In this document: one piece after another, positions 1 through 64,000 of the stretch
Layout: every line of letters begins with the position of its first letter
Numbering within the stretch: position 1 is the stretch's first letter
Source of the DNA: Pseudopyrenochaeta lycopersici
Lineage: Eukaryota > Ascomycota > Dothideomycetes > Pleosporales > Pseudopyrenochaetaceae
Direction of reading: 5' to 3'
DNA length: 64,000 nucleotides
Assembly: GCA_003313425.1 (NCBI GenBank)
Contig: NHZP01000101.1
Coordinates: forward strand, 18,610-82,609
Made by a program: the position numbers and the translations under genes
The notes under the pieces: generated by a model
Database searches by the model: none
What the model was told of the DNA's origin: nothing
What the model saw: only the letters and a program-made list of their open reading frames with translations

Positions 1-527
1 AAGTCGCTTTGGTGGAGAGCTTTTTACGTGCCAAGGTGGACCTTGCAGAGTATAACGTGGTGCGAAATTTAGAAGGCCTGTCTGCTCCCTCTGTTATGGG
101 AAGCCTCATGTATGGAGCGGATACACTGAGATGTTATCCCTCTGTATTCACGGGGGAGTACCCGCCGTTGAGTGTCGGCGATGGTTGCGGGCCAGTGAAT
201 GCTGCCTCTATGGATATTGTGGAAACCCCGGGACTGTCCGGTTTTGGATCCGGTGGTGGTGGATGCGCTTATGTCGACCCTGCTTGGCTGGAGCCCCCGG
301 AAGGGTTTTGTTGTTATGCTAGTAGTTTTGTACTTCCTGGCCACTCTGACAGTGTGGCTTCTGATTACGATTCCGCTGATTGGATGTCATTAGCACCAGA
401 ACCCTTTAACAGCGATGAAGGAGAGGGTGGTCTTGGTCTTGTAGAGATGGAGGACTGGGAGCTGGGGGCTCTTACGGATGTGTTGTATGATCGTAGTGGG
501 GATCTGTTGTTAGGGGAGTATTCGTAG
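1..527 (+). CDS. Segment A protein, partial (3' exon only)
   Basis: This is the downstream part of the second exon of the segment A gene, cut by the window edge; the reading frame enters from base 1 and stops at 525-527. Bases 1-527 match 33147-33673 and 39456-39982, where the whole gene is visible. The C-terminal part is acidic and aromatic (EDWELGALTDVLYD), like many transcriptional activation tails, but that is only a resemblance. I do not recognise the family. No start codon belongs to this copy; an in-frame TTG at 9 is not a start. Confidence 0.7.
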   Translation, partial: VALVESFLRAKVDLAEYNVVRNLEGLSAPSVMGSLMYGADTLRCYPSVFTGEYPPLSVGDGCGPVNAASMDIVETPGLSGFGSGGGGCAYVDPAWLEPPEGFCCYASSFVLPGHSDSVASDYDSADWMSLAPEPFNSDEGEGGLGLVEMEDWELGALTDVLYDRSGDLLLGEYS

Positions 528-816
528 GTATGGAATTATTGTAGGGTATGTCTATTTTATGGTTGACTTATTGTGCAGTTGGTCTACCATTGTGTACGAT
601 CTGTTTTGATGGACTGGATTATGTAGAATACCTATGTTGTATTCGCAAGATTTTTCATTTTGGGTGTGAGCGCCCTTGGGATGGAACACCATCTCCAAAG
701 AAAAAAAAAATGCATAAGTCCATTTTTGCTGTGGCTGGGGGGGCACGCCGAGTCAGGTTGGCTGTGGCTCGGGAGAGTCAGCTGTGGCGCGGATTCTGCG
801 CGCACAGACCAGAAAT

Positions 817-859
817 CAACTTTCGAGTGCTATATATGATTCCTTTCACTAGAAAGTTG
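817..859 (+). other. Origin hairpin 1 (segment A to family P junction)
   Basis: Arms CAACTTTCGAGTG and CACTAGAAAGTTG (one mismatch) enclose TATATATGATTCC at 831. Short-loop type without the GGC...GCC sub-hairpin. The gene-free stretch 528-1210 holds this origin, 3' hairpins of segment A on its left, the folded leader on its right and a TATA box. Confidence 0.85.
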
Positions 860-1138
860 TCAAGTGGTCAGGAGCCTTGCGCTCCTTACCCTTGTCACTT
901 TACACGTAAGCGGAGCCCATGACTGGAGGGAGTAACGAAGTGTTAAACCACTTGGGGTTTAGGGCCTCTGCACTTAGTAAGCAAGCCGAAGCACGGACGT
1001 AGCGCGAGATCATCTGATCTGTGGGTTGCCACATTTGTTAAATCTAAGATTTGATTGGTCTATGGATATAGATTCATGGAAGGGGCACAACACTGCCTGC
1101 TATGTAGTAGTTTCTCTTGGCGGTGCCATAGATAGAGG

Positions 1139-1145
1139 TATATAA
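1139..1145 (+). promoter_or_regulatory. TATA box of the family P gene at 1211
   Basis: TATATAA, 66 bases before the start codon, followed by the ACAGAGGATCTGT hairpin seen at the presumed transcript start of many modules. Confidence 0.7.
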
Positions 1146-1210
1146 TAACAACAGAGGATCTGTGTTCATGGATATGTTTTACAATATGTAGTTTTTTTAC
1201 TACACATGCG

Positions 1211-2002
1211 ATGGAGTCGCGCTCTGGACAGGGCACTATGGCGGGAGCCAGTGCTACCATAAGCTTCTTATCTATTGTGCGTCAGTTACAGGAAGGGAGT
1301 TCCTGTTCATTGTCTGTAGAGACAGCTGTGGAACTGCAACGCGTGAGAGATCACGTGCACAGTCAGTGTTTTTCTTTTCCCCTAGACACACGATAGGTTG
1401 GCCGATGCCCAACTAACGTCATCACAGTGCTGGTGGAGCAGCATGTCTCTCTCATGGCGTATGTTGATGCGTCGGGAAGACAAGCTTGGTCGATTACCAA
1501 GGAGAGCGGACGCCTTCCCCGTCAATGTACCGAACAACAACGCATGGAGTGTTTTGAGGATTACCAGGAACTCAGTGCCTCGGGGGGTACCCAGCAGGCG
1601 CTTCTTGTCCTCAAGGTGGATACGAGTTGGAATGGCGTGGTGCGGAGCCGTGTTATATTTGCGAAGCTCTCCCTAGAGACACTGGATGTTGTCGTACAGC
1701 GGGTACTGCCTAGAATTAGATTGCCTGGTGGGCAAGTTGTAGATGCTGTAAGCATGGAGGGACTAATGCAGTTTTTAAGCATTGGGTACTATAGTACGCG
1801 GGTGGATTGCGCGTGTACTTTGTACAGAATCTGTCAGCCTTGTGTGTGTGCGCACCGGATTTCATCGAGGTTTCTTCGTTTGAATGGGTTTTCTGGGGTA
1901 AGGCCATTCGGGAAGTGTTACTGGTTTACTGGGATCAGTGACGCTGTGGGAGCAGTACTACCGTCTGGCAGGAACTGGTTGAGTTGCACTCGTTCTTGGT
2001 AA
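1211..2002 (+). CDS. Family P protein, two exons
   Basis: Predicted 241-residue protein from exons 1211-1361 and 1428-2002; the 66-base intron starts GTCAGT and ends CTAACGTCATCACAG. Exon 1 gives the short leader typical of the family (MES start, VRDHVH end). Exon 2 carries GRQAWSITKESG, a CxC-x5-CxxC cluster (DCACT then CQPC) that may bind zinc, and WFTGISDAVG near the C-terminus. Function unknown. The start is the ATG inside GCGATGGAGTCGC, as in its paralogues. Its 3' end and untranslated region closely match those of the gene at 34388, which suggests exchange between segments. Confidence 0.82.
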
Positions 2003-2375
2003 GAATATCGTGATGGTAAGATTACCTAGTCCCTGTGTCCATGTAATGGTAATAATATATCTCAGTAGGAGATGGGTGCCTAGCATATTTATGGAGATAA
2101 TTTGTTTGGGTATATTTGGTAATTGTAAGTAACGATTGTGTATCGAATTTTTTTATTTTTTGTTAAAATAAAGTCATTGTATACTGTATGAATCTGTGCT
2201 AACTACAGTAGTATGAGTAGTAAAGAATTTGTATGGCGGAGGTCAGTCAGTAAGGGTGGGAGCCCTCAGGATGGAACACCATCTCTCAAAAATTGGCTAT
2301 GTCCAATTTTGTTGTGGCTGGAGGGCACGTTGGGTCAGCTGGGTGTGGCGCGGATTTCGCGCACAGACCCTCCCT

Positions 2376-2429
2376 CAACTTTCTAGTGTGGCGTTTTGCC
2401 TATATATGATTCCTTTCACTAGAAAGTTG
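2376..2429 (+). other. Origin hairpin 2
   Basis: Perfect CAACTTTCTAGTG/CACTAGAAAGTTG stem; the loop has the GGCGTTTTGCC sub-hairpin and TATATATGATTCC at 2401. The gene-free stretch 2003-2915 includes an AATAAA signal at 2167-2172 and the folded leader. Confidence 0.88.
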
Positions 2430-2847
2430 TCAAGTGGTCACCAGCCTTGCGCTGGTTACCCTGGACACTTTACCTGTAAGCTTTGCCAACGAGTGGAACG
2501 AGAAGCGGACGCGTTAGGCTTTTTAAAGACTACGGCATAAGCACTAGCTAAGCAAGCCGAAGCACGGACGTCGCGGGTCATCTGACCTCAGGTTGCACGT
2601 GAGGAGCACCCCTGCCCTCACACGGACCAGATGTTCATAGTTATGGACACAACGGAGTGGGCGCATTATGGAATAATAGTCTTGGTATAGAGACTGTAGT
2701 GGATGCTCTGCGGTAGTTGTCCCGGAGGGTATCAGTTGGGTACTGCCGCAGTCCCTTTGGTAGGCCTCTTGGAGTGGCCGTTCCTACCGTACGCTAAGCT
2801 TAGGTGCGGGCGTCGCTTGAGCATGGAGTGCTGTTGGCAGGACTGCC

Positions 2848-2854
2848 TATAAAT
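2848..2854 (+). promoter_or_regulatory. TATA box of the short family P gene
   Basis: TATAAAT overlaps the upstream ATG at 2853, so that ATG is probably outside the transcript and the ATG at 2916 is preferred. Confidence 0.6.
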
Positions 2855-2915
2855 GGAGCATGCCACGGCGTTGCTTTGGGTAGCGGAGCTTTTATCGTGC
2901 TCTGTTGTTATCAAC

Positions 2916-3315
2916 ATGATGTTGTCTGATGTGCGTGAGGCTCGCACTATTGCCGATCAGGCGATCAGTATGTGTAATCTCTCCGTGTATTGCGGAGTGT
3001 GTGGAACTGTTTGCAGGGTGGTTACTAATGTTGCGGCGTGTAGGCGTCGCTTCACTGTTGTATATGCCCATGTCGGGCGAGTGGGAGGTCACTTGGATTA
3101 CCGACGATAAGCAAAGTTGCTGGGAAGCGTGTTTAGTACATGTGTACACGCGAGACGGGGAGGATCAATGGGAGATTATTGCGAGAGAAGATGGTGACAG
3201 CCGCGTCACCGCTGCCATGTCTCTCTTGGTGTCACTAGAGGTAGCGCTTGGTAGAGCTCCACGGGCTACGTTGGTTACAAAGCAAACGAGTGTACCGTTT
3301 ACGTTACGTAGTTGA
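2916..3315 (+). CDS. Short divergent family P protein, two exons
   Basis: Exons 2916-2967 and 3044-3315 give about 107 residues. The intron begins GTATGT and ends ACTAATGTTGCGGCGTGTAG, in the family's phase 1 position. Exon 2 aligns with the start of family P exon 2, with EWEVTWITDD where others have WWxTKESG, followed by a hydrophobic helix-like stretch (AAMSLLVSLEVALG). The CxC/CxxC cluster and WFxG motif are absent, so this is a half-length member, either truncated or specialised. An upstream in-frame ATG at 2853 would add 21 residues but lies in the TATA box. Function unknown. Confidence 0.6.
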
Positions 3316-3730
3316 TTGTTCCGTATGGATGTGCGGAGTAGACATAGGGCTGATAACGTATGGAGTGGTTTGTCCCTGTGCGCAAGGTGTGGAGCGTGTT
3401 GCGAGTATCGTGATGGCCTATCTCGATAAGGGCTTATGAAGACATGTTTTGTAGTCACGTAAGTGTGTCTTTATCTATTGTTAGTGTGTACACTTTTTCT
3501 TATGTATGGTAGGTGCATATTTGGGGACTAGGTTTATGGAGTATTGTAGTAGAGTACTTGAATGTGTTCATGACTTATGTAGGTAGGCAATGGGCCTATA
3601 CTTCTATCATAGGGACTGTGTTTTAATGTAGTTATGTAGGTATCGGATACCTAGAACTATTGTTTAGTAGTAGTATTCTGTAAAAATACTCTTACTATGT
3701 ATATTGTTTATGTAGAATAGACTAGGATTA

Positions 3731-3748
3731 TTTTTTTTTTTTTTTTTT
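3731..3748. repeat. Poly-T run
   Basis: About 18 consecutive T in the A/T-rich 3' part of the module, before the 3' hairpins. No gene is seen between 3316 and the next origin. Confidence 0.8.
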
Positions 3749-3951
3749 AACTATAAAATATTTTCTCTATATATATGTGTAGTAACGTGTTGCGTTAGGA
3801 AAAGCAACGAAGAATTTGTATGGCGGAGGTCAGTCAGTAAGGGTGGGAGCCCTGAAGATGGAAAACCATCTCTCAGAAATTGGCTATGTCCGATTTTGTT
3901 GTGGCTGGAGGTCACGTTTTACCGGGGTGCTGAAAAATTTTTCAGCCACGT

Positions 3952-4005
3952 CAACTTTCTAGTGTGGCGTTTCGCCCTTATATGATTCCTTTCACTAGAA
4001 AGTTG
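3952..4005 (+). other. Origin hairpin 3, before Rep
   Basis: Perfect stem; the loop variant reads CCCTTATATGATTCC instead of CCTATATATGATTCC. It lies in gene-free stretch 3316-4277. To its left is the cassette GTGCTGAAAAATTTTTCAGC shared with five other modules. Confidence 0.85.
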
Positions 4006-4224
4006 TCAAGTGGTCAGGAGCCTTGTGCTCGGGACCACGACGGCTTTACATCTAAGCAGGGCCTCGAGTGGAACGAGAAGCGAAGCGTTAAACCACCTGG
4101 GGTTTAGGGCCTCTGCCCCCTGTAAGCGCTAGCCTTTTTGTCACGTGGAGGCGGGAACACATGGAGTGGGCAGTATGTCTCTTTCTACGGAGTAGTGTAT
4201 CTTGGCGGAGCTTGAGGTAGGTAG

Positions 4225-4233
4225 TATTTATAT
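4225..4233 (+). promoter_or_regulatory. TATA-like box of Rep (copy 1)
   Basis: TATTTATAT, about 45 bases before the Rep ATG. The block upstream (TAAGCGCTAGCC and the GTGGAGGCGGGAACAC region) is shared only with the family P module at 21.5 kb. Confidence 0.55.
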
Positions 4234-4277
4234 GCGCGCTCTGGCCGATATGTAGCGCGCTATCGTGGAGCGATATT

Positions 4278-5456
4278 ATGGCGGAGCCTACAGTAGAGAC
4301 GTGCGATATTTCTACGGTGGGACCGTCGTCCAGGCGGACATCTTTTGCGTCTTTGTTTTCGTGTAGTACGCAAGGAAGTGCGTCGAGCGTAGTCGATGAC
4401 CTCCCGGATGGGTGTGGGGAAAGGGAAGCTTTCGCGTTGAGGGTCAACGTTGTTCTTGTAACGTGGTCACAGAGTCGTCTGGAGGACGCGTCCGAATTTT
4501 ACAATCTTCTTCAGGAGCGGATGCCTCCTGGTACGGAGATTTACGGTTGTCAAGAGCGCCATGAGGATGGGAAGCCTCATTATCACGCAGTGTTTCGGTT
4601 CACGCGTCGGACGAATTGGGTGGATGCACACCAACATTTTCGAATTTATCTGTCTGATGGCACAGTGGATACAGAGGCTATTCGGTTCTCGGTGCCTCGC
4701 CCGTATCAGCGGGAGTCTGATTTTTTGGAAAACACACAGAATTACTGTTTTAAGTATGATGATTCGGTGTTTTTTGGGACGAGGATCGAGTCACTCAGTA
4801 GTTCTGAGTCTCGGAAGCGCAAGTTCGCTGAGGTGCTGGTGGAACCTGATTACATTAAAGCGAAACGGATGTTGATGGAACTGGATCCTATGGGATTTAT
4901 CAAGTTTTATAACGCGTACTCGTCCTATCTGGCTAACGAGAAGAAAGGCACGCCTGGACGAGGGTGGGTAGACTCTGGGGAACCCCTGAAGCAATGGCGT
5001 GTCCCGGTCGCCATGGAGGATTGGCGGAAAAGTTACATTGGGGGGTCATATAAGGGTAGACCTGTCCCCCTCATTCTTGTTGGTCCATCGAGGCTAGGAA
5101 AGACAGAATGGGCTTTGCGTGCAGGGCCCAAGCCCATGGCCATGTCCAATCAGTGGAACCTTGGTAATTATGACCAGGATGCGTCGCATCTCGTGTTAAA
5201 CGACATCGATTTCAGCAATTTTGGGTCTGGTAAGTACCGGTATTGGCGAGAAATACTTGGTGGGCAGGCTTGTATTGATGCGCACGATCGGTATACGAAA
5301 ACACGGAATTTGAGTTGGGGATTTCCAGTCATTGTAACGTGCAATGCAGATAATGACCCTCGGAAAGTTCCTGACATTGCGGCGTATCTGAAGCATGCGC
5401 CTTGTGTTGTGGTTGAGTTGGCGGATCTACTGTATGTAGATGACGATCTAGCGTAG
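4278..5456 (+). CDS. rep: Rep: rolling-circle replication initiator (HUH nickase and SF3 helicase)
   Basis: Complete 392-residue CRESS-DNA virus Rep, uninterrupted. Motif I VLVTWSQ at residues 59-65; motif II with the HUH-type HYH at 101-103; motif III with catalytic Tyr156 and Lys159 (YCFK). The superfamily-3 helicase follows: Walker A GPSRLGKT at 269-276, Walker B LVLNDID at 305-311, motif C VIVTCNAD at 351-358. It should nick the origin loop, stay bound to the 5' end and unwind the replicative form in the host nucleus. The roughly 50-residue Ser-rich extension before motif I is longer than in typical geminivirus or circovirus Reps. ATG at 4278 follows the TATA-like box directly. The copy at 40587 appears identical. 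A stop-free frame and intact motifs suggest function or very recent insertion. Confidence 0.97.
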   Translation: MAEPTVETCDISTVGPSSRRTSFASLFSCSTQGSASSVVDDLPDGCGEREAFALRVNVVLVTWSQSRLEDASEFYNLLQERMPPGTEIYGCQERHEDGKPHYHAVFRFTRRTNWVDAHQHFRIYLSDGTVDTEAIRFSVPRPYQRESDFLENTQNYCFKYDDSVFFGTRIESLSSSESRKRKFAEVLVEPDYIKAKRMLMELDPMGFIKFYNAYSSYLANEKKGTPGRGWVDSGEPLKQWRVPVAMEDWRKSYIGGSYKGRPVPLILVGPSRLGKTEWALRAGPKPMAMSNQWNLGNYDQDASHLVLNDIDFSNFGSGKYRYWREILGGQACIDAHDRYTKTRNLSWGFPVIVTCNADNDPRKVPDIAAYLKHAPCVVVELADLLYVDDDLA

Positions 5457-5525
5457 ATAGATAGAATGAAAAATGGCTATGTCCATTTTCGTGGTGGCGG
5501 TGCGGGTCGCGCACAGGCCAGAACT

Positions 5526-5578
5526 CAACTTTTCTAGTGTGGCGCAGCCTATATATGATTCCTTTCACTAGAAAGTTG
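5526..5578 (+). other. Origin hairpin 4, tail-to-tail junction
   Basis: Left arm and GGCGCAGCC sub-hairpin come from the Rep module; the right side continues as the reverse complement of another module's tail (GTTGAGGGAGGGTCTG). This is the left edge of the inverted module. TATATATGATTCC starts at 5550. Confidence 0.85.
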
Positions 5579-5972
5579 AGGGAGGGTCTGTGCGCACAAT
5601 CCGCGCCACACCCAGGTGACTCTGCATGGCCTCCAGCCACTGTGAAATCGGACTTAGCCAATTTTTTTTTGAAATGGTGTTCCATTTTAAGGGTTCACGC
5701 CCTTACTAACCAAGCTCCGCAACAACGAGAAGTCATTGTTTTAATGGCCCTACCATGACCAAATCAGCAACATTTTCTAATACCAAAAATCCTCCGCACA
5801 AAATAAACTACGCATACTTACAATACCACATGAAAACTACGTATCAAACTACTCTCGCATGCAACCATTAGCATAGAATCTAAAATACAAAGTATTTCAT
5901 CCTAACGCACCAATACTATGATCACTCCTTCCGATGTACACTCCACGTACCACAGCGACGGACTACATTGAC

Positions 5973-6776
5973 CTACTCGGGGCATGGCTCACAAGTCAAC
6001 CAGTTCCTTCCCGATGGTTGTACTACACCAACAGCGTCACTGACCCCAGTGAACCACTCAAGCTTTCCAAACGGCCATACACCCGAAAATCTATTCAGCC
6101 AAAGAAAACCTTGCCACGAATGCGATCCTAACGCACAAGGCCTACAAATTCCATCTAGCATGCAGCCGCAGCCAGCACCTTTAGGAAAAACCCCTAAAGA
6201 GAATGCATCAAACCATCCCTCGACAGCTAACGCATCTGCAGTCTGACCATCTGACAGCACAAAAAGAGGTAAAATGCGCTGCACAACCACCTCCAGTGCC
6301 TTCGAAGACAGCTGAGCAAACAGAACGTAGCTCCGCACCCCGCCATCGTGAACTCCATCCACCTTGAGGACCAAGAGTGCCTCCTGGGTCCAACCATGGC
6401 AATCCAACTTCTCATAGTCTCCCAGACAACCTAAATGGACCTCCGTCTCACACTGCCGCGGAGGCTGCCCGCTTTCTTTGGTCACCCACCAAGATTGTCT
6501 CCCCGACAATGGCACATGGACAGTTAGCGACACTCCACGCTCTACAAGCTCTATGACGCTGTCAGTTGGGCATCGGCCAACCTGCCTTCTAAGAGAGGCA
6601 GAAAGAAGACGTATTCACTGACTGTGCACGTGATCCCTCACCACTTGCCGCTCCGCCTCTGTCCCTACAGACACTGGACAGGGCCTCCCTTCCTGTAGCA
6701 CATCTACAATAGACGGGAGGCTGTTCTTGGTATCGGCCTCCACCATAATAACCTCTTGCCCAGTACGCGACTCCAT
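5973..6776 (-). CDS. Family P protein, two exons, in the inverted module
   Basis: On the minus strand, exons 6776-6623 and 6550-5973 give 243 residues. The intron starts GTCAGT and ends CTGACAGCGTCATAG. Features are canonical: MES start, VRDHVH at the exon end, GRQSWWVTKESG, CxC-x5-CxxC (CGCMLDGICRPC), WFTGVSDAVG. Function unknown. It is the only gene on the minus strand, because its whole module from origin to origin is flipped; the promoter came with it. Confidence 0.82.
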
Positions 6777-6827
6777 CGCACTATGCTTTAAAAAATTCAC
6801 TCCGTAAAAACAGCTCCACTGTTCTTG

Positions 6828-6834
6828 TTATATA
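6828..6834 (-). promoter_or_regulatory. TATA box of the inverted family P gene
   Basis: TATATAA on the minus strand, 52 bases before the ATG, followed by the ACAGTGGAGCTGT hairpin. The element CTAGGGACTAG lies further upstream. Confidence 0.7.
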
Positions 6835-7105
6835 CCTCTCTGTCTTGCGCGCCGCCAAGAGAACCTAGTCCCTAGCAGGCAATGTGGTGCCCCGTCCCTG
6901 CGTCTACGTTCATAGACCAATTAGATCAAAGATCTTGTGAGGCACAGCAACGTCAGATGACTCACGCTCCACGTGATGCCGTGCTTACCAGGGCTTTTAC
7001 CTCTAAACTACAAGTAGTTTAACCCTTCGGTATTCGTTCCACTCATAGGCAAAGCTTAGCGTAAAGTGTCAGGGGTCAAGGAGCGCAAGGCTCCTGACCA
7101 CTTGA

Positions 7106-7159
7106 CAACTTTCTAGTGAAAGGAATCATATATAGGCTTTTCGCCACACTAGAAAGTTG
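7106..7159 (-). other. Origin hairpin 5, head-to-head junction
   Basis: The hairpin is read in reverse (loop TATATATGATT on the minus strand, 7125-7134). Both flanks are module starts: CTTGACAACTT to the left and AAGTTGTCAAG to the right. It closes the inversion begun at hairpin 4. Gene-free stretch 6777-7521 holds two folded leaders in opposite orientation. Confidence 0.85.
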
Positions 7160-7440
7160 TCAAGTGGTCAGGAGCCTTGCGCTCCTTACCCTTGTCACTT
7201 TACATGTAAGCTTTGCCAACGAGTGGAACGAGTACCGAAGGGTTAAACTAGAATTAGTTTAGAGGCAATGCACTTACTAAGCATAGCAGAGCACGGGCGC
7301 GTGCTGATCATCGGATCGCTGCTTGCCCACTTTTTTTTTCAATCAGTTGTCTGATTGGTCTATGAATGTAGACATAGGGAGTGTGCGTTTCTTCGCCCAC
7401 TAGGGACTAGTATTCCTTGGCGGAGACCATGGTAGATATC

Positions 7441-7447
7441 TATATAA
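7441..7447 (+). promoter_or_regulatory. TATA box of the family P gene at 7522
   Basis: TATATAA 75 bases before the ATG, followed by ACAGAGGATCTGT. Confidence 0.7.
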
Positions 7448-7521
7448 TTACAACAGAGGATCTGTTGGCATGGAGTGGTTCTACATTCCTTAAGGAAACT
7501 TTTTCCTTGTTTTGCTTTCCG

Positions 7522-8299
7522 ATGGAGTCGTGTACTATGGACGATAGACAGGCGGCTGCCTCTAGCATGAGTTTGTCCCCATCTCTTATAGATGGGTTGC
7601 AGGAAGGAAGTTCTTCCGCATTGTCCGTAGGGACACCCATGGAACAGCAGCTGGTGAGGGATCACGTGCACAGTCAGTGTCTTTGTCTTCTAAACACGGG
7701 AGAAGTTGGTCAGGCCAACTCACGGAGTAACAGGTTTAGTGGAACGCGGTGTGTCTCTTACGCTCAGCATGAATGCGTCGGGAAGGTGTTCCTGGTGGGT
7801 AACCAAGGAGAGCGGGCAGCCTCATTGGCAGTGTGTAGAGGAACAGCACAGGACGTGTCTAGATGAGTATGAGCAGTTTATTGCAGAGGGTGGGACCCGG
7901 CAGTCGCTCCTGGTCCTTAAGGTGGACATCCTCAGGTATGGGGCAGTGCGGAGTCTAGTTGTATTTGCGGAGCTCTCAGTAGAGGCCCTTGATGTGCTTA
8001 TACGGCGCATTCTACCTCTTATCACAACGCCGGAAGGCCAGTTAGTGGATGCTTTTGTTGTTGACGAAGTGCTGCACCTGTTGGATAATGGGTGGTACAG
8101 CACCAGCGTGGACTGTGGGTGCACACAGGATAAGATGTGTAAGCCTTGTGTATCGGTAGACGATTCCCCGCCACGATTTCATCGACTAGATCGATTTTAC
8201 GGTGTATGGCCGTTTGGAGAGGGAGATTGGTTTACTGGACTCAGCGACGCTATTGGAATACGAAAACCGCAGGACGCAGACTGGCTGAGTTGTTCGTAG
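7522..8299 (+). CDS. Family P protein, two exons
   Basis: Exons 7522-7672 and 7734-8299, predicted 238 residues. The donor is GTCAGT; the acceptor is ACTCACGGAGTAACAG. Motifs: GRCSWWVTKESG, LLVLKVD, a repeated helix-like segment (FAELSVEALDVL), CGCTQDKMCKPC matching CxC-x5-CxxC, and WFTGLSDAIG. Function unknown. The start ATG is the one used in all MES-type paralogues. Confidence 0.82.
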
Positions 8300-8709
8300 A
8301 GCGGGTGTATCGTTAAGAGAGGAGGTAGCCTGTTTACCTTATGGAACGGCATTAGTATATGGATAGAGCGGTAGCCTAGATCGGGTGAGTTATAACGTAG
8401 GAGGCACGCATTCCCAAAGACAAATGTACTTAAATACGTACCCTACATAGTATAAGCTAGACTAACTAAGATATGTAGGTTCTGTACAGAAGCCAAAAAA
8501 AAAAAGAACGAAGAAATCGTGGTGCGGAGCTCGGTCAGTAAGGGTGGGAGCCCTCAGGATGGAACACCATCTCTCCAAAAAAAAAATAAAAATTGGCTAA
8601 GTCCAATTTTGTTGTGGCTGGAAGACAGGCTGAGTCACCTGGGGGTGTGGCTCGAGAGAGCGCAGACATGGGTTGCTGTGGCGCAGATTGTGCGCACAGG
8701 CCTCTCCGA

Positions 8710-8752
8710 CAACTTTCGAGTGCTATATATGATTCCTTTCACTAGAAAGTTG
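8710..8752 (+). other. Origin hairpin 6
   Basis: Short-loop type, left arm CAACTTTCGAGTG, loop motif at 8724. Gene-free stretch 8300-9259 holds A/T-rich 3' sequence, 3' hairpins, the origin and the folded leader. Confidence 0.85.
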
Positions 8753-9030
8753 TCAAGTGGTCACCAGCCTTGCGCTGGTTACCCTTGCCACTTTACACGT
8801 ATGCGTTGCCACGACTGGAGGGAGTACCGAAGGGTTAGGCTCTTTAGAGGCTAGAGGCATAAGCCCCTGTAAGCAAAGCAGAACATGGATATGTTGTCAG
8901 GTGACTCATGTTTTGCCACTCTTTTTATCGATCAGGTTTCTGATTGGTCTATGAACGTAGACAGCATGGAGTGGGCAGCTCATTGCCTGCTAGGGACTAG
9001 GTGGTCTTGGCATTGCGCAAGACAGAGATG

Positions 9031-9037
9031 TATAAGA
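9031..9037 (+). promoter_or_regulatory. TATA box of the gene at 9260
   Basis: TATAAGA followed by a GGGGAGCCCTCTCCCCC hairpin, the second promoter style seen in the array. It lies 223 bases before the ATG, leaving a long leader. Confidence 0.6.
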
Positions 9038-9259
9038 GGGGAGCCCTCTCCCCCGTCCTCCTCTTTACACGAGACACAGAGTGTTTCTTTTACAGCGTAA
9101 AATCTGGATAGGGTGCGGTGCACTAGTTATCGCTTTATTGTCATCAACAAAAGCGATTTTGCTGCAGGTAGCAGCGACGGCTAACTTTATTTAGTAGGTG
9201 GCCGCCTACGGAGGGGATCTCGTTATCGTGTATACGCTTGGTAAGGGTTATTGTTCGCA

Positions 9260-9728
9260 ATGACATTGGCTGTGGAGGCAGCAGCGGGGCATAAAGAGGC
9301 AGTCTGCTGTGCGGAGCATCGAGTTTGTATGGAGTTGCCGGCGTATGGCGTAGCTGTTGGTGTGGAATCGCCATGGCCACCAGCCGTTCAGTCTATTCTA
9401 GATAACGTAAGTGGTATTCTACAGCGGATGCTCATGACAGGGGCGAGTGCCCTTCTGGGTTTACTGATCTGTGGAGCGGTAGCTTAGTTCACCGTTGTGT
9501 AAGGTGTATACCGTTCTATGGAATGTACACTCGGAAGCCCTTAAGCATTGTGGGTCTGAAGAGGAGCAAGAGGAGCAAGGACTTTGCGCTATTAACGTGG
9601 TGGAGCGAGGCTTGTGTAGTATGTGTGTACACTGTGTAGCTACAGCAATGCAGGAGCTTGCAGAGGTGGGCCTTTTGTATTGCACAGTCGACGAGAACAC
9701 GTTCGCAGTGTTAATGGATTGGTGGTAG
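9260..9728 (+). CDS. Small protein with Cys pairs and an acidic stretch, probably two exons
   Basis: Not recognised. The best model joins 9260-9406 (ends before GTAAGT) to 9504-9728 and gives 123 residues. The first exon has MTLAVEAAAG at its start; the second has EEEQEEQ followed by Cys-rich CSMCVHC. Without splicing the first frame ends after 75 residues in a hydrophobic tail (SALLGLLICGAVA) that could anchor in a membrane, so two products are possible. It is the only gene in its module. Confidence 0.5.
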
Positions 9729-10265
9729 AGGAACGGGGACTGTAGCTTGCTAACTACGCTATGGTATGTAGAGTGGCATACCTAAGGAGCTCAAGTAGGG
9801 GGAACGTACGGATACTGTAATTTCGGAGTCCTAGGTTCCATAGGGTTTTTGTAGTTTCCTATGCGGATTTTACATTTTTTGAATGTCGGAGTGACTTTGT
9901 GAGGCTTCTACTTTTTCTGATCATTTGAGTAGACATGGAACTGTTACTAACAGAGACAGTGTTCCCAATGTATAACGATTAGATTTTGGTTATGCGTTGG
10001 ACGTCCGTATTGCTAAACACAGTGTGTTTTTTTGGCGAGTATGGCTTTATGCTAGGTAAGTTGTTCGTCACGGAGTTGGTGTTGTATGTGCGTACATTGG
10101 ACTTGGTGTGTCCAAGTGTTGTAGTCAAAAAAATTTGACTAAGTACGACACAGTGTGGCGCAAAAAAAAAGTTGTCAATTGCCCTGTGCGCGATTTAGCG
10201 TCATTTGGGGGTACATGGTGCTCACCCAGAAGTGGGTGGGCGGGAGGTCACACTCCAGCCACAGT

Positions 10266-10318
10266 CAACATTTCTAGTGAGGCGCAGCCTATATATGATT
10301 CCTTTCACTAGAAAGTTG
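10266..10318 (+). other. Origin hairpin 7
   Basis: Loop with GGCGCAGCC and TATATATGATTCC at 10290; the left arm has one substitution (CAACATTTCTAGTG). Gene-free stretch 9729-10790 also has, at about 10139-10262, a cassette (GTACGACACAGTGTGGCGC to GTCACACTCCAGCCAC) shared with modules ending at 21.36 and 32.38 kb. Confidence 0.85.
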
Positions 10319-10600
10319 TCAAGTGGTCACCAGCCTTGCGCTGGAGACCCTCGACACTTTACATCTAAGCAGGGCCGACGAGTGGAACGAGTAGCGGAGC
10401 GTTAAACTCTTTAGAGTGTAGGGCCGCTGCACCCTGTAAGCAAAGCAGAGCACGGACTGTGCGGGTCACTTGACCTTGGTTTGCACGTGGGAGACACACC
10501 TGGCCCCACCACCCTCTCAATCAGCTTTCTGATTGGGCTATGGCGATAGACACAGGGAGTGAGCAGCGCTCTGCTAACTAGGGATTAGGTTCTCTTGGCG
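10319..10600 (+). other. Folded leader block (representative of all modules)
   Basis: After the origin come: hairpin ACCAGCcttgcGCTGG; a three-way junction closed by GCAGGGCC...GGGCC with an inner GAGTGGAACGAGT hairpin, GCGGAGC mini-hairpin and AAACTCTTTAGAGTGT; a second junction closed by GCAAAGC...GGTTTGC with inner GCACGGACTGTGC and GGTCACTTGACC; then AATCAGctttCTGATT and CTATGGCGATAG. Across modules the stems change on both sides while the loops stay, so the structures are selected. It lies upstream of the TATA box, so it is probably a DNA structure. Confidence 0.8.
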
Positions 10601-10624
10601 TAGCGCAAGACAGATATCGAGAGA

Positions 10625-10631
10625 TATAAGA
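10625..10631 (+). promoter_or_regulatory. TATA box of the gene at 10791
   Basis: TATAAGA followed by a GGGGGAAGGCTCTCTCCCC hairpin. Confidence 0.65.
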
Positions 10632-10790
10632 GGGGGAAGGCTCTCTCCCCGCTCACGGAGTGTTCTCTATTATGTGTAGTTTCGTCTCTTTTTACATTGC
10701 GACTGCATTGTATAGATCTCGCGTGGTATGCGTGCAGAGGATCTGTGTACTGGTAGTAACTTTGGCTGACTCTATGCGTAGCGTTGTGTT

Positions 10791-11354
10791 ATGATTGTGC
10801 CTCGGTGGGATCGTTGGCGCATACATTCAGGAGTTCCGGTTACGGGATGCCCAGGAGGGGTTCGCTTTGTGAAGCTGCGGTTTAAACAGGTGTTTTCCCC
10901 GAGCGGAGCGGAGGTATCTTCGATTCTTCGCAAGTCTTTGCCGGTAGGGACACGTTGGCATGCAGCTTGCCTTGGTGCTGGTGCACTTGACGCGGATGCC
11001 TCGCCTGTTGGTGATCCTGTGTGCAGTGTGTTGTATGGTGGTATCCGGGGGCCAGCATGCCGTGCGCCCTACTGCCAATTCGTCTGGGTAGACGTGTTCA
11101 TTGATTTTGGTGGATGCAGTAGTCGCGAAGCGCTTGATCTGGGAAAACATGTTACGCTTTGGGGACGGAGGCCTTGCGTGAAGGCGTGTTCTGGAGGGTA
11201 CGGTGATGCCAATGCAGAGCGTTGGGGTACTACAGGAGGTGCGCCCTTTGGTTACGCGTTTGACCAAGAGTTGTCTATGTTTTCGGCGCCATTGGAGTTC
11301 TGGCGGTGTGGCACTCCTCTTTTATTGGACGCGGAGGAGGAGGAGTTACGGTAA
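10791..11354 (+). CDS. Unknown 187-residue protein, copy 1
   Basis: Uninterrupted frame from ATG 10791. Not recognised. It is rich in Cys, Gly and Trp, starts with basic and aromatic residues (MIVPRWDRWR), and ends in an acidic run (DAEEEELR). No TKESG or CxC cluster, so it is outside family P. No signal peptide or clear membrane span. An apparently identical copy follows at 12392. A structural role is possible but unsupported. Confidence 0.65.
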   Translation: MIVPRWDRWRIHSGVPVTGCPGGVRFVKLRFKQVFSPSGAEVSSILRKSLPVGTRWHAACLGAGALDADASPVGDPVCSVLYGGIRGPACRAPYCQFVWVDVFIDFGGCSSREALDLGKHVTLWGRRPCVKACSGGYGDANAERWGTTGGAPFGYAFDQELSMFSAPLEFWRCGTPLLLDAEEEELR

Positions 11355-11853
11355 TAGTCTTATTTGCGCATAATGAAGGCGTTTGGGTATAGGTACTGTG
11401 CTTAAGGTATATGTCAGTTGTCTTTGTTATACCATGTGGTATAGATTTCGTACGCTATGAGGTTGTGCTCTGTTAATTTTGCGTTGTGTTCAGAGCATGT
11501 TCATTGGATGCATAGGGTCTCAATAGTGGGACACGGCAGGCAGGATGCGTCCTCTGTAGTATTGGTCAGTGTCTATTCCATTGCTATGAGGAGTAGTGTT
11601 GACTTGAATTGACTAGGATGTGTGTGTTGTGTGCGCACAATTTTTTTCCCGGGCATATATGCCTGTGGGAGCAGTGTGGGCAGGATTGATGGTAAGCGGA
11701 GCAGAAAATTGACTAAGTGCTCGAGGGTGGGAGCCCTTGTAGATGGAACATCAAATCTGAAGAAAAAATGCGTAAGTCCATTTTTGTTGTGGCTGGAGGG
11801 CACGGCGAGCCACGTTGGGGGGTGTGGCGCGGAGAGCGCACAGACCCTGCCCT

Positions 11854-11919
11854 CAACTTTCTTGTGTATATATGATTAGGGTTAGGGTTAGGGTTAGGGT
11901 TCCTTTCACTAGAAAGTTG
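11854..11919 (+). other. Origin hairpin 8, interrupted by telomere repeats
   Basis: Left arm CAACTTTCTTGTG, then TATATATGA (11867-11875), then 24 bases of TTAGGG repeats, then TTCCTTT and the right arm. Gene-free stretch 11355-12391. Confidence 0.9.
11876..11899 (+). repeat. Four TTAGGG telomere repeats inside the origin loop
   Basis: Exactly four TTAGGG units inserted between TATATATGA and TTCC. No other origin has them. Because the insert starts and the flank resumes with TT, the true break may be after GA, GAT or GATT. Confidence 0.95.
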
Positions 11920-12225
11920 TCAAGTGGTCACCAGCCTTGCGCTGGAGACCCTCGACACTTTACATCTAAGCAGGGCCGACGAGTGGAACGAGTAGCGGAG
12001 CGTTAAACTCTTTAGAGTGTAGGGCCGCTGCACCCTGTAAGCAAAGCAGAGCACGGACTGTGCGGGTCACTTGACCTTGGTTTGCACGTGGGAGACACAC
12101 CTGGCCCCACCACCCTCTCAATCAGCTTTCTGATTGGGCTATGGCGATAGACACAGGGAGTGAGCAGCGCTCTGCTAACTAGGGATTAGGTTCTCTTGGC
12201 GTAGCGCAAGACAGATATCGAGAGA

Positions 12226-12232
12226 TATAAGA
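12226..12232 (+). promoter_or_regulatory. TATA box of the gene at 12392
   Basis: Duplicate of the element at 10625. Confidence 0.65.
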
Positions 12233-12391
12233 GGGGGAAGGCTCTCTCCCCGCTCACGGAGTGTTCTCTATTATGTGTAGTTTCGTCTCTTTTTACATTG
12301 CGACTGCATTGTATAGATCTCGCGTGGTATGCGTGCAGAGGATCTGTGTACTGGTAGTAACTTTGGCTGACTCTATGCGTAGCGTTGTGTT

Positions 12392-12955
12392 ATGATTGTG
12401 CCTCGGTGGGATCGTTGGCGCATACATTCAGGAGTTCCGGTTACGGGATGCCCAGGAGGGGTTCGCTTTGTGAAGCTGCGGTTTAAACAGGTGTTTTCCC
12501 CGAGCGGAGCGGAGGTATCTTCGATTCTTCGCAAGTCTTTGCCGGTAGGGACACGTTGGCATGCAGCTTGCCTTGGTGCTGGTGCACTTGACGCGGATGC
12601 CTCGCCTGTTGGTGATCCTGTGTGCAGTGTGTTGTATGGTGGTATCCGGGGGCCAGCATGCCGTGCGCCCTACTGCCAATTCGTCTGGGTAGACGTGTTC
12701 ATTGATTTTGGTGGATGCAGTAGTCGCGAAGCGCTTGATCTGGGAAAACATGTTACGCTTTGGGGACGGAGGCCTTGCGTGAAGGCGTGTTCTGGAGGGT
12801 ACGGTGATGCCAATGCAGAGCGTTGGGGTACTACAGGAGGTGCGCCCTTTGGTTACGCGTTTGACCAAGAGTTGTCTATGTTTTCGGCGCCATTGGAGTT
12901 CTGGCGGTGTGGCACTCCTCTTTTATTGGACGCGGAGGAGGAGGAGTTACGGTAA
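12392..12955 (+). CDS. Unknown 187-residue protein, copy 2
   Basis: Second tandem copy of the gene at 10791, with the same translation over its full length. No gene has diverged between the copies, so the duplication is recent or maintained. Description as for copy 1: Cys/Gly/Trp-rich, acidic C-terminus, not a family P member, function unknown. Confidence 0.65.
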   Translation: MIVPRWDRWRIHSGVPVTGCPGGVRFVKLRFKQVFSPSGAEVSSILRKSLPVGTRWHAACLGAGALDADASPVGDPVCSVLYGGIRGPACRAPYCQFVWVDVFIDFGGCSSREALDLGKHVTLWGRRPCVKACSGGYGDANAERWGTTGGAPFGYAFDQELSMFSAPLEFWRCGTPLLLDAEEEELR

Positions 12956-13454
12956 TAGTCTTATTTGCGCATAATGAAGGCGTTTGGGTATAGGTACTGT
13001 GCTTAAGGTATATGTCAGTTGTCTTTGTTATACCATGTGGTATAGATTTCGTACGCTATGAGGTTGTGCTCTGTTAATTTTGCGTTGTGTTCAGAGCATG
13101 TTCATTGGATGCATAGGGTCTCAATAGTGGGACACGGCAGGCAGGATGCGTCCTCTGTAGTATTGGTCAGTGTCTATTCCATTGCTATGAGGAGTAGTGT
13201 TGACTTGAATTGACTAGGATGTGTGTGTTGTGTGCGCACAATTTTTTTCCCGGGCATATATGCCTGTGGGAGCAGTGTGGGCAGGATTGATGGTAAGCGG
13301 AGCAGAAAATTGACTAAGTGCTCGAGGGTGGGAGCCCTTGTAGATGGAACATCAAATCTGAAGAAAAAATGCGTAAGTCCATTTTTGTTGTGGCTGGAGG
13401 GCACGGCGAGCCACGTTGGGGGGTGTGGCGCGGAGAGCGCACAGACCCTGCCCT

Positions 13455-13496
13455 CAACTTTCTTGTGTATATATGATTCCTTTCACTAGAAAGTTG
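13455..13496 (+). other. Origin hairpin 9
   Basis: Same left side as hairpin 8 but with an uninterrupted loop (13468), giving the reference state for the telomere insert. Gene-free stretch 12956-13867. Confidence 0.88.
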
Positions 13497-13779
13497 TCAA
13501 GTGGTCAGGAGCCTTGCGCTCCTTACCCTTGCCACTTTACAATTAAGCAGGGCCGGCGAGTGGAACGAGTAGCGAAGCGGTAGGCTTTTTAAAGCCTAGG
13601 GCCATTGCCCCCTGTAAGCAAGCCGAAGCACGGACGTCGCGGGTCAGATGATCACTGCTTGCCCACTTTTCTCTCAATCAATCATTTGATTGGCTTATGG
13701 ATATAACTACATGGAATGAGCAGGCCCCTGCCAACTAGGGACTAGGTTCTCTTGGCATCGCGCGAGGTCGGGAAAGACA

Positions 13780-13786
13780 TATAAGA
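13780..13786 (+). promoter_or_regulatory. TATA box of the family P gene at 13868
   Basis: TATAAGA with a GGGGAGGCCGTCCCCCC hairpin after it; ATG 88 bases downstream. Confidence 0.65.
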
Positions 13787-13867
13787 GGGGAGGCCGTCCC
13801 CCCGCTCACGGAGTGTGTTTGGGTACATTGCTGTTCTACGTAGAGGGACAGCGAAGTTGTAATAGGC

Positions 13868-14751
13868 ATGGCGGAGGCCGTGTCAGAGATGCCCTCTCCT
13901 ATGTTGTATGGCAACACTGAGTTTCAGTCATGGTTTGCGGAGCTAACAGCAGTGGTGGTCCCGAACGGGTTGACTTGTGCACCCTTGCTTTCTGCGCGGA
14001 TTGCGGAGGTGCCGGAAGGGCAATGTTTGGTACAGTCAGAAGGAACGACGGAGGAGTTGCAGGTGGTGAGGAATCACCTTGATGGTTAGCACAGTCCTTT
14101 TTTTTTGGTGGACTGTTTTTCTGAAGCTAATGAGTAGCTTCAGTACTGGTGGAACACAGTGTTTCAGTAAGTTGGTTGATCACCGCGGAGAGCGTGTCCT
14201 GGCGTTTAACGCGAGAGAGTGGCGCCCTTCCCGCACAATGTAGTCGGGTGGATGGATCTTCTTGTTTTGCGTGTAAAGCAACTGGAGAGGATTTGCGTCG
14301 TTCCTACCTCGTGGTGGAGGCCAGTGGATGGTGGTGGAACGAGTCTGTCTGGTTTGCAGAGGCAGTGTGTGCTCTCCTTACGCGAGATGCGTTGGACATG
14401 GTGGTGTCAACTGTGTTGCCCCGTTTCATAGAGTTGCGGGCGCAGGGCGAAGGAACGTATGGCTGTCGGCAGCGGTGGGCGTTAACGGAAGTTACGACCT
14501 ATGTTGATCGTTTGAATAACGGTGCATATTCTACAGATGGTAATCGATGTAAGTGTTATCTAGTAGGACTGTGTACTGCATGTGATGCAGTAACGGAGGG
14601 TCGGCGTCGGTTTTTACGTATACCACAGTTTCAGGGCGTGTTTCCACGGGGCCGGCAGCATTGGTTTGCTGGTGTTACAGACTCTACACAGTTGTTGTTG
14701 TTCAGTGGGTTCCCATGGCTGAGTTGTGCTTCTGGGTGGCAGAGCTTGTGA
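13868..14751 (+). CDS. Family P protein, divergent, two exons
   Basis: Exons 13868-14084 and 14144-14751, predicted 274 residues. The intron is 59 bases, starts GTTAGC and has CTAATGAGTAGCTTCAG at its end. Exon 1 is longer than usual (72 codons). Exon 2 keeps VSWRLTRESG, CKCYLVGLCTAC (CxC-x5-CxxC) and WFAGVTDST. The promoter is of the G-rich hairpin style rather than the ACAGAGG style. Function unknown. Confidence 0.78.
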
Positions 14752-15035
14752 TCCTACTTTAGTTGTGTTATCGGCACAGAGAGTAAGGTATGTCTTGTAT
14801 TTTCTGTTGTCTTGTAAGAACTATGTTTGTTCTTTTTTTGGTTACTATTATTTTATAGTAGAGCTATGCGTAGGTTGAGTTTATTTTTAGCGTAAGCTGA
14901 ATTTGTTAAGGGTGCGAGCCCTTCAGATGGAACGTCAATCCTCTCGAAAAATGCGTAAGTCCATTTTCCTTGTGGCTGGAGGGGCACGCAGAGTCACGTT
15001 TTACCGGGGTGCTGAAAAATTTTTCAGCCACTCCT

Positions 15036-15088
15036 CAACTTTTCTAGTGTGGCGCAGCCTATATATGATTCCTTTCACTAGAAAGTTG
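15036..15088 (+). other. Origin hairpin 10
   Basis: Loop with GGCGCAGCC, motif at 15060. Gene-free stretch 14752-15502; the left side carries the GCTGAAAAATTTTTCAGC cassette. Confidence 0.87.
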
Positions 15089-15367
15089 TCAAGTGGTCAC
15101 CAGCCTTGCGCTGGTTACCCCTGACACTTTACACGTATGCGTTGCCAACGAGTGGAACGAGTACCGAAGGGTTAGTCTTGAATAAGACTAGAGGCATAAG
15201 CCCCTGTAAGCAAAGCAGAGCACGGACGTCGCGGGTCAGATGACTCTTCTTTGCCACTCTTTTTATCAATCGGGTTTCTGATTGGTCTATGAACGTAGAC
15301 GCAGGGACGGGGCACACTCGTGCTCCCTAGGGACTAGGTTTTCTTGGCGTAGCTTGAGGTAGATACC

Positions 15368-15375
15368 TATATAAG
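15368..15375 (+). promoter_or_regulatory. TATA box of the RAD52-like gene
   Basis: TATATAAG, 135 bases before the ATG, followed by ACAGTGGAGCTGT. Confidence 0.65.
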
Positions 15376-15502
15376 ACTAACAGTGGAGCTGTTTTCACGA
15401 AGTGTTCTACTTTGTGTAGTTTCTTTTCTTCTACGCTGCGATTGTATCGCTTGCACTGATTAAGTGCGTACGGAGATTGTCCCATTTGATTCTTGTTTAA
15501 GA

Positions 15503-16351
15503 ATGGATCACCGCATCAGCGATAGTAGAGCGGCAGGCGTCGCGGGCCAGGATGGCGGGTCTGGTACTGCTGTAGGGATAACCAGCAATGGGAAGAGGGC
15601 GAAGCTTTGTCGGGACGATCCCACTGGAGGTGTTGTCTCTCTATTGCGGAGCAAGGAAGTCGTAGAGGATTTGTTATCACGTGTTCCGGAGCCATCGCTG
15701 ATGTCTAGCCGACCTGGTGGGGGAGGCTCGGTGTCGTATCTTTCAGCAACGGATGCTATCCGCCTTGCTAACAGGGTGTTTGGTTTTGACGGATGGGCAA
15801 ACGAAATTCTCGAAGATGAACGGCTTGGAGAGGAACCGGGGCCGGTGTCTAAGACTAGGCAGTCTACTACGACTACGACTACGACGGTCTATTGGCGATC
15901 GAAGATAGCAGTCACACTGGCGGAGCACTTAGGAGGGGCGCGCCATGAGGATTGGGGCTATGGGAAGGCCACAGCTGCTAGTAAACTCGTAGCCATTGAG
16001 AACGCAGCGAAGGAGTCTGTGACGGATGGCATAAAGCGAGCGTTGATTTTTTTTGGCGAGGCTACAGGGAACTGTTTTAAGGATCATGCCTATCTCGCCT
16101 GGGCACAGCGTGTTATGCGGAGCGGCGAGTGTGCTAGGAAGAGATTTTCTATGGATGAAGTTGTGCGTTTGGATGACGCAGGCAGTGATCGATGTCCCGC
16201 TGGTGGATCTACCAGTGCATTGGCTTCTCGGGTGGCTGTGCCTGTTACGAGGTCTCCTGTTAAGCAGGAAAAAGAGGTGGAACGGCTTGGTGGGGACGCT
16301 GATATATTTGATTCAGATGATTTTGATTATGATATGGGGGAGTTCAATTAG
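15503..16351 (+). CDS. RAD52-like single-strand annealing protein
   Basis: Predicted 282 residues. Residues 79-102 (YLSATDAIRL then ANRVFGFDGW) and the block around 147-195 (HEDWGYG, KLVAIENAAK, ESVTDGIKRA, FFGEATGNCF) are the conserved core of the Rad52/Rad22 family, which anneals complementary strands and promotes recombination. A Thr-rich insert sits at 122-128. The tail is acidic (FDSDDFDYDMGEF), where cellular RAD52 binds RPA and RAD51; here it could bind RPA or DNA-mimic. ATG 15503 is the first in frame. It could handle strand annealing in rolling-circle or recombination-dependent replication, and may explain the exchange between modules (inference). Capture from a eukaryotic host is likely. 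Confidence 0.92.
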   Translation: MDHRISDSRAAGVAGQDGGSGTAVGITSNGKRAKLCRDDPTGGVVSLLRSKEVVEDLLSRVPEPSLMSSRPGGGGSVSYLSATDAIRLANRVFGFDGWANEILEDERLGEEPGPVSKTRQSTTTTTTTVYWRSKIAVTLAEHLGGARHEDWGYGKATAASKLVAIENAAKESVTDGIKRALIFFGEATGNCFKDHAYLAWAQRVMRSGECARKRFSMDEVVRLDDAGSDRCPAGGSTSALASRVAVPVTRSPVKQEKEVERLGGDADIFDSDDFDYDMGEFN

Positions 16352-16620
16352 GTACAATGTAACCATTTTTTGTATTACGTTTACATTGCGTACAGGTTTG
16401 GTGGAACTGTTCATTTGGTAACGAACGTTATTCCATTGTAGTTGTTTATTGCGTGGTGCTTCGTCATGAAGGGTGTGGGCGCCCTTGGGATGGAACATCA
16501 AATCTTCAAAAAAAAATGCGTAAGTCCATTTTCCCTGTGGCTGACAGTCACGTTGGCTGTGGCTCGGGAGAGCGCACATGGGTTGCTGTGGCGCAGATTG
16601 TGCGCGCACAGGCCACAACT

Positions 16621-16663
16621 CAACTTTCTTGTGCTATATATGATTCCTTTCACTAGAAAGTTG
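16621..16663 (+). other. Origin hairpin 11
   Basis: Short-loop type, left arm CAACTTTCTTGTG, motif at 16635. Gene-free stretch 16352-17050. Confidence 0.86.
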
Positions 16664-16943
16664 TCAAGTGGTCACCAGCCTCGTGCTGGAGACCCTGGAC
16701 ACTTTACATCTAAGCAGAGCCTACGACTGGAGGGAGTACCGAAGGGTTAGTCTTTTTAAAGACTAGAGGCGCTGCACTTACTAAGCAACGCAGAGCACGG
16801 GCGCGTGCTGATCAGATGATCACTGCTTGCCCACTCTTTCTCAGAATAAAATTCTGATTGGTCTATGAATGTAGACATAGGGAGTAGGCACGCCTCTGCC
16901 TCGTAGGGACTAGTGTGTCTTGGCAGTGCGCAAGATAGAGAGG

Positions 16944-16950
16944 TATATAA
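16944..16950 (+). promoter_or_regulatory. TATA box of the PIP-box gene (copy 1)
   Basis: TATATAA about 100 bases before ATG 17051, with the AACAGCTTCTCTGTT hairpin after it. Confidence 0.7.
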
Positions 16951-17050
16951 TCATAACAGCTTCTCTGTTTTCACGGAGGTGGGACGGATGTTTTCCAGCA
17001 ACACTCTTAACTAAGAGTACACGGAGGTGGGTGTACAGCGTACTATTGTT

Positions 17051-17638
17051 ATGGCGCAAACAAGTGTTGCGTCTTATTTTATAACGGAGTCTTGTAAGTA
17101 GTAGCTGTATACAGTTATGTATAGCGTTTGATATGGAGTAGCTTACATGGTTTCAGCGGCTGCGCGTTCACGTAACCATGACGGAATGTCTAGTACTGAG
17201 CCGGATGGAGATTCAGAGGATACTGATCTCGATGGGTTTATCGTTGGCGATGATGAGTGCGTGCTGGATGCATCGCAGGGTACCTCTTGCAGCGAAGCGA
17301 ATGGGGCGGATGGTCCTAACAGTATCAACTGTACTGCTGTAGGTGCATCACCATTGTTTGCACGAGACCGGGTGGCGAGGGGTAAGCCGCGACGGAAGCG
17401 GTGGTGCATCGTAGATTCTGAAGAGTCTTCTTCCGATCAGGGCTCTGATGGGACAAGGAATGCGAAGCGTACGCGTATGGAGAGAACGTCTCCATCACGG
17501 CGTGTTTGTGTTTGTCGTAAGCCCGGAAGAGGGCGTGGCGGTGGTACCGAACTATTACAGTCGGTGGAAGCGTTACGCGTAGAAGTGGAACGGCTTTATG
17601 CAATTGTCGAGGCTCACATTGGTCGTGAGTCTCTTTAA
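17051..17638 (+). CDS. PCNA-binding (PIP-box) acidic protein with coiled coil, two exons, copy 1
   Basis: Exon 1 (17051-17093) is only 43 bases; a 63-base GTAAGT...TTTCAG intron joins it in frame to 17157-17638, giving 174 residues. The mini-exon encodes QTSVASYF at residues 3-10, a consensus PIP box (Qxx[hydrophobic]xx-aromatic-aromatic) that binds the sliding clamp PCNA. Then come an acidic Ser/Asp-rich part with DLDGFIVGDDE, a basic nuclear-localisation type stretch GKPRRKRW (about 90-96), and a C-terminal heptad-like segment (LLQSVEALRVEVERLYAIV, about 147-165). A likely role is recruiting host DNA synthesis. A 37-base GTGAGT...GCAG segment at 17625-17661 could give an alternative tail but is short for an intron. 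The copy at 54941 looks identical. Confidence 0.8.
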
Positions 17639-18184
17639 TCTGATACTTTGCTATATTGCAGAGGGCTTGGAGAGTCACGTGGAACTACATTATCTTGTTA
17701 CAACGCTGCGTGCACGCTCAGTGGGTTATTAGTACGTAGTACAAGAGGTGTCCCCTACTGTATTAGTTCTTGTTTTTCTTCTGGTAGAGACAGGACGTTA
17801 CGCTATGAAATGTTATGTAGAGACGTGTTGTATAAGCAGGCGGGTGCCTTTGTGGGACATGGCCAGTGGGTCATTGTGGTGTTGCAACCGATGATTGTGG
17901 TAATGTACGGCGTTACTTTTTCCTGTTTGTTTAATGCGTAGCTTATTATAGTAGGGCGACAATGTACTTGTATGATACTCATATCAGGGTGTGTTCTCTG
18001 TTTGCAGTCCTACCAAAATGGTGAGGATGAATTTTAATGCTTCAATAGGTATAGTTTAGGAGCGTTGTGATTTGGAAAATCACTTGTTCTCTGTCAAAAT
18101 TGGCGAAGACCAATTTCCCTGTGGCTGGAGGCCAAGCTGAGTCACATGGATGTGTGGCACATGGGGGGGGCACGGGCCCATCCT

Positions 18185-18238
18185 CAACTTTCTAGTGTGG
18201 CGTTTTGCCTATATATGATTCCTTTCACTAGAAAGTTG
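18185..18238 (+). other. Origin hairpin 12
   Basis: Perfect stem, GGCGTTTTGCC sub-hairpin, motif at 18210. Gene-free stretch 17639-18660; the leader to the right has no recognisable TATA box and lacks the AATCAG/CTGATT hairpin and CTAGGGACTAG element. Confidence 0.87.
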
Positions 18239-18660
18239 TCAATGTGGTCGGCAGCCTTGTGCTGCCTGACCCATGTAACTTTACCCTAAGCTTTGCCCAT
18301 GACTGGAGGGAGTACCGAAGGGTTAGGCTCCTTGGAGACTAGGGGCAAAAGCCATTAGTAAGCAAAGCAGAGCACGGACGTGAGGGGTTGGTCGAGCGAT
18401 CAGCGAGTTGTATGACGGAGGAGGAGTTGTCTGGGTACCACGACATCTCGGAGAGTACTCTCTTTGCGCCTTTTTATCCAATTCTTTTCATGATCAAATC
18501 CTGTAAGGTTTGTCATATTTAGCCGCAGCGGAGGCGCGCTCTTCTTAACGGGAAGTGTCGTGCTATTTTTGCACGCCCTCAGGGACTGCGAGGTTGGCTT
18601 TCCATTTCGCGCGGACGCGATATTTTTCACGGTGGAGTCGTTTCGGTTGTCTAGCGGAGC

Positions 18661-19435
18661 ATGTTTAGCAAAGGATTTGCTCAGTGGGACTGTTATACTG
18701 TGCAGCGGGCAGTGCACGCACTTGAAGAGAGTCGCGTAGCTCCTTTCTCGGGGAGCGAGGCTGAGATCGTATCTCTAGTGGAGAACATCCAAGGTTGGTT
18801 CGACTCATACGTGTGCTACGTTTGTGGCACACAGGCCATGCTTGGTCCTGTGTTTTGCTAACGGTAAGGTAGTGTTTCAAGACGCTGCCGTTTCTGTCAC
18901 GTGCGAGGTTTCGCAGCAATGTGGTGTAAAGTGGTGGTTTACAAAGGAGAGCGGTAGGCTCCCGCCGTTGTGTGATGATTGTATATCATTTTTACGGAGT
19001 GTGCCAGGCGGGTTGATGCCCCGGCGACGACGGGCTGCATTGGTTGCGAAGTTTATGCGCGGGCCGCAGGAGTGCGAGGTGTTGGTTGCGCCCTTGGTTT
19101 CCTCTGCCGTTGAGTGGCTTTACGCGGAGATTGCGCCTATGGTGTTGGTACATGTTCGACATGACACTTGGGGTTCTGTGCAGCAGATCTGCTCATGGCT
19201 TGTGTCCCCCGTTCCCTGCCCTTGTGTAGGTGCTGGGACTCGCTGTGTTGAGCAGCAACTGTGGGACTTATGTGGCTGGAGGCTTGTTCGACTCCCTGAG
19301 CTCAATCCTGCTCCTTTGCCAACGTGGTGGGCAGGTGTATCAGATGCTGTAGGTGATCGCCAGCTCGGATCGCGCCCTTGGATGCGTTGCCCCTGCGATC
19401 GCTCTGATGTAAGGTGTTTTGTTGTTATAGAGTAG
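18661..19435 (+). CDS. Family P protein, divergent WMRCPC subgroup, two exons
   Basis: Likely exons 18661-18810 and 18869-19435 (58-base intron GTGTGC...CTAACGGTAAG), 238 residues; the acceptor could instead be the TAG four bases later. Exon 2 has VSVTCEV, VKWWFTKESG, WWAGVSDAVG and a C-terminal WMRCPC that it shares only with the gene at 46954. The CxC-x5-CxxC cluster is rearranged (CPCVGAGTRC). Exon 1 resembles the equivalent part of that gene (VSLVENIQ against VSFVKRF). No TATA box. Function unknown. Confidence 0.72.
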
Positions 19436-19759
19436 TTTTTGAGTGTTCTACTTATAGCTCGGAATGTGCGTGTTAGGGTGTAATCGTTGGTTATTGTAGT
19501 ACTGCACTTTTCGTTATATATTTATTGTGTATGCGATATTGTCCATGTGATATTGTGGGAACTATTTTTATTTTTAATTGTTGGTTAGTTATAATACTAC
19601 CTAATCGTGTTGTGCGGTTTTGTAGAGGAGCGATAACAATAAAGGATTTTCGGTGCGGAGCGTTGTTGTTAAGGGTGCGAACCCTAGGATGTTTCGACAA
19701 AAAAATTTGGCGAAGGACAAATATGGGTGGCGGTGCGGGTCGCGCACAGGCCCCTCTGA

Positions 19760-19812
19760 CAACTTTTCTAGTGTGGCGCAGCCTATATATGATTCCTTTC
19801 ACTAGAAAGTTG
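19760..19812 (+). other. Origin hairpin 13
   Basis: Loop GGCGCAGCC, motif at 19784. Gene-free stretch 19436-20193. In the leader to its right the first inner hairpin is fully rewritten to GCCTAgggacTAGGC, a strong compensatory variant. Confidence 0.87.
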
Positions 19813-20091
19813 TCAAGTGGTCACCAGCCTTGCGCTGGTTACCCTTGCCACTTTACAATTAAGCAGGGCACGCCTAGGGACTAGGCAGCGGAGCGTTAAA
19901 CTACGAGTAGTTTAGGGGCCATGCACTTAGTAAGCAACACGAAGCACGGACAGTGCGGGTCATCTGACCATGGGTTGCCCACTCTACTTCAGAGCTTTAG
20001 TCTGATTGGTCTATGAATATGGACGCATGGAATTGGCATGGTTCTGCCTCTTAGGGACTAGGTGCTCTTGGCGGCGCACAAGGAAGGGACG

Positions 20092-20098
20092 TATATAA
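20092..20098 (+). promoter_or_regulatory. TATA box of the family P gene at 20194
   Basis: TATATAA, with ACAGTTCCTCTGT hairpin following. Confidence 0.7.
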
Positions 20099-20193
20099 CC
20101 ACAACAGTTCCTCTGTTGTCACGGAGGTGGTGCACTCCCTCAACGGACAGTCAGATCGGGTAGTTTTCTGACCCGCATGGTTTTGTGTAGGCT

Positions 20194-20989
20194 ATGGAGT
20201 TGCCACGCGTAGCAGAGCGCACAGAGAACGCGCTCCTCTTGACGGCTGATAGGCTTAGTAAGGGCATGTATGGCCCTCCCTTTGTAGGGGACGCTGCAGC
20301 CATTGAGTGGCTAATGTGTAACGTTTGCTGTAAGTCACGTGTCCATTGGGTTGGTTGGGGGAACAACTAACATGGTTGTATACCTTGTGGAACAGCAAGT
20401 GTCGGTGACGTGTCATGTCAAGTCGCAGGGCGAGTACTGTTGGTGGCTCACCAAGGAGAGTGGGCAGCTCCCCCCAACGTGTGGTTCGAAGGTAGTGTGC
20501 GGATGCTCGGCTACCTTCTCTACCTCATGTTTTGGTTGTGTTTCCCCTAAAGCGCTACTCGTCTGGAAGGTCGATATTGCTGTTAGCGCTATGCAGATGC
20601 GGAGCGTTGTCGCGTTTGCGCAACTCTCCTTGATCACCTTGCGGATGTTTTGGCATCGCGTATTGCCCAGTGTTTGGGTATCGGAAGGGGCCTTGGCGGA
20701 TGCCTTTACTATTGATGGATTATTCTCCGTGTTGGATTGCGGAGGCTTTTCTGGATCATTTTCGTGTGGGTGCACTTTGCAGGCGTCTTGTCAGCCCTGT
20801 TGCAGCTTGCCCATTACGCATCAGCGGTTTACACGTTGGGACAAGTTTAGCGGAGTGTGTCCTGATGGGCCCCATGGATGGTTTTCTGGGTGCAGTGATG
20901 CTGTCGGTATGGTGCATCCGTCGAGGCTTGACTGGTTAACCTGTTTAGATGTTTGGGCGTCGCCCTTAGGGTTGTGTACGCATTGTTGA
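20194..20989 (+). CDS. Family P protein with an irregular splice acceptor
   Basis: Exon 1 is 20194-20329, ending at a good GTAAGT donor in phase 1. Exon 2 must begin near 20384 to keep the frame, but the expected AG is absent: after CTAACATGG the sequence reads TTGTATAC. The next AG would shift the frame. Either a non-standard acceptor is used, the first exon is lost and translation starts at ATG 20372, or the gene is decaying. Exon 2 is otherwise intact: CWWLTKESG, CGCTLQASCQPC (CxC-x5-CxxC), WFSGCSDAVG. It is closest to the gene at 59665 (both have QRFTRWD before the WFSG motif). Confidence 0.68.
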
Positions 20990-21335
20990 TGCGGAGGCAA
21001 AGATCTTGTATGGCACAGTATATGTGTTGTCTCATATATATTTGTGAGTATTATTGGTAGATGGTTCTATTTACGATGGAATATGTGTGGGGGACCGTTT
21101 TTACCTTAGCAGCCTTTGGTTTTTTGTGCAGTGGTGGCTGCTTGTTCATTGTTTGCAGGATTTACTTGTAAGTATCTGCAGAGAGTATTTTTTCAAAAAA
21201 AAAATTGGCTAAGTACGACACAGTGTGGCGCAAAAAAAAAGTTGTCAATTGCCCTGTGCGCGATTTAGCGCGGTTCTGGAGGTACATGGTCCTCACCCAG
21301 TAGTGGGTGGGCGGGAGGTCACTCTCCAGCCACGT

Positions 21336-21389
21336 CAACTTTCTAGTGTGGCGTTCCGCCTATATATGATTCCTTTCACTAGAAAGTTG
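21336..21389 (+). other. Origin hairpin 14
   Basis: Loop GGCGTTCCGCC, motif at 21361. Gene-free stretch 20990-21773, with the GTACGACACAGTGTGGCGC cassette on the left. Confidence 0.87.
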
Positions 21390-21623
21390 TCAAGTGGTCA
21401 CCAGCCTCGTGCTGGTTACCCTTGCCACTTTACCGTTAAGCAGGGCCTGCTATTGGAGATAGCACCGGAGGGTTAGGCTTTTTAAAGCCTAGAGGCGCTG
21501 CCCCCTGTAAGCGCTAGCCTTTTTGTCACGTGGAGGCGGGAACACATGGAGTGGGCGGTTCATCGCTTGTTATGGAATGATCTTCTCTTGGCGTAGTCCA
21601 ATTGCTGGATAGACGCTTTTCAA

Positions 21624-21630
21624 TATAAAA
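21624..21630 (+). promoter_or_regulatory. TATA box of the family P gene at 21774
   Basis: TATAAAA. The upstream block (TAAGCGCTAGCC...GGCGGGAACACATGGAGTGGGC) matches that of Rep rather than the usual leader. Confidence 0.65.
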
Positions 21631-21773
21631 GTGGTTTGCGCCACTGTGCAATCACGCAAGGAGTGCGTTAAGGTATGTCCTTTTTTTCTTCGGGAGCGAA
21701 GGGTATGGAGTTAATATGATGAAGCTTAGATAAGCGTCATACGACAGTACATGTTGTACATAGCTTAGGTGCG

Positions 21774-22519
21774 ATGGATCGCTCTACGGAGTGTTGTGGC
21801 AGCGGGAGCGTGGCATCTATTACTTCAGGTGTGCCGGTAGGGCCGCTTTCCACAGTGGATACGCTGAAGTTGTTAGAGGTGTATCTCAACGGTTTGTATC
21901 GTAGTGCGCCGGCTGGCCAGTCGCTAATGGAGTCACAGACTTTGTGGTACGGTCTGTGTCTGTGACCTGCGTAGCTCGTGCAGAGTCTGTACAGTGGTGG
22001 CTCAACAAGGAGAGCGGGCAGCTGCCCCAGCGTTGTCGGGAGACAGAATGTTCGAGTTGTGTATGGGATGAAGCTCGACAGCCTTATCCAACAGCGTATC
22101 TTGCTGTTGTTTTTGTCATTGACAGCCAACAACCGGAGGTTTGTCTTGCGGAGCTTTCTACGTATAGCGTGTGTAATCTACTTGGGCGAGTATTGCCCCA
22201 ATGGGATGTTGTGGCTTCGTCAGCGGACGCGGCGCAGCTTATGTCGTCGTTCTTGTCAAGAGGTGGATACGGGGTGTCTACAGAGTGTGACTGTAGTCCA
22301 TTAGCCGCTGTTTGTCAGGCTTGCCGAAGTAACGTAGGAAGCGGAGCGATGTGGGTGTGGCGGAATGGATTTACAGGTGTATATCCGTGTCCAGAGCGGA
22401 GGTGGTTTACTGGGGTTACAGATGCGCTCGATATCCCGAAGGTGAGAGATATTACTAAGTTCCCGTGGCTTAGTTGTTGTTTTACTACATCTACAGGGTC
22501 TGTGTATGGAGTACCATAG
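21774..22519 (+). CDS. Family P protein, two exons, Rep-type promoter
   Basis: Probable exons 21774-21891 and 21939-22519, 232 residues; the intron (47 bases, GTTTGT...CTAATGGAGTCACAG) is the shortest in the family, so the donor is tentative. Motifs: VSVTC, VQWWLNKESG, CDCSPLAAVCQAC (spacing 6 instead of 5), WFTGVTDAL. Sharing its second-half leader with Rep suggests that the two may be expressed together (inference). Function unknown. Confidence 0.75.
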
Positions 22520-22905
22520 GAGTTTAGGGTGTTCACTATGTTGTGTAGGTTTACACTATGACAGTGTCGACATGAGTATGGGCGGCATGCAATTTACTAT
22601 TGTGTTAATTTTGTACGTATGTAGAATGTCTTCCTATGTAATATCAGAGTGTAGTATTAATGATACTTATTTTAAGTGTTTGTGATGCAGAGCAGTCTGC
22701 GTATTTTACAAGTAATCGGAAAGCTCGTTTTTTTCAGCTGTTGTCTGTATGTTATGGTCGTGGTAACTATGGAATGTTTTTGTTGGATGGACGATGTTTT
22801 GAAAAATCAATCGTCGAAAATTGGCTAAGTCCATTTTGTTGTGGCTGGAGGGCCATGTTGGGTCACCTGGGGGTGTGGCGCAGATTGTGCGCACGGGGCA
22901 GAAAT

Positions 22906-22958
22906 CAACTTTTCTAGTGTGGCGCAGCCTATATATGATTCCTTTCACTAGAAAGTTG
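22906..22958 (+). other. Origin hairpin 15
   Basis: Loop GGCGCAGCC, motif at 22930. Gene-free stretch 22520-23378. Confidence 0.87.
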
Positions 22959-23238
22959 TCAAGTGGTCGAGAGCCTTGCGCTCGGGACCACGACGGCTTT
23001 ACATCTAAGCAGGGCCCGCGAGTGGAACGAGTAGCGGAGGGTTAGGCTTTTTAAAGACTAGGGGTGCTGCCCCCTGTAAGCAAAGCAGAGCACGGACGTG
23101 GCGTGTCAGATGACGCTGCTTTGCCCACTCTTTTTCGGAATTTTATTCTGATTGGTCTATGAATGTAGACAACATGGAATGGGCTTGTCCTTACTCACTA
23201 GGGACTAGGTGGTCTTGGCAAGACAGTATGGGCATGCC

Positions 23239-23246
23239 TATATATC
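23239..23246 (+). promoter_or_regulatory. TATA-like box of the gene at 23379
   Basis: TATATATC followed by a GGGGAAGGCCCTCCCTC hairpin. Confidence 0.5.
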
Positions 23247-23378
23247 AGAGGGGAAGGCCCTCCCTCTCATGGATATGGTTTTTTAGGACGTTTTCTTAAG
23301 GTGGACGCCGTTAGAGGTACTCTAGCTTCAGCGAGGATCGTTGATTGTTTGCTTTGCCTTCTCCATAGGAAGGGCACT

Positions 23379-24145
23379 ATGGCGGGTCCCATTGCTGCTA
23401 CGTCTCACAAGGTGAGGTACGGGTACGCACAGTACGGAGTATTTGATATTCCAGGTGAGGCTGGATTTCGAGGGCTTGCTGAAAAGCATATAAATGGGAA
23501 TTGTTACCAATGGTTTGGGTCATGTGACACTATGGATCGTGGTGAGCGATGCTTGCTGGTAAGGTTTGCGGAAGCGCTTTCCCAGGATGATGCCGCGCAG
23601 GTGATGGGCCTTGGACTTCCTGCAGACTATGTGTGGTTAATGGAGTTTCCACCTAGAATTCTGTTCCCTGCCGAATGGGTTCTTCAGCGGCAGGCGAGAG
23701 TCGTTCGAGGATCTCTGAACAGGGCGGATGCTATGTTTGGCGCACCGTTTACTCTACAGGCTAAGCCGAGTTTTGATATAGAAACGGTTATCGAGTACGA
23801 AGAGTATGATTATAATACTATTGTATTGTGCATGGCTATGCTAATGTTGTTGTCTATAGGAATGGGAGTATCCGTACTGTAGTTCGGCAGGTTACAGTAA
23901 ATTGTTCTGCTGTGATGTGGAGCAAGTTGGCGAAGTTCCATCTACACGCTATTAAGTTAGAGGATGGACATTACGTGTTATTTTTTGTAGGAGATGAAGG
24001 GCGGGAGCTATTGAAAGTTTTTTGGAAGTTGTGGGATGATGTGTGTGCATCACCGTTACTTTTAGGTAAGGTGTGTTATCCGTCTTTGCCCTTGGACGTG
24101 GGTTTGCGTGGAGTGGAACGTAAGTTTGTTAGTTTACAACTCTAG
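23379..24145 (+). CDS. Unknown protein, two exons, possible distant family P tail
   Basis: Exons 23379-23803 and 23860-24145 (56-base intron GTATGA...CTAATG...CTATAG) join in frame to 236 residues. The first 140 residues are not recognised (YGYAQYGVFDIPGEAGF, DYVWLMEFPPRILFP). Exon 2 starts VVRQVTVNC, which resembles the VEQxVSVTC opening of family P exon 2, but TKESG, the Cys cluster and WFxG are missing. Without splicing the first frame ends in a hydrophobic run (MLMLLSIGMGVSVL), so an alternative membrane-ended form is conceivable. Confidence 0.6.
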
Positions 24146-24490
24146 GTATGATGTATGCATGTTGGATTACTATGTTATGGAATTCTTTTATGAACACTTT
24201 TTTTTTAATAGAGTAGGTTATACGCTAGCCCTTACAGAGTTCTGTATTGTTTATTAGAACGTCTCTTTGCTGCTGTAGAATTTTTGTATTCTTGCACTTT
24301 GTCGTTAGAGTGCGGAGCGACTGCCATTGTATACTGAGATATTTCTTAGAGCATAAAGAATTTGTGGTGCGGATGCTGGTTAGTAAGGGTGTGGATGCCC
24401 TTCGCTCAGGAAAAAAAAATGCGTAAGTCCATTTTCCCTGTGGCTGGAGGTCACGTGTGGGGGATGAAAAAAAAATTTTCAGCCACGACT

Positions 24491-24544
24491 CAACTTTCTA
24501 GTGTGGCGTTCCGCCTATATATGATTCCTTTCACTAGAAAGTTG
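24491..24544 (+). other. Origin hairpin 16
   Basis: Loop GGCGTTCCGCC, motif at 24516. Gene-free stretch from 24146; A/T-rich 3' sequence on the left, folded leader on the right. Confidence 0.87.
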
Positions 24545-24820
24545 TCAAGTGGTCGAGGAGCCCCGTGCTCCTTGACCCCTGACACTTTACATGTAAGCAG
24601 GGCCAACGACTGGAAGGAGTAGCGAAGCGGTAGACTCTTTAGAGTGTAGGGCCTCTGCCCCCTGTAAGCAAAGCAGAGCACGGACTGTGCGGGTCAGATG
24701 ACGCTTCTTTGCCCACTCTTTTTCAGAACGTCAGTCTGATTGGTCTATGGCGATAGACACGGGGAGTGAGCAGCCCTCTGCTAACTAGGGACTAGTGTGT
24801 CTTGGCGAAGACAGGATGGT

Positions 24821-24827
24821 TATAAGA
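24821..24827 (+). promoter_or_regulatory. TATA box of the unresolved module at 24.5-26.1 kb
   Basis: TATAAGA in the standard position relative to CTAGGGACTAG. Confidence 0.55.
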
Positions 24828-24872
24828 GATCTGCCTCCGCCCACGGATGGTATGATCATTTTTGTTTTGGAG

Positions 24873-25479
24873 TAGCTGCTCCTTTCGTGGAACGTCTTGT
24901 CGTACGCCTCAGCGTTGAAGAGGAACGTAACAGTACTGTTTTGTGGGTAGATGCCCATTGATAAACCGGTGGTTTTCCCAGGGAGGGGTTGAGGTATCTT
25001 GCTGAAGGCGGTGCCTCCCAACGTTGTTCACGTAAGTGGTCTTCTATTCGTAGCACTGGGCGGAAGACATAGGGTCGTGTAGCGGGATCGCGGATGCGTT
25101 GTACGCACTTGTGTTAAGGGTCTTTGTTGTAGAAGACATCTGCAGAGACGTAGGCGATGGACGGAGGGTTGGTGCCTGTGCTAGCTGTGGCAGCATTGGT
25201 CATTTCGATTTTGGCCATGGCCCTAGCCCTTTGGCCCTGCGTAGGACGTCTCTTCGTTCGCGCTGTGGTCCGGTAGGCCGTGTGGTGCATAGCGGAGGTA
25301 CTTATTATGCGGTGCTGGAGGCAACTGTGGAGACATGTTTACGTGCGGGAGCTGCCTCGTGCACACCCCGTGCATGCAGCGTGGTGGGCGTAGGCCATCG
25401 TAGGAGGCGTTATAGGATAAGTTGCTATACCGTTAGGCGATGTCGCGGAGCCGTACCCCGGTGGTCTCTCCCTGTGTAG
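24873..25479 (+). CDS. Unresolved gene; frame fragments with a Cys/Arg-rich 3' exon
   Basis: No single frame with an ATG covers this module. One fragment (about 24880-24970) encodes FVERLVVRLSVEEERNSTVL, reminiscent of family P exon 2 openings (FVERGVSL). A longer frame, open to 25479, encodes ACASCGSIGHFDFGHG, GGTYYAVLEATVETC and an Arg-rich tail (GHRRRRYR). A GTAAGT at 25032 and a TTGTTGTAG acceptor ending at 25132 could link exons, but the first coding exon is not found. It may be a multi-intron gene or a degraded one. Confidence 0.35.
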
Positions 25480-26083
25480 CTTGTCGGTCGCTGATGCGGT
25501 AGACGAGGGTGTCTCTCTATCTGTACAATCTATGATTTGCGTACCTTTCACCTACAGTAGTGTGTTTGCAGGGCAAGAAAAACAATAATTGTTTCTGCGC
25601 GTAGTGTGGTTTGTTTACCCTTCTACTGCGTTTTGTTGTAGACTTCCCTATGTTTAGATGGTGGATGCTAATAAAGAGAATGGTAGTAAAGCTAGTAAGC
25701 GTGGTGTAGTGTACTACGTTTTGTTAAGATGTTCTGTGGAACTAAGAGGATCGTATTTTGTGGTGTAACCAAGAAGGATTTTTTTTTATAGGTATTTTAT
25801 GTCTTTTATTTTCCTTTAAGATAAAGTCATAGTATATGGTGTTACTCTATAGTAACTATATCGTATAGATTTTTGAAGGTTAGCCAGTATAACGAGAAGT
25901 TATTATTGCGGAGCTCAGTCAGTAAGGGTGTGGGCGCCCTGGGATGGAACATTGAACATCATTTTTCAGAAAAAAAAAATTGGCTAAGTCGATTTTGTGT
26001 GTGGCTGACAGTCACGCAGGGTCACGTTAGCTGTGGCGCGGGGAGCGCAGACATGGGTTGTGATGGGCACGGGCCCATTCTGT

Positions 26084-26125
26084 CAACTTTCTTGTGTATA
26101 TATGATTCCTTTCACTAGAAAGTTG
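26084..26125 (+). other. Origin hairpin 17
   Basis: Short-loop type, CAACTTTCTTGTG arm, motif at 26097. Gene-free stretch 25480-26513. Confidence 0.86.
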
Positions 26126-26419
26126 TCAAGTGGTCACCAGCCTTGCGCTGGTTACCCTTGCCACTTTACATCTAAGCAGAGCCCATGAGTGGAACGAATA
26201 CCGAAGGGTTAGACTCCTTGGAGACTAGGGGCGCTGCACCCTGTAAGCCCACAGGAGCACGGACGGTGCGGATCAGATGATCACAGTGGGCACGTGGGAG
26301 GCACTCTTGGCCCCACTACCCTTTCAATCAGTACGCTGATTGGTTTATGGATATAATTACATGGAATAGGCACTCCGTTGCTCCCTAGGGACTAGGTGCT
26401 CTTGGTGAGAGGAGGTGGA

Positions 26420-26425
26420 TATAAC
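26420..26425 (+). promoter_or_regulatory. TATA-like box of the family P gene at 26514
   Basis: TATAAC, weaker than usual, followed by ACAGAGGACCTGT. Confidence 0.5.
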
Positions 26426-26513
26426 ATGAACAGAGGACCTGTTTTTACGGAGTGTTTTTTAAAACTTTATTGCGACTTCATCGCAAGCCGGGCAGGAGGC
26501 TCCCGTAGTGGCT

Positions 26514-27248
26514 ATGGGTGACGGTCATGTAGTGTCACTGGACACGCTTGTGTCGGGTCAGAGGGGCTCCCCCTTCCCTGGGACAGCTGTAAACATTGAA
26601 CAGGTGCGGAGGCAAGTGCCAGGTAGGTGAACCTTCCAGTGCTTGTTGGGCATCTCCCCAACTAACATGATCACAGAGTTTGTGGAGCAAGCTGTGTCCC
26701 TTACGTTCTGTATAGAATTGTCGGGAAGACAGTCTTGGTGGCTCACCAAGGAGAGTGGGCAACCACCGCAGAAGTGTGTATTGCTACGACATACGAAGTA
26801 TGTAGTGTTCAGCGAAGAATTTCGCGCCGATAGGGGAACTCGACAGGCGTTTCTTGTCGTGAAGGTGGAGACAGTGGATCAGAACGAGAGGGAAACGATG
26901 GTTGCATTTGCGGAGCTCTCGGTAGAGGCGCTGGATGTGCTGGTGGAGCGCATTCTACCTATTCTTATACTGCCGGATGGGCAGGCTGCGGAGGCTTCTG
27001 TTGTCGAAGAAATGTTCCGTCGAATGCGCTTCGGGCACTATAGTACGCGGGTCGACTGCGTGTGTAGCTTGTACACACAGTGTGAGCCTTGCGCATGGGT
27101 AAGCCATGAGTCACCAAGGTTTGTTCTGGTAGACCGATTTTCGGGTGTATGGCCGTTTGGAAAGCGAGACTGGTTTACTGGGGTCAGTGATGCGGTAGGC
27201 ATGATACAGCCTGACGGCGTTGAGTGGCTCTCTTGCCGTTTTGAGTAG
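26514..27248 (+). CDS. Family P protein, two exons
   Basis: Exons 26514-26622 and 26677-27248, 226 residues. The intron of 54 bases runs GTAGGT...CTAACATGATCACAG. Exon 1 is of the short type (LDTLVSGQRG, NIEQVRRQVP). Exon 2: GRQSWWLTKESG, FAELSVEALDVLVERILP, CVCSLYTQCEPC (CxC-x5-CxxC), WFTGVSDAVG. The 3' untranslated region is nearly the same as that of the gene at 53325 (TTTTTATAATAC...AGTATCATAAAGCTC). Function unknown. Confidence 0.82.
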
Positions 27249-27651
27249 GATGTAGCAGGAATGTTAGGTAAGATACAGAGTATGCTAAGGTAAAGACAGA
27301 GTACATACTGACTTTGTGCTTTTTATAATACCTTAGTATCATAAAGCTCTTTGGTATGGTATAACCTATTTGTGTAGCATTATGGGTACGTTTGTTTATT
27401 TTAGATATATCTAATTTTTTGTTATCGAATAGGAGGCTAATATTGTAATGGCAGTGCCTTGTTAAGCACTAAGAAATTGTGGTGCGCAGCTTGGTCAGTA
27501 AGGGTGTGGACGCCCTGGGATGGAACATCAAATCTCTCAAGAAATTTTGACTAAGTCCACAGGAATTGTGGCTGGAGGCGATGCCAGGTCACATGGAGCT
27601 GTGGCGCGTTCTGCGCACAGACGGGTCGAGTTGGGGCACGGGCCCCTCCGA

Positions 27652-27694
27652 CAACTTTCGAGTGCTATATATGATTCCTTTCACTAGAAAGTTG
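27652..27694 (+). other. Origin hairpin 18
   Basis: Short-loop type, CGAG arm, motif at 27666. Gene-free stretch 27249-28056. Confidence 0.86.
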
Positions 27695-27976
27695 TCAAGT
27701 GGTCACCAGCCTCGTGCTGGTTACCCTTGCCACTTTACCTGTAAGCAGAGCCTACGACTGGAGGGAGTACCGAAGGGTTAAACTAGAATTAGTTTAGAGG
27801 CGCTGCCCCCTGTAAGCAACACGCAGCACGGACCGTGTGAGTCAGGTGACGCTGGGTTGCCACATTTTATTTCAATCAATCATTTGATTGGTCTATGGAC
27901 ATAGATTCATGGAAGGGGCACACTCGTGCCAACTAGGGACTAGTGTGTCTTGGCAAAGACAGCATAGACATTAACA

Positions 27977-27982
27977 TATAAA
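27977..27982 (+). promoter_or_regulatory. TATA box of the gene at 28057
   Basis: TATAAA, about 80 bases before the ATG. Confidence 0.6.
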
Positions 27983-28056
27983 CAGCATTTCTGCACGGAG
28001 TGTGAATGTTCAGTCTCTATGAACATTTTTTTATTCTTCTCTTTTAGTAGGTGATG

Positions 28057-28638
28057 ATGGAATCATTAGCAAGGTGTCGCTGCTTTAAAGTGCAGCTGGT
28101 CTGTGGTAGCAGCATCATGAAGTCATCCTGGGTGCAGCGATTGACGATGGAGTTGCAGGCGGAGTTGGCGACGTCCTGTGCAGATGGTACTCTGCTTTTT
28201 GGTTGTTTGCAGGAAGTGTATCCCACTTCATGTCTTTTCACAGTGTGGATCGTGGCGGGTAGCCCTATAAACATGGATATCGTCCTAGATTGGCTCGGAG
28301 ATGTGGAACTTCTATGCTTTGATGTAATCGATGTGGATACACCTAGCACCCAAGAGAGCGATGGGTGTTTTTTGTCGCGGACGTGTCCTCTGCTGGAGGC
28401 TGTATGTGATTTAGGGCGGTTTCCAACGCTGGCGGACGTAGAGGGAACCTCTCATGACGTTGTTGATGAAAGTCTTGTACGGAGTAGCCAGCGCTTCTGT
28501 GATGGTCGTGGAGATCGACTTGGAGGAAGCTTTGTATGCACTGCTGGTGCTGTTCAGGGCCTGCGCAGGTTGCGTGCAGGAAAAAACAAAAAAATATCTG
28601 TACGTCCTCGCCATGTAAGAGTTGGCGGTGGCGCGTAG
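28057..28638 (+). CDS. Unknown 193-residue protein, possible splicing at its end
   Basis: Frame from ATG 28057 (a second ATG lies at 28054). Not recognised. The first two thirds look protein-like (FKVQLVCGSSIM, CLFTVWIVAGSPINMDIVLD, LGDVELLCFDVIDVD). Near the end, another frame (about 28484-28620) encodes SASVMVVEIDLEEALYALL, which resembles the family P helix FAELSVEALDVLV better than the annotated frame, so an unseen intron may join them and the last 45 residues here are doubtful. Confidence 0.5.
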   Translation: MESLARCRCFKVQLVCGSSIMKSSWVQRLTMELQAELATSCADGTLLFGCLQEVYPTSCLFTVWIVAGSPINMDIVLDWLGDVELLCFDVIDVDTPSTQESDGCFLSRTCPLLEAVCDLGRFPTLADVEGTSHDVVDESLVRSSQRFCDGRGDRLGGSFVCTAGAVQGLRRLRAGKNKKISVRPRHVRVGGGA

Positions 28639-29224
28639 CGTTGTTTTCCAGAGATGTTGATGGTGTAACGTAGAGGCTAGGGAGCTGTCTCTGTCATTCA
28701 ATTGTTGTAGAGTTTGCGAAACTCAATTATCGTAATGTTCTCTTACCTTTGGTCTTGTTTAGTTGTAAGGTAAGTGCATTATTGGTAAATTAGGTTAGTA
28801 GTGTGTACGCGTACTATGGAGTGTCTTGGTAATCATAGATGGGTAGATATGTTATCTGATTTTACGTAGGTACGTCGAGGATGCGGAGTGTAGATATACA
28901 AGGGGAGTTGTAGTATGGAGATTATTGGAAAATAATAGGAAGGTATGTTATTTCATACTTGTTTTATTTTGTAAAACAAAAGTAGTATATTTATATATAT
29001 ATTAATTATGTTATATAGGGTTTACGTCGTTGTGGGGACAATGAAGAATTTGGATTACCGGAGGTCAGTCGGTAAGGGTGTGGGAGCCCTTCAGATGGAA
29101 CATCGAACCTTCAAAAAAAATGGCTAAGTCCATTTTCCCTGTGGCTGACAGTCACGCAGGGTCACGTTAGCTGTGGCGCGGGGAGCGCAGACATGGGTCA
29201 TGTTGGGGCACGGGCCCCCTCCGA

Positions 29225-29267
29225 CAACTTTCGAGTGCTATATATGATTCCTTTCACTAGAAAGTTG
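29225..29267 (+). other. Origin hairpin 19
   Basis: Short-loop type, CGAG arm, motif at 29239. Gene-free stretch 28639-29620, mostly A/T-rich before 29040. Confidence 0.86.
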
Positions 29268-29545
29268 TCAAGTGGTCACCAGCCTCGTGCTGGAGACCCT
29301 GGACACTTTACACGTATGCGTTGCCAACGAGTGGAACGAGTAGCGAAGCGGTAGACTACTTGTAGTTTAATGGCAAAAGCCCCGGTAAGCAACGCGAAGC
29401 ACGGACCGTGTGAGTCAGATGACGCTGCTTTGCCTCATTTCTTTCAATCAATCATTTGATTGGTCTATGAACGTAGACATAGGGACGGGGCACTCCGGTG
29501 CTCCCTAGGGACTAGCATCTCTTGGCATTGCATAAGACAGAGATG

Positions 29546-29552
29546 TATATAA
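29546..29552 (+). promoter_or_regulatory. TATA box of the family P gene at 29621
   Basis: TATATAA followed by ACAGGGGAGCTGT. Confidence 0.7.
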
Positions 29553-29620
29553 CAAGAACAGGGGAGCTGTGTTCACGGAGTGTTGCATTTACTTAAGGGA
29601 CGCTTTTCGTCTACTTTGCG

Positions 29621-30411
29621 ATGGAGTCGCCACAGGGAGTGCAGGCCGTTGCGGGGTCCGCCAGCACAGCCATGTTCCCATCTATCGTAGATGGGTTGCA
29701 GGAAGGATCTTCTTGCGCGGTGTCTGTAGGGACAGAGGCAGAGCGGCAAGGCGTGAGAGATCACGTGCCCCGTAAGTTATGTCTTTTCTTCGTTGGAGAT
29801 GTCAGTTGTGGAGCCCATCTGACATGAGTACAGTGTTTATGGAACGTGGTATTTCTCTCACATTCTGTGAGGATGTGTCGGGCAGACAAACATGTTGGAT
29901 TACTAAGGAGAGCGGACGCCTTCCTACCGAGTGTGTGGAGGAACAGCATACGGAGTGTTTAAACTACCACAAGGAACGTTGTGTACAGGGGGCAACCCGG
30001 CAGGCGCTTCTTGTCCTCAAAGTGGAGGCGCTCGATCAGGATGGGGTGGTGCGGAGCCATGTTACTTTTGCTCAGCTGTCTTCGCTGGCACTGGAGGTGG
30101 TTGTGCAGCGCATTTTACCTCTTCTCGTATTGCCCTCCGGCGAGACGGCGGATATCTCTGTTGTTACTACAGTGTTCAAGTCGTTTGATCGTGGGTACTA
30201 TAGTACGCGGGTGGACTGCGTGTGTACTGGTAACAGTAGGTGTGAGCCTTGCGCGTCGGTACGTTACCAGTCACGAAGGTTCGTTTGGGTAGACCGATTC
30301 CATCGTTTATGGTGGCCGGCAAGGATAAGTTGGTTTGCTGGACTCAGCGATGCCGTAGGAAAAGTACAACCCGACGGCGTTGAGTGGCTCTCCTGTCGTG
30401 GATGGTCGTAA
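29621..30411 (+). CDS. Family P protein, two exons
   Basis: Exons 29621-29771 and 29834-30411, 242 residues. The 62-base intron begins with a consensus GTAAGT and ends CTGACATGAGTACAG. Exon 1: MESPQG, FPSIVDGLQEGSS, VRDHVP. Exon 2: GRQTCWITKESG, CVCTGNSRCEPC (CxC-x5-CxxC), WFAGLSDAVG, ending WLSCRGWS, the same ending as the gene at 53325. Function unknown. Confidence 0.84.
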
Positions 30412-30778
30412 CCACGATGTAGTCTGTCAGTGTTATATCTTGGTAAGAGAAGGGTGGACGTTGGATCTATGTGTATAGGTATACATTTTTTAATAATGAG
30501 TACACGTTGTATAGTATGAATTTTTTATTTCTCTTGAATACAAAGTTACTATATATTGTAATATATACTAACCTTATTATGTAGGGGTTGTACGGTAGTA
30601 GGAACAACAAATCAGAATTTGTGGTGCGCAGCTTCGTCAGTAAGGGTGTGGGAGCCCTTAGGATGGAACACCATCTCTCAGAAAAAAATAAAAAATTGGC
30701 TAAGTCCAATTTTGTTGTGGCTGGAGGCGATCCCAGGTCACATGGAGGTGTGGCGCGAAGAGGGCACGGGCCCATCCT

Positions 30779-30832
30779 CAACTTTCTAGTGTGGCGTTCT
30801 GCCTATATATGATTCCTTTCACTAGAAAGTTG
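30779..30832 (+). other. Origin hairpin 20
   Basis: Perfect stem, motif at 30804. Gene-free stretch 30412-31286. In the leader to the right the second junction is closed by GCCCACAG...CAGTGGGC, a fully compensated variant. Confidence 0.87.
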
Positions 30833-31286
30833 TCAAGTGGTCGGCAGCCTCGTGCTGCCTGACCCTGGACACTTTACCCTAAGCTTTGCCAACGAGTGGA
30901 GCGAGTACCGAAGGGTTAGACTACTTGTAGTTTAGAGGTAAAGACCCTTGTAAGCCCACAGGAGCACGGACTGTGCAGATCAGATGATCACAGTGGGCAC
31001 GTGGGAGGCACTCTTGGCCCCACACTCTATCAGATTCTTTAGTCTGATTGGTCTATCTCCATAGACAGCATGGAATGGGCATACCTATGCTCACTAGGGA
31101 CTAGGTGCTCTTGGCAAGAGAGGTAGTGGACTACTGAGTGTGGGCTACAGTATTTGTGGCCGCACGGACGTATATGTACAGCTGGTGTGCTGTTAAAAAG
31201 GGCGGAGCCGGCTTGCATAGTTGTGCTTTCTTCTGCAGTCAATGCTGAAGCGGTTGCCTTCTCGCAACATTAATACAGTGTATGCG

Positions 31287-32070
31287 ATGGAGTCACTACA
31301 GGGAAACAGTGAAGGTATCTTCTTTGTCTTTCCTTCCTCATTATGACTATGGAGTAGTGCATGTCTCTGGTGGTAATGCCTGTGTTTAGCGGATGCGGGC
31401 TCTGCCTATCCACCAACTCACCAACATGAACAACGGCAGGTGTTCGCAGTGCTGACGTTACTCTGTAGGAGTGGCAATGGAGTCGGGTTTTGGTTGCGGA
31501 GTGCAGCCTCCCATTATGGACTTTTGTGTAACAGTCTCCTGCGCGGAGCCAAAGTACACGGGGGGCGAGTGTTGTCGTCGCGATCCTTTTTGTATGGACC
31601 ATGGTATTGGTCAAAACACGGAGTATTACCTGGTGCGGGTGGACGCCTCTAGGCAAGTAGGAGCCGCAGTTTATGCTGATGGAGTTCGTTTGAGGGACTC
31701 GTGGAGCCTTGGTAGGCTGACAGGGTTGTCTAATGTATTGTTGAGGTATCTCTTGGGTCTGCAGGCAGAGCACTGCCGTAGCGGAGAGTGTCAGAGTTCT
31801 TCCTCGGAGTCCTCTTCTGAGTCTTCGTCGGAATGTGGTTCTCTTCCACAGTATGGGCGGCAGTCATCACACGACGAAGCTTGTGGAGATGTGTCTGCGG
31901 AGCTTCGTGGCAGCGCTGATTGTTTGGAGAGTCGTCCTGTAGTGTTCTCTCGATTTTCTGAATCGTATGGCAGCTGTGCACCTGTGACACTGTCAGGGTC
32001 TGTTGGTATTGGGACTACGTCTTCTGTAAGTTGTTCTGCTACGGAAGCCTTGAGTGGTGTAGGTACGTAG
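31287..32070 (+). CDS. Ser/Glu-rich protein, possibly two exons, distant family P relation
   Basis: One model joins 31287-31314 (MES mini-exon ending at GTATCT) to 31469-32070 through a 154-base intron ending CTGACGTTACTCTGTAG, 209 residues; alternatively translation starts at ATG 31477. The frame has CVTVSC followed by a Cys-rich stretch and a helix (GLSNVLLRYLLGLQ) placed as in family P, then a polar tail with repeated SSSES units. TKESG and WFxG are missing. No clear TATA box. Function unknown. Confidence 0.5.
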
Positions 32071-32357
32071 TATATAGAATGCGATGGTATTCTACTCATT
32101 GTATTGTTAATAGCGAGGTGTGTAGCATTTTATGTTATAGTGTGCATAATGTGAGTATTATGTCATGGGAGTAGTATCATAGGAGTAGTATGCGGATGTT
32201 TTTTGACAGTATTTTTTCGAAGAAATTTTGGCTAAGTACGACACAGTGTGGCGCAAAAAAAAGTTGTCAATTGCCCTGTGCGCGATTTAGCGTCGTTTTG
32301 GGGTACATGGTGCTCACCCAGAAGTGGGTGGGCGGGAGGTCACTGTGGCTATGCTGA

Positions 32358-32410
32358 CAAGATTTCTAGTGAGGCGCAGCCTATATATGATTCCTTTCAC
32401 TAGAAAGTTG
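32358..32410 (+). other. Origin hairpin 21
   Basis: Loop GGCGCAGCC, motif at 32382; left arm degraded to CAAGATTTCTAGTG. Gene-free stretch 32071-32790 with the GTACGACACAGTGTGGCGC cassette on the left. Confidence 0.82.
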
Positions 32411-32713
32411 TCAAGTGGTCAGGAGCCTTGCGCTTCTGATCCTAGACACTTTACACGTATGCGTTGCCTACGACTGGAGGGAGTAGCGAAGCGTTAGTCT
32501 CTTTAGAGGCTAGGGGCAATGCACGCTTAAGTAACCCGGCGCACGGACGTAGCGCGAGATCATCTGATCTCCGGGTTGCCACATTTTTGGTCTCTGACCT
32601 AATTGGCCTGTGGATGCAGGGATGCACGGAGGTGATGTAGGTGCGCGATTGGGTTGGGAGCGTTGGTTTACTTGTGCACGGACGTGTCACTGCGGCGCGG
32701 TGTCTGCGCGTTG

Positions 32714-32720
32714 TATAAAT
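32714..32720 (+). promoter_or_regulatory. TATA box of segment A gene (copy at 32.8 kb)
   Basis: TATAAAT, 77 bases before ATG 32791. Confidence 0.65.
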
Positions 32721-32790
32721 GGTGCTCGTTCCCACGGGTCTCGTGGCACCGGAGGTTCTTCTTTTCCTCACTCTTTGAGTGTGCCTTATT

Positions 32791-33673
32791 ATGGATGCAC
32801 GATGGAATGTCTGCACACTTGTTTCGAGTCAGGGAGCTGACGGACGGTGGAGCTCTATGTTTACGTCTTGTTTGCAAGGTGGGGCGTTGTACGCTGCTAC
32901 TGTCGTTGCTGCTGGGACAGCTTTACTTGGGAAGCGGAGGCGTAAGCCCGGTAGTGATCCGGGTCTCTCCAGAGTAGGTCTCTGTTTGGCGCTTGTGTAG
33001 CATGATAATGCTGACTCCTTCGTTTTTGCAGGTTCCGAAGGTACAGAAGGTCGATAAATTGCTCGAAGGGCCCGCGAAGTGGTTCCTAGAACGTCTGTCA
33101 ACTATATCCACGAAGTGGGGGTTTCTTAGATCTTGTGGGAGCGAAGAAGTCGCTTTGGTGGAGAGCTTTTTACGTGCCAAGGTGGACCTTGCAGAGTATA
33201 ACGTGGTGCGAAATTTAGAAGGCCTGTCTGCTCCCTCTGTTATGGGAAGCCTCATGTATGGAGCGGATACACTGAGATGTTATCCCTCTGTATTCACGGG
33301 GGAGTACCCGCCGTTGAGTGTCGGCGATGGTTGCGGGCCAGTGAATGCTGCCTCTATGGATATTGTGGAAACCCCGGGACTGTCCGGTTTTGGATCCGGT
33401 GGTGGTGGATGCGCTTATGTCGACCCTGCTTGGCTGGAGCCCCCGGAAGGGTTTTGTTGTTATGCTAGTAGTTTTGTACTTCCTGGCCACTCTGACAGTG
33501 TGGCTTCTGATTACGATTCCGCTGATTGGATGTCATTAGCACCAGAACCCTTTAACAGCGATGAAGGAGAGGGTGGTCTTGGTCTTGTAGAGATGGAGGA
33601 CTGGGAGCTGGGGGCTCTTACGGATGTGTTGTATGATCGTAGTGGGGATCTGTTGTTAGGGGAGTATTCGTAG
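32791..33673 (+). CDS. Segment A protein, two exons (full copy)
   Basis: Exons 32791-32973 and 33032-33673, 274 residues; the 58-base intron reads GTAGGT...CTGACTCCTTCGTTTTTGCAG and is phase 0, unlike family P. The N-terminal part has a hydrophobic segment (LYAATVVAAGTALLG) followed directly by basic KRRRK; the middle has GPAKWFLERLSTISTKWG; the rest is Gly- and acid-rich with an aromatic acidic tail. Not recognised. With three occurrences in the window it is the most repeated segment, so a key function (structural, movement or regulatory) is plausible but unproven. Confidence 0.72.
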
Positions 33674-33962
33674 GTATGGAATTATTGTAGGGTATGTCTA
33701 TTTTATGGTTGACTTATTGTGCAGTTGGTCTACCATTGTGTACGATCTGTTTTGATGGACTGGATTATGTAGAATACCTATGTTGTATTCGCAAGATTTT
33801 TCATTTTGGGTGTGAGCGCCCTTGGGATGGAACACCATCTCCAAAGAAAAAAAAAATGCATAAGTCCATTTTTGCTGTGGCTGGGGGGGCACGCCGAGTC
33901 AGGTTGGCTGTGGCTCGGGAGAGTCAGCTGTGGCGCGGATTCTGCGCGCACAGACCAGAAAT

Positions 33963-34005
33963 CAACTTTCGAGTGCTATATATGATTCCTTTCACTAGAA
34001 AGTTG
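33963..34005 (+). other. Origin hairpin 22
   Basis: Short-loop type as at hairpins 1 and 26, all following segment A; motif at 33977. Gene-free stretch 33674-34387. Confidence 0.87.
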
Positions 34006-34387
34006 TCAAGTGGTCAGGAGCCTTGCGCTCCTTACCCCTGACACTTTACACCTAAGCAGGGCCTGTGACTGGAGGGAACAGCGAAGCGGTAGGCTTTTTA
34101 AAGCCTAGGGGCCATGCACGCTTAAGTAACACGAAGCACGGACTGTGTGAGTCAGATGACGCTGGGTTACCCGTGGGTGGCACTCCTGCCCCCACTCCGT
34201 CCTCAATCAGTTGTCTGATTGGTCTATAGCTATAGACGCATGGAATGTGCATTTGGTTGCTCACTAGGGACTAGCATTTCTTGGCGAAGACAGCATGGAC
34301 ATGAATATATCACACGAACAGAGAATCTGTGTTCACGGATGTGCTTCACTTCCTCAAGGGTTTGTTTTCTTCTTGTATTACCGCGCG

Positions 34388-35170
34388 ATGGAGTCGCAAG
34401 CCGGGCAGGGCACTGGCAATGCGGAGGCTGTTTCTGCTATAAGCTTCTTGTCTCTTCTAGAAGCGTTGGAGGAAGGAAGTTTTTTCCTATTGTCTGTAGA
34501 GACAGGTGCGGAGCGGCAATGCGTGAGAGGTCACGTGCATAGTCAGTGTCTTTTTTCCCACTCGTCTTCTAAAACTGACGGAGTAGCAGCGCTAGTGGAA
34601 CGCGGGATGTCTCTCACAATCTTCTTGGATTTGTCGGGGAGACAATCTTGGTGGGTAACTAAAGAAAGTGGACGACTCTCTCAACAGTGTGTGGAGCAAC
34701 AGCATATATTTTGTCTAAAAGATTATAAGGAACTTAGTGCCGAAGGTGGGACCCGGCAGTCGCTCCTGGTCCTCAAGGTGGATGCACTCCACCCGGATGG
34801 GGTGGTCGAGAGCCAGGTTGCTTTTGCGCAGCTCTCGGTAGAGGCACTCGATGTGGTCGTGGAACGCATAGTACCCCTTCTCATCCTACCAGAAGGGCAG
34901 AGGGCGGATACTTTTATGACGTCTTCTATATTGTTGTACTCGTTGGACAATGGGTGGTACAGTACGTGTGTCGATTGCGCATGTACGGCGCGTAGAAAGT
35001 GTGAGCCTTGTGCGTATGTACAATTTTTTAAGGCTAGGTTTGTTCGAGTAGATGAATTTTCCGGGGTACGGCCATGTAGAGAGTCGTATTGGTTTACTGG
35101 GATCAGTGACGCTGTGGGAGCAGTACTACCATCGGGAAGGAACTGGTTGAGTTGCACTCGTTTTTGGTAA
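34388..35170 (+). CDS. Family P protein with an in-frame intron, copy 1
   Basis: Exons 34388-34541 and 34590-35170 give 244 residues. The putative 48-base intron (GTCAGT...CTGACGGAGTAGCAG) is a multiple of three without a stop, so the unspliced message would also be translated, with 16 extra residues (SQCLFSHSSSK...). Motifs: GRQSWWVTKESG, CACTARRKCEPC (CxC-x5-CxxC), WFTGISDAVG. The promoter has only a weak AATATATC near 34313. Its C-terminus matches that of the gene at 1211. Function unknown. Confidence 0.83.
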   Translation: MESQAGQGTGNAEAVSAISFLSLLEALEEGSFFLLSVETGAERQCVRGHVHSQCLFSHSSSKTDGVAALVERGMSLTIFLDLSGRQSWWVTKESGRLSQQCVEQQHIFCLKDYKELSAEGGTRQSLLVLKVDALHPDGVVESQVAFAQLSVEALDVVVERIVPLLILPEGQRADTFMTSSILLYSLDNGWYSTCVDCACTARRKCEPCAYVQFFKARFVRVDEFSGVRPCRESYWFTGISDAVGAVLPSGRNWLSCTRFW

Positions 35171-35519
35171 GAATATCGTGATGGTAAGAGTACGTAGTCC
35201 CTGTGTCCATGTAATGGTAATAATATATCTCAGTAGGATACAAAAAGTATCAAGTCCATATGGTATGTTATAGTAAAGTATATTATGGTAAGTGTATTTA
35301 CTTTTTTACATATAGTTGCTAACATGGTAATGGTAGGGTGATGAGAACAAAAAAATGAACAATGGTAGTGCGGAGCTTCATTAGTAAGGGTGTGGGCGCC
35401 CTTGGGATGGAGCACCATCTCCAAAGAAAAAAAAAATGCGTAAGTCCATTTTCCGTGTGGCTGGAGGGCACGCCGAGTCAGCAGGAGATGTGGCACATGG
35501 GGGGGCACGGGCCCCGACT

Positions 35520-35573
35520 CAACTTTCTAGTGTGGCGTTTTGCCTATATATGATTCCTTTCACTAGAAAGTTG
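35520..35573 (+). other. Origin hairpin 23
   Basis: Perfect stem, GGCGTTTTGCC, motif at 35545, between the tandem copies. Gene-free stretch 35171-35955. Confidence 0.88.
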
Positions 35574-35955
35574 TCAAGTGGTCAGGAGCCTTGCGCTCCT
35601 TACCCCTGACACTTTACACCTAAGCAGGGCCTGTGACTGGAGGGAACAGCGAAGCGGTAGGCTTTTTAAAGCCTAGGGGCCATGCACGCTTAAGTAACAC
35701 GAAGCACGGACTGTGTGAGTCAGATGACGCTGGGTTACCCGTGGGTGGCACTCCTGCCCCCACTCCGTCCTCAATCAGTTGTCTGATTGGTCTATAGCTA
35801 TAGACGCATGGAATGTGCATTTGGTTGCTCACTAGGGACTAGCATTTCTTGGCGAAGACAGCATGGACATGAATATATCACACGAACAGAGAATCTGTGT
35901 TCACGGATGTGCTTCACTTCCTCAAGGGTTTGTTTTCTTCTTGTATTACCGCGCG

Positions 35956-36738
35956 ATGGAGTCGCAAGCCGGGCAGGGCACTGGCAATGCGGAGGCTGTT
36001 TCTGCTATAAGCTTCTTGTCTCTTCTAGAAGCGTTGGAGGAAGGAAGTTTTTTCCTATTGTCTGTAGAGACAGGTGCGGAGCGGCAATGCGTGAGAGGTC
36101 ACGTGCATAGTCAGTGTCTTTTTTCCCACTCGTCTTCTAAAACTGACGGAGTAGCAGCGCTAGTGGAACGCGGGATGTCTCTCACAATCTTCTTGGATTT
36201 GTCGGGGAGACAATCTTGGTGGGTAACTAAAGAAAGTGGACGACTCTCTCAACAGTGTGTGGAGCAACAGCATATATTTTGTCTAAAAGATTATAAGGAA
36301 CTTAGTGCCGAAGGTGGGACCCGGCAGTCGCTCCTGGTCCTCAAGGTGGATGCACTCCACCCGGATGGGGTGGTCGAGAGCCAGGTTGCTTTTGCGCAGC
36401 TCTCGGTAGAGGCACTCGATGTGGTCGTGGAACGCATAGTACCCCTTCTCATCCTACCAGAAGGGCAGAGGGCGGATACTTTTATGACGTCTTCTATATT
36501 GTTGTACTCGTTGGACAATGGGTGGTACAGTACGTGTGTCGATTGCGCATGTACGGCGCGTAGAAAGTGTGAGCCTTGTGCGTATGTACAATTTTTTAAG
36601 GCTAGGTTTGTTCGAGTAGATGAATTTTCCGGGGTACGGCCATGTAGAGAGTCGTATTGGTTTACTGGGATCAGTGACGCTGTGGGAGCAGTACTACCAT
36701 CGGGAAGGAACTGGTTGAGTTGCACTCGTTTTTGGTAA
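35956..36738 (+). CDS. Family P protein with an in-frame intron, copy 2
   Basis: Exact tandem copy of the gene at 34388 (exons 35956-36109 and 36158-36738). Same 244-residue product and in-frame 48-base intron; no differences were seen in the translation. Confidence 0.83.
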   Translation: MESQAGQGTGNAEAVSAISFLSLLEALEEGSFFLLSVETGAERQCVRGHVHSQCLFSHSSSKTDGVAALVERGMSLTIFLDLSGRQSWWVTKESGRLSQQCVEQQHIFCLKDYKELSAEGGTRQSLLVLKVDALHPDGVVESQVAFAQLSVEALDVVVERIVPLLILPEGQRADTFMTSSILLYSLDNGWYSTCVDCACTARRKCEPCAYVQFFKARFVRVDEFSGVRPCRESYWFTGISDAVGAVLPSGRNWLSCTRFW

Positions 36739-37087
36739 GAATATCGTGATGGTAAGAGTACGTAGTCCCTGTGTCCATGTAATGGTAATAATATATCTCA
36801 GTAGGATACAAAAAGTATCAAGTCCATATGGTATGTTATAGTAAAGTATATTATGGTAAGTGTATTTACTTTTTTACATATAGTTGCTAACATGGTAATG
36901 GTAGGGTGATGAGAACAAAAAAATGAACAATGGTAGTGCGGAGCTTCATTAGTAAGGGTGTGGGCGCCCTTGGGATGGAGCACCATCTCCAAAGAAAAAA
37001 AAAATGCGTAAGTCCATTTTCCGTGTGGCTGGAGGGCACGCCGAGTCAGCAGGAGATGTGGCACATGGGGGGGCACGGGCCCCGACT

Positions 37088-37141
37088 CAACTTTCTAGTG
37101 TGGCGTTTTGCCTATATATGATTCCTTTCACTAGAAAGTTG
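37088..37141 (+). other. Origin hairpin 24
   Basis: Perfect stem, motif at 37113, but the right side continues GAGCAAGTGGTCGGCAGCC instead of TCAAGTGGTC; the matching 3' side is CCCTTGCAACTT, so the change is compensated. Gene-free stretch 36739-37495. Confidence 0.87.
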
Positions 37142-37422
37142 AGCAAGTGGTCGGCAGCCTTGCGCTGCCAGCCCTTGCAACTTTACAATTAAGCAGGGCC
37201 GACGAGTGGAACGAGTAGCGAAGCGTTAAACTAGAATTAGTTTAGGGGCGCTGCACTTAGTAAGCAACGCAACGCACGGACGTAGCGTGAGATCATCTGA
37301 TCTGTGGGTTGCCCACTCTTTTTCAATCAATCATTTGATTGGTCTATGGCGATAGACACGGGGTATCGGCACCCCGGTGCTTACTAGGGACTAGGTTCTC
37401 TTGGCGGTGCCATGGATAGAGG

Positions 37423-37429
37423 TATATAA
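37423..37429 (+). promoter_or_regulatory. TATA box of the family P gene at 37496
   Basis: TATATAA followed by ACAGGGGAGCTGT. Confidence 0.7.
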
Positions 37430-37495
37430 TAACCACAGGGGAGCTGTGTGCACGGAGTGTTCTACTTTGTGTAGTTTCATCTTTTCTACACTGCG

Positions 37496-38289
37496 ATGGC
37501 ATCGCACACTGGGCAAGAGGCTGAGGCGGGTTTCGCTGGCACCCGTGTTCTCCCATCGACGATAGATGGGTTGCAGGAAGGAAGCGCTTCCGCATTGTCC
37601 GTAGGGACACAAGCAGAGTTTAACGTAGTGAGGGATCACGTGCCTGGTAAGTGTCTCTTTATCTCGTTAGAGAGGTAAGTAGTTAGTAGGGGAGCCTATC
37701 TGACATGCGTACAGTGTTCATGGGACGCGGTATTTCTCTCACGTTTAGTGTGGAGTTGTCGGGGAGACAATCATGTTGGATTACCAAAGAGAGTGGGCAG
37801 CCCCCTCGGCAGTGTGTGGAGCAACGACACAGAGCATGTCTGAAGTTCCATGAAGATCTCTGTTACGAGGGGGGCACCCGGCAGTCGCTCCTGGTCCTCA
37901 AGGTAGATGCACTCCAGGATGGGGTGGAGCGGAGCCAGGTTGTGTTTGCGGAGCTCTCAGTAGAGACATTCGATGTGCTTACACGGCGCATTCTACCTCT
38001 TATCACAACGTCAGAAGGCCAGAGGGCGGAGGCTTCTGTTGTTGACGAAGTGTTTTACGCGTTAGACGAAGGGGTTTTTAATACGCGGGTGGACTGCGCG
38101 TGTTTACTATATAAGAGGTGTGAGCCTTGCGCGTCGGTACGTTCCCAGTCACGGAGGTTTATTCGTTTAGCTCGATTTTACGGCGTATGGCAGCGGTCAA
38201 AGCTTTATTGGTTTATTGGGTTCAGCGATGCGGTAGGGACTATACAGCCGGAAGGCGAGGACTGGTTAACCTGCCGGCGTTCCTGCTGA
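37496..38289 (+). CDS. Family P protein, two exons
   Basis: Exons 37496-37646 and 37715-38289, 241 residues; 68-base intron GTAAGT...CTGACATGCGTACAG. The start is the MAS variant: ATG sits in TGCGATGGCATCGCA, a hairpin whose stem has changed on both sides relative to the MES paralogues. Exon 2: GRQSCWITKESG, CACLLYKRCEPC (CxC-x5-CxxC), WFIGFSDAVG. Function unknown. Confidence 0.84.
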
Positions 38290-38666
38290 GCTGGTTGTAG
38301 TAGGTTTTTCTACTCTTTATTAATGTATATGGGGTATACTAAGGTAGTAGTAGTAGTTGTCTACGATACGATTACGATGCGTTACATTTTGCGTATCAGC
38401 TTAGTTTAGTTTAGTACGTTATTATAACAGTACGTTGATACACTCAATTTTATCTTTATTTCGGTAGTTACTGATTTTGTAATGGTAAAGTCGTTATGAC
38501 AATGAGAAGTCGTTGTGGGGCGGAGCTCCGTCATGAAGGGTGGCTACGCTTACGATGGAACATGGAATTTTCCAAAAAAAAAATGGCTAAGTCCAATTTT
38601 GTTGTGGCTGGAGGGCCATGCAGAGTCACCTGGGGGTGTGGCGCGGAGAGCGCACAGGCCAGAACT

Positions 38667-38719
38667 CAACTTTTCTAGTGTGGCGCAGCCTATATATGAT
38701 TCCTTTCACTAGAAAGTTG
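38667..38719 (+). other. Origin hairpin 25
   Basis: Loop GGCGCAGCC, motif at 38691. Gene-free stretch 38290-39099. Confidence 0.87.
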
Positions 38720-39022
38720 TCAAGTGGTCAGGAGCCTTGCGCTTCTGATCCTAGACACTTTACACGTATGCGTTGCCTACGACTGGAGGGAGTAGCGAAG
38801 CGTTAGTCTCTTTAGAGGCTAGGGGCAATGCACGCTTAAGTAACCCGGCGCACGGACGTAGCGCGAGATCATCTGATCTCCGGGTTGCCACATTTTTGGT
38901 CTCTGACCTAATTGGCCTGTGGATGCAGGGATGCACGGAGGTGATGTAGGTGCGCGATTGGGTTGGGAGCGTTGGTTTACTTGTGCACGGACGTGTCACT
39001 GCGGCGCGGTGTCTGCGCGTTG

Positions 39023-39029
39023 TATAAAT
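39023..39029 (+). promoter_or_regulatory. TATA box of segment A gene (copy at 39.1 kb)
   Basis: Duplicate of the element at 32714. Confidence 0.65.
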
Positions 39030-39099
39030 GGTGCTCGTTCCCACGGGTCTCGTGGCACCGGAGGTTCTTCTTTTCCTCACTCTTTGAGTGTGCCTTATT

Positions 39100-39982
39100 A
39101 TGGATGCACGATGGAATGTCTGCACACTTGTTTCGAGTCAGGGAGCTGACGGACGGTGGAGCTCTATGTTTACGTCTTGTTTGCAAGGTGGGGCGTTGTA
39201 CGCTGCTACTGTCGTTGCTGCTGGGACAGCTTTACTTGGGAAGCGGAGGCGTAAGCCCGGTAGTGATCCGGGTCTCTCCAGAGTAGGTCTCTGTTTGGCG
39301 CTTGTGTAGCATGATAATGCTGACTCCTTCGTTTTTGCAGGTTCCGAAGGTACAGAAGGTCGATAAATTGCTCGAAGGGCCCGCGAAGTGGTTCCTAGAA
39401 CGTCTGTCAACTATATCCACGAAGTGGGGGTTTCTTAGATCTTGTGGGAGCGAAGAAGTCGCTTTGGTGGAGAGCTTTTTACGTGCCAAGGTGGACCTTG
39501 CAGAGTATAACGTGGTGCGAAATTTAGAAGGCCTGTCTGCTCCCTCTGTTATGGGAAGCCTCATGTATGGAGCGGATACACTGAGATGTTATCCCTCTGT
39601 ATTCACGGGGGAGTACCCGCCGTTGAGTGTCGGCGATGGTTGCGGGCCAGTGAATGCTGCCTCTATGGATATTGTGGAAACCCCGGGACTGTCCGGTTTT
39701 GGATCCGGTGGTGGTGGATGCGCTTATGTCGACCCTGCTTGGCTGGAGCCCCCGGAAGGGTTTTGTTGTTATGCTAGTAGTTTTGTACTTCCTGGCCACT
39801 CTGACAGTGTGGCTTCTGATTACGATTCCGCTGATTGGATGTCATTAGCACCAGAACCCTTTAACAGCGATGAAGGAGAGGGTGGTCTTGGTCTTGTAGA
39901 GATGGAGGACTGGGAGCTGGGGGCTCTTACGGATGTGTTGTATGATCGTAGTGGGGATCTGTTGTTAGGGGAGTATTCGTAG
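39100..39982 (+). CDS. Segment A protein, two exons (second full copy)
   Basis: Same gene as at 32791, offset by 6309 bases: exons 39100-39282 and 39341-39982, 274 residues. Apparently identical. Here it is followed by the Rep module, whereas the copy at 32791 is followed by a family P module, so segment order is not fixed. Confidence 0.72.
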
Positions 39983-40271
39983 GTATGGAATTATTGTAGG
40001 GTATGTCTATTTTATGGTTGACTTATTGTGCAGTTGGTCTACCATTGTGTACGATCTGTTTTGATGGACTGGATTATGTAGAATACCTATGTTGTATTCG
40101 CAAGATTTTTCATTTTGGGTGTGAGCGCCCTTGGGATGGAACACCATCTCCAAAGAAAAAAAAAATGCATAAGTCCATTTTTGCTGTGGCTGGGGGGGCA
40201 CGCCGAGTCAGGTTGGCTGTGGCTCGGGAGAGTCAGCTGTGGCGCGGATTCTGCGCGCACAGACCAGAAAT

Positions 40272-40314
40272 CAACTTTCGAGTGCTATATATGATTCCTT
40301 TCACTAGAAAGTTG
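40272..40314 (+). other. Origin hairpin 26, before Rep copy 2
   Basis: Short-loop type from segment A on the left, motif at 40286, Rep leader on the right. Gene-free stretch 39983-40586. Confidence 0.87.
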
Positions 40315-40533
40315 TCAAGTGGTCAGGAGCCTTGTGCTCGGGACCACGACGGCTTTACATCTAAGCAGGGCCTCGAGTGGAACGAGAAGCGAAGCGTTAA
40401 ACCACCTGGGGTTTAGGGCCTCTGCCCCCTGTAAGCGCTAGCCTTTTTGTCACGTGGAGGCGGGAACACATGGAGTGGGCAGTATGTCTCTTTCTACGGA
40501 GTAGTGTATCTTGGCGGAGCTTGAGGTAGGTAG

Positions 40534-40542
40534 TATTTATAT
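40534..40542 (+). promoter_or_regulatory. TATA-like box of Rep (copy 2)
   Basis: TATTTATAT, as at 4225. Confidence 0.55.
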
Positions 40543-40586
40543 GCGCGCTCTGGCCGATATGTAGCGCGCTATCGTGGAGCGATATT

Positions 40587-41765
40587 ATGGCGGAGCCTAC
40601 AGTAGAGACGTGCGATATTTCTACGGTGGGACCGTCGTCCAGGCGGACATCTTTTGCGTCTTTGTTTTCGTGTAGTACGCAAGGAAGTGCGTCGAGCGTA
40701 GTCGATGACCTCCCGGATGGGTGTGGGGAAAGGGAAGCTTTCGCGTTGAGGGTCAACGTTGTTCTTGTAACGTGGTCACAGAGTCGTCTGGAGGACGCGT
40801 CCGAATTTTACAATCTTCTTCAGGAGCGGATGCCTCCTGGTACGGAGATTTACGGTTGTCAAGAGCGCCATGAGGATGGGAAGCCTCATTATCACGCAGT
40901 GTTTCGGTTCACGCGTCGGACGAATTGGGTGGATGCACACCAACATTTTCGAATTTATCTGTCTGATGGCACAGTGGATACAGAGGCTATTCGGTTCTCG
41001 GTGCCTCGCCCGTATCAGCGGGAGTCTGATTTTTTGGAAAACACACAGAATTACTGTTTTAAGTATGATGATTCGGTGTTTTTTGGGACGAGGATCGAGT
41101 CACTCAGTAGTTCTGAGTCTCGGAAGCGCAAGTTCGCTGAGGTGCTGGTGGAACCTGATTACATTAAAGCGAAACGGATGTTGATGGAACTGGATCCTAT
41201 GGGATTTATCAAGTTTTATAACGCGTACTCGTCCTATCTGGCTAACGAGAAGAAAGGCACGCCTGGACGAGGGTGGGTAGACTCTGGGGAACCCCTGAAG
41301 CAATGGCGTGTCCCGGTCGCCATGGAGGATTGGCGGAAAAGTTACATTGGGGGGTCATATAAGGGTAGACCTGTCCCCCTCATTCTTGTTGGTCCATCGA
41401 GGCTAGGAAAGACAGAATGGGCTTTGCGTGCAGGGCCCAAGCCCATGGCCATGTCCAATCAGTGGAACCTTGGTAATTATGACCAGGATGCGTCGCATCT
41501 CGTGTTAAACGACATCGATTTCAGCAATTTTGGGTCTGGTAAGTACCGGTATTGGCGAGAAATACTTGGTGGGCAGGCTTGTATTGATGCGCACGATCGG
41601 TATACGAAAACACGGAATTTGAGTTGGGGATTTCCAGTCATTGTAACGTGCAATGCAGATAATGACCCTCGGAAAGTTCCTGACATTGCGGCGTATCTGA
41701 AGCATGCGCCTTGTGTTGTGGTTGAGTTGGCGGATCTACTGTATGTAGATGACGATCTAGCGTAG
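40587..41765 (+). CDS. rep: Rep: rolling-circle replication initiator, copy 2
   Basis: 392 residues, same translation as the gene at 4278, with intact HUH (HYH at 101-103, Tyr156) and SF3 helicase motifs (GPSRLGKT at 269-276, LNDID, CNAD). Both its neighbours differ from those of copy 1: segment A upstream and the F-box module downstream. Two intact copies argue against old, decaying integration. Confidence 0.97.
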   Translation: MAEPTVETCDISTVGPSSRRTSFASLFSCSTQGSASSVVDDLPDGCGEREAFALRVNVVLVTWSQSRLEDASEFYNLLQERMPPGTEIYGCQERHEDGKPHYHAVFRFTRRTNWVDAHQHFRIYLSDGTVDTEAIRFSVPRPYQRESDFLENTQNYCFKYDDSVFFGTRIESLSSSESRKRKFAEVLVEPDYIKAKRMLMELDPMGFIKFYNAYSSYLANEKKGTPGRGWVDSGEPLKQWRVPVAMEDWRKSYIGGSYKGRPVPLILVGPSRLGKTEWALRAGPKPMAMSNQWNLGNYDQDASHLVLNDIDFSNFGSGKYRYWREILGGQACIDAHDRYTKTRNLSWGFPVIVTCNADNDPRKVPDIAAYLKHAPCVVVELADLLYVDDDLA

Positions 41766-41834
41766 ATAGATAGAATGAAAAATGGCTATGTCCATTTTCG
41801 TGGTGGCGGTGCGGGTCGCGCACAGGCCAGAACT

Positions 41835-41887
41835 CAACTTTTCTAGTGTGGCGCAGCCTATATATGATTCCTTTCACTAGAAAGTTG
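41835..41887 (+). other. Origin hairpin 27
   Basis: Same left side as hairpin 4, but here the right side is a normal module start; motif at 41859. Gene-free stretch 41766-42299. Confidence 0.88.
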
Positions 41888-42186
41888 TCAAGTGGTCACC
41901 AGCCTTGCGCTGGTTACCCTTGCCACTTTACATCGTATGCGTTGCCACGAGTGGAGCGAGTAGCGAAGCGGTAAACTACTCGTAGTTTAGGGCAAAAGCC
42001 CCTGTAAGTAAGCCAGAGCACGGACGGTGCGGGTCGTTTGACGCTGGGTTACACGTGGGAGGCACCCTTGCCCCCACTACTCTCTCAATCGATTCTTTGA
42101 TTGGTGTATGGACATAGACACAGGGACTAGGCACTCTGTTGCGCACTAGGGACTAGGTTCTCTTGGCGGCGCGCAAGACAGAGAGG

Positions 42187-42196
42187 TATATATAAG
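42187..42196 (+). promoter_or_regulatory. TATA box of the F-box gene
   Basis: TATATATAAG followed by ACAGAGAATCTGT. Confidence 0.7.
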
Positions 42197-42299
42197 AGCA
42201 ACAGAGAATCTGTTGGCATGGAGTGGTTTGGAGGGAGTTCCTCCACTACGTAGGACGTAGCTGGCAGTGCCTTTTATTTACATCCGTTACGTGTGCAGG

Positions 42300-42772
42300 A
42301 TGGGTGGGGGCGTAGATCCGTTGTCTATGCTCCCCGCGGAGCTCTGGTTTGCGGCGCTGGAGATATGCGCAGACGGAGTCTCTCTTTCAGAGTTTGTGCG
42401 CCTGGGACAGGTTTGTAAGCTCTTCGCAGCGTGGAGACGCGGGTCTTTAGTTTGCTGGCTGGATGGGCAACCGCCGGTAGTGCATCTTGGTTGTGGGCTG
42501 GTTCGTTCTGTTGAACGATCTATTGCTTATATTATGGACGACGAAGTTGGTCAGTAGGAGTCGTTGGCGGATGCCATATTTGTTGTGTTGCATGTTGTGC
42601 TAATGTAGTTGCAGCGATGCATCGACGTGGCGTGGAGATGTGGTCTACAATACGAAGTGGTACTGAACCGGAGGCGGCGTTCTTTTCTTTTGCGCAGACA
42701 CGGTGGCGGGGACAGCCAGTCTCTAGGGCCAATATACCTGTTGGTGTATATTGGTCAAACGGCAGGGTGTAG
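42300..42772 (+). CDS. F-box protein, two exons (Clink-like role suggested)
   Basis: Exons 42300-42549 and 42615-42772 join in frame to 135 residues; the intron is 65 bases, GTCAGT...CTAATGTAGTTGCAG. Residues 9-45 fit an F-box: SMLPAELWF, then a helix, then LSEFVRLGQVCKLFAAW with the characteristic LP, L...VC and final W. F-box proteins link substrates to SKP1-cullin ubiquitin ligases. Nanoviruses encode an F-box protein, Clink, that also alters the cell cycle; no LxCxE retinoblastoma motif is visible here. The C-terminal exon is basic and unrecognised. Without splicing the protein ends four residues after the donor. Function is inferred from the motif only. Confidence 0.72.
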
Positions 42773-43424
42773 TGCGTGTAGCGTGCTGTGTGGTTGTTTG
42801 TGGATGCGATGGTTCGCAGCGATACTTGCTTTCCCCCGAAAGTTTGCGACTGTCTAGATATTGGTTATAGGTATCTGACGTATAGTCTATCTTTTCGCTA
42901 GGGCTATAAACGACTGATATATCCAGGTCGTGGAACGAATTAGTGTTTGTATTTTGTGGAACAATAAAATCGATTGTCTGTACGTCGTATAATGCTATTG
43001 TATAGGGAACGCGGTTAATAATTGATTTAGTGTTCGCGGCTTGCGTAGCGCGTTATTGTATAGTATGGTCCTTGCTGCTCGGAGGCGCGTTTGTTTATCG
43101 TGTAACGGTCTCTACGGGGATGTATAACGTTAGGTGTAACTGATTTATAAGTAAGTAGGTATAAGTATTTTGTGTTTTATGTTATATGTAAGTAACAGTA
43201 TTTGTTACTGTGAAGTGTGTAATGCTTAATGTACGCAGGTTGTTGAGACGAGGGAGTAGGTTTGTGTACCATTACGATGGAAGTGTTGTTGTGGAACAAC
43301 GAAAAGTCAAAAAGAAATTTTGACCAAGTCCACAGGAACTGTGGCTGGAAGACAGGCTGAGTCAGTGTGGCTCGGGAGAGCACATGGGTTGCTGTGGCGC
43401 GGACTTCGCGCACAGACCAGAAAT

Positions 43425-43478
43425 CAACTTTCTAGTGTGGCGTTTTGCCTATATATGATTCCTTTCACTAGAAAGTTG
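43425..43478 (+). other. Origin hairpin 28
   Basis: Perfect stem, motif at 43450. Gene-free stretch 42773-43952, with an AATAAA signal at 42963-42968; nothing else recognised in 42980-43310. Confidence 0.87.
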
Positions 43479-43761
43479 TCAAGTGGTCACCAGCCTTGCG
43501 CTGGTTACCCTGGACACTTTACCTGTAAGCTCTGGCCGTGACTGGAGGGAACAGCGAAGCGGTAAACTAGAATTAGTTTAGGGCAAGAGACCCCGGTAAG
43601 TAACACGAAGCACGGACTGTGCAGGTCATCTGATCTCAGGTTACCCACATTTTATTCAATCGATGCTTTGATTGGTCTATGAATGTAGACAACATGGAAG
43701 GGGCACTCTGTTGCTCCCTAGGGACTAGTGTGTCTTGGCAAGGACAGCATGGACATCAAAA

Positions 43762-43768
43762 TATAAGA
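43762..43768 (+). promoter_or_regulatory. TATA box of the family P gene at 43953
   Basis: TATAAGA with a GGGGGAGGCCTTCCCCC hairpin after it. Confidence 0.65.
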
Positions 43769-43952
43769 GGGGGAGGCCTTCCCCCGCTCACGGAGTGTTC
43801 TCTACTATGTAGTAACAACGGTACATTACGATTGTATCGCTTGTGTTAGTTTATGGTGTATGCCATTAGGGTTTGGGAACTGGTTTCGTCCCTAAAAACG
43901 AAACAATAGATCATTGAATAGCAGGGAGCTGCGTTCCTTTGGTTAAACAGGT

Positions 43953-44776
43953 ATGTCCTTTTCAAGGCAGCTTGGAGAGCTGGTTGCCCTGTGTGAGCAG
44001 ATCGGCTGTTCTGTTCTGGAGGCGGACAGGGCGTTACTGTCGTGGCTTCGGCATTATGTGTGTGGCTCGATAGGCCACGTTGCCGCTGTGGAGACTGCTG
44101 ACTTGCGGTTTTTATGGGAGCATGTGCATGGTGTGCGCTCTCCATTTCCTTCTTGTAGGGAGGGACTCTGGCTAATACCCTTGTAGTGCTGGTGGAGCAG
44201 CACATTTCAGTCACGTGTGTCTTGCTGGATGGCAAAGTATCCTGGAGGCTTACAGAGGAGACCGGACGGGTTCCTTACATCTCCAGTGGTGTTGGAGTTG
44301 AACACCCTCGTCACCCTCGTGTTATGGTACGGACTGCGTATGCTGTCGTGAAGCTTAGTACACGTTTCTGGGCGGAGACTGTGCAATGGAGTGAAGTGCT
44401 TGTTAGCGAACTTAGTGGTCATTCGCTTTGGGTGATTGAGCATCGGGTTGTCCCCATGCTTGTTGGACTTTTTGGAGAGCAGGCGTGCGGTGTAGAGGCA
44501 CCGCTTGGGAGATATGCAGTGACGCTGTGGGTGCGTCTTGCACAGAATGTTTTTGCGTTGCTGGAGGCTGGTGCCTTTTCCAGTGGTTGTTTGTGTAGTT
44601 GTACGATTTGTGGAGTATGCGATAGTTGCATAACGAATTGCAACCAGGCAGGGCTGTTTGTAGAGCAGTGGAGGTTTTGTGGATTGTTTCCTCTCGGCGA
44701 AGGACACTGGTGGAGCGGCGTTACGGATGCTGTGGGAGATATTCGCAATAGCATCAACTGGTTGTCGTTAAGTTGA
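43953..44776 (+). CDS. Family P protein, divergent, two exons, copy 1
   Basis: Exons 43953-44130 and 44187-44776, 255 residues; 56-base intron GTGTGC...CTAATACCCTTGTAG in the usual phase 1. Exon 1 is unlike MES types (MSFSRQLGELVALCEQIG, RFLWEHVH). Exon 2: VSWRLTEETG, Cys-rich CLCSCTICGVCDSC containing CxC-x5-CxxC, WWSGVTDAVG. Closest in style to the gene at 13868 (G-rich promoter hairpin, VSWRLT). Function unknown. Confidence 0.8.
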
Positions 44777-45021
44777 CTGACAGCTGTTATTATGGGGCAG
44801 CAGTACTAATTTTGTAAGAGTGGGAACATTGGAACAATGAGAAGTTATTATTGCGCAGCTTCATTGTTAAGGGTGGGAGCCCTTCAGATGGAACGTCGAA
44901 CCTTCAAAAAAAAATGCGTAAGTCCATTTTCCGTGTGGCTGACGGTCATGCAGAGTCACGCTGGGTTGCTGTGGCGCGTTTTGCGCACAGACGGGTTGTG
45001 ATGGGCACGGGCCCATTCCGT

Positions 45022-45063
45022 CAACTTTCGAGTGTATATATGATTCCTTTCACTAGAAAGTTG
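45022..45063 (+). other. Origin hairpin 29
   Basis: Short-loop type, CGAG arm, motif at 45035, between tandem copies. Gene-free stretch 44777-45537. Confidence 0.87.
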
Positions 45064-45346
45064 TCAAGTGGTCACCAGCCTTGCGCTGGTTACCCTGGAC
45101 ACTTTACCTGTAAGCTCTGGCCGTGACTGGAGGGAACAGCGAAGCGGTAAACTAGAATTAGTTTAGGGCAAGAGACCCCGGTAAGTAACACGAAGCACGG
45201 ACTGTGCAGGTCATCTGATCTCAGGTTACCCACATTTTATTCAATCGATGCTTTGATTGGTCTATGAATGTAGACAACATGGAAGGGGCACTCTGTTGCT
45301 CCCTAGGGACTAGTGTGTCTTGGCAAGGACAGCATGGACATCAAAA

Positions 45347-45353
45347 TATAAGA
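45347..45353 (+). promoter_or_regulatory. TATA box of the family P gene at 45538
   Basis: Duplicate of the element at 43762. Confidence 0.65.
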
Positions 45354-45537
45354 GGGGGAGGCCTTCCCCCGCTCACGGAGTGTTCTCTACTATGTAGTAA
45401 CAACGGTACATTACGATTGTATCGCTTGTGTTAGTTTATGGTGTATGCCATTAGGGTTTGGGAACTGGTTTCGTCCCTAAAAACGAAACAATAGATCATT
45501 GAATAGCAGGGAGCTGCGTTCCTTTGGTTAAACAGGT

Positions 45538-46361
45538 ATGTCCTTTTCAAGGCAGCTTGGAGAGCTGGTTGCCCTGTGTGAGCAGATCGGCTGTTCTGTT
45601 CTGGAGGCGGACAGGGCGTTACTGTCGTGGCTTCGGCATTATGTGTGTGGCTCGATAGGCCACGTTGCCGCTGTGGAGACTGCTGACTTGCGGTTTTTAT
45701 GGGAGCATGTGCATGGTGTGCGCTCTCCATTTCCTTCTTGTAGGGAGGGACTCTGGCTAATACCCTTGTAGTGCTGGTGGAGCAGCACATTTCAGTCACG
45801 TGTGTCTTGCTGGATGGCAAAGTATCCTGGAGGCTTACAGAGGAGACCGGACGGGTTCCTTACATCTCCAGTGGTGTTGGAGTTGAACACCCTCGTCACC
45901 CTCGTGTTATGGTACGGACTGCGTATGCTGTCGTGAAGCTTAGTACACGTTTCTGGGCGGAGACTGTGCAATGGAGTGAAGTGCTTGTTAGCGAACTTAG
46001 TGGTCATTCGCTTTGGGTGATTGAGCATCGGGTTGTCCCCATGCTTGTTGGACTTTTTGGAGAGCAGGCGTGCGGTGTAGAGGCACCGCTTGGGAGATAT
46101 GCAGTGACGCTGTGGGTGCGTCTTGCACAGAATGTTTTTGCGTTGCTGGAGGCTGGTGCCTTTTCCAGTGGTTGTTTGTGTAGTTGTACGATTTGTGGAG
46201 TATGCGATAGTTGCATAACGAATTGCAACCAGGCAGGGCTGTTTGTAGAGCAGTGGAGGTTTTGTGGATTGTTTCCTCTCGGCGAAGGACACTGGTGGAG
46301 CGGCGTTACGGATGCTGTGGGAGATATTCGCAATAGCATCAACTGGTTGTCGTTAAGTTGA
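45538..46361 (+). CDS. Family P protein, divergent, two exons, copy 2
   Basis: Exact tandem copy of the gene at 43953: exons 45538-45715 and 45772-46361, 255 residues. Confidence 0.8.
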
Positions 46362-46606
46362 CTGACAGCTGTTATTATGGGGCAGCAGTACTAATTTTGT
46401 AAGAGTGGGAACATTGGAACAATGAGAAGTTATTATTGCGCAGCTTCATTGTTAAGGGTGGGAGCCCTTCAGATGGAACGTCGAACCTTCAAAAAAAAAT
46501 GCGTAAGTCCATTTTCCGTGTGGCTGACGGTCATGCAGAGTCACGCTGGGTTGCTGTGGCGCGTTTTGCGCACAGACGGGTTGTGATGGGCACGGGCCCA
46601 TTCCGT

Positions 46607-46648
46607 CAACTTTCGAGTGTATATATGATTCCTTTCACTAGAAAGTTG
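46607..46648 (+). other. Origin hairpin 30
   Basis: Short-loop type on the left; right side of the GAGCAAGTGG variety. Motif at 46620. Gene-free stretch 46362-46953. Confidence 0.86.
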
Positions 46649-46953
46649 AGCAAGTGGTCGGCAGCCTCGTGCTGCCAGCCCTTGCAACTTTACCTGTATG
46701 CGTTGCCCACGACTGGAGGGAGTAGCGAAGCGGTAGACTACTTGTAGGCTAGAGGCAAGAGCCCCTGTAAGCAAAGCAGAGCACGGACGGTGCGGGTCAG
46801 ATGACGCTGCTTTGCACGTGAGGAGCACCCCTGCCCTCACATGCTGTCAGATTTTTCATCTGATTGGGTGCACGGACTTGTGCTTGGCGAGCGGGCATCG
46901 AGGGGCCTGGCAGGCCTTTCTGTCCCTCCTCTTTCCTCTCATTGCATCCCGCA

Positions 46954-47928
46954 ATGAATGGTACATTACGTCCGGATACACGGATGTCCGGTAGGTCGTG
47001 AGCCCTGTATAGGGATTGTTTGCGGAGCAGATTGCTGAGTTTATTTAGCAACGTCTTCTCCCCGTGCGCCGTCGTTGGGCGCAGTCGCGAAGCGTGCAGC
47101 AGCCGGTGCGGCTCCGTCTTTTCGGTGGGGTGGACGCCCACCTGACGTAGTTCTTGCAAGTTTGGTAACGGACAGCGATAACGCGGAGGGCTTTGCAATC
47201 TGGGGACAGGAGCTTGTTCAGCTATGGGTAGCTTCTCTGTTTCCTGCGCAACCAGTTGTGTTCCGCGCAGGGGATCGGGCAGTCTCGTTTGTAAAACGGT
47301 TCGTAGATTGTGTGTTATTTCTCTGCTCGTTTAGAGTCTGTCATGCGGACGTCGCTGACGGAGTACAGTGTTTAGGTGCGCTGAGGTGTCTGTGACCTGT
47401 GAGGTCTCTCCGGAACCGGGCATTCAATGGTGGCTGACCAAGGAGAGCGGTTGCTTGCCTCTCCTTTGTGAGGGATTCGTTAGGCTTCTTGGTCAAGTGA
47501 GTGGGGCGCTTGAGTTAAGGGCACGGAGTGCAGTTTTTGTTGTAAAAGTCTTAGGCCGACCTGGACAATGTCAGGTTCTTGTGGCCCCTCTGACGTTAGT
47601 AAGCGTCCAGTGGTTTGAGGATCAAATTTTGCCTGTGTTGCTCAAGCATGTACGTGAGGGGAACTGGCAGGCAGTTGTTCATATTTGTCACTGGTTACCT
47701 TGTATGTCGTCGCGCGCCCTGCGACCTGGCGAGGATGAGAATGCAGTGCGGTATCGCAGTTGGCGCTATGCCCCGTGTCCTGAGTTTGACACTTGCAACC
47801 TCCCGCCGTATTGGTCTGGTGTTTCGGATGCGGTTGGCGATCTTGGAGACGGTTTTGGATCGTGGATGCGTTGTCCTTGCCATAACATATGTAGTAGGGA
47901 GTCCGTTGGAGATAGAGACAGTGGATAG
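46954..47928 (+). CDS. Family P protein, WMRCPC subgroup, three exons
   Basis: Best model: 46954-46990, 47049-47309 and 47369-47928, 285 residues, the only family member with two introns. Intron 1 is GTAGGT...CTGAGTTTATTTAG (58 bases), intron 2 GTGTGT...CTGACGGAGTACAG (59 bases); both are phase 1. Exon 3 has VSVTCEV, IQWWLTKESG, YWSGVSDAVG and the WMRCPC ending shared with the gene at 18661; the CxC-x5-CxxC cluster is lost. No TATA box is visible. Exon 1 is supported only by splice signals and frame. Function unknown. Confidence 0.7.
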
Positions 47929-48198
47929 TTTACGGTATGTTATTGATTTTGTTTTGTGCAGGGACTGCAATTTTCATTTGGGGTGTAGACGCTAACTAAG
48001 GGATCTTTTTTGTATAGGATGTGTTTTGCAGTATATTATAATATTATATAATATGGCGGAGGCTGGTTGGTAAGGGTGTGAGCCCTTAAAATGGAACATC
48101 AAAAAAAATAAAAATTGGCTAAGTCCAATTTTGTTGTGGCTGGAGGGCCATGCAGAGTCACCTGGGGGTGTGGCGCGGAGAGCGCACAGGCCAGAACT

Positions 48199-48251
48199 CA
48201 ACTTTTCTAGTGTGGCGCAGCCTATATATGATTCCTTTCACTAGAAAGTTG
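48199..48251 (+). other. Origin hairpin 31
   Basis: Loop GGCGCAGCC, motif at 48223, right side of the GAGCAAGTGG variety. Gene-free stretch 47929-48896 unless the upstream frame described at 48626 is used. Confidence 0.87.
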
Positions 48252-48550
48252 AGCAAGTGGTCGGCAGCCTCGTGCTGCCAGCCCTTGCAACTTTACTCTA
48301 AGCTTTGCCTATGAGTGGAACGAATAACGAAGTGTTAAACCACTTGGGGTTTAGAGGCAAAGATCCCTGTAAGCAACGCAGAGCACGGACGGTGCGGGTC
48401 AGATGACGCTGGGTTGCCCACTCTTCTCTCAATCAGTTGTCTGATTGGTCTATGGATATAACTACATGGAATGCGCATACCTCTGCTAACTAGGGACTAG
48501 TGTGTATTAGTAATGCCAAGAGTGTGGACGGACACTTGGACAGACAGAGA

Positions 48551-48558
48551 TATAAGAG
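48551..48558 (+). promoter_or_regulatory. TATA box of the module at 48.2-49.8 kb
   Basis: TATAAGAG in the usual place after CTAGGGACTAG. Confidence 0.6.
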
Positions 48559-48590
48559 GGGTGGCTTCCCCCTCTCCTCCCGTTCTCTGT

Positions 48591-48616
48591 CTTCTTCTTC
48601 TTCTTCTTCTTCTTCT
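48591..48616. repeat. CTT microsatellite
   Basis: About nine CTT/TTC units directly after the TATA box, in the presumed leader; could act as a pyrimidine tract. It could vary in length between copies. Confidence 0.85.
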
Positions 48617-48625
48617 GCTACACGG

Positions 48626-48884
48626 AGTGCAGGTACGTTGCTGGGACAGCTTAGGTTTAGACGAAGTCTCGTTACTGTCTCTGTTGACAGGGCCAGTGGA
48701 GTTCTGGCTGGTTTACGTTGCGGAGCATACGTTTTGTTCTTATTCTGCGGCTGTTTACGCAGATTGTATACTGTGTGTAGCGCAGTTTTTCTATTGGAAA
48801 ACGTACGTTAGTATCCACGTAGGCGGTTGTGAGGGATCACTCCCAGCGTCTGTTTCGTACCAGCGCTTCTTGTGCCCAAGGTGA
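48626..48884 (+). CDS. Open frame without ATG, possible internal exon
   Basis: A frame open to 48884 encodes LTGPVEFWLVYVAEHTF, then SYSAAVYADCILCVAQFF and ends in FLCPR. Its hydrophobic pattern resembles the central part of family P, but there is no start codon downstream of the TATA box. It could be an exon joined by an unseen splice. Low confidence. Confidence 0.25.
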
Positions 48885-48896
48885 ACTTGGTACAGG

Positions 48897-49121
48897 ATGT
48901 CTTCATCTGGAGGTTGTGCGGGGACCGCGCATGAGGATCGTAGTGCGCTGGAAGCTGTAGACGTTTTGGAGGTGCTTGGCCAGGGAGTGGCAGCCGGGGA
49001 GACGGCGGGCAATACGGAGTATCTTGCGCTTCAGGCGGCAGAAATATTATGTTCTGCTCCTCTTGCTCCTCAATCGGCACAGCACGACGATTGCAATGGT
49101 GGTGAAGGCAGGAACAGATGA
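48897..49121 (+). CDS. Unknown 74-residue protein
   Basis: ATG-initiated frame, the only one in this module that starts downstream of the TATA box and reads cleanly. Ser/Gly/Ala-rich start (MSSSGGCAG), a helical middle (LEAVDVLEVLGQGVAAG, EYLALQAAEIL) and a polar end. A GTACGT at 48632 and TTGGTACAG just before the ATG could remove the leader as an intron. Not recognised. Confidence 0.4.
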   Translation: MSSSGGCAGTAHEDRSALEAVDVLEVLGQGVAAGETAGNTEYLALQAAEILCSAPLAPQSAQHDDCNGGEGRNR

Positions 49122-49778
49122 CTGTTGTATAGGGGAGTAGCGCGACCTCTTCTTTTCCAACCAAGTATTGGTGGTGGGGCAGAACAGGTTTAGAAATGTA
49201 GGCAGTGTCTCGTCACATTGTTGTTATACTAGAAGTGTATGTGCAGACTGTACACGTGACTGTAGTCTCTTACTGGGTACAGTAAGTGGAGAAAAGAAAT
49301 AAGAGTAGAAGCGTAGTCTTGGTTTGACTGTGTAAGTAAAATACCCTGCGTTTTAAGGTATTTTTCGTTGCAGGTAGCATTCCTGGGACAGCACAGAAGT
49401 GTGTCTAGTATACAGGTATCTGTATCAGGCGCGAAGCAGTAGTAGAGGATGCGGAGGCAAGGGCGCGTACCCTCTTCTCTCTCCTGCGGTCTCTTGTATG
49501 TTACAGTAAAGTACATTATTATAAGTGTGTTTACCTTTTTCAAATTGCAGAAAAAAAAAAGCTAATGTCGTAATGGCAAGGGCTTTAGTACAATGAAGGA
49601 ATTGTGGTGCAGAGGTCAGTTAGGAAGGGTGTGGGCACCCTTGGGATGGAACACTATTTCCCGAAGAAAAAATGCGTAAGTCCACAGGAACTGTGGCTGG
49701 GGGGGCACACTAAGTCACATGGGTGTGGCTCGGGAGAGTCAGCTGTGGCGCGAATGTTGCGCGCACGGGCCCCTCCGA

Positions 49779-49820
49779 CAACTTTCTTGTGTATATATGA
49801 TTCCTTTCACTAGAAAGTTG
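49779..49820 (+). other. Origin hairpin 32
   Basis: Short-loop type, CTTG arm, motif at 49792. Gene-free stretch 49122-50414: A/T-rich 3' part to 49550, 3' hairpins, origin, folded leader; no TATA box was recognised in 50040-50400. Confidence 0.85.
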
Positions 49821-50414
49821 TCAAGTGGTCACCAGCCTTGCGCTGGAGACCCTGGACACTTTACCTGTAAGCTTTGCCCACGACTGGAGGGAGTACCGAA
49901 GGGTTAGACTACTTGTAGGCTAGGGGCAAAGACCCCTGTAAGCAATACAAAGCACGGACAGTGCGGGTCATCTGACCATGGGTTGCATTTGGGGGGCACG
50001 CTTGGCCCCAATTTCTTTCATCTTTGTCTATGGCCATAGACGTCATGGAGTGGGCTGCCCAGCCGCGCTCATACCGCGGGTCGTACCTTTGTTGCGGAGG
50101 CAATGTTGTTGAGTTGGCGCGTGTGCGCGGCGTGGTTGCACATGCGTGCGGCGTGGTAGCGCTTATTGTTTGTCTCCGTGGGACCATTTTCGGTCCTCTG
50201 TTGGCATGGAGTGCCGTCTTGGAGAGGGCATGTACCCTGGACAATGAAAGTTGTCTTTGCGGAAGGTGGTGCTGTGCGGCGCGGCTCTCTTTTCCACGCG
50301 TCTTAAAGTGGAGCGTTTGCGCGGTTTTTGGGAAGGCATCGAAGGATCTTTTCCCATTCTTTCTTTGTGTAGCGAATAAAGAGACTACAACGGTAATACG
50401 GACGTTTGTTGAGT

Positions 50415-50964
50415 ATGGATACTTGGGGAACCAATTATACTGGCGATGAGCCTACGGTGGACACCGCTGGTTACAGTCGTCGTGCTCCTTCGACGGGGCC
50501 GACTGGGTATTTGGCGAATGCTGAAGGAAGGCCAGGCGCTTTCAATGGGGGTAGTGGAGCTGGCCCTTCGTCTGGTTCAGATGTTGCGGCGCATCTGTTC
50601 AATGGAGTTCGCTTTGTCGGGGGGCCCGGCAGCGTGCAAGGTTCTGCACATAACGCAGTGGAGGTGTGTGATATGTGCTTTTGTTGTATTTGTGTTGTAC
50701 TATGTGTTAACACTCTACATTCAGTCGGGAGCTGGTGCGTCCGGGGGACCTACATCGCGCAGTGTTGTTCCAGTGTCGCGTGGTAATCTCGAAGGTGTGC
50801 TTAGGGATGTGATGGAGCGATGGAACCTTGCGACATTGGATGCGGAAACTGCGAAGCGTTTGGCGGATGTTCTCTCCGAGCGTGTCATGTTAGCAGAAGT
50901 GCGGTTTCTCGCGGCTGCCTATCGGGCTGGATGTGTTGGTGCAGCTGTAGGGCTGCGTAAGTAA
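50415..50964 (+). CDS. Gly/Ser-rich protein with helical C-terminus, two exons
   Basis: Exons 50415-50663 and 50725-50964, 162 residues; 61-base intron GTGTGT...GTTAACACTCTACATTCAG, phase 0. Exon 1 is low in charge and rich in Gly, Ser, Pro (GGSGAGPSSGSD). Exon 2 has an amphipathic helical part (LRDVMERWNLATLDAETAKR, ADVLSERVMLAEVRFL). Unspliced, the frame runs into a Cys-rich hydrophobic tail. Not recognised; a structural role is possible. Confidence 0.6.
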
Positions 50965-51351
50965 TGTTACGTTAACGTGAAGCGGCAGTAGGGTATGCAG
51001 TATTCTATGGGATGCGTCTGAGTACTCTATTAGCTATAGTAGTTTTTGAGTACTCGATTTGGTCTCTACGTAATTTTTAAATGCGTAACGAAGATCCTTA
51101 TTATGGAAATTTGTACTCTGTGAGTAGGTTATTCTGGGTTGAATTACTACTATATATTTTTGTAGTAGGGATGTATACATGTATGTATTTGTGTCAGGAA
51201 CAATGGAGTGTGTTGAGGGCGGAGGTCAGTCAGTAAGGGTGTGGGCGCCCTGGGATGGAACATCAAACCTTCAAGAAAAATGCGTAAGTCCATTTTTGCT
51301 GTGGCTGGAGGTCACGTTTTACCGGGGTGCTGAAAAATTTTTCAGCCACGT

Positions 51352-51405
51352 CAACTTTCTAGTGTGGCGTTTTGCCTATATATGATTCCTTTCACTAGAA
51401 AGTTG
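51352..51405 (+). other. Origin hairpin 33
   Basis: Perfect stem, motif at 51377. Gene-free stretch 50965-51770; GCTGAAAAATTTTTCAGC cassette on the left. Confidence 0.88.
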
Positions 51406-51682
51406 TCAAGTGGTCAGGAGCCTTGCGCTTCTGATCCTAGACACTTTACACGTATGCGTTGCCTACGACTGGAGGGAGTAGCGAAGCGTTAGGCTCCTTG
51501 GAGACTAGAGGCAAGAGCCCCTGTAAGCAATACAAAGCACGGACAGTGCGGATCAGGTGATGTTGGATTGCCACATCTGTTAAATCTATGATTTGATTGG
51601 TCTATCTCCATAGACGCATGGAATGGGCATACCTATGCTCACTAGGGACTAGGTGGTCTTGGCATCGCGCAGGGCAGGAATG

Positions 51683-51692
51683 TATATATAAG
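51683..51692 (+). promoter_or_regulatory. TATA box of the family P gene at 51771
   Basis: TATATATAAG followed by ACAGCTGAGGAGCTGT. Confidence 0.7.
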
Positions 51693-51770
51693 ACAGCTGA
51701 GGAGCTGTGTTCACGGACGTGTTGCACCATTCTAAGGAACCTCGTGCTTTCCTTTTGTTTTTACATTGCG

Positions 51771-52584
51771 ATGGCATCGCATACCGGGCAGCGCACCCTA
51801 GCGAGTAGCGTGCCATCAATAGACAGGCTTGTTTTGGGTAGAAGGGGGGACCCGTTCACAGGGACAGCTGAGAATATTCAATGGATGCGGAGTTACGTGC
51901 CGGGTAGGTTTGTTGCTGTTTCTTTTCATTCTCACTGCAGTGGGGGGGGTCCCAACTGACGGAGTAATAGTGCTTGTAGAGTATGGTGTATCTCTTACCT
52001 TCCATGTGCCATTGTCGGGGAGACAATCTTGGTGGGTGACCAAAGAGAGTGGGCAACCCCCTAGGCGGTGCGTAGAGGAACAGCACACGGAGTGTCTCAA
52101 TAATTACCAGCAGCACGCTGTGCAGCGTAGTATGCGGCAGGCGGTTCTTGTAGTAAAGGTGGAAACCATATATTACGACGAGAGGAATACGATTGTTGTA
52201 TTTGCGGAGCTCTCTCTAGAGACATTGGATGTTCTCTTGTATCGCATCGTACCTTCTCTCATACGGCCGGATGGGCAGATTGTGGAGGCTTTCTATGTCA
52301 ATAGATTGTTCGAGTTGTTGGAGAACGGGTGGTGTAGTACGCGGGTGGACTGCGGATGTTCACGACATACTATATGTGAGCCTTGTGCGTATGTACATGG
52401 TTTTTCATCCAGGTTTGTTAAGTGGCCGAGGTTTTCTGGTGTACGGCCAGTAACTAATTCTAACTGGTTTGGTGGGATCAGTGACGCGGTAGGGGAGGTG
52501 CAACCGTATGGTTTAGATTGGTTATCGTGTCTTATGAGTAGGTGTTACGGTGATAGTTATTACTATTACGAACACGGAGTATAG
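51771..52584 (+). CDS. Family P protein, two exons, copy 1
   Basis: Exons 51771-51903 and 51971-52584, 248 residues; 67-base intron GTAGGT...CTGACGGAGTAATAG. Exon 1 is of the MAS type (MASHTGQ, NIQWMRSYVP) with the start codon in TGCGATGGCATCGCA. Exon 2: GRQSWWVTKESG, CGCSRHTICEPC (CxC-x5-CxxC), WFGGISDAVG, then an unusual Tyr-rich tail (SYYYYEHGV). The whole module recurs at 60853-62438. Function unknown. Confidence 0.83.
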
Positions 52585-52927
52585 TAACGTAGTGGGGATA
52601 GTATAAACTAGGAATGAAGTGTATGTTTATTGTATGTTTTTCAGGATATTATTGGGACTGCAAAGTATATTAATATATGTTGTTTGTATAGCATAGTAAG
52701 TAAGTTTTTGTTGGTAGGTATACAATTGTTTTTTGTACCCGTAGGTACTAATTTAGTAATGGTAGGGCCATTAAAACAATGACTTCTCGTTGTTGCGGAG
52801 CTTGGTTAGTAAGGGTGGGAGCCCTCAGGATGGAACATCAAACCTCTCGAAAAATGCGTAAGTCCATTTTTGCTGTGGCTGGAGGTCACGTTTTACCGGG
52901 GTGCTGAAAAATTTTTCAGCCACGACT

Positions 52928-52980
52928 CAACTTTTCTAGTGTGGCGCAGCCTATATATGATTCCTTTCACTAGAAAGTTG
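52928..52980 (+). other. Origin hairpin 34
   Basis: Loop GGCGCAGCC, motif at 52952. Gene-free stretch 52585-53324. The left 3' region differs from that of the duplicate module (at 62.35 kb) only in the cassette next to the origin. Confidence 0.87.
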
Positions 52981-53260
52981 TCAAGTGGTCAGGAGCCTTG
53001 CGCTCCTTACCCTTGCCACTTTACACGTAAGCTTTGCCTGCGATTGGAGATCGCAACGGAGTGTTAAACTAGAATTAGTTTAGAGGCAATGCACTTAGTA
53101 AGCAGAGCAGAGCACGGACGGTGCGGGTCATCTGACTCTTCTTTGCCACTCTTTTTTTCAATCAGTCATTTGATTGGTCTATGAATGTAGACAACATGGA
53201 ATGGGCACTCCGCTGCTTACTATGTAGTAGTTGGTCTTTGCAGGGTGCAAGAGACAGAGG

Positions 53261-53267
53261 TATATAA
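53261..53267 (+). promoter_or_regulatory. TATA box of the family P gene at 53325
   Basis: TATATAA followed by ACAGGGGAGCTGT. Confidence 0.7.
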
Positions 53268-53324
53268 TAATAACAGGGGAGCTGTTTGTACGGAGTGTCT
53301 TTTTTTCATTCTTTTTGCTTTGCG

Positions 53325-54111
53325 ATGGAGTCGCTACAGGGACAGGGTGCTCCCATAGAGGCTATGGATGATAGTCGCTTGTTAGCAGTAGATACGCTCT
53401 TGCCTGGCGAGAAGGGGGAGCCCTTTCCTGGGACAGCCAACAATCTTCAATGGGTGCGGAGGCACGTTCAACGTAAGTATGTACTTCTTTTCTCAGGTTG
53501 GGTATCCCCTCCCAACTGATATCGTCACAGAGCTGGTGGGACACTGCGTTTCTCTTACTCTCTATCTCGATGTGTCGGGGAGACAATCCGCGTGGTTGAC
53601 CAAGGAGAGCGGGCAGCTCCCTCGACAGTGTATTTCTCAGAAGCACCGGTTTTGTCTGGAGGACTATAAAGAACTCTGTGCACAGGGTACCACCCGGCAG
53701 TCTCTCCTGGTCTTCAAGGTGGATACGTTGGTTAGGGGCGTGGTGTGGAGCTATGTTGCGTTTGCGCAGCTCTCGTTAGAGGCACTGGATGTGCTGGTGG
53801 AGCGCGTTATCCCTCTTCTTGCATTGCCTAGTGGGCAAGCTGCGGATGCTTCTTCTGTTACGGTACGTAGATTGTTCTACGTTTTAGAGGAAGGGTGGTA
53901 TAGTACGCGGGTCGACTGCGCGTGTACTGTTAAAAGTAGGTGTGAGCCTTGTGGGTTTTTATCCCATACATCACCAAGGTTTGTTCGTCTAGACCGATTC
54001 TACCGTTTATGGCGGTCGTCAAGGACATGTTGGTTTGGTGGACTCAGCGATGCAGTAGGAATAGTACAACCGTCAGGAGAGGACTGGCTCTCCTGTCGTG
54101 GATGGTCGTAA
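53325..54111 (+). CDS. Family P protein, two exons
   Basis: Exons 53325-53472 and 53531-54111, 242 residues; 58-base intron GTAAGT...CTGATATCGTCACAG. Exon 2: GRQSAWLTKESG, CACTVKSRCEPC (CxC-x5-CxxC), WFGGLSDAVG, ending WLSCRGWS as in the gene at 29621, while its 3' untranslated region is that of the gene at 26514. That mosaic points to recombination among paralogues. Function unknown. Confidence 0.84.
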
Positions 54112-54500
54112 CCACGATGTAGTTTGTTTGCCTTATGGAATGGCATTGGTAATGCTATAGTCTTTGAGACAGAGTACATGCTGACTTTGTGCTTTTTATA
54201 ATACGTTAGTATCATAAAGCTCTATGGTATAGTATAGCCTATTTGTGTAGGAGAATAGGTATGTTTATTGTATTTTACTTTTTTTTCGTATTAGAAAATA
54301 GGACTGATTTAGTAATGGTAGGGCTCTTCTGGAAACGAAGAAATCGTGGTGCGGAGCTTCATTGTTAAGGGTGTGGGCGCCCTTGGGATGGAACATCAAA
54401 TCTCTCAAGAAATTTTGGCTAAGTCCAATTTCCCTGTGGCTGGAGGGCCATGCAGAGTCACATGGAGATGTGGCACATGGGGGGGCACGGGCCTCCCTGA

Positions 54501-54553
54501 CAACTTTTCTAGTGTGGCGCAGCCTATATATGATTCCTTTCACTAGAAAGTTG
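54501..54553 (+). other. Origin hairpin 35
   Basis: Loop GGCGCAGCC, motif at 54525. Gene-free stretch 54112-54940. Confidence 0.87.
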
Positions 54554-54833
54554 TCAAGTGGTCACCAGCCTCGTGCTGGAGACCCTGGACACTTTACATC
54601 TAAGCAGAGCCTACGACTGGAGGGAGTACCGAAGGGTTAGTCTTTTTAAAGACTAGAGGCGCTGCACTTACTAAGCAACGCAGAGCACGGGCGCGTGCTG
54701 ATCAGATGATCACTGCTTGCCCACTCTTTCTCAGAATAAAATTCTGATTGGTCTATGAATGTAGACATAGGGAGTAGGCACGCCTCTGCCTCGTAGGGAC
54801 TAGTGTGTCTTGGCAGTGCGCAAGATAGAGAGG

Positions 54834-54840
54834 TATATAA
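54834..54840 (+). promoter_or_regulatory. TATA box of the PIP-box gene (copy 2)
   Basis: Duplicate of the element at 16944. Confidence 0.7.
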
Positions 54841-54940
54841 TCATAACAGCTTCTCTGTTTTCACGGAGGTGGGACGGATGTTTTCCAGCAACACTCTTAA
54901 CTAAGAGTACACGGAGGTGGGTGTACAGCGTACTATTGTT

Positions 54941-55528
54941 ATGGCGCAAACAAGTGTTGCGTCTTATTTTATAACGGAGTCTTGTAAGTAGTAGCTGTAT
55001 ACAGTTATGTATAGCGTTTGATATGGAGTAGCTTACATGGTTTCAGCGGCTGCGCGTTCACGTAACCATGACGGAATGTCTAGTACTGAGCCGGATGGAG
55101 ATTCAGAGGATACTGATCTCGATGGGTTTATCGTTGGCGATGATGAGTGCGTGCTGGATGCATCGCAGGGTACCTCTTGCAGCGAAGCGAATGGGGCGGA
55201 TGGTCCTAACAGTATCAACTGTACTGCTGTAGGTGCATCACCATTGTTTGCACGAGACCGGGTGGCGAGGGGTAAGCCGCGACGGAAGCGGTGGTGCATC
55301 GTAGATTCTGAAGAGTCTTCTTCCGATCAGGGCTCTGATGGGACAAGGAATGCGAAGCGTACGCGTATGGAGAGAACGTCTCCATCACGGCGTGTTTGTG
55401 TTTGTCGTAAGCCCGGAAGAGGGCGTGGCGGTGGTACCGAACTATTACAGTCGGTGGAAGCGTTACGCGTAGAAGTGGAACGGCTTTATGCAATTGTCGA
55501 GGCTCACATTGGTCGTGAGTCTCTTTAA
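54941..55528 (+). CDS. PCNA-binding (PIP-box) acidic protein with coiled coil, two exons, copy 2
   Basis: Same gene as at 17051: exons 54941-54983 and 55047-55528, 174 residues, with QTSVASYF at residues 3-10. The whole module 54525-56100 matches 16635-18210. Its neighbours differ, so it was inserted as an independent unit. Confidence 0.8.
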
Positions 55529-56074
55529 TCTGATACTTTGCTATATTGCAGAGGGCTTGGAGAGTCACGTGGAACTACATTATCTTGTTACAACGCTGCG
55601 TGCACGCTCAGTGGGTTATTAGTACGTAGTACAAGAGGTGTCCCCTACTGTATTAGTTCTTGTTTTTCTTCTGGTAGAGACAGGACGTTACGCTATGAAA
55701 TGTTATGTAGAGACGTGTTGTATAAGCAGGCGGGTGCCTTTGTGGGACATGGCCAGTGGGTCATTGTGGTGTTGCAACCGATGATTGTGGTAATGTACGG
55801 CGTTACTTTTTCCTGTTTGTTTAATGCGTAGCTTATTATAGTAGGGCGACAATGTACTTGTATGATACTCATATCAGGGTGTGTTCTCTGTTTGCAGTCC
55901 TACCAAAATGGTGAGGATGAATTTTAATGCTTCAATAGGTATAGTTTAGGAGCGTTGTGATTTGGAAAATCACTTGTTCTCTGTCAAAATTGGCGAAGAC
56001 CAATTTCCCTGTGGCTGGAGGCCAAGCTGAGTCACATGGATGTGTGGCACATGGGGGGGGCACGGGCCCATCCT

Positions 56075-56128
56075 CAACTTTCTAGTGTGGCGTTTTGCCT
56101 ATATATGATTCCTTTCACTAGAAAGTTG
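56075..56128 (+). other. Origin hairpin 36
   Basis: Perfect stem, motif at 56100. Gene-free stretch 55529-56633; the leader region 56360-56530 is unlike other modules and nothing is recognised in it. Confidence 0.87.
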
Positions 56129-56536
56129 TCAAGTGGTCAGGAGCCTTGCGCTCCTTACCCTTGTCACTTTACATGTAAGCAGGGCCGGCGAGTGGAACGA
56201 GTAGCGAAGCGGTAGACTACTTGTAGGCTAGGGGCGCTGCACTTAGTAAGCAGAGCAGAGCACGGACGGTGCGGGTCAGATGACTATTGCTGTGCCTCAC
56301 AAGATCTTTGATCTAATTGGTCTATGTTCATAGACACGGGGAGTGGGCAGGATATGGCCGACTATGGAATAGTCCTGCTTGGCATTGGTTATCACTGGAC
56401 GGTGATTGGATATGTCGTATGTAGTGCGGCGTTTCGGAGATTGGTTTTCTCATCCTGGATAGGTTGGTGTGAAGCACGAATTGCGTACGTTGACGCAGTC
56501 GGGTTTGGCTGCGTCGGTTAATTCCTCAGAAGGGTG

Positions 56537-56545
56537 TATATAAAT
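56537..56545 (+). promoter_or_regulatory. TATA box of the gene at 56634
   Basis: TATATAAAT, 89 bases before the ATG. Confidence 0.65.
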
Positions 56546-56633
56546 GGGGTCCCCGTAGTGTCGGGGTGCAGTGACTGCCTTTTAATGCTATTTAACCCTT
56601 CTTATTTTTTTCCTTGTTATCAGCGTGGTTGCG

Positions 56634-57266
56634 ATGCCAACTGGAAAGGAGTATTCTGCGCGGAGGCGGTGCGAAGTTCGACTTCGGTCTGCGGTAATAC
56701 GCTATACGCTTGTTCCCGGAGGGAAGATGTTAAGTGTGGAGGACTTCAGCAAAGCCTTTCATCGCTACTTGATGAACCCCACGATGAGTGGTCAACGTAG
56801 TGCCGATGCGTGGATAGCAAGGCCTGTTTTGTCTAGTCGAAGCGAGGCCGCGGATGGCGATTTATTCGACGTGTTTGATGTACTCGTCGTCTTTCCTGCG
56901 CAGATCCGGGTAGGGTCTTGTTCGCGTAGGTTTACCTTTGCGCCGCGTGTCTGGAAGGCGGCCGTTGTTGTCAAGGCAGCACAAAGTCGCAATATGTGCG
57001 TATTTGCGGTGTCGATACTTTGCCAGTGGAGCGACGCTTGTGAGGACCAGGTGTCGTTGGGATGTTTCGGCATTGGGTTTGACAGAACCGGCTTGGAGCT
57101 CGATACGGAGTCGTTTGCTGTTTGTCGTCAGTTAACGCTGTTCGGGTATGCCGAACTTTTGGATGGAACGATCTCAGACCCAGCTGCCCTTAGGCCGTAT
57201 GTTGTACGTCCGGATTTTGAGCCGATTATGGAGTATTGCGTTCCCGTTTGCCTACGGACCGGTTAG
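56634..57266 (+). CDS. Unknown 210-residue protein, possible capsid candidate
   Basis: Uninterrupted frame. The first 25 residues are basic (EYSARRRCEVRLRSAVIR), the rest alternates hydrophobic and polar residues in a way that suggests beta strands (FDVLVVFPAQIRVG, FTFAPRVWKAAVVVKA, FAVSILCQW). Length and a basic N-terminus fit small CRESS-virus capsid proteins, but there is no sequence recognition, so this is a guess. The start ATG is the first after the TATA box that opens this frame. Confidence 0.6.
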   Translation: MPTGKEYSARRRCEVRLRSAVIRYTLVPGGKMLSVEDFSKAFHRYLMNPTMSGQRSADAWIARPVLSSRSEAADGDLFDVFDVLVVFPAQIRVGSCSRRFTFAPRVWKAAVVVKAAQSRNMCVFAVSILCQWSDACEDQVSLGCFGIGFDRTGLELDTESFAVCRQLTLFGYAELLDGTISDPAALRPYVVRPDFEPIMEYCVPVCLRTG

Positions 57267-57662
57267 AAGTCTGGTCAAGAACTTTGTGTTGTGGCGATAT
57301 GGTGACCTTGTTGTTACATCACTTCAAGGTGTACGGCTTTTATGTTGGGTACACGGAGTTGTGTGGTATGGAGTATTTTATGGGGATATTGGTGTTTCCC
57401 TAACTAAGGTACGTTTTTGGCAAGTGTTTTGCGCATGTTGGCTAACATGAGGGCGTTAGCGTTTATTGATGACATTGGTCGTATGAGGCATGTGTGGCAT
57501 TGTTGGAGTATTTGTACGCTAAACGTCAGTTTTGTGTTAAAAAAAAATTGCTAAGTCCAATTCCTGTGTGGCTGGAAGACAGGCTGAGTCAGGATGCTGT
57601 GGCTCGGGAGAGTCACGTTGGGATGCTGTGGCGCTATTTTTGCGCGCACGGGCCCATTCTCT

Positions 57663-57705
57663 CAACTTTCGAGTGCTATATATGATTCCTTTCACTAGAA
57701 AGTTG
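57663..57705 (+). other. Origin hairpin 37
   Basis: Short-loop type, CGAG arm, motif at 57677. Gene-free stretch 57267-57999; no TATA box was recognised on the right. Confidence 0.86.
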
Positions 57706-57999
57706 TCAAGTGGTCGAGAGCCTTGCGCTCGGGACCACGACGGCTTTACTGTAAGCTTTGCCTGTGACTGGAGGGAACAGCGGACGCGTCAAACTACTTG
57801 TAGTTTAATGGCAAAAGCCCCGGTAAGCAACATGCAGCACGGACCGTGTGAGTCAGATGACCGCAGGGTTGCCCACTCTCTCTCAGATCTTTGGTCTGAT
57901 TTGTTAGCGGGAGCGTTGGGAGCTAGTAGCGGGTCACGGACGTGGGTTAGGTATCTACTGGTATGCTTATTGGTCGGATGACATCAAGGCGGGGCACCG

Positions 58000-58410
58000 G
58001 TGTTTTTCCGCCGTTTTTCCGCGGGGCTGGCGGAGGCTCGCGGCTTCTGTCTGTTGCGGGGTTATCGCAAAGACTTCTTTAACTCTTCCATCGCGGACGC
58101 ATTGAGCAAGAATTGCAACGAAAAGGGACGTTTTCTCATTGTACGGCGGAGCCTCGCATATCGTATTCCTTGTGCGCCGCACATATTGGACATGGACGCA
58201 CGGTGGAACCGGCCCCAAGAGGTGTTTATGCAAAGCACGAGTGGTGCGTGGAGCGTGTCTCCCGGTTGGCAGACCTGGATGCAGAGCGGAATACTTTACG
58301 ATGGTCGTTCTTCGGCGGGAGCGAACAATGGTTTGGAAGGCGCAGGCCCAGTCACAACACTGGATGAAGGTGCTGGAGAGCGGGAAGGCCGCGATATCGG
58401 TCGAGTGTAG
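58000..58410 (+). CDS. Unresolved gene in three overlapping frames
   Basis: Between 57963 and 58567 three forward frames are long and none is clearly right. The listed frame contains RFLIVRRSLAYRIP and GAWSVSPGWQTWMQSG. A second (to 58367) contains CVERVSRLADLDAERNTLRW and FFGGSEQWF, which resembles family P exon 2 openings. A third (to 58567) contains SSIALEALGVIFVSVLQ, like the family P helix. An ATG at 57963 (MLIGRMTSRRGTG) may start the first exon. I suspect a family P relative with unseen introns or frameshifts. Confidence 0.35.
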   Translation: MFFRRFSAGLAEARGFCLLRGYRKDFFNSSIADALSKNCNEKGRFLIVRRSLAYRIPCAPHILDMDARWNRPQEVFMQSTSGAWSVSPGWQTWMQSGILYDGRSSAGANNGLEGAGPVTTLDEGAGEREGRDIGRV

Positions 58411-59253
58411 CTCGATTGCGTTGGAGGCGCTTGGGGTGATTTTCGTGAGCGTCCTACAGAGTGCTTTACTCTGTTGCACTTGCCTGTCACGGATGTGCTG
58501 GGTTGGTGATCGGTCGGCCTCGGAGAGTTACTTGCGGAAGCGGACGCACTGTGGACGCAGTGGGTAGGGATGGTTGCTGCGCCGAAGGTGTGGGCTTTTT
58601 GGTAAGTATACCGCCTTGTCTATTGCGACAAGTTAAGAAGGCTTGTGTATCATGTTACTGACGTTTCTGTCTTCGTAGTTCTCTACGATATGTGGTTGTA
58701 CTGCGGGAAGCATATGTCGTGTAGCCTGTAACGTATAGAGTTATCTTTACTCTTCCCTATTTGAGGATGCAGTATGTGCGTAGTACTGTTTTTCTCATAA
58801 TGCGTAGCTATAATGTTAGGGCAGCGTCTATTACGTGAGTGTTTGTTTCTGTAAATGTTTTATTTCCCTACTGATAGGCTAGGTAGTAGCCTTGTGTTCT
58901 GTGTTTAGGGTATTTCCTACCCTACTTGCTTTTTTACAATACGTTGATGGTATCTATGTCGTAGGTTCTTTTTTTTTTTTTAGAATTGCGAGGCTATTTG
59001 TTTTGTCTCTATCATGGGTGTTTTTACTAATTTGTGTTATATAGGAACTAGGTAAGAGGTACTATGCGTTAGACGTGCGTTGCTTGTGGTGGGGCATAGT
59101 ACGTTAGGAAGTGCGGAGCTTCATTGTTAAGGGTGGGAGCCCTTGGGATGGAAGATGGAACATCAGACCTCTCGAAAAAATGGCTAAGTTCATTTTTGTT
59201 GTGGCTGGAGGTCACGTTTTACCGGGGTGCTGAAAAATTTTTCAGCCACGACT

Positions 59254-59306
59254 CAACTTTTCTAGTGTGGCGCAGCCTATATATGATTCCTTTCACTAGA
59301 AAGTTG
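59254..59306 (+). other. Origin hairpin 38
   Basis: Loop GGCGCAGCC, motif at 59278. Gene-free stretch from 58568 to 59664; mostly T-rich before 59100, with the GCTGAAAAATTTTTCAGC cassette near the origin. Confidence 0.87.
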
Positions 59307-59605
59307 TCAAGTGGTCAGGAGCCTTGCGCTTCTGATCCTAGACACTTTACACGTATGCGTTGCCTACGACTGGAGGGAGTAGCGAAGCGTTAGGCTCCTT
59401 GGAGACTAGAGGCAAGAGCCCCTGTAAGCAGAGCAGAGCACGGACGTCGCGGGTCAGATGACGCTGCTTTGCACGTGAGGAGCACCCCTGCCCTCGCTAC
59501 TCTCTCAATCAGTTGTCTGATTGGTCTATAGCTATAGACGCATGGAATGTGCATTAGGTTGCTCATTAGGGACTAGTGGTCTTGGCATGGTTCAAGAGCT
59601 GGATG

Positions 59606-59612
59606 TATAAGA
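59606..59612 (+). promoter_or_regulatory. TATA box of the family P gene at 59665
   Basis: TATAAGA followed by a run of about twelve G and a CCCTC stretch. Confidence 0.62.
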
Positions 59613-59664
59613 GGGGGGGGGGGCCCTCTGCCTCATTTACGGAGTGTGTTCCAGCTCACTCTAA

Positions 59665-60534
59665 ATGACGATGGTGTCGTCAACCGGAGGGCATATTCGT
59701 ACGGATTGTGATGGCCGTGTAGGTAGCGTACAGCTCGAGCTTGCTCTGTCGGGGATCGACTGCCTTGTAGAAGGCAAGTTAGGAGAATTTGTTACATGGA
59801 GTGCATCTGATTTAGATTGTTTGCGGAGCCACATGGACAGTAGGCTTTTCTCTCTGTCTATCTTTCAACAGTTGGGGGCTGCAACTGACGGAGTGGTAGT
59901 GTTGGTGAAGCAACGCGTGTCTCTTACGTTTCACCTACAGCCGGATGGCGCGCTGGAGGTATGCCTGACCAAGGAGAGCGGGCAGGCTCCTCGCCAGTGT
60001 TCTGCGCCCAATGTGTGTGGGTGTTATTTTGGAAGTTGTACTTCTGCCGATAATGCCCCGATGGCATTTCTTGTTTGGAAAGCAGACGTTGTAGGACAGT
60101 ACAATCAGATGCGGAGCATGGTTGCATTTGCACGTCTTTGCTCGGAAACACTGGAGGTGTTCATCGAAAGCGTATTGCCCTGTGTGTATACACATGGGAG
60201 AGATCACGTGCAGGCGGAGGAGGTCGATACGCTCTTTGACGCACTTGATCAAGGGCGATTTTCCAGTAGCGTTGGGTGCGGGTGCAAATTGCGAGAGCAT
60301 TGTTTGTCCTGTTTGTCGTTACGTTCTAATCAGCAACGTTTCACGAGATGGGACATGTTTAGTGGGCCATTCCCATGCGGTCCAGATGGCTGGTTTTCTG
60401 GGTACAGCGATGCGGTTGGAATCGTAGAACCGTTGGCGCTTGACTGGCTTACATGCCCGTATACTGCGCTCAATTCTATCTCGCCTCTCGAGGGTGCACT
60501 TAGTAAGTACTCTGTAGACGAGTTGCTCAGTTAA
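59665..60534 (+). CDS. Family P protein with an in-frame intron
   Basis: Exons 59665-59839 and 59900-60534, 269 residues; the 60-base intron (GTAGGC...CTGACGGAGTGGTAG) has no stop and is a multiple of three, so the unspliced 289-residue form is also open. Exon 2: LEVCLTKESG, CGCKLREHCLSC (CxC-x5-CxxC), QRFTRWD, WFSGYSDAVG, then a longer tail than in relatives. Closest to the gene at 20194. Two ATGs (59665, 59671) start the same frame. Function unknown. Confidence 0.8.
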   Translation: MTMVSSTGGHIRTDCDGRVGSVQLELALSGIDCLVEGKLGEFVTWSASDLDCLRSHMDSRLFSLSIFQQLGAATDGVVVLVKQRVSLTFHLQPDGALEVCLTKESGQAPRQCSAPNVCGCYFGSCTSADNAPMAFLVWKADVVGQYNQMRSMVAFARLCSETLEVFIESVLPCVYTHGRDHVQAEEVDTLFDALDQGRFSSSVGCGCKLREHCLSCLSLRSNQQRFTRWDMFSGPFPCGPDGWFSGYSDAVGIVEPLALDWLTCPYTALNSISPLEGALSKYSVDELLS

Positions 60535-60838
60535 GTATTGTTTAGTATGGACTATTATTGTCAAGCATGATAGGTGCACGATTTCTGTCGGACAGACTCT
60601 ACATGAAACAATTAATTTGTGGTAGTAGTTGGCGGTAGCTAATTTTTGTTTTCAGGTATGGATGGTGGTTATGTACTATGGTATATAGTAAGGGTGTGAA
60701 CCCTTAGGATGGAACATCAAATCTGAAGAAAAAATGCGTAAGTCCATTTTGTGTGTGGCTGACAGTCACGCAGGGTCACGTTAGCTGTGGCGCGGGGAGC
60801 GCAGACATGGGTCGTTTTTGGGCACGGGCCCATTCTCT

Positions 60839-60881
60839 CAACTTTCTTGTGCTATATATGATTCCTTTCACTAGAAAGTTG
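60839..60881 (+). other. Origin hairpin 39
   Basis: Short-loop type, CTTG arm, motif at 60853. Gene-free stretch 60535-61246. Confidence 0.86.
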
Positions 60882-61158
60882 TCAAGTGGTCAGGAGCCTT
60901 GCGCTTCTGATCCTAGACACTTTACACGTATGCGTTGCCTACGACTGGAGGGAGTAGCGAAGCGTTAGGCTCCTTGGAGACTAGAGGCAAGAGCCCCTGT
61001 AAGCAATACAAAGCACGGACAGTGCGGATCAGGTGATGTTGGATTGCCACATCTGTTAAATCTATGATTTGATTGGTCTATCTCCATAGACGCATGGAAT
61101 GGGCATACCTATGCTCACTAGGGACTAGGTGGTCTTGGCATCGCGCAGGGCAGGAATG

Positions 61159-61168
61159 TATATATAAG
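61159..61168 (+). promoter_or_regulatory. TATA box of the family P gene at 61247
   Basis: Duplicate of the element at 51683. Confidence 0.7.
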
Positions 61169-61246
61169 ACAGCTGAGGAGCTGTGTTCACGGACGTGTTG
61201 CACCATTCTAAGGAACCTCGTGCTTTCCTTTTGTTTTTACATTGCG

Positions 61247-62060
61247 ATGGCATCGCATACCGGGCAGCGCACCCTAGCGAGTAGCGTGCCATCAATAGAC
61301 AGGCTTGTTTTGGGTAGAAGGGGGGACCCGTTCACAGGGACAGCTGAGAATATTCAATGGATGCGGAGTTACGTGCCGGGTAGGTTTGTTGCTGTTTCTT
61401 TTCATTCTCACTGCAGTGGGGGGGGTCCCAACTGACGGAGTAATAGTGCTTGTAGAGTATGGTGTATCTCTTACCTTCCATGTGCCATTGTCGGGGAGAC
61501 AATCTTGGTGGGTGACCAAAGAGAGTGGGCAACCCCCTAGGCGGTGCGTAGAGGAACAGCACACGGAGTGTCTCAATAATTACCAGCAGCACGCTGTGCA
61601 GCGTAGTATGCGGCAGGCGGTTCTTGTAGTAAAGGTGGAAACCATATATTACGACGAGAGGAATACGATTGTTGTATTTGCGGAGCTCTCTCTAGAGACA
61701 TTGGATGTTCTCTTGTATCGCATCGTACCTTCTCTCATACGGCCGGATGGGCAGATTGTGGAGGCTTTCTATGTCAATAGATTGTTCGAGTTGTTGGAGA
61801 ACGGGTGGTGTAGTACGCGGGTGGACTGCGGATGTTCACGACATACTATATGTGAGCCTTGTGCGTATGTACATGGTTTTTCATCCAGGTTTGTTAAGTG
61901 GCCGAGGTTTTCTGGTGTACGGCCAGTAACTAATTCTAACTGGTTTGGTGGGATCAGTGACGCGGTAGGGGAGGTGCAACCGTATGGTTTAGATTGGTTA
62001 TCGTGTCTTATGAGTAGGTGTTACGGTGATAGTTATTACTATTACGAACACGGAGTATAG
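61247..62060 (+). CDS. Family P protein, two exons, copy 2
   Basis: Same gene as at 51771, offset 9476: exons 61247-61379 and 61447-62060, 248 residues, identical translation. The two modules differ only near the right-hand origin, where this one has GGCCATGCAGAGTCACATGG in place of the CAGC-palindrome cassette. Confidence 0.83.
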
Positions 62061-62413
62061 TAACGTAGTGGGGATAGTATAAACTAGGAATGAAGTGTAT
62101 GTTTATTGTATGTTTTTCAGGATATTATTGGGACTGCAAAGTATATTAATATATGTTGTTTGTATAGCATAGTAAGTAAGTTTTTGTTGGTAGGTATACA
62201 ATTGTTTTTTGTACCCGTAGGTACTAATTTAGTAATGGTAGGGCCATTAAAACAATGACTTCTCGTTGTTGCGGAGCTTGGTTAGTAAGGGTGGGAGCCC
62301 TCAGGATGGAACATCAAACCTCTCGAAAAATGCGTAAGTCCATTTTCGTTGTGGCTGGAGGGCCATGCAGAGTCACATGGGTGTGGCGCGGATTTCGCGC
62401 ACAGACCCGGACT

Positions 62414-62466
62414 CAACTTTTCTAGTGAGGCGCAGCCTATATATGATTCCTTTCACTAGAAAGTTG
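62414..62466 (+). other. Origin hairpin 40
   Basis: Loop GGCGCAGCC preceded by GTGA, motif at 62438, right side of the GAGCAAGTGG variety. Gene-free stretch 62061-62803. Confidence 0.86.
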
Positions 62467-62749
62467 AGCAAGTGGTCGGCAGCCTCGTGCTGCCAGCCCT
62501 TGCAACTTTACCTGTAAGCAGAGCCCATGAGTGGAACGAATACCGAAGGGTTAGACTACTTATAGGCTAGGGGCGCTGCACTTACTAAGCAGAGCAGAGC
62601 ACGGACGGTGCGGGTCACTTGACCTTGCTGTGCCCACTCTTTTTTCAATCAGGATTCTGATTGGGCTATGGACATAACCTCATGGAATGGGCAGCCCTCT
62701 GTGTACTATGGAGTAGTTTTTCTTGGCAAAGACAGCATGGTTATCGATC

Positions 62750-62755
62750 TATAAC
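62750..62755 (+). promoter_or_regulatory. TATA-like box of the family P gene at 62804
   Basis: TATAAC, weak, followed by ACAGAGGAGCTGT. Confidence 0.5.
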
Positions 62756-62803
62756 ACGAACAGAGGAGCTGTTTGCATGGATATGTTTTACACCTACATT
62801 GCG

Positions 62804-63595
62804 ATGGTATCGCAACCTGGGAAGCTTATGGAGTTGTGGGCTATAGACGATAGTCGTATGCCATCCCTTGACAAGCTTGTGTCTGGTTGCAAGGGGAATC
62901 CCTTTGCGGGGACAGCTACCAATCTGCAATGGGCGCGGAGGCACATTGGTAGTACGTTTGTACTGTTCTTTGCTACTTAGTTAGTTAGAACGCTAACTAA
63001 TAGAGTTGTAGAGCTGGTGGAGCAAGCTGTGTCAGTGACTTGCTATTCGGGTCTGGATAGCGAACCCTATTGGTGGCTTACCAGGGAGAGTGGATATCTC
63101 CCTCGCGAGTGTATATGGGATGGACCACACACGGAGTGTCTCGATGAGTTCAATGAGTTCTATGCCCAGGGGGCCACTCGGCAGTCGGTTCTTGTGCTGA
63201 AAGTTGACGTAGCCCAGGATGGGGAGGTGCGGAGCTTAGTTGCTTTTGCTCAACTCTCGGTAGAGGCATTGGATGTGCTTGTGGAGCGTATTCTACCTCT
63301 TGTAACACGATCACCTGATGGTCATACGGCGGATGCTGTAGTTGTGGAGGCACTGTTTGATACTTTGTCACTAGGTGGCTTTTCTACATCTGTGAAGTGC
63401 GCATGCAGACTACATGGAATTTGTAGGCGTTGTGCATCAGTACAGCGTATGTCGCCAAGGTTTCTTTTGTTGAATGGATTTTCTGGAGTATGGCCGTTCG
63501 GGGAATCCGTTTGGTTTGCTGGCATTAGTCATGCTGTGGGACTATTACAGCCGTATTCAGTGAACTGGATGAGTTGCGATTTATCCCTTAAGTGA
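62804..63595 (+). CDS. Family P protein, two exons
   Basis: Exons 62804-62948 and 63012-63595, 242 residues; 63-base intron GTAGTA...CTAACTAATAGAGTTGTAG. The start is the MVS variant, with ATG in TGCGATGGTATCGCA. Exon 1 ends LQWARRHI. Exon 2: PYWWLTRESG, CACRLHGICRRC (CxC-x5-CxxC), WFAGISHAVG (His replaces the usual Asp). Function unknown. Confidence 0.82.
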
Positions 63596-63991
63596 GTCAA
63601 TGTAGTTCGTTATTGAGGAACATGGACTAGTAGTTAGGAGGGCTATTACTGATGGTAATTGATTGTGGAGAAACAGGCTTTGTTTTATTTCCGAATCGGT
63701 GGTGGTATCGTGAAGCGTGTTGACACATATTCTCTGTGTATGCGGGTTTAGGTATGTAAATTCTGTAGGGAGCAGAATAGTATTCTCAAATTGTAGAAGA
63801 AAAAGCTAATGTCGTAATGGTTAGGTCTTCGAAACAAATAAGGGATTTTTGTATTGCCTTGCAATATTGTTAAGGGTGTGTGGACGCCCTGGGATGGAAC
63901 ATCAGACCTCTCGAAAAAATGGCTAAGTTCATTTTTGTTGTGGCTGGAAGTCACGTGTTGGGGGAGCTGAAAAAAATTTTCAGCCACTCCT

Positions 63992-64000
63992 CAACTTTTA
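63992..64000 (+). other. Left arm of origin hairpin 41, cut by window end
   Basis: CAACTTTTA at the last bases, at the expected 1.57 kb spacing from hairpin 40. Gene-free stretch 63596-64000 with the 3' hairpins in between. The array therefore continues past the window. Confidence 0.7.

What the first reader, a model, noticed from the sequence alone, without database searches (positions are those of the whole stretch)
1..64000. An array of about 40 single-gene, 1.57-kb ssDNA-virus-like modules with at least 30 distinct segments
Forty origin hairpins recur at 1565-1603 base spacing across the whole window. Each interval has one gene with its own promoter, including Rep, RAD52-like, PIP-box and F-box genes, and at least 18 paralogues of one unknown family. 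Nanoviruses, the best known multi-segment CRESS viruses, have 6-8 segments of about 1 kb. The length constancy despite unrelated genes suggests a packaging constraint on monomer circles. If correct, this is an extremely segmented CRESS-type virus or virus-derived element.
Basis: partly seen in the sequence, partly recalled or inferred. Interest (0 to 1): 0.97.

Follow-up and report, generated by a model that had tools for sequence, protein, structure and literature searches.

The report
Hundred-segment DNA virus on fungal telomeres
The chromosome ends of this fungus carry long trains of roughly 100 kinds of 1.58-kb, mostly one-gene units that look like the segments of a single-stranded DNA virus and are joined to the telomeres at the spot where the virus's own replication enzyme should cut.

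Summary
The window is a contig end in a 62.7-Mb Pleosporales (fungal) assembly. The origin occurs 40 times here and 893 times genome-wide. 96 complete modules (1536-1609 bp) fall into 61 kinds (Chao1 100); 35 of 50 same-kind pairs are identical. One kind encodes an intact CRESS Rep, another (outside the window) an intact capsid-like protein, others a RAD52-like protein, a Rep nuclease without helicase, and a large orphan family. At all 9 array starts fetched without selection, host DNA is followed by 1-3 telomere repeats (one tract with an extra G) and then TTCC of the origin loop; telomeres are also added at the other side of the loop, TATATATGA|TTAGGG (17 exact cases), though of 5 unselected caps only 2 are there and 3 lie inside a module. 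Best reading: an endogenised, recently amplified, hyper-segmented relative of the 3-4-segment genomovirus-like mycoviruses, whose Rep joins segments to telomeric ends. Not shown: free circles, particles, Rep activity, the capsid fold. Rivals: a Rep-encoding telomere transposon; a helper virus with many satellites.

The parts
1..839 (+). 3' part of a module of type T01 (acidic 223-aa ORF)
   Evidence: same coding sequence as 32391-33985; module begins at C101:17854
840..2409 (+). module T60, orphan family A; predicted ATG 1211, intron 1362-1427, stop 2002; origin (TTCC) at 840
2410..3985 (+). module T20, ORF 2929-3315 (128 aa), unknown
3986..5558 (+). module T22, Rep segment, first copy
4278..5456 (+). 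Rep, 392 aa: VTWSQS, HYHAV, YCFK (HUH endonuclease) and GPSRLGKT, LVLNDID, VTCN (SF3 helicase); motif names recalled
   Evidence: Pfam Gemini_AL1_M 8.7e-4, REP_ORF2-G2P 1.5e-3, both below the curated cut-off; 14 homologues; alignment
5559..7125 (-). inverted module of type T32 (family A); + origin at 5559 and - origin at 7106-7131 meet through the hairpin arms
   Evidence: GC skew falls from about +0.2 to +0.02 in this bin
7126..8732 (+). module T62, family A core 7769-8299
8733..10298 (+). module T19, no clear long ORF
10299..11899 (+). module T04, ORF 10791-11354 (187 aa), unknown
11876..11901 (+). interstitial telomere tract (TTAGGG)4.3 in the origin loop between two T04 modules: ...TATATATGA|(TTAGGG)4|TTCC...
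   Evidence: TRF, junction reading
11900..13476 (+). module T04, second copy (12392-12955)
13477..15068 (+). module T17, divergent family A
15069..16643 (+). module T49, RAD52-like segment
15503..16351 (+). RAD52-like single-strand annealing protein, 282 aa
   Evidence: Pfam PF04098 7.2e-28; human RAD52 chain 4.8e-20; 13 identical copies in the assembly, plus a two-piece 45-48% match on C12, presumably the host gene
16644..18218 (+). module T21, ORF 17147-17638 (163 aa), unknown
   Evidence: 11 identical copies of its unique part in the assembly
18219..19792 (+). module T50, divergent family A
19793..21369 (+). module T18, family A (20372-20989)
21370..22938 (+). module T51, divergent family A
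22939..24524 (+). module T52, ORF 23379-23882 (167 aa), unknown
24525..26105 (+). module T11, no clear ORF from ATG
26106..27674 (+). module T02, family A (26667-27248); also the first module next to host DNA on C4 and C101
27675..29247 (+). module T53, ORF 28054-28638 (194 aa), unknown
29248..30812 (+). module T09, family A (29779-30411)
30813..32390 (+). module T54, ORF 31477-32070 (197 aa, Ser-rich), unknown
32391..33985 (+). module T01, ORF 33002-33673 (223 aa, acidic C-terminus), unknown
33986..35553 (+). module T07, family A (34295-35170)
   Evidence: no homologue at E<=1e-3 in the protein search
35554..37121 (+). module T07, second adjacent identical copy
37122..38699 (+). module T55, family A (37705-38289)
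38700..40294 (+). module T01, second complete copy (39311-39982)
40295..41867 (+). module T22, Rep segment, second copy (Rep 40587-41765), 100% identical
41868..43458 (+). module T03, 85-aa ORF 42300-42557 with F-box-like motif (no Pfam match)
43459..45043 (+). module T00, family A (44324-44776)
45044..46628 (+). module T00, second adjacent identical copy
46629..48231 (+). module T56, divergent family A
48232..49800 (+). module T16, weak ORFs only
49801..51385 (+). module T57, ORF 50446-50964 (172 aa), unknown
51386..52960 (+). module T23, family A (52132-52584)
52961..54533 (+). module T58, family A (53479-54111)
54534..56108 (+). module T21, second copy (55037-55528)
56109..57685 (+). module T08, ORF 56634-57266 (210 aa), unknown
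57686..59286 (+). module T59, weak ORFs only
59287..60861 (+). module T05, family A (59665-60534, 289 aa)
60862..62446 (+). module T23, second copy, 99.8% identical
62447..64000 (+). last, incomplete module, cut by the end of the contig before the next origin loop
   Evidence: (contig has 82609 bases)

Best explanation
This is the chromosomal, telomere-attached form of a hyper-segmented CRESS (genomovirus-like) DNA virus of a Pleosporales fungus. Each 1.58-kb module is one segment: one hairpin origin plus, mostly, one gene. About 100 kinds are estimated (Rep, capsid-like protein, RAD52-like protein, a Rep nuclease lacking the helicase, and an orphan family in about half of the kinds seen). SHOWN by sequence: the modules, their number, near-identity and constant length; intact Rep and capsid-like frames; arrays at contig ends beside host DNA; junctions telomere/array and array/telomere at one point of the origin loop. 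INFERRED: Rep nicks the loop (TATGATT^CC, by analogy with TACTCTT^CA of BcssDV1), stays on the 5' end and transfers it to a telomeric 3' end ...GGGTT-OH; the freed 3' end ...GATT-OH primes telomerase and gets a new telomere; repeated addition and recombination between origins (by host repair or the RAD52-like protein) build mixed arrays. The array is then a heritable reservoir from which Rep could release monomer circles that are packaged, which would explain the fixed segment length.
For: 893 exact origins, 0 in the reversed control. 96 complete modules (37 from the window, 59 elsewhere): 1536-1609 bp, mean 1579, s.d. 12, 61 kinds, Chao1 100; 35 of 50 within-kind pairs exact, minimum 99.06%. 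Independent estimate: 13 copies of RAD52, 11 of Rep incl. 2 interrupted, 11 of T21, 8 of capsid-like not counting 2 end fragments, 3 of short Rep; mean 9.2, 893/9.2 = 97 kinds. Rep: 9 identical full-length copies, HUH and helicase motifs. Capsid-like protein: 353 aa, 19 K/R and 1 D/E in the first 60 residues, pI 9.5. Array starts fetched before any joint pattern was searched: 9 of 9 (C4, C5, C10, C18, C23 both ends, C50, C54, C101) have TTAGGG units before TTCC, C4 with one extra G. Joint patterns genome-wide: 40 TTAGGGTTCCTTTCACTAGAAAG and 17 ATATGATTAGGGTTAGGG, 0 in controls. Of 29 of the 40 that I read (28, 1), 20 have non-module DNA before the tract and 9 a module; 8 of these 9 modules end at TATATATGA|, which the search pattern did not require. 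Telomere added exactly at the loop at the ends of C18, C50, C77, C99, C118 and, by coordinates, C119. All 100 origins that one search lists (of 893) point to the nearer contig end. GC skew +0.20 to +0.22 in 15 of 16 bins, lost where a module is inverted, as expected of DNA that is single-stranded part of the time. Kin: BcssDV1, four one-gene circles of about 1.7 kb from purified particles, nick TT^C (PMC10731770, abstract and passages).
Against: No free circles, particles, reads, coverage or transcripts could be examined. The capsid call rests on size and a basic N-terminus: no PDB or Pfam match at E<=1, no structure predicted. Rep's Pfam hits are below the curated cut-offs. Of the 5 telomere-capped array ends fetched without selection only 2 (C18, C50) are capped at the loop; C5, C54 and C102 are capped 599, 225 and 147 nt past an origin, and C89, by coordinates, inside the capsid-like gene; so many ends are healed without Rep. 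Five other fetched array ends (C4, C10, C23 both, C61) show no telomere. One interior joint is trimmed (C65:246635). Tracts at array starts keep only 1-3 perfect repeats against 29-144 nt at assembled chromosome ends; breakage as in MoTeR arrays may explain it but is borrowed. C17 has a telomere and no exact origin. IMG/VR scans found nothing. Mixed order is not what plain rolling-circle replication gives. The TT shared by TTCC and TTAGGG leaves the exact break open over three positions.
Confidence: 0.65

Rival explanations
1. A telomere-specific transposable element: a transposon-like Rep system (a DNA analogue of the MoTeR/FoTeR retrotransposons) that spreads from telomere to telomere by nick-and-join and never leaves the cell; the ~100 kinds are cargo or non-autonomous members mobilised by one Rep in trans.
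For: The copies found are in arrays; junctions are telomeric; MoTeR arrays are head to tail with TTAGGG tracts between units (PMC7367193 passages); only about 1 module in 80 carries Rep (11 of 893); no viral contig matches.
Against: An intact capsid-like gene kept in 8 identical copies, length held to 1579 +/- 12 whatever the gene, and the one-gene-per-circle plan of BcssDV1 are not needed by a transposon.
Confidence: 0.2
2. A small helper virus (Rep, capsid-like and a few more segments) with a swarm of satellite segments that borrow its origin, Rep and capsid, many carrying copies of one orphan gene family. Not exclusive of the best explanation.
For: Family A is in 31 of 62 kinds by a strict motif; copy numbers differ (3 to 13); outside the origin the common region varies among kinds.
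Against: Copy number does not separate core genes from others: Rep 11, capsid-like 8, RAD52-like 13, T21 11.
Confidence: 0.25
3. Assembly artefact: reads from free viral circles or amplification chimaeras were strung together by the assembler.
For: Identical modules are hard to assemble; C4 and C101 look like two overlapping pieces of one end; C166 and C99 have frame-broken Rep copies near contig starts.
Against: Non-module DNA, telomere repeats and then array at 9 of 9 unselected starts and telomeres at 8 array ends; rolling-circle concatemers would be of one kind, yet neighbours are the same kind in only 3 of 74 cases; C4 and C101 agree in the modules that could be compared (T02, T03 and the fourth, T01).
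Confidence: 0.04
4. Arrays grew by break-induced or rolling-circle copying of extrachromosomal circles by eroded telomeres (ALT-like); Rep only made the circles. Not exclusive of a viral origin.
For: Tandem growth from circles is known for telomeres (recalled); the same subtelomere with the same number of TTAGGG but different first modules (C101/C120/C124, C83/C92/C174, C99/C118) suggests exchange of arrays after the first joint; 3 of 5 unselected caps are not at the loop.
Against: Homology-driven copying would not by itself put telomere joints at one point of the loop, on both sides.
Confidence: 0.22

Closest known systems
[quoted passage not shown]
   Same: Fungal host; circular segments (about 1.7 kb in BcssDV1), Rep and capsid on separate segments, common region with a stem-loop and a nick before C (TACTCTT^CA; here TATGATT^CC), a putative intron in Rep (passages of PMC10731770 and PMC8262958).
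   Different: Four and three segments against an estimated 100; no word on integration ('integrat' 0 hits in PMC10731770) or telomeres ('telomer' 0 hits in PMC8262958). The Rep relation to them was not tested here.
Nanoviruses
   Same: One gene per circle, shared origin, Rep in trans (recalled).
   Different: 6-8 segments of about 1 kb, plant hosts, no telomere arrays (recalled).
MoTeR / FoTeR telomeric retrotransposons of Magnaporthe and Fusarium
   Same: Head-to-tail arrays at telomeres with TTAGGG tracts between units (PMC7367193 passages; FoTeRs, PMC12857005, listing only).
   Different: Those are reverse-transcriptase elements; here Rep, hairpin origins, a capsid-like gene, and joints at a replication origin; most neighbours here have no TTAGGG between them.
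HHV-6 chromosomal integration
   Same: A DNA virus that integrates in telomeres and encodes a relative of AAV Rep, U94 (PMC4499131, listing).
   Different: Large dsDNA virus with its own telomeric repeats, not segmented (recalled).
Polydnavirus proviral loci
   Same: Many integrated segments, expanded gene families (recalled).
   Different: dsDNA circles of wasps, other excision enzymes and genes (recalled).

Membership tests
CRESS DNA viruses (Cressdnaviricota) | Rep with HUH endonuclease motifs I-III and SF3 helicase Walker A/B and motif C | tested here: met
   the profile of A1 matches 6 distinct solved viral Rep nuclease domains at 4e-5 to 2e-4
CRESS DNA viruses (Cressdnaviricota) | stem-loop origin with a nonanucleotide-like loop | tested here: met
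   six examples folded, stems of about 11-13 bp around TATATATGATTCC, one with TTAGGG in the loop; the loop is not the textbook nonamer
CRESS DNA viruses (Cressdnaviricota) | circular single-stranded genome, packaged | not testable with these tools
   no reads or particles
Genomoviridae | Rep phylogenetically inside the family | not tested
   no tree with reference genomoviruses was made; nearest database relatives are unnamed or labelled Pyrenophora and Colletotrichum
Genomoviridae | genomovirus-type capsid protein | tested here: inconclusive
   353-aa protein with basic N-terminus, no Pfam or PDB match
Genomoviridae | genome of 1-4 segments (as in the members read about or recalled) | tested here: not met
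   61 kinds in 96 modules, estimate about 100; not filed under a known genus
Telomeric retrotransposons (MoTeR type) | reverse transcriptase | tested here: not met
   none among the 26 module ORFs scanned against Pfam; not every kind was scanned
Telomeric retrotransposons (MoTeR type) | head-to-tail units with TTAGGG tracts at chromosome ends | tested here: met
   but only a minority of unit borders carry TTAGGG (1 of the window's 40 origins)
Geminiviridae / Nanoviridae | loop TAATATTAC or TAGTATTAC (recalled) | tested here: not met
   origin loops of the window read TATATATGATTCC, one CTTATATGATTCC, one with TTAGGG repeats

The most novel reading that the evidence does not exclude
A DNA virus with about 100 one-gene segments (about 158 kb in all) that has made the telomere its home: its Rep treats telomeric 3' ends as origin ends, so that segments are added to and capped at chromosome ends, while monomer circles are released and packaged. 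It would be the most segmented virus that I know of and, as far as I could find, the first ssDNA virus with telomere-specific, origin-precise endogenisation.
Probability: 0.45. Interest if true: 0.98.

Novelty: categorically new. Interest (0 to 1): 0.94.

Why it matters
Segment number in multipartite viruses is thought to be limited by the odds of getting every segment into one cell (recalled); an element with about 100 segments kept as a heritable chromosomal array would show one way round that limit. It also gives a testable case of a viral HUH nuclease acting on telomeres, and a likely source of chromosome-end instability in a fungus. The parts (Rep, one-gene segments, telomere arrays) are of known kinds; the system made of them was in none of the listings of the ten searches of one open-access library; subscription papers and preprints were not covered.

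Tried and rejected
Rejected: ordinary satellite DNA (units share the origin region and carry unrelated genes). Rejected: known RNA families or tRNAs (nothing). Rejected: plant-virus nonamer TAGTATTAC as the origin: its listed places are on C1 and C2, which hold no origin. Rejected: a fixed module order: one unlike neighbour pair recurs (T02-T03, the C4/C101 overlap); same-kind neighbours are 3 of 74, expected 0.8, P 0.049. Rejected: recent capture of the host RAD52 (45-48% identity).

Led nowhere: AlphaFold model of family A from 11 sequences, mean pLDDT 37, not used. Scans for relatives: IMG/VR with Rep, capsid-like protein, family A and the origin, and one scan of prokaryote genomes with Rep: none. 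dN/dS among 17 spliced family A genes: median 0.37 in 104 of 136 pairs (32 saturated pairs dropped), 0.50 in the 8 least diverged; weak support for constraint. The splice models (35 of 36 representatives with a family A core give an open spliced frame) come from a script that prefers good donor sites and are not an independent test.

Numbers to read with care: modules were cut out by the 17-nt origin with at most 1 mismatch, so the conservation of that stretch is by construction; the scan (6 mismatches allowed) is the unbiased check. Inner joints were found by a pattern that contains the joint; the unselected sets are the 9 starts and 5 telomere-capped ends. Chao1 assumes even sampling; two modules shared by the overlapping C4 and C101 are counted twice. 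29 of 40 inner joints were read.

Full report
WHERE IT IS. The window is bases 18610-82609 of contig C101 (82,609 bases) of an unnamed 62.7-Mb, 188-contig assembly. The host is a Pleosporales fungus: its RNA polymerase I subunit RPA2 is 92% identical to an unnamed database protein, 91% to Plenodomus lindquistii and 90% to Paraphoma chrysanthemicola and Plenodomus lingam; the genus is not settled. The first origin of C101 is at 13,116; the DNA before it is 99.97% identical over 6150 bp to the right end of the 2.19-Mb contig C4. C4's first, second and fourth modules (T02, T03, T01) are those of C101; its third was not classified. C101 is therefore probably the continuation of that chromosome end.

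THE MODULES. The 26-nt origin arm occurs 40 times in the window when 6 mismatches are allowed, 39 of them exact. The 20-nt core occurs 893 times in the assembly, 0 for the reversed control; at 1.58 kb each that is about 1.4 Mb, 2% of it. The 96 complete modules that I could cut out (37 in the window, 59 in fetched stretches; the two units around the inverted one were handled apart) are 1536-1609 bp, mean 1579, s.d. 12. They form 61 kinds at 85% coverage and 90% identity; 37 were seen once and 16 twice, Chao1 100. The window alone has 32 kinds in 39 units. Of 50 within-kind pairs 35 are exact, the rest down to 99.06%. Five kinds counted genome-wide have 13, 11, 11, 8 and 3 copies, mean 9.2; 893 divided by that is 97 kinds. 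Neighbour order shows no pattern in 74 adjacent pairs beyond a slight excess of same-kind neighbours.

WHAT THEY SHARE. The loop and right arm define the modules, so their conservation is by construction; the left arm varies (CAACTTTCTAGTG, CAACTTTCGAGTG, CAACTTTTCTAGTG) and six examples fold to stems of about 11-13 bp. Other shared 10-mers are ATTGGTCTAT near +212 (40 of 62 kinds), CTAGGGACTA near +258 (37 of 62) and GTGGCTGGAG near -97 (33 of 62), which I read as promoter and common-region elements. The + strand is G- and T-rich in 15 of 16 bins, not in the bin of the inverted module.

GENES. Rep (4278-5456 and 40587-41765) has the HUH and SF3 motifs and 14 database relatives; the three highest identities are 57, 55 and 53%; named ones are labelled Pyrenophora tritici-repentis (contig of 1,600 bases), P. 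seminiperda (241,788) and Colletotrichum sojae. Nine full-length copies in the assembly are identical; two more are interrupted near contig starts; three copies of another module encode a Rep-like nuclease domain without helicase, 46% identical. A module read on C18, C54 and C99 encodes an intact 353-aa protein with 19 Lys/Arg and 1 acidic residue in its first 60 residues; searched without its first Met, it has 8 identical intact copies and 2 end fragments. By size, composition and one-gene segment it looks like a CRESS capsid protein; no profile or solved structure matches. The RAD52-like protein is secure. The orphan family A is in 31 of 62 kinds by a strict motif (T61 is the same kind as T32), in 19 modules of the window; the member searched has no homologue at E<=1e-3. 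Most members read as two exons with an intron of about 50-80 nt. F-box-like motifs, one fused to family A, are resemblance only.

TELOMERES. All 100 origins listed point to the nearer contig end: + on C4, C10, C18, C23 right and C50, - on C5, C23 left, C54 and C61. Array starts fetched before any joint was searched (C4, C5, C10, C18, C23 both, C50, C54, C101) all, 9 of 9, have telomere units directly before TTCC: 1 on C5, 2 or 3 on the others, with one extra G on C4. Patterns taken from these joints occur 40 times (TTAGGGTTCCTTTCACTAGAAAG) and 17 times (ATATGATTAGGGTTAGGG) in the assembly, 0 in controls. I read 29 of the 40: 20 follow non-module DNA, 9 follow a module, and 8 of these 9 modules end ...TATATATGA, a feature not in the search pattern. 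The only tract of two or more TTAGGG in the window lies in an origin loop. Outer caps: of the 10 array ends fetched without selection, 5 have no telomere (C4, C10, C23 both, C61), 2 have it exactly at the loop (C18, C50) and 3 inside a module (C5, C54, C102). Chosen by pattern, C77, C99 and C118 are at the loop and so, by coordinates, is C119; C89's telomere starts inside the capsid-like gene by coordinates. Two of five at one point of a 1579-base unit is far above chance, but healing inside modules is as common. Because TTCC and TTAGGG share TT, the break may be after GA, GAT or GATT; GATT^CC is preferred by analogy with TACTCTT^CA of BcssDV1. Of the 15 contigs listed with a 60-nt telomere (100 of 113 places listed), 11 carry arrays, C17 has no exact origin, and C95, C110 and C139 are not known.

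DYNAMICS. The same subtelomere with the same number of TTAGGG is followed by different first modules on C101/C120/C124, C83/C92/C174 and C99/C118: alternative versions of one end in the culture, or duplicated ends whose arrays were exchanged. RIP: the small host sample (three loci singly, two pools) has (CpA+TpG)/(ApC+GpT) 0.08-0.73 and TpA/ApT 1.66-2.68; the window has 1.07 and 1.07. By the first index the arrays are not RIP-mutated; by the second, with the usual limit near 0.9 (recalled), they are not clean. The better argument for youth is that copies are identical and frames open. In Magnaporthe, tracts of three or more TTAGGG between MoTeR elements are said to break and short ones to persist (PMC7367193, passages), which could explain the short tracts here.

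MECHANISM. Rep-mediated strand transfer onto telomeric 3' ends and telomerase capping explain the joint position, the orientation and fossil telomeres inside arrays such as 11876-11901. Caps inside modules need ordinary healing of broken ends, and the shuffled order needs repeated addition of single segments or recombination between origins. Fixed length with genes from about 85 to 392 aa points to a capsid or replication-size limit. All of this is inference.

NOVELTY. The abstract and passages on BcssDV1 describe four 1.7-kb segments; the papers were not read through. None of the listings of ten library searches showed a telomere-linked CRESS element; one search listed 20 of 60 papers, 20 of 33, 8 of 9. 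I rate the system categorically new, while its parts have known relatives; in virus taxonomy alone it would be a new variant of multipartite genomovirus-like viruses.

Noticed in passing
G000:C61 (301,352 bases): Origins or marker modules were hit from 1 kb to 299 kb, so this contig may be almost wholly array (about 190 modules); it was not read through.
   Followed up: partly
L057:780-1337 (C119:20485; also C92, C131): A separate module encodes the Rep nuclease domain without the helicase, 46% identical to Rep, 3 copies; it could regulate or carry out joining.
   Followed up: partly
L054:5363-6959 (T41) and L011 (T25): Family A domain fused to an F-box-like N-terminus (T25 by eye); Pfam does not confirm for T41.
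   Followed up: partly
L004, L007 (contig C1): Host AT-rich stretches (GC 27%) with strong RIP indices.
   Followed up: partly
L015 and L024, host side: On C5 and C54 the telomere tract and array follow long retrotransposon-like open frames (by eye), as if broken ends had first been healed by telomerase.
   Followed up: no
window 5559-7131: The only inverted module; two origins face each other through the hairpin arms, suggesting recombination in the palindrome.
   Followed up: partly
G000: TAGTATTAC occurs 1813 times against 374 for the reversed control; the listed places are on C1 and C2, away from arrays. Unexplained.
   Followed up: no
window 48590-48616: (TCT)9 in module T16, a Ser or Leu run depending on frame.
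   Followed up: no
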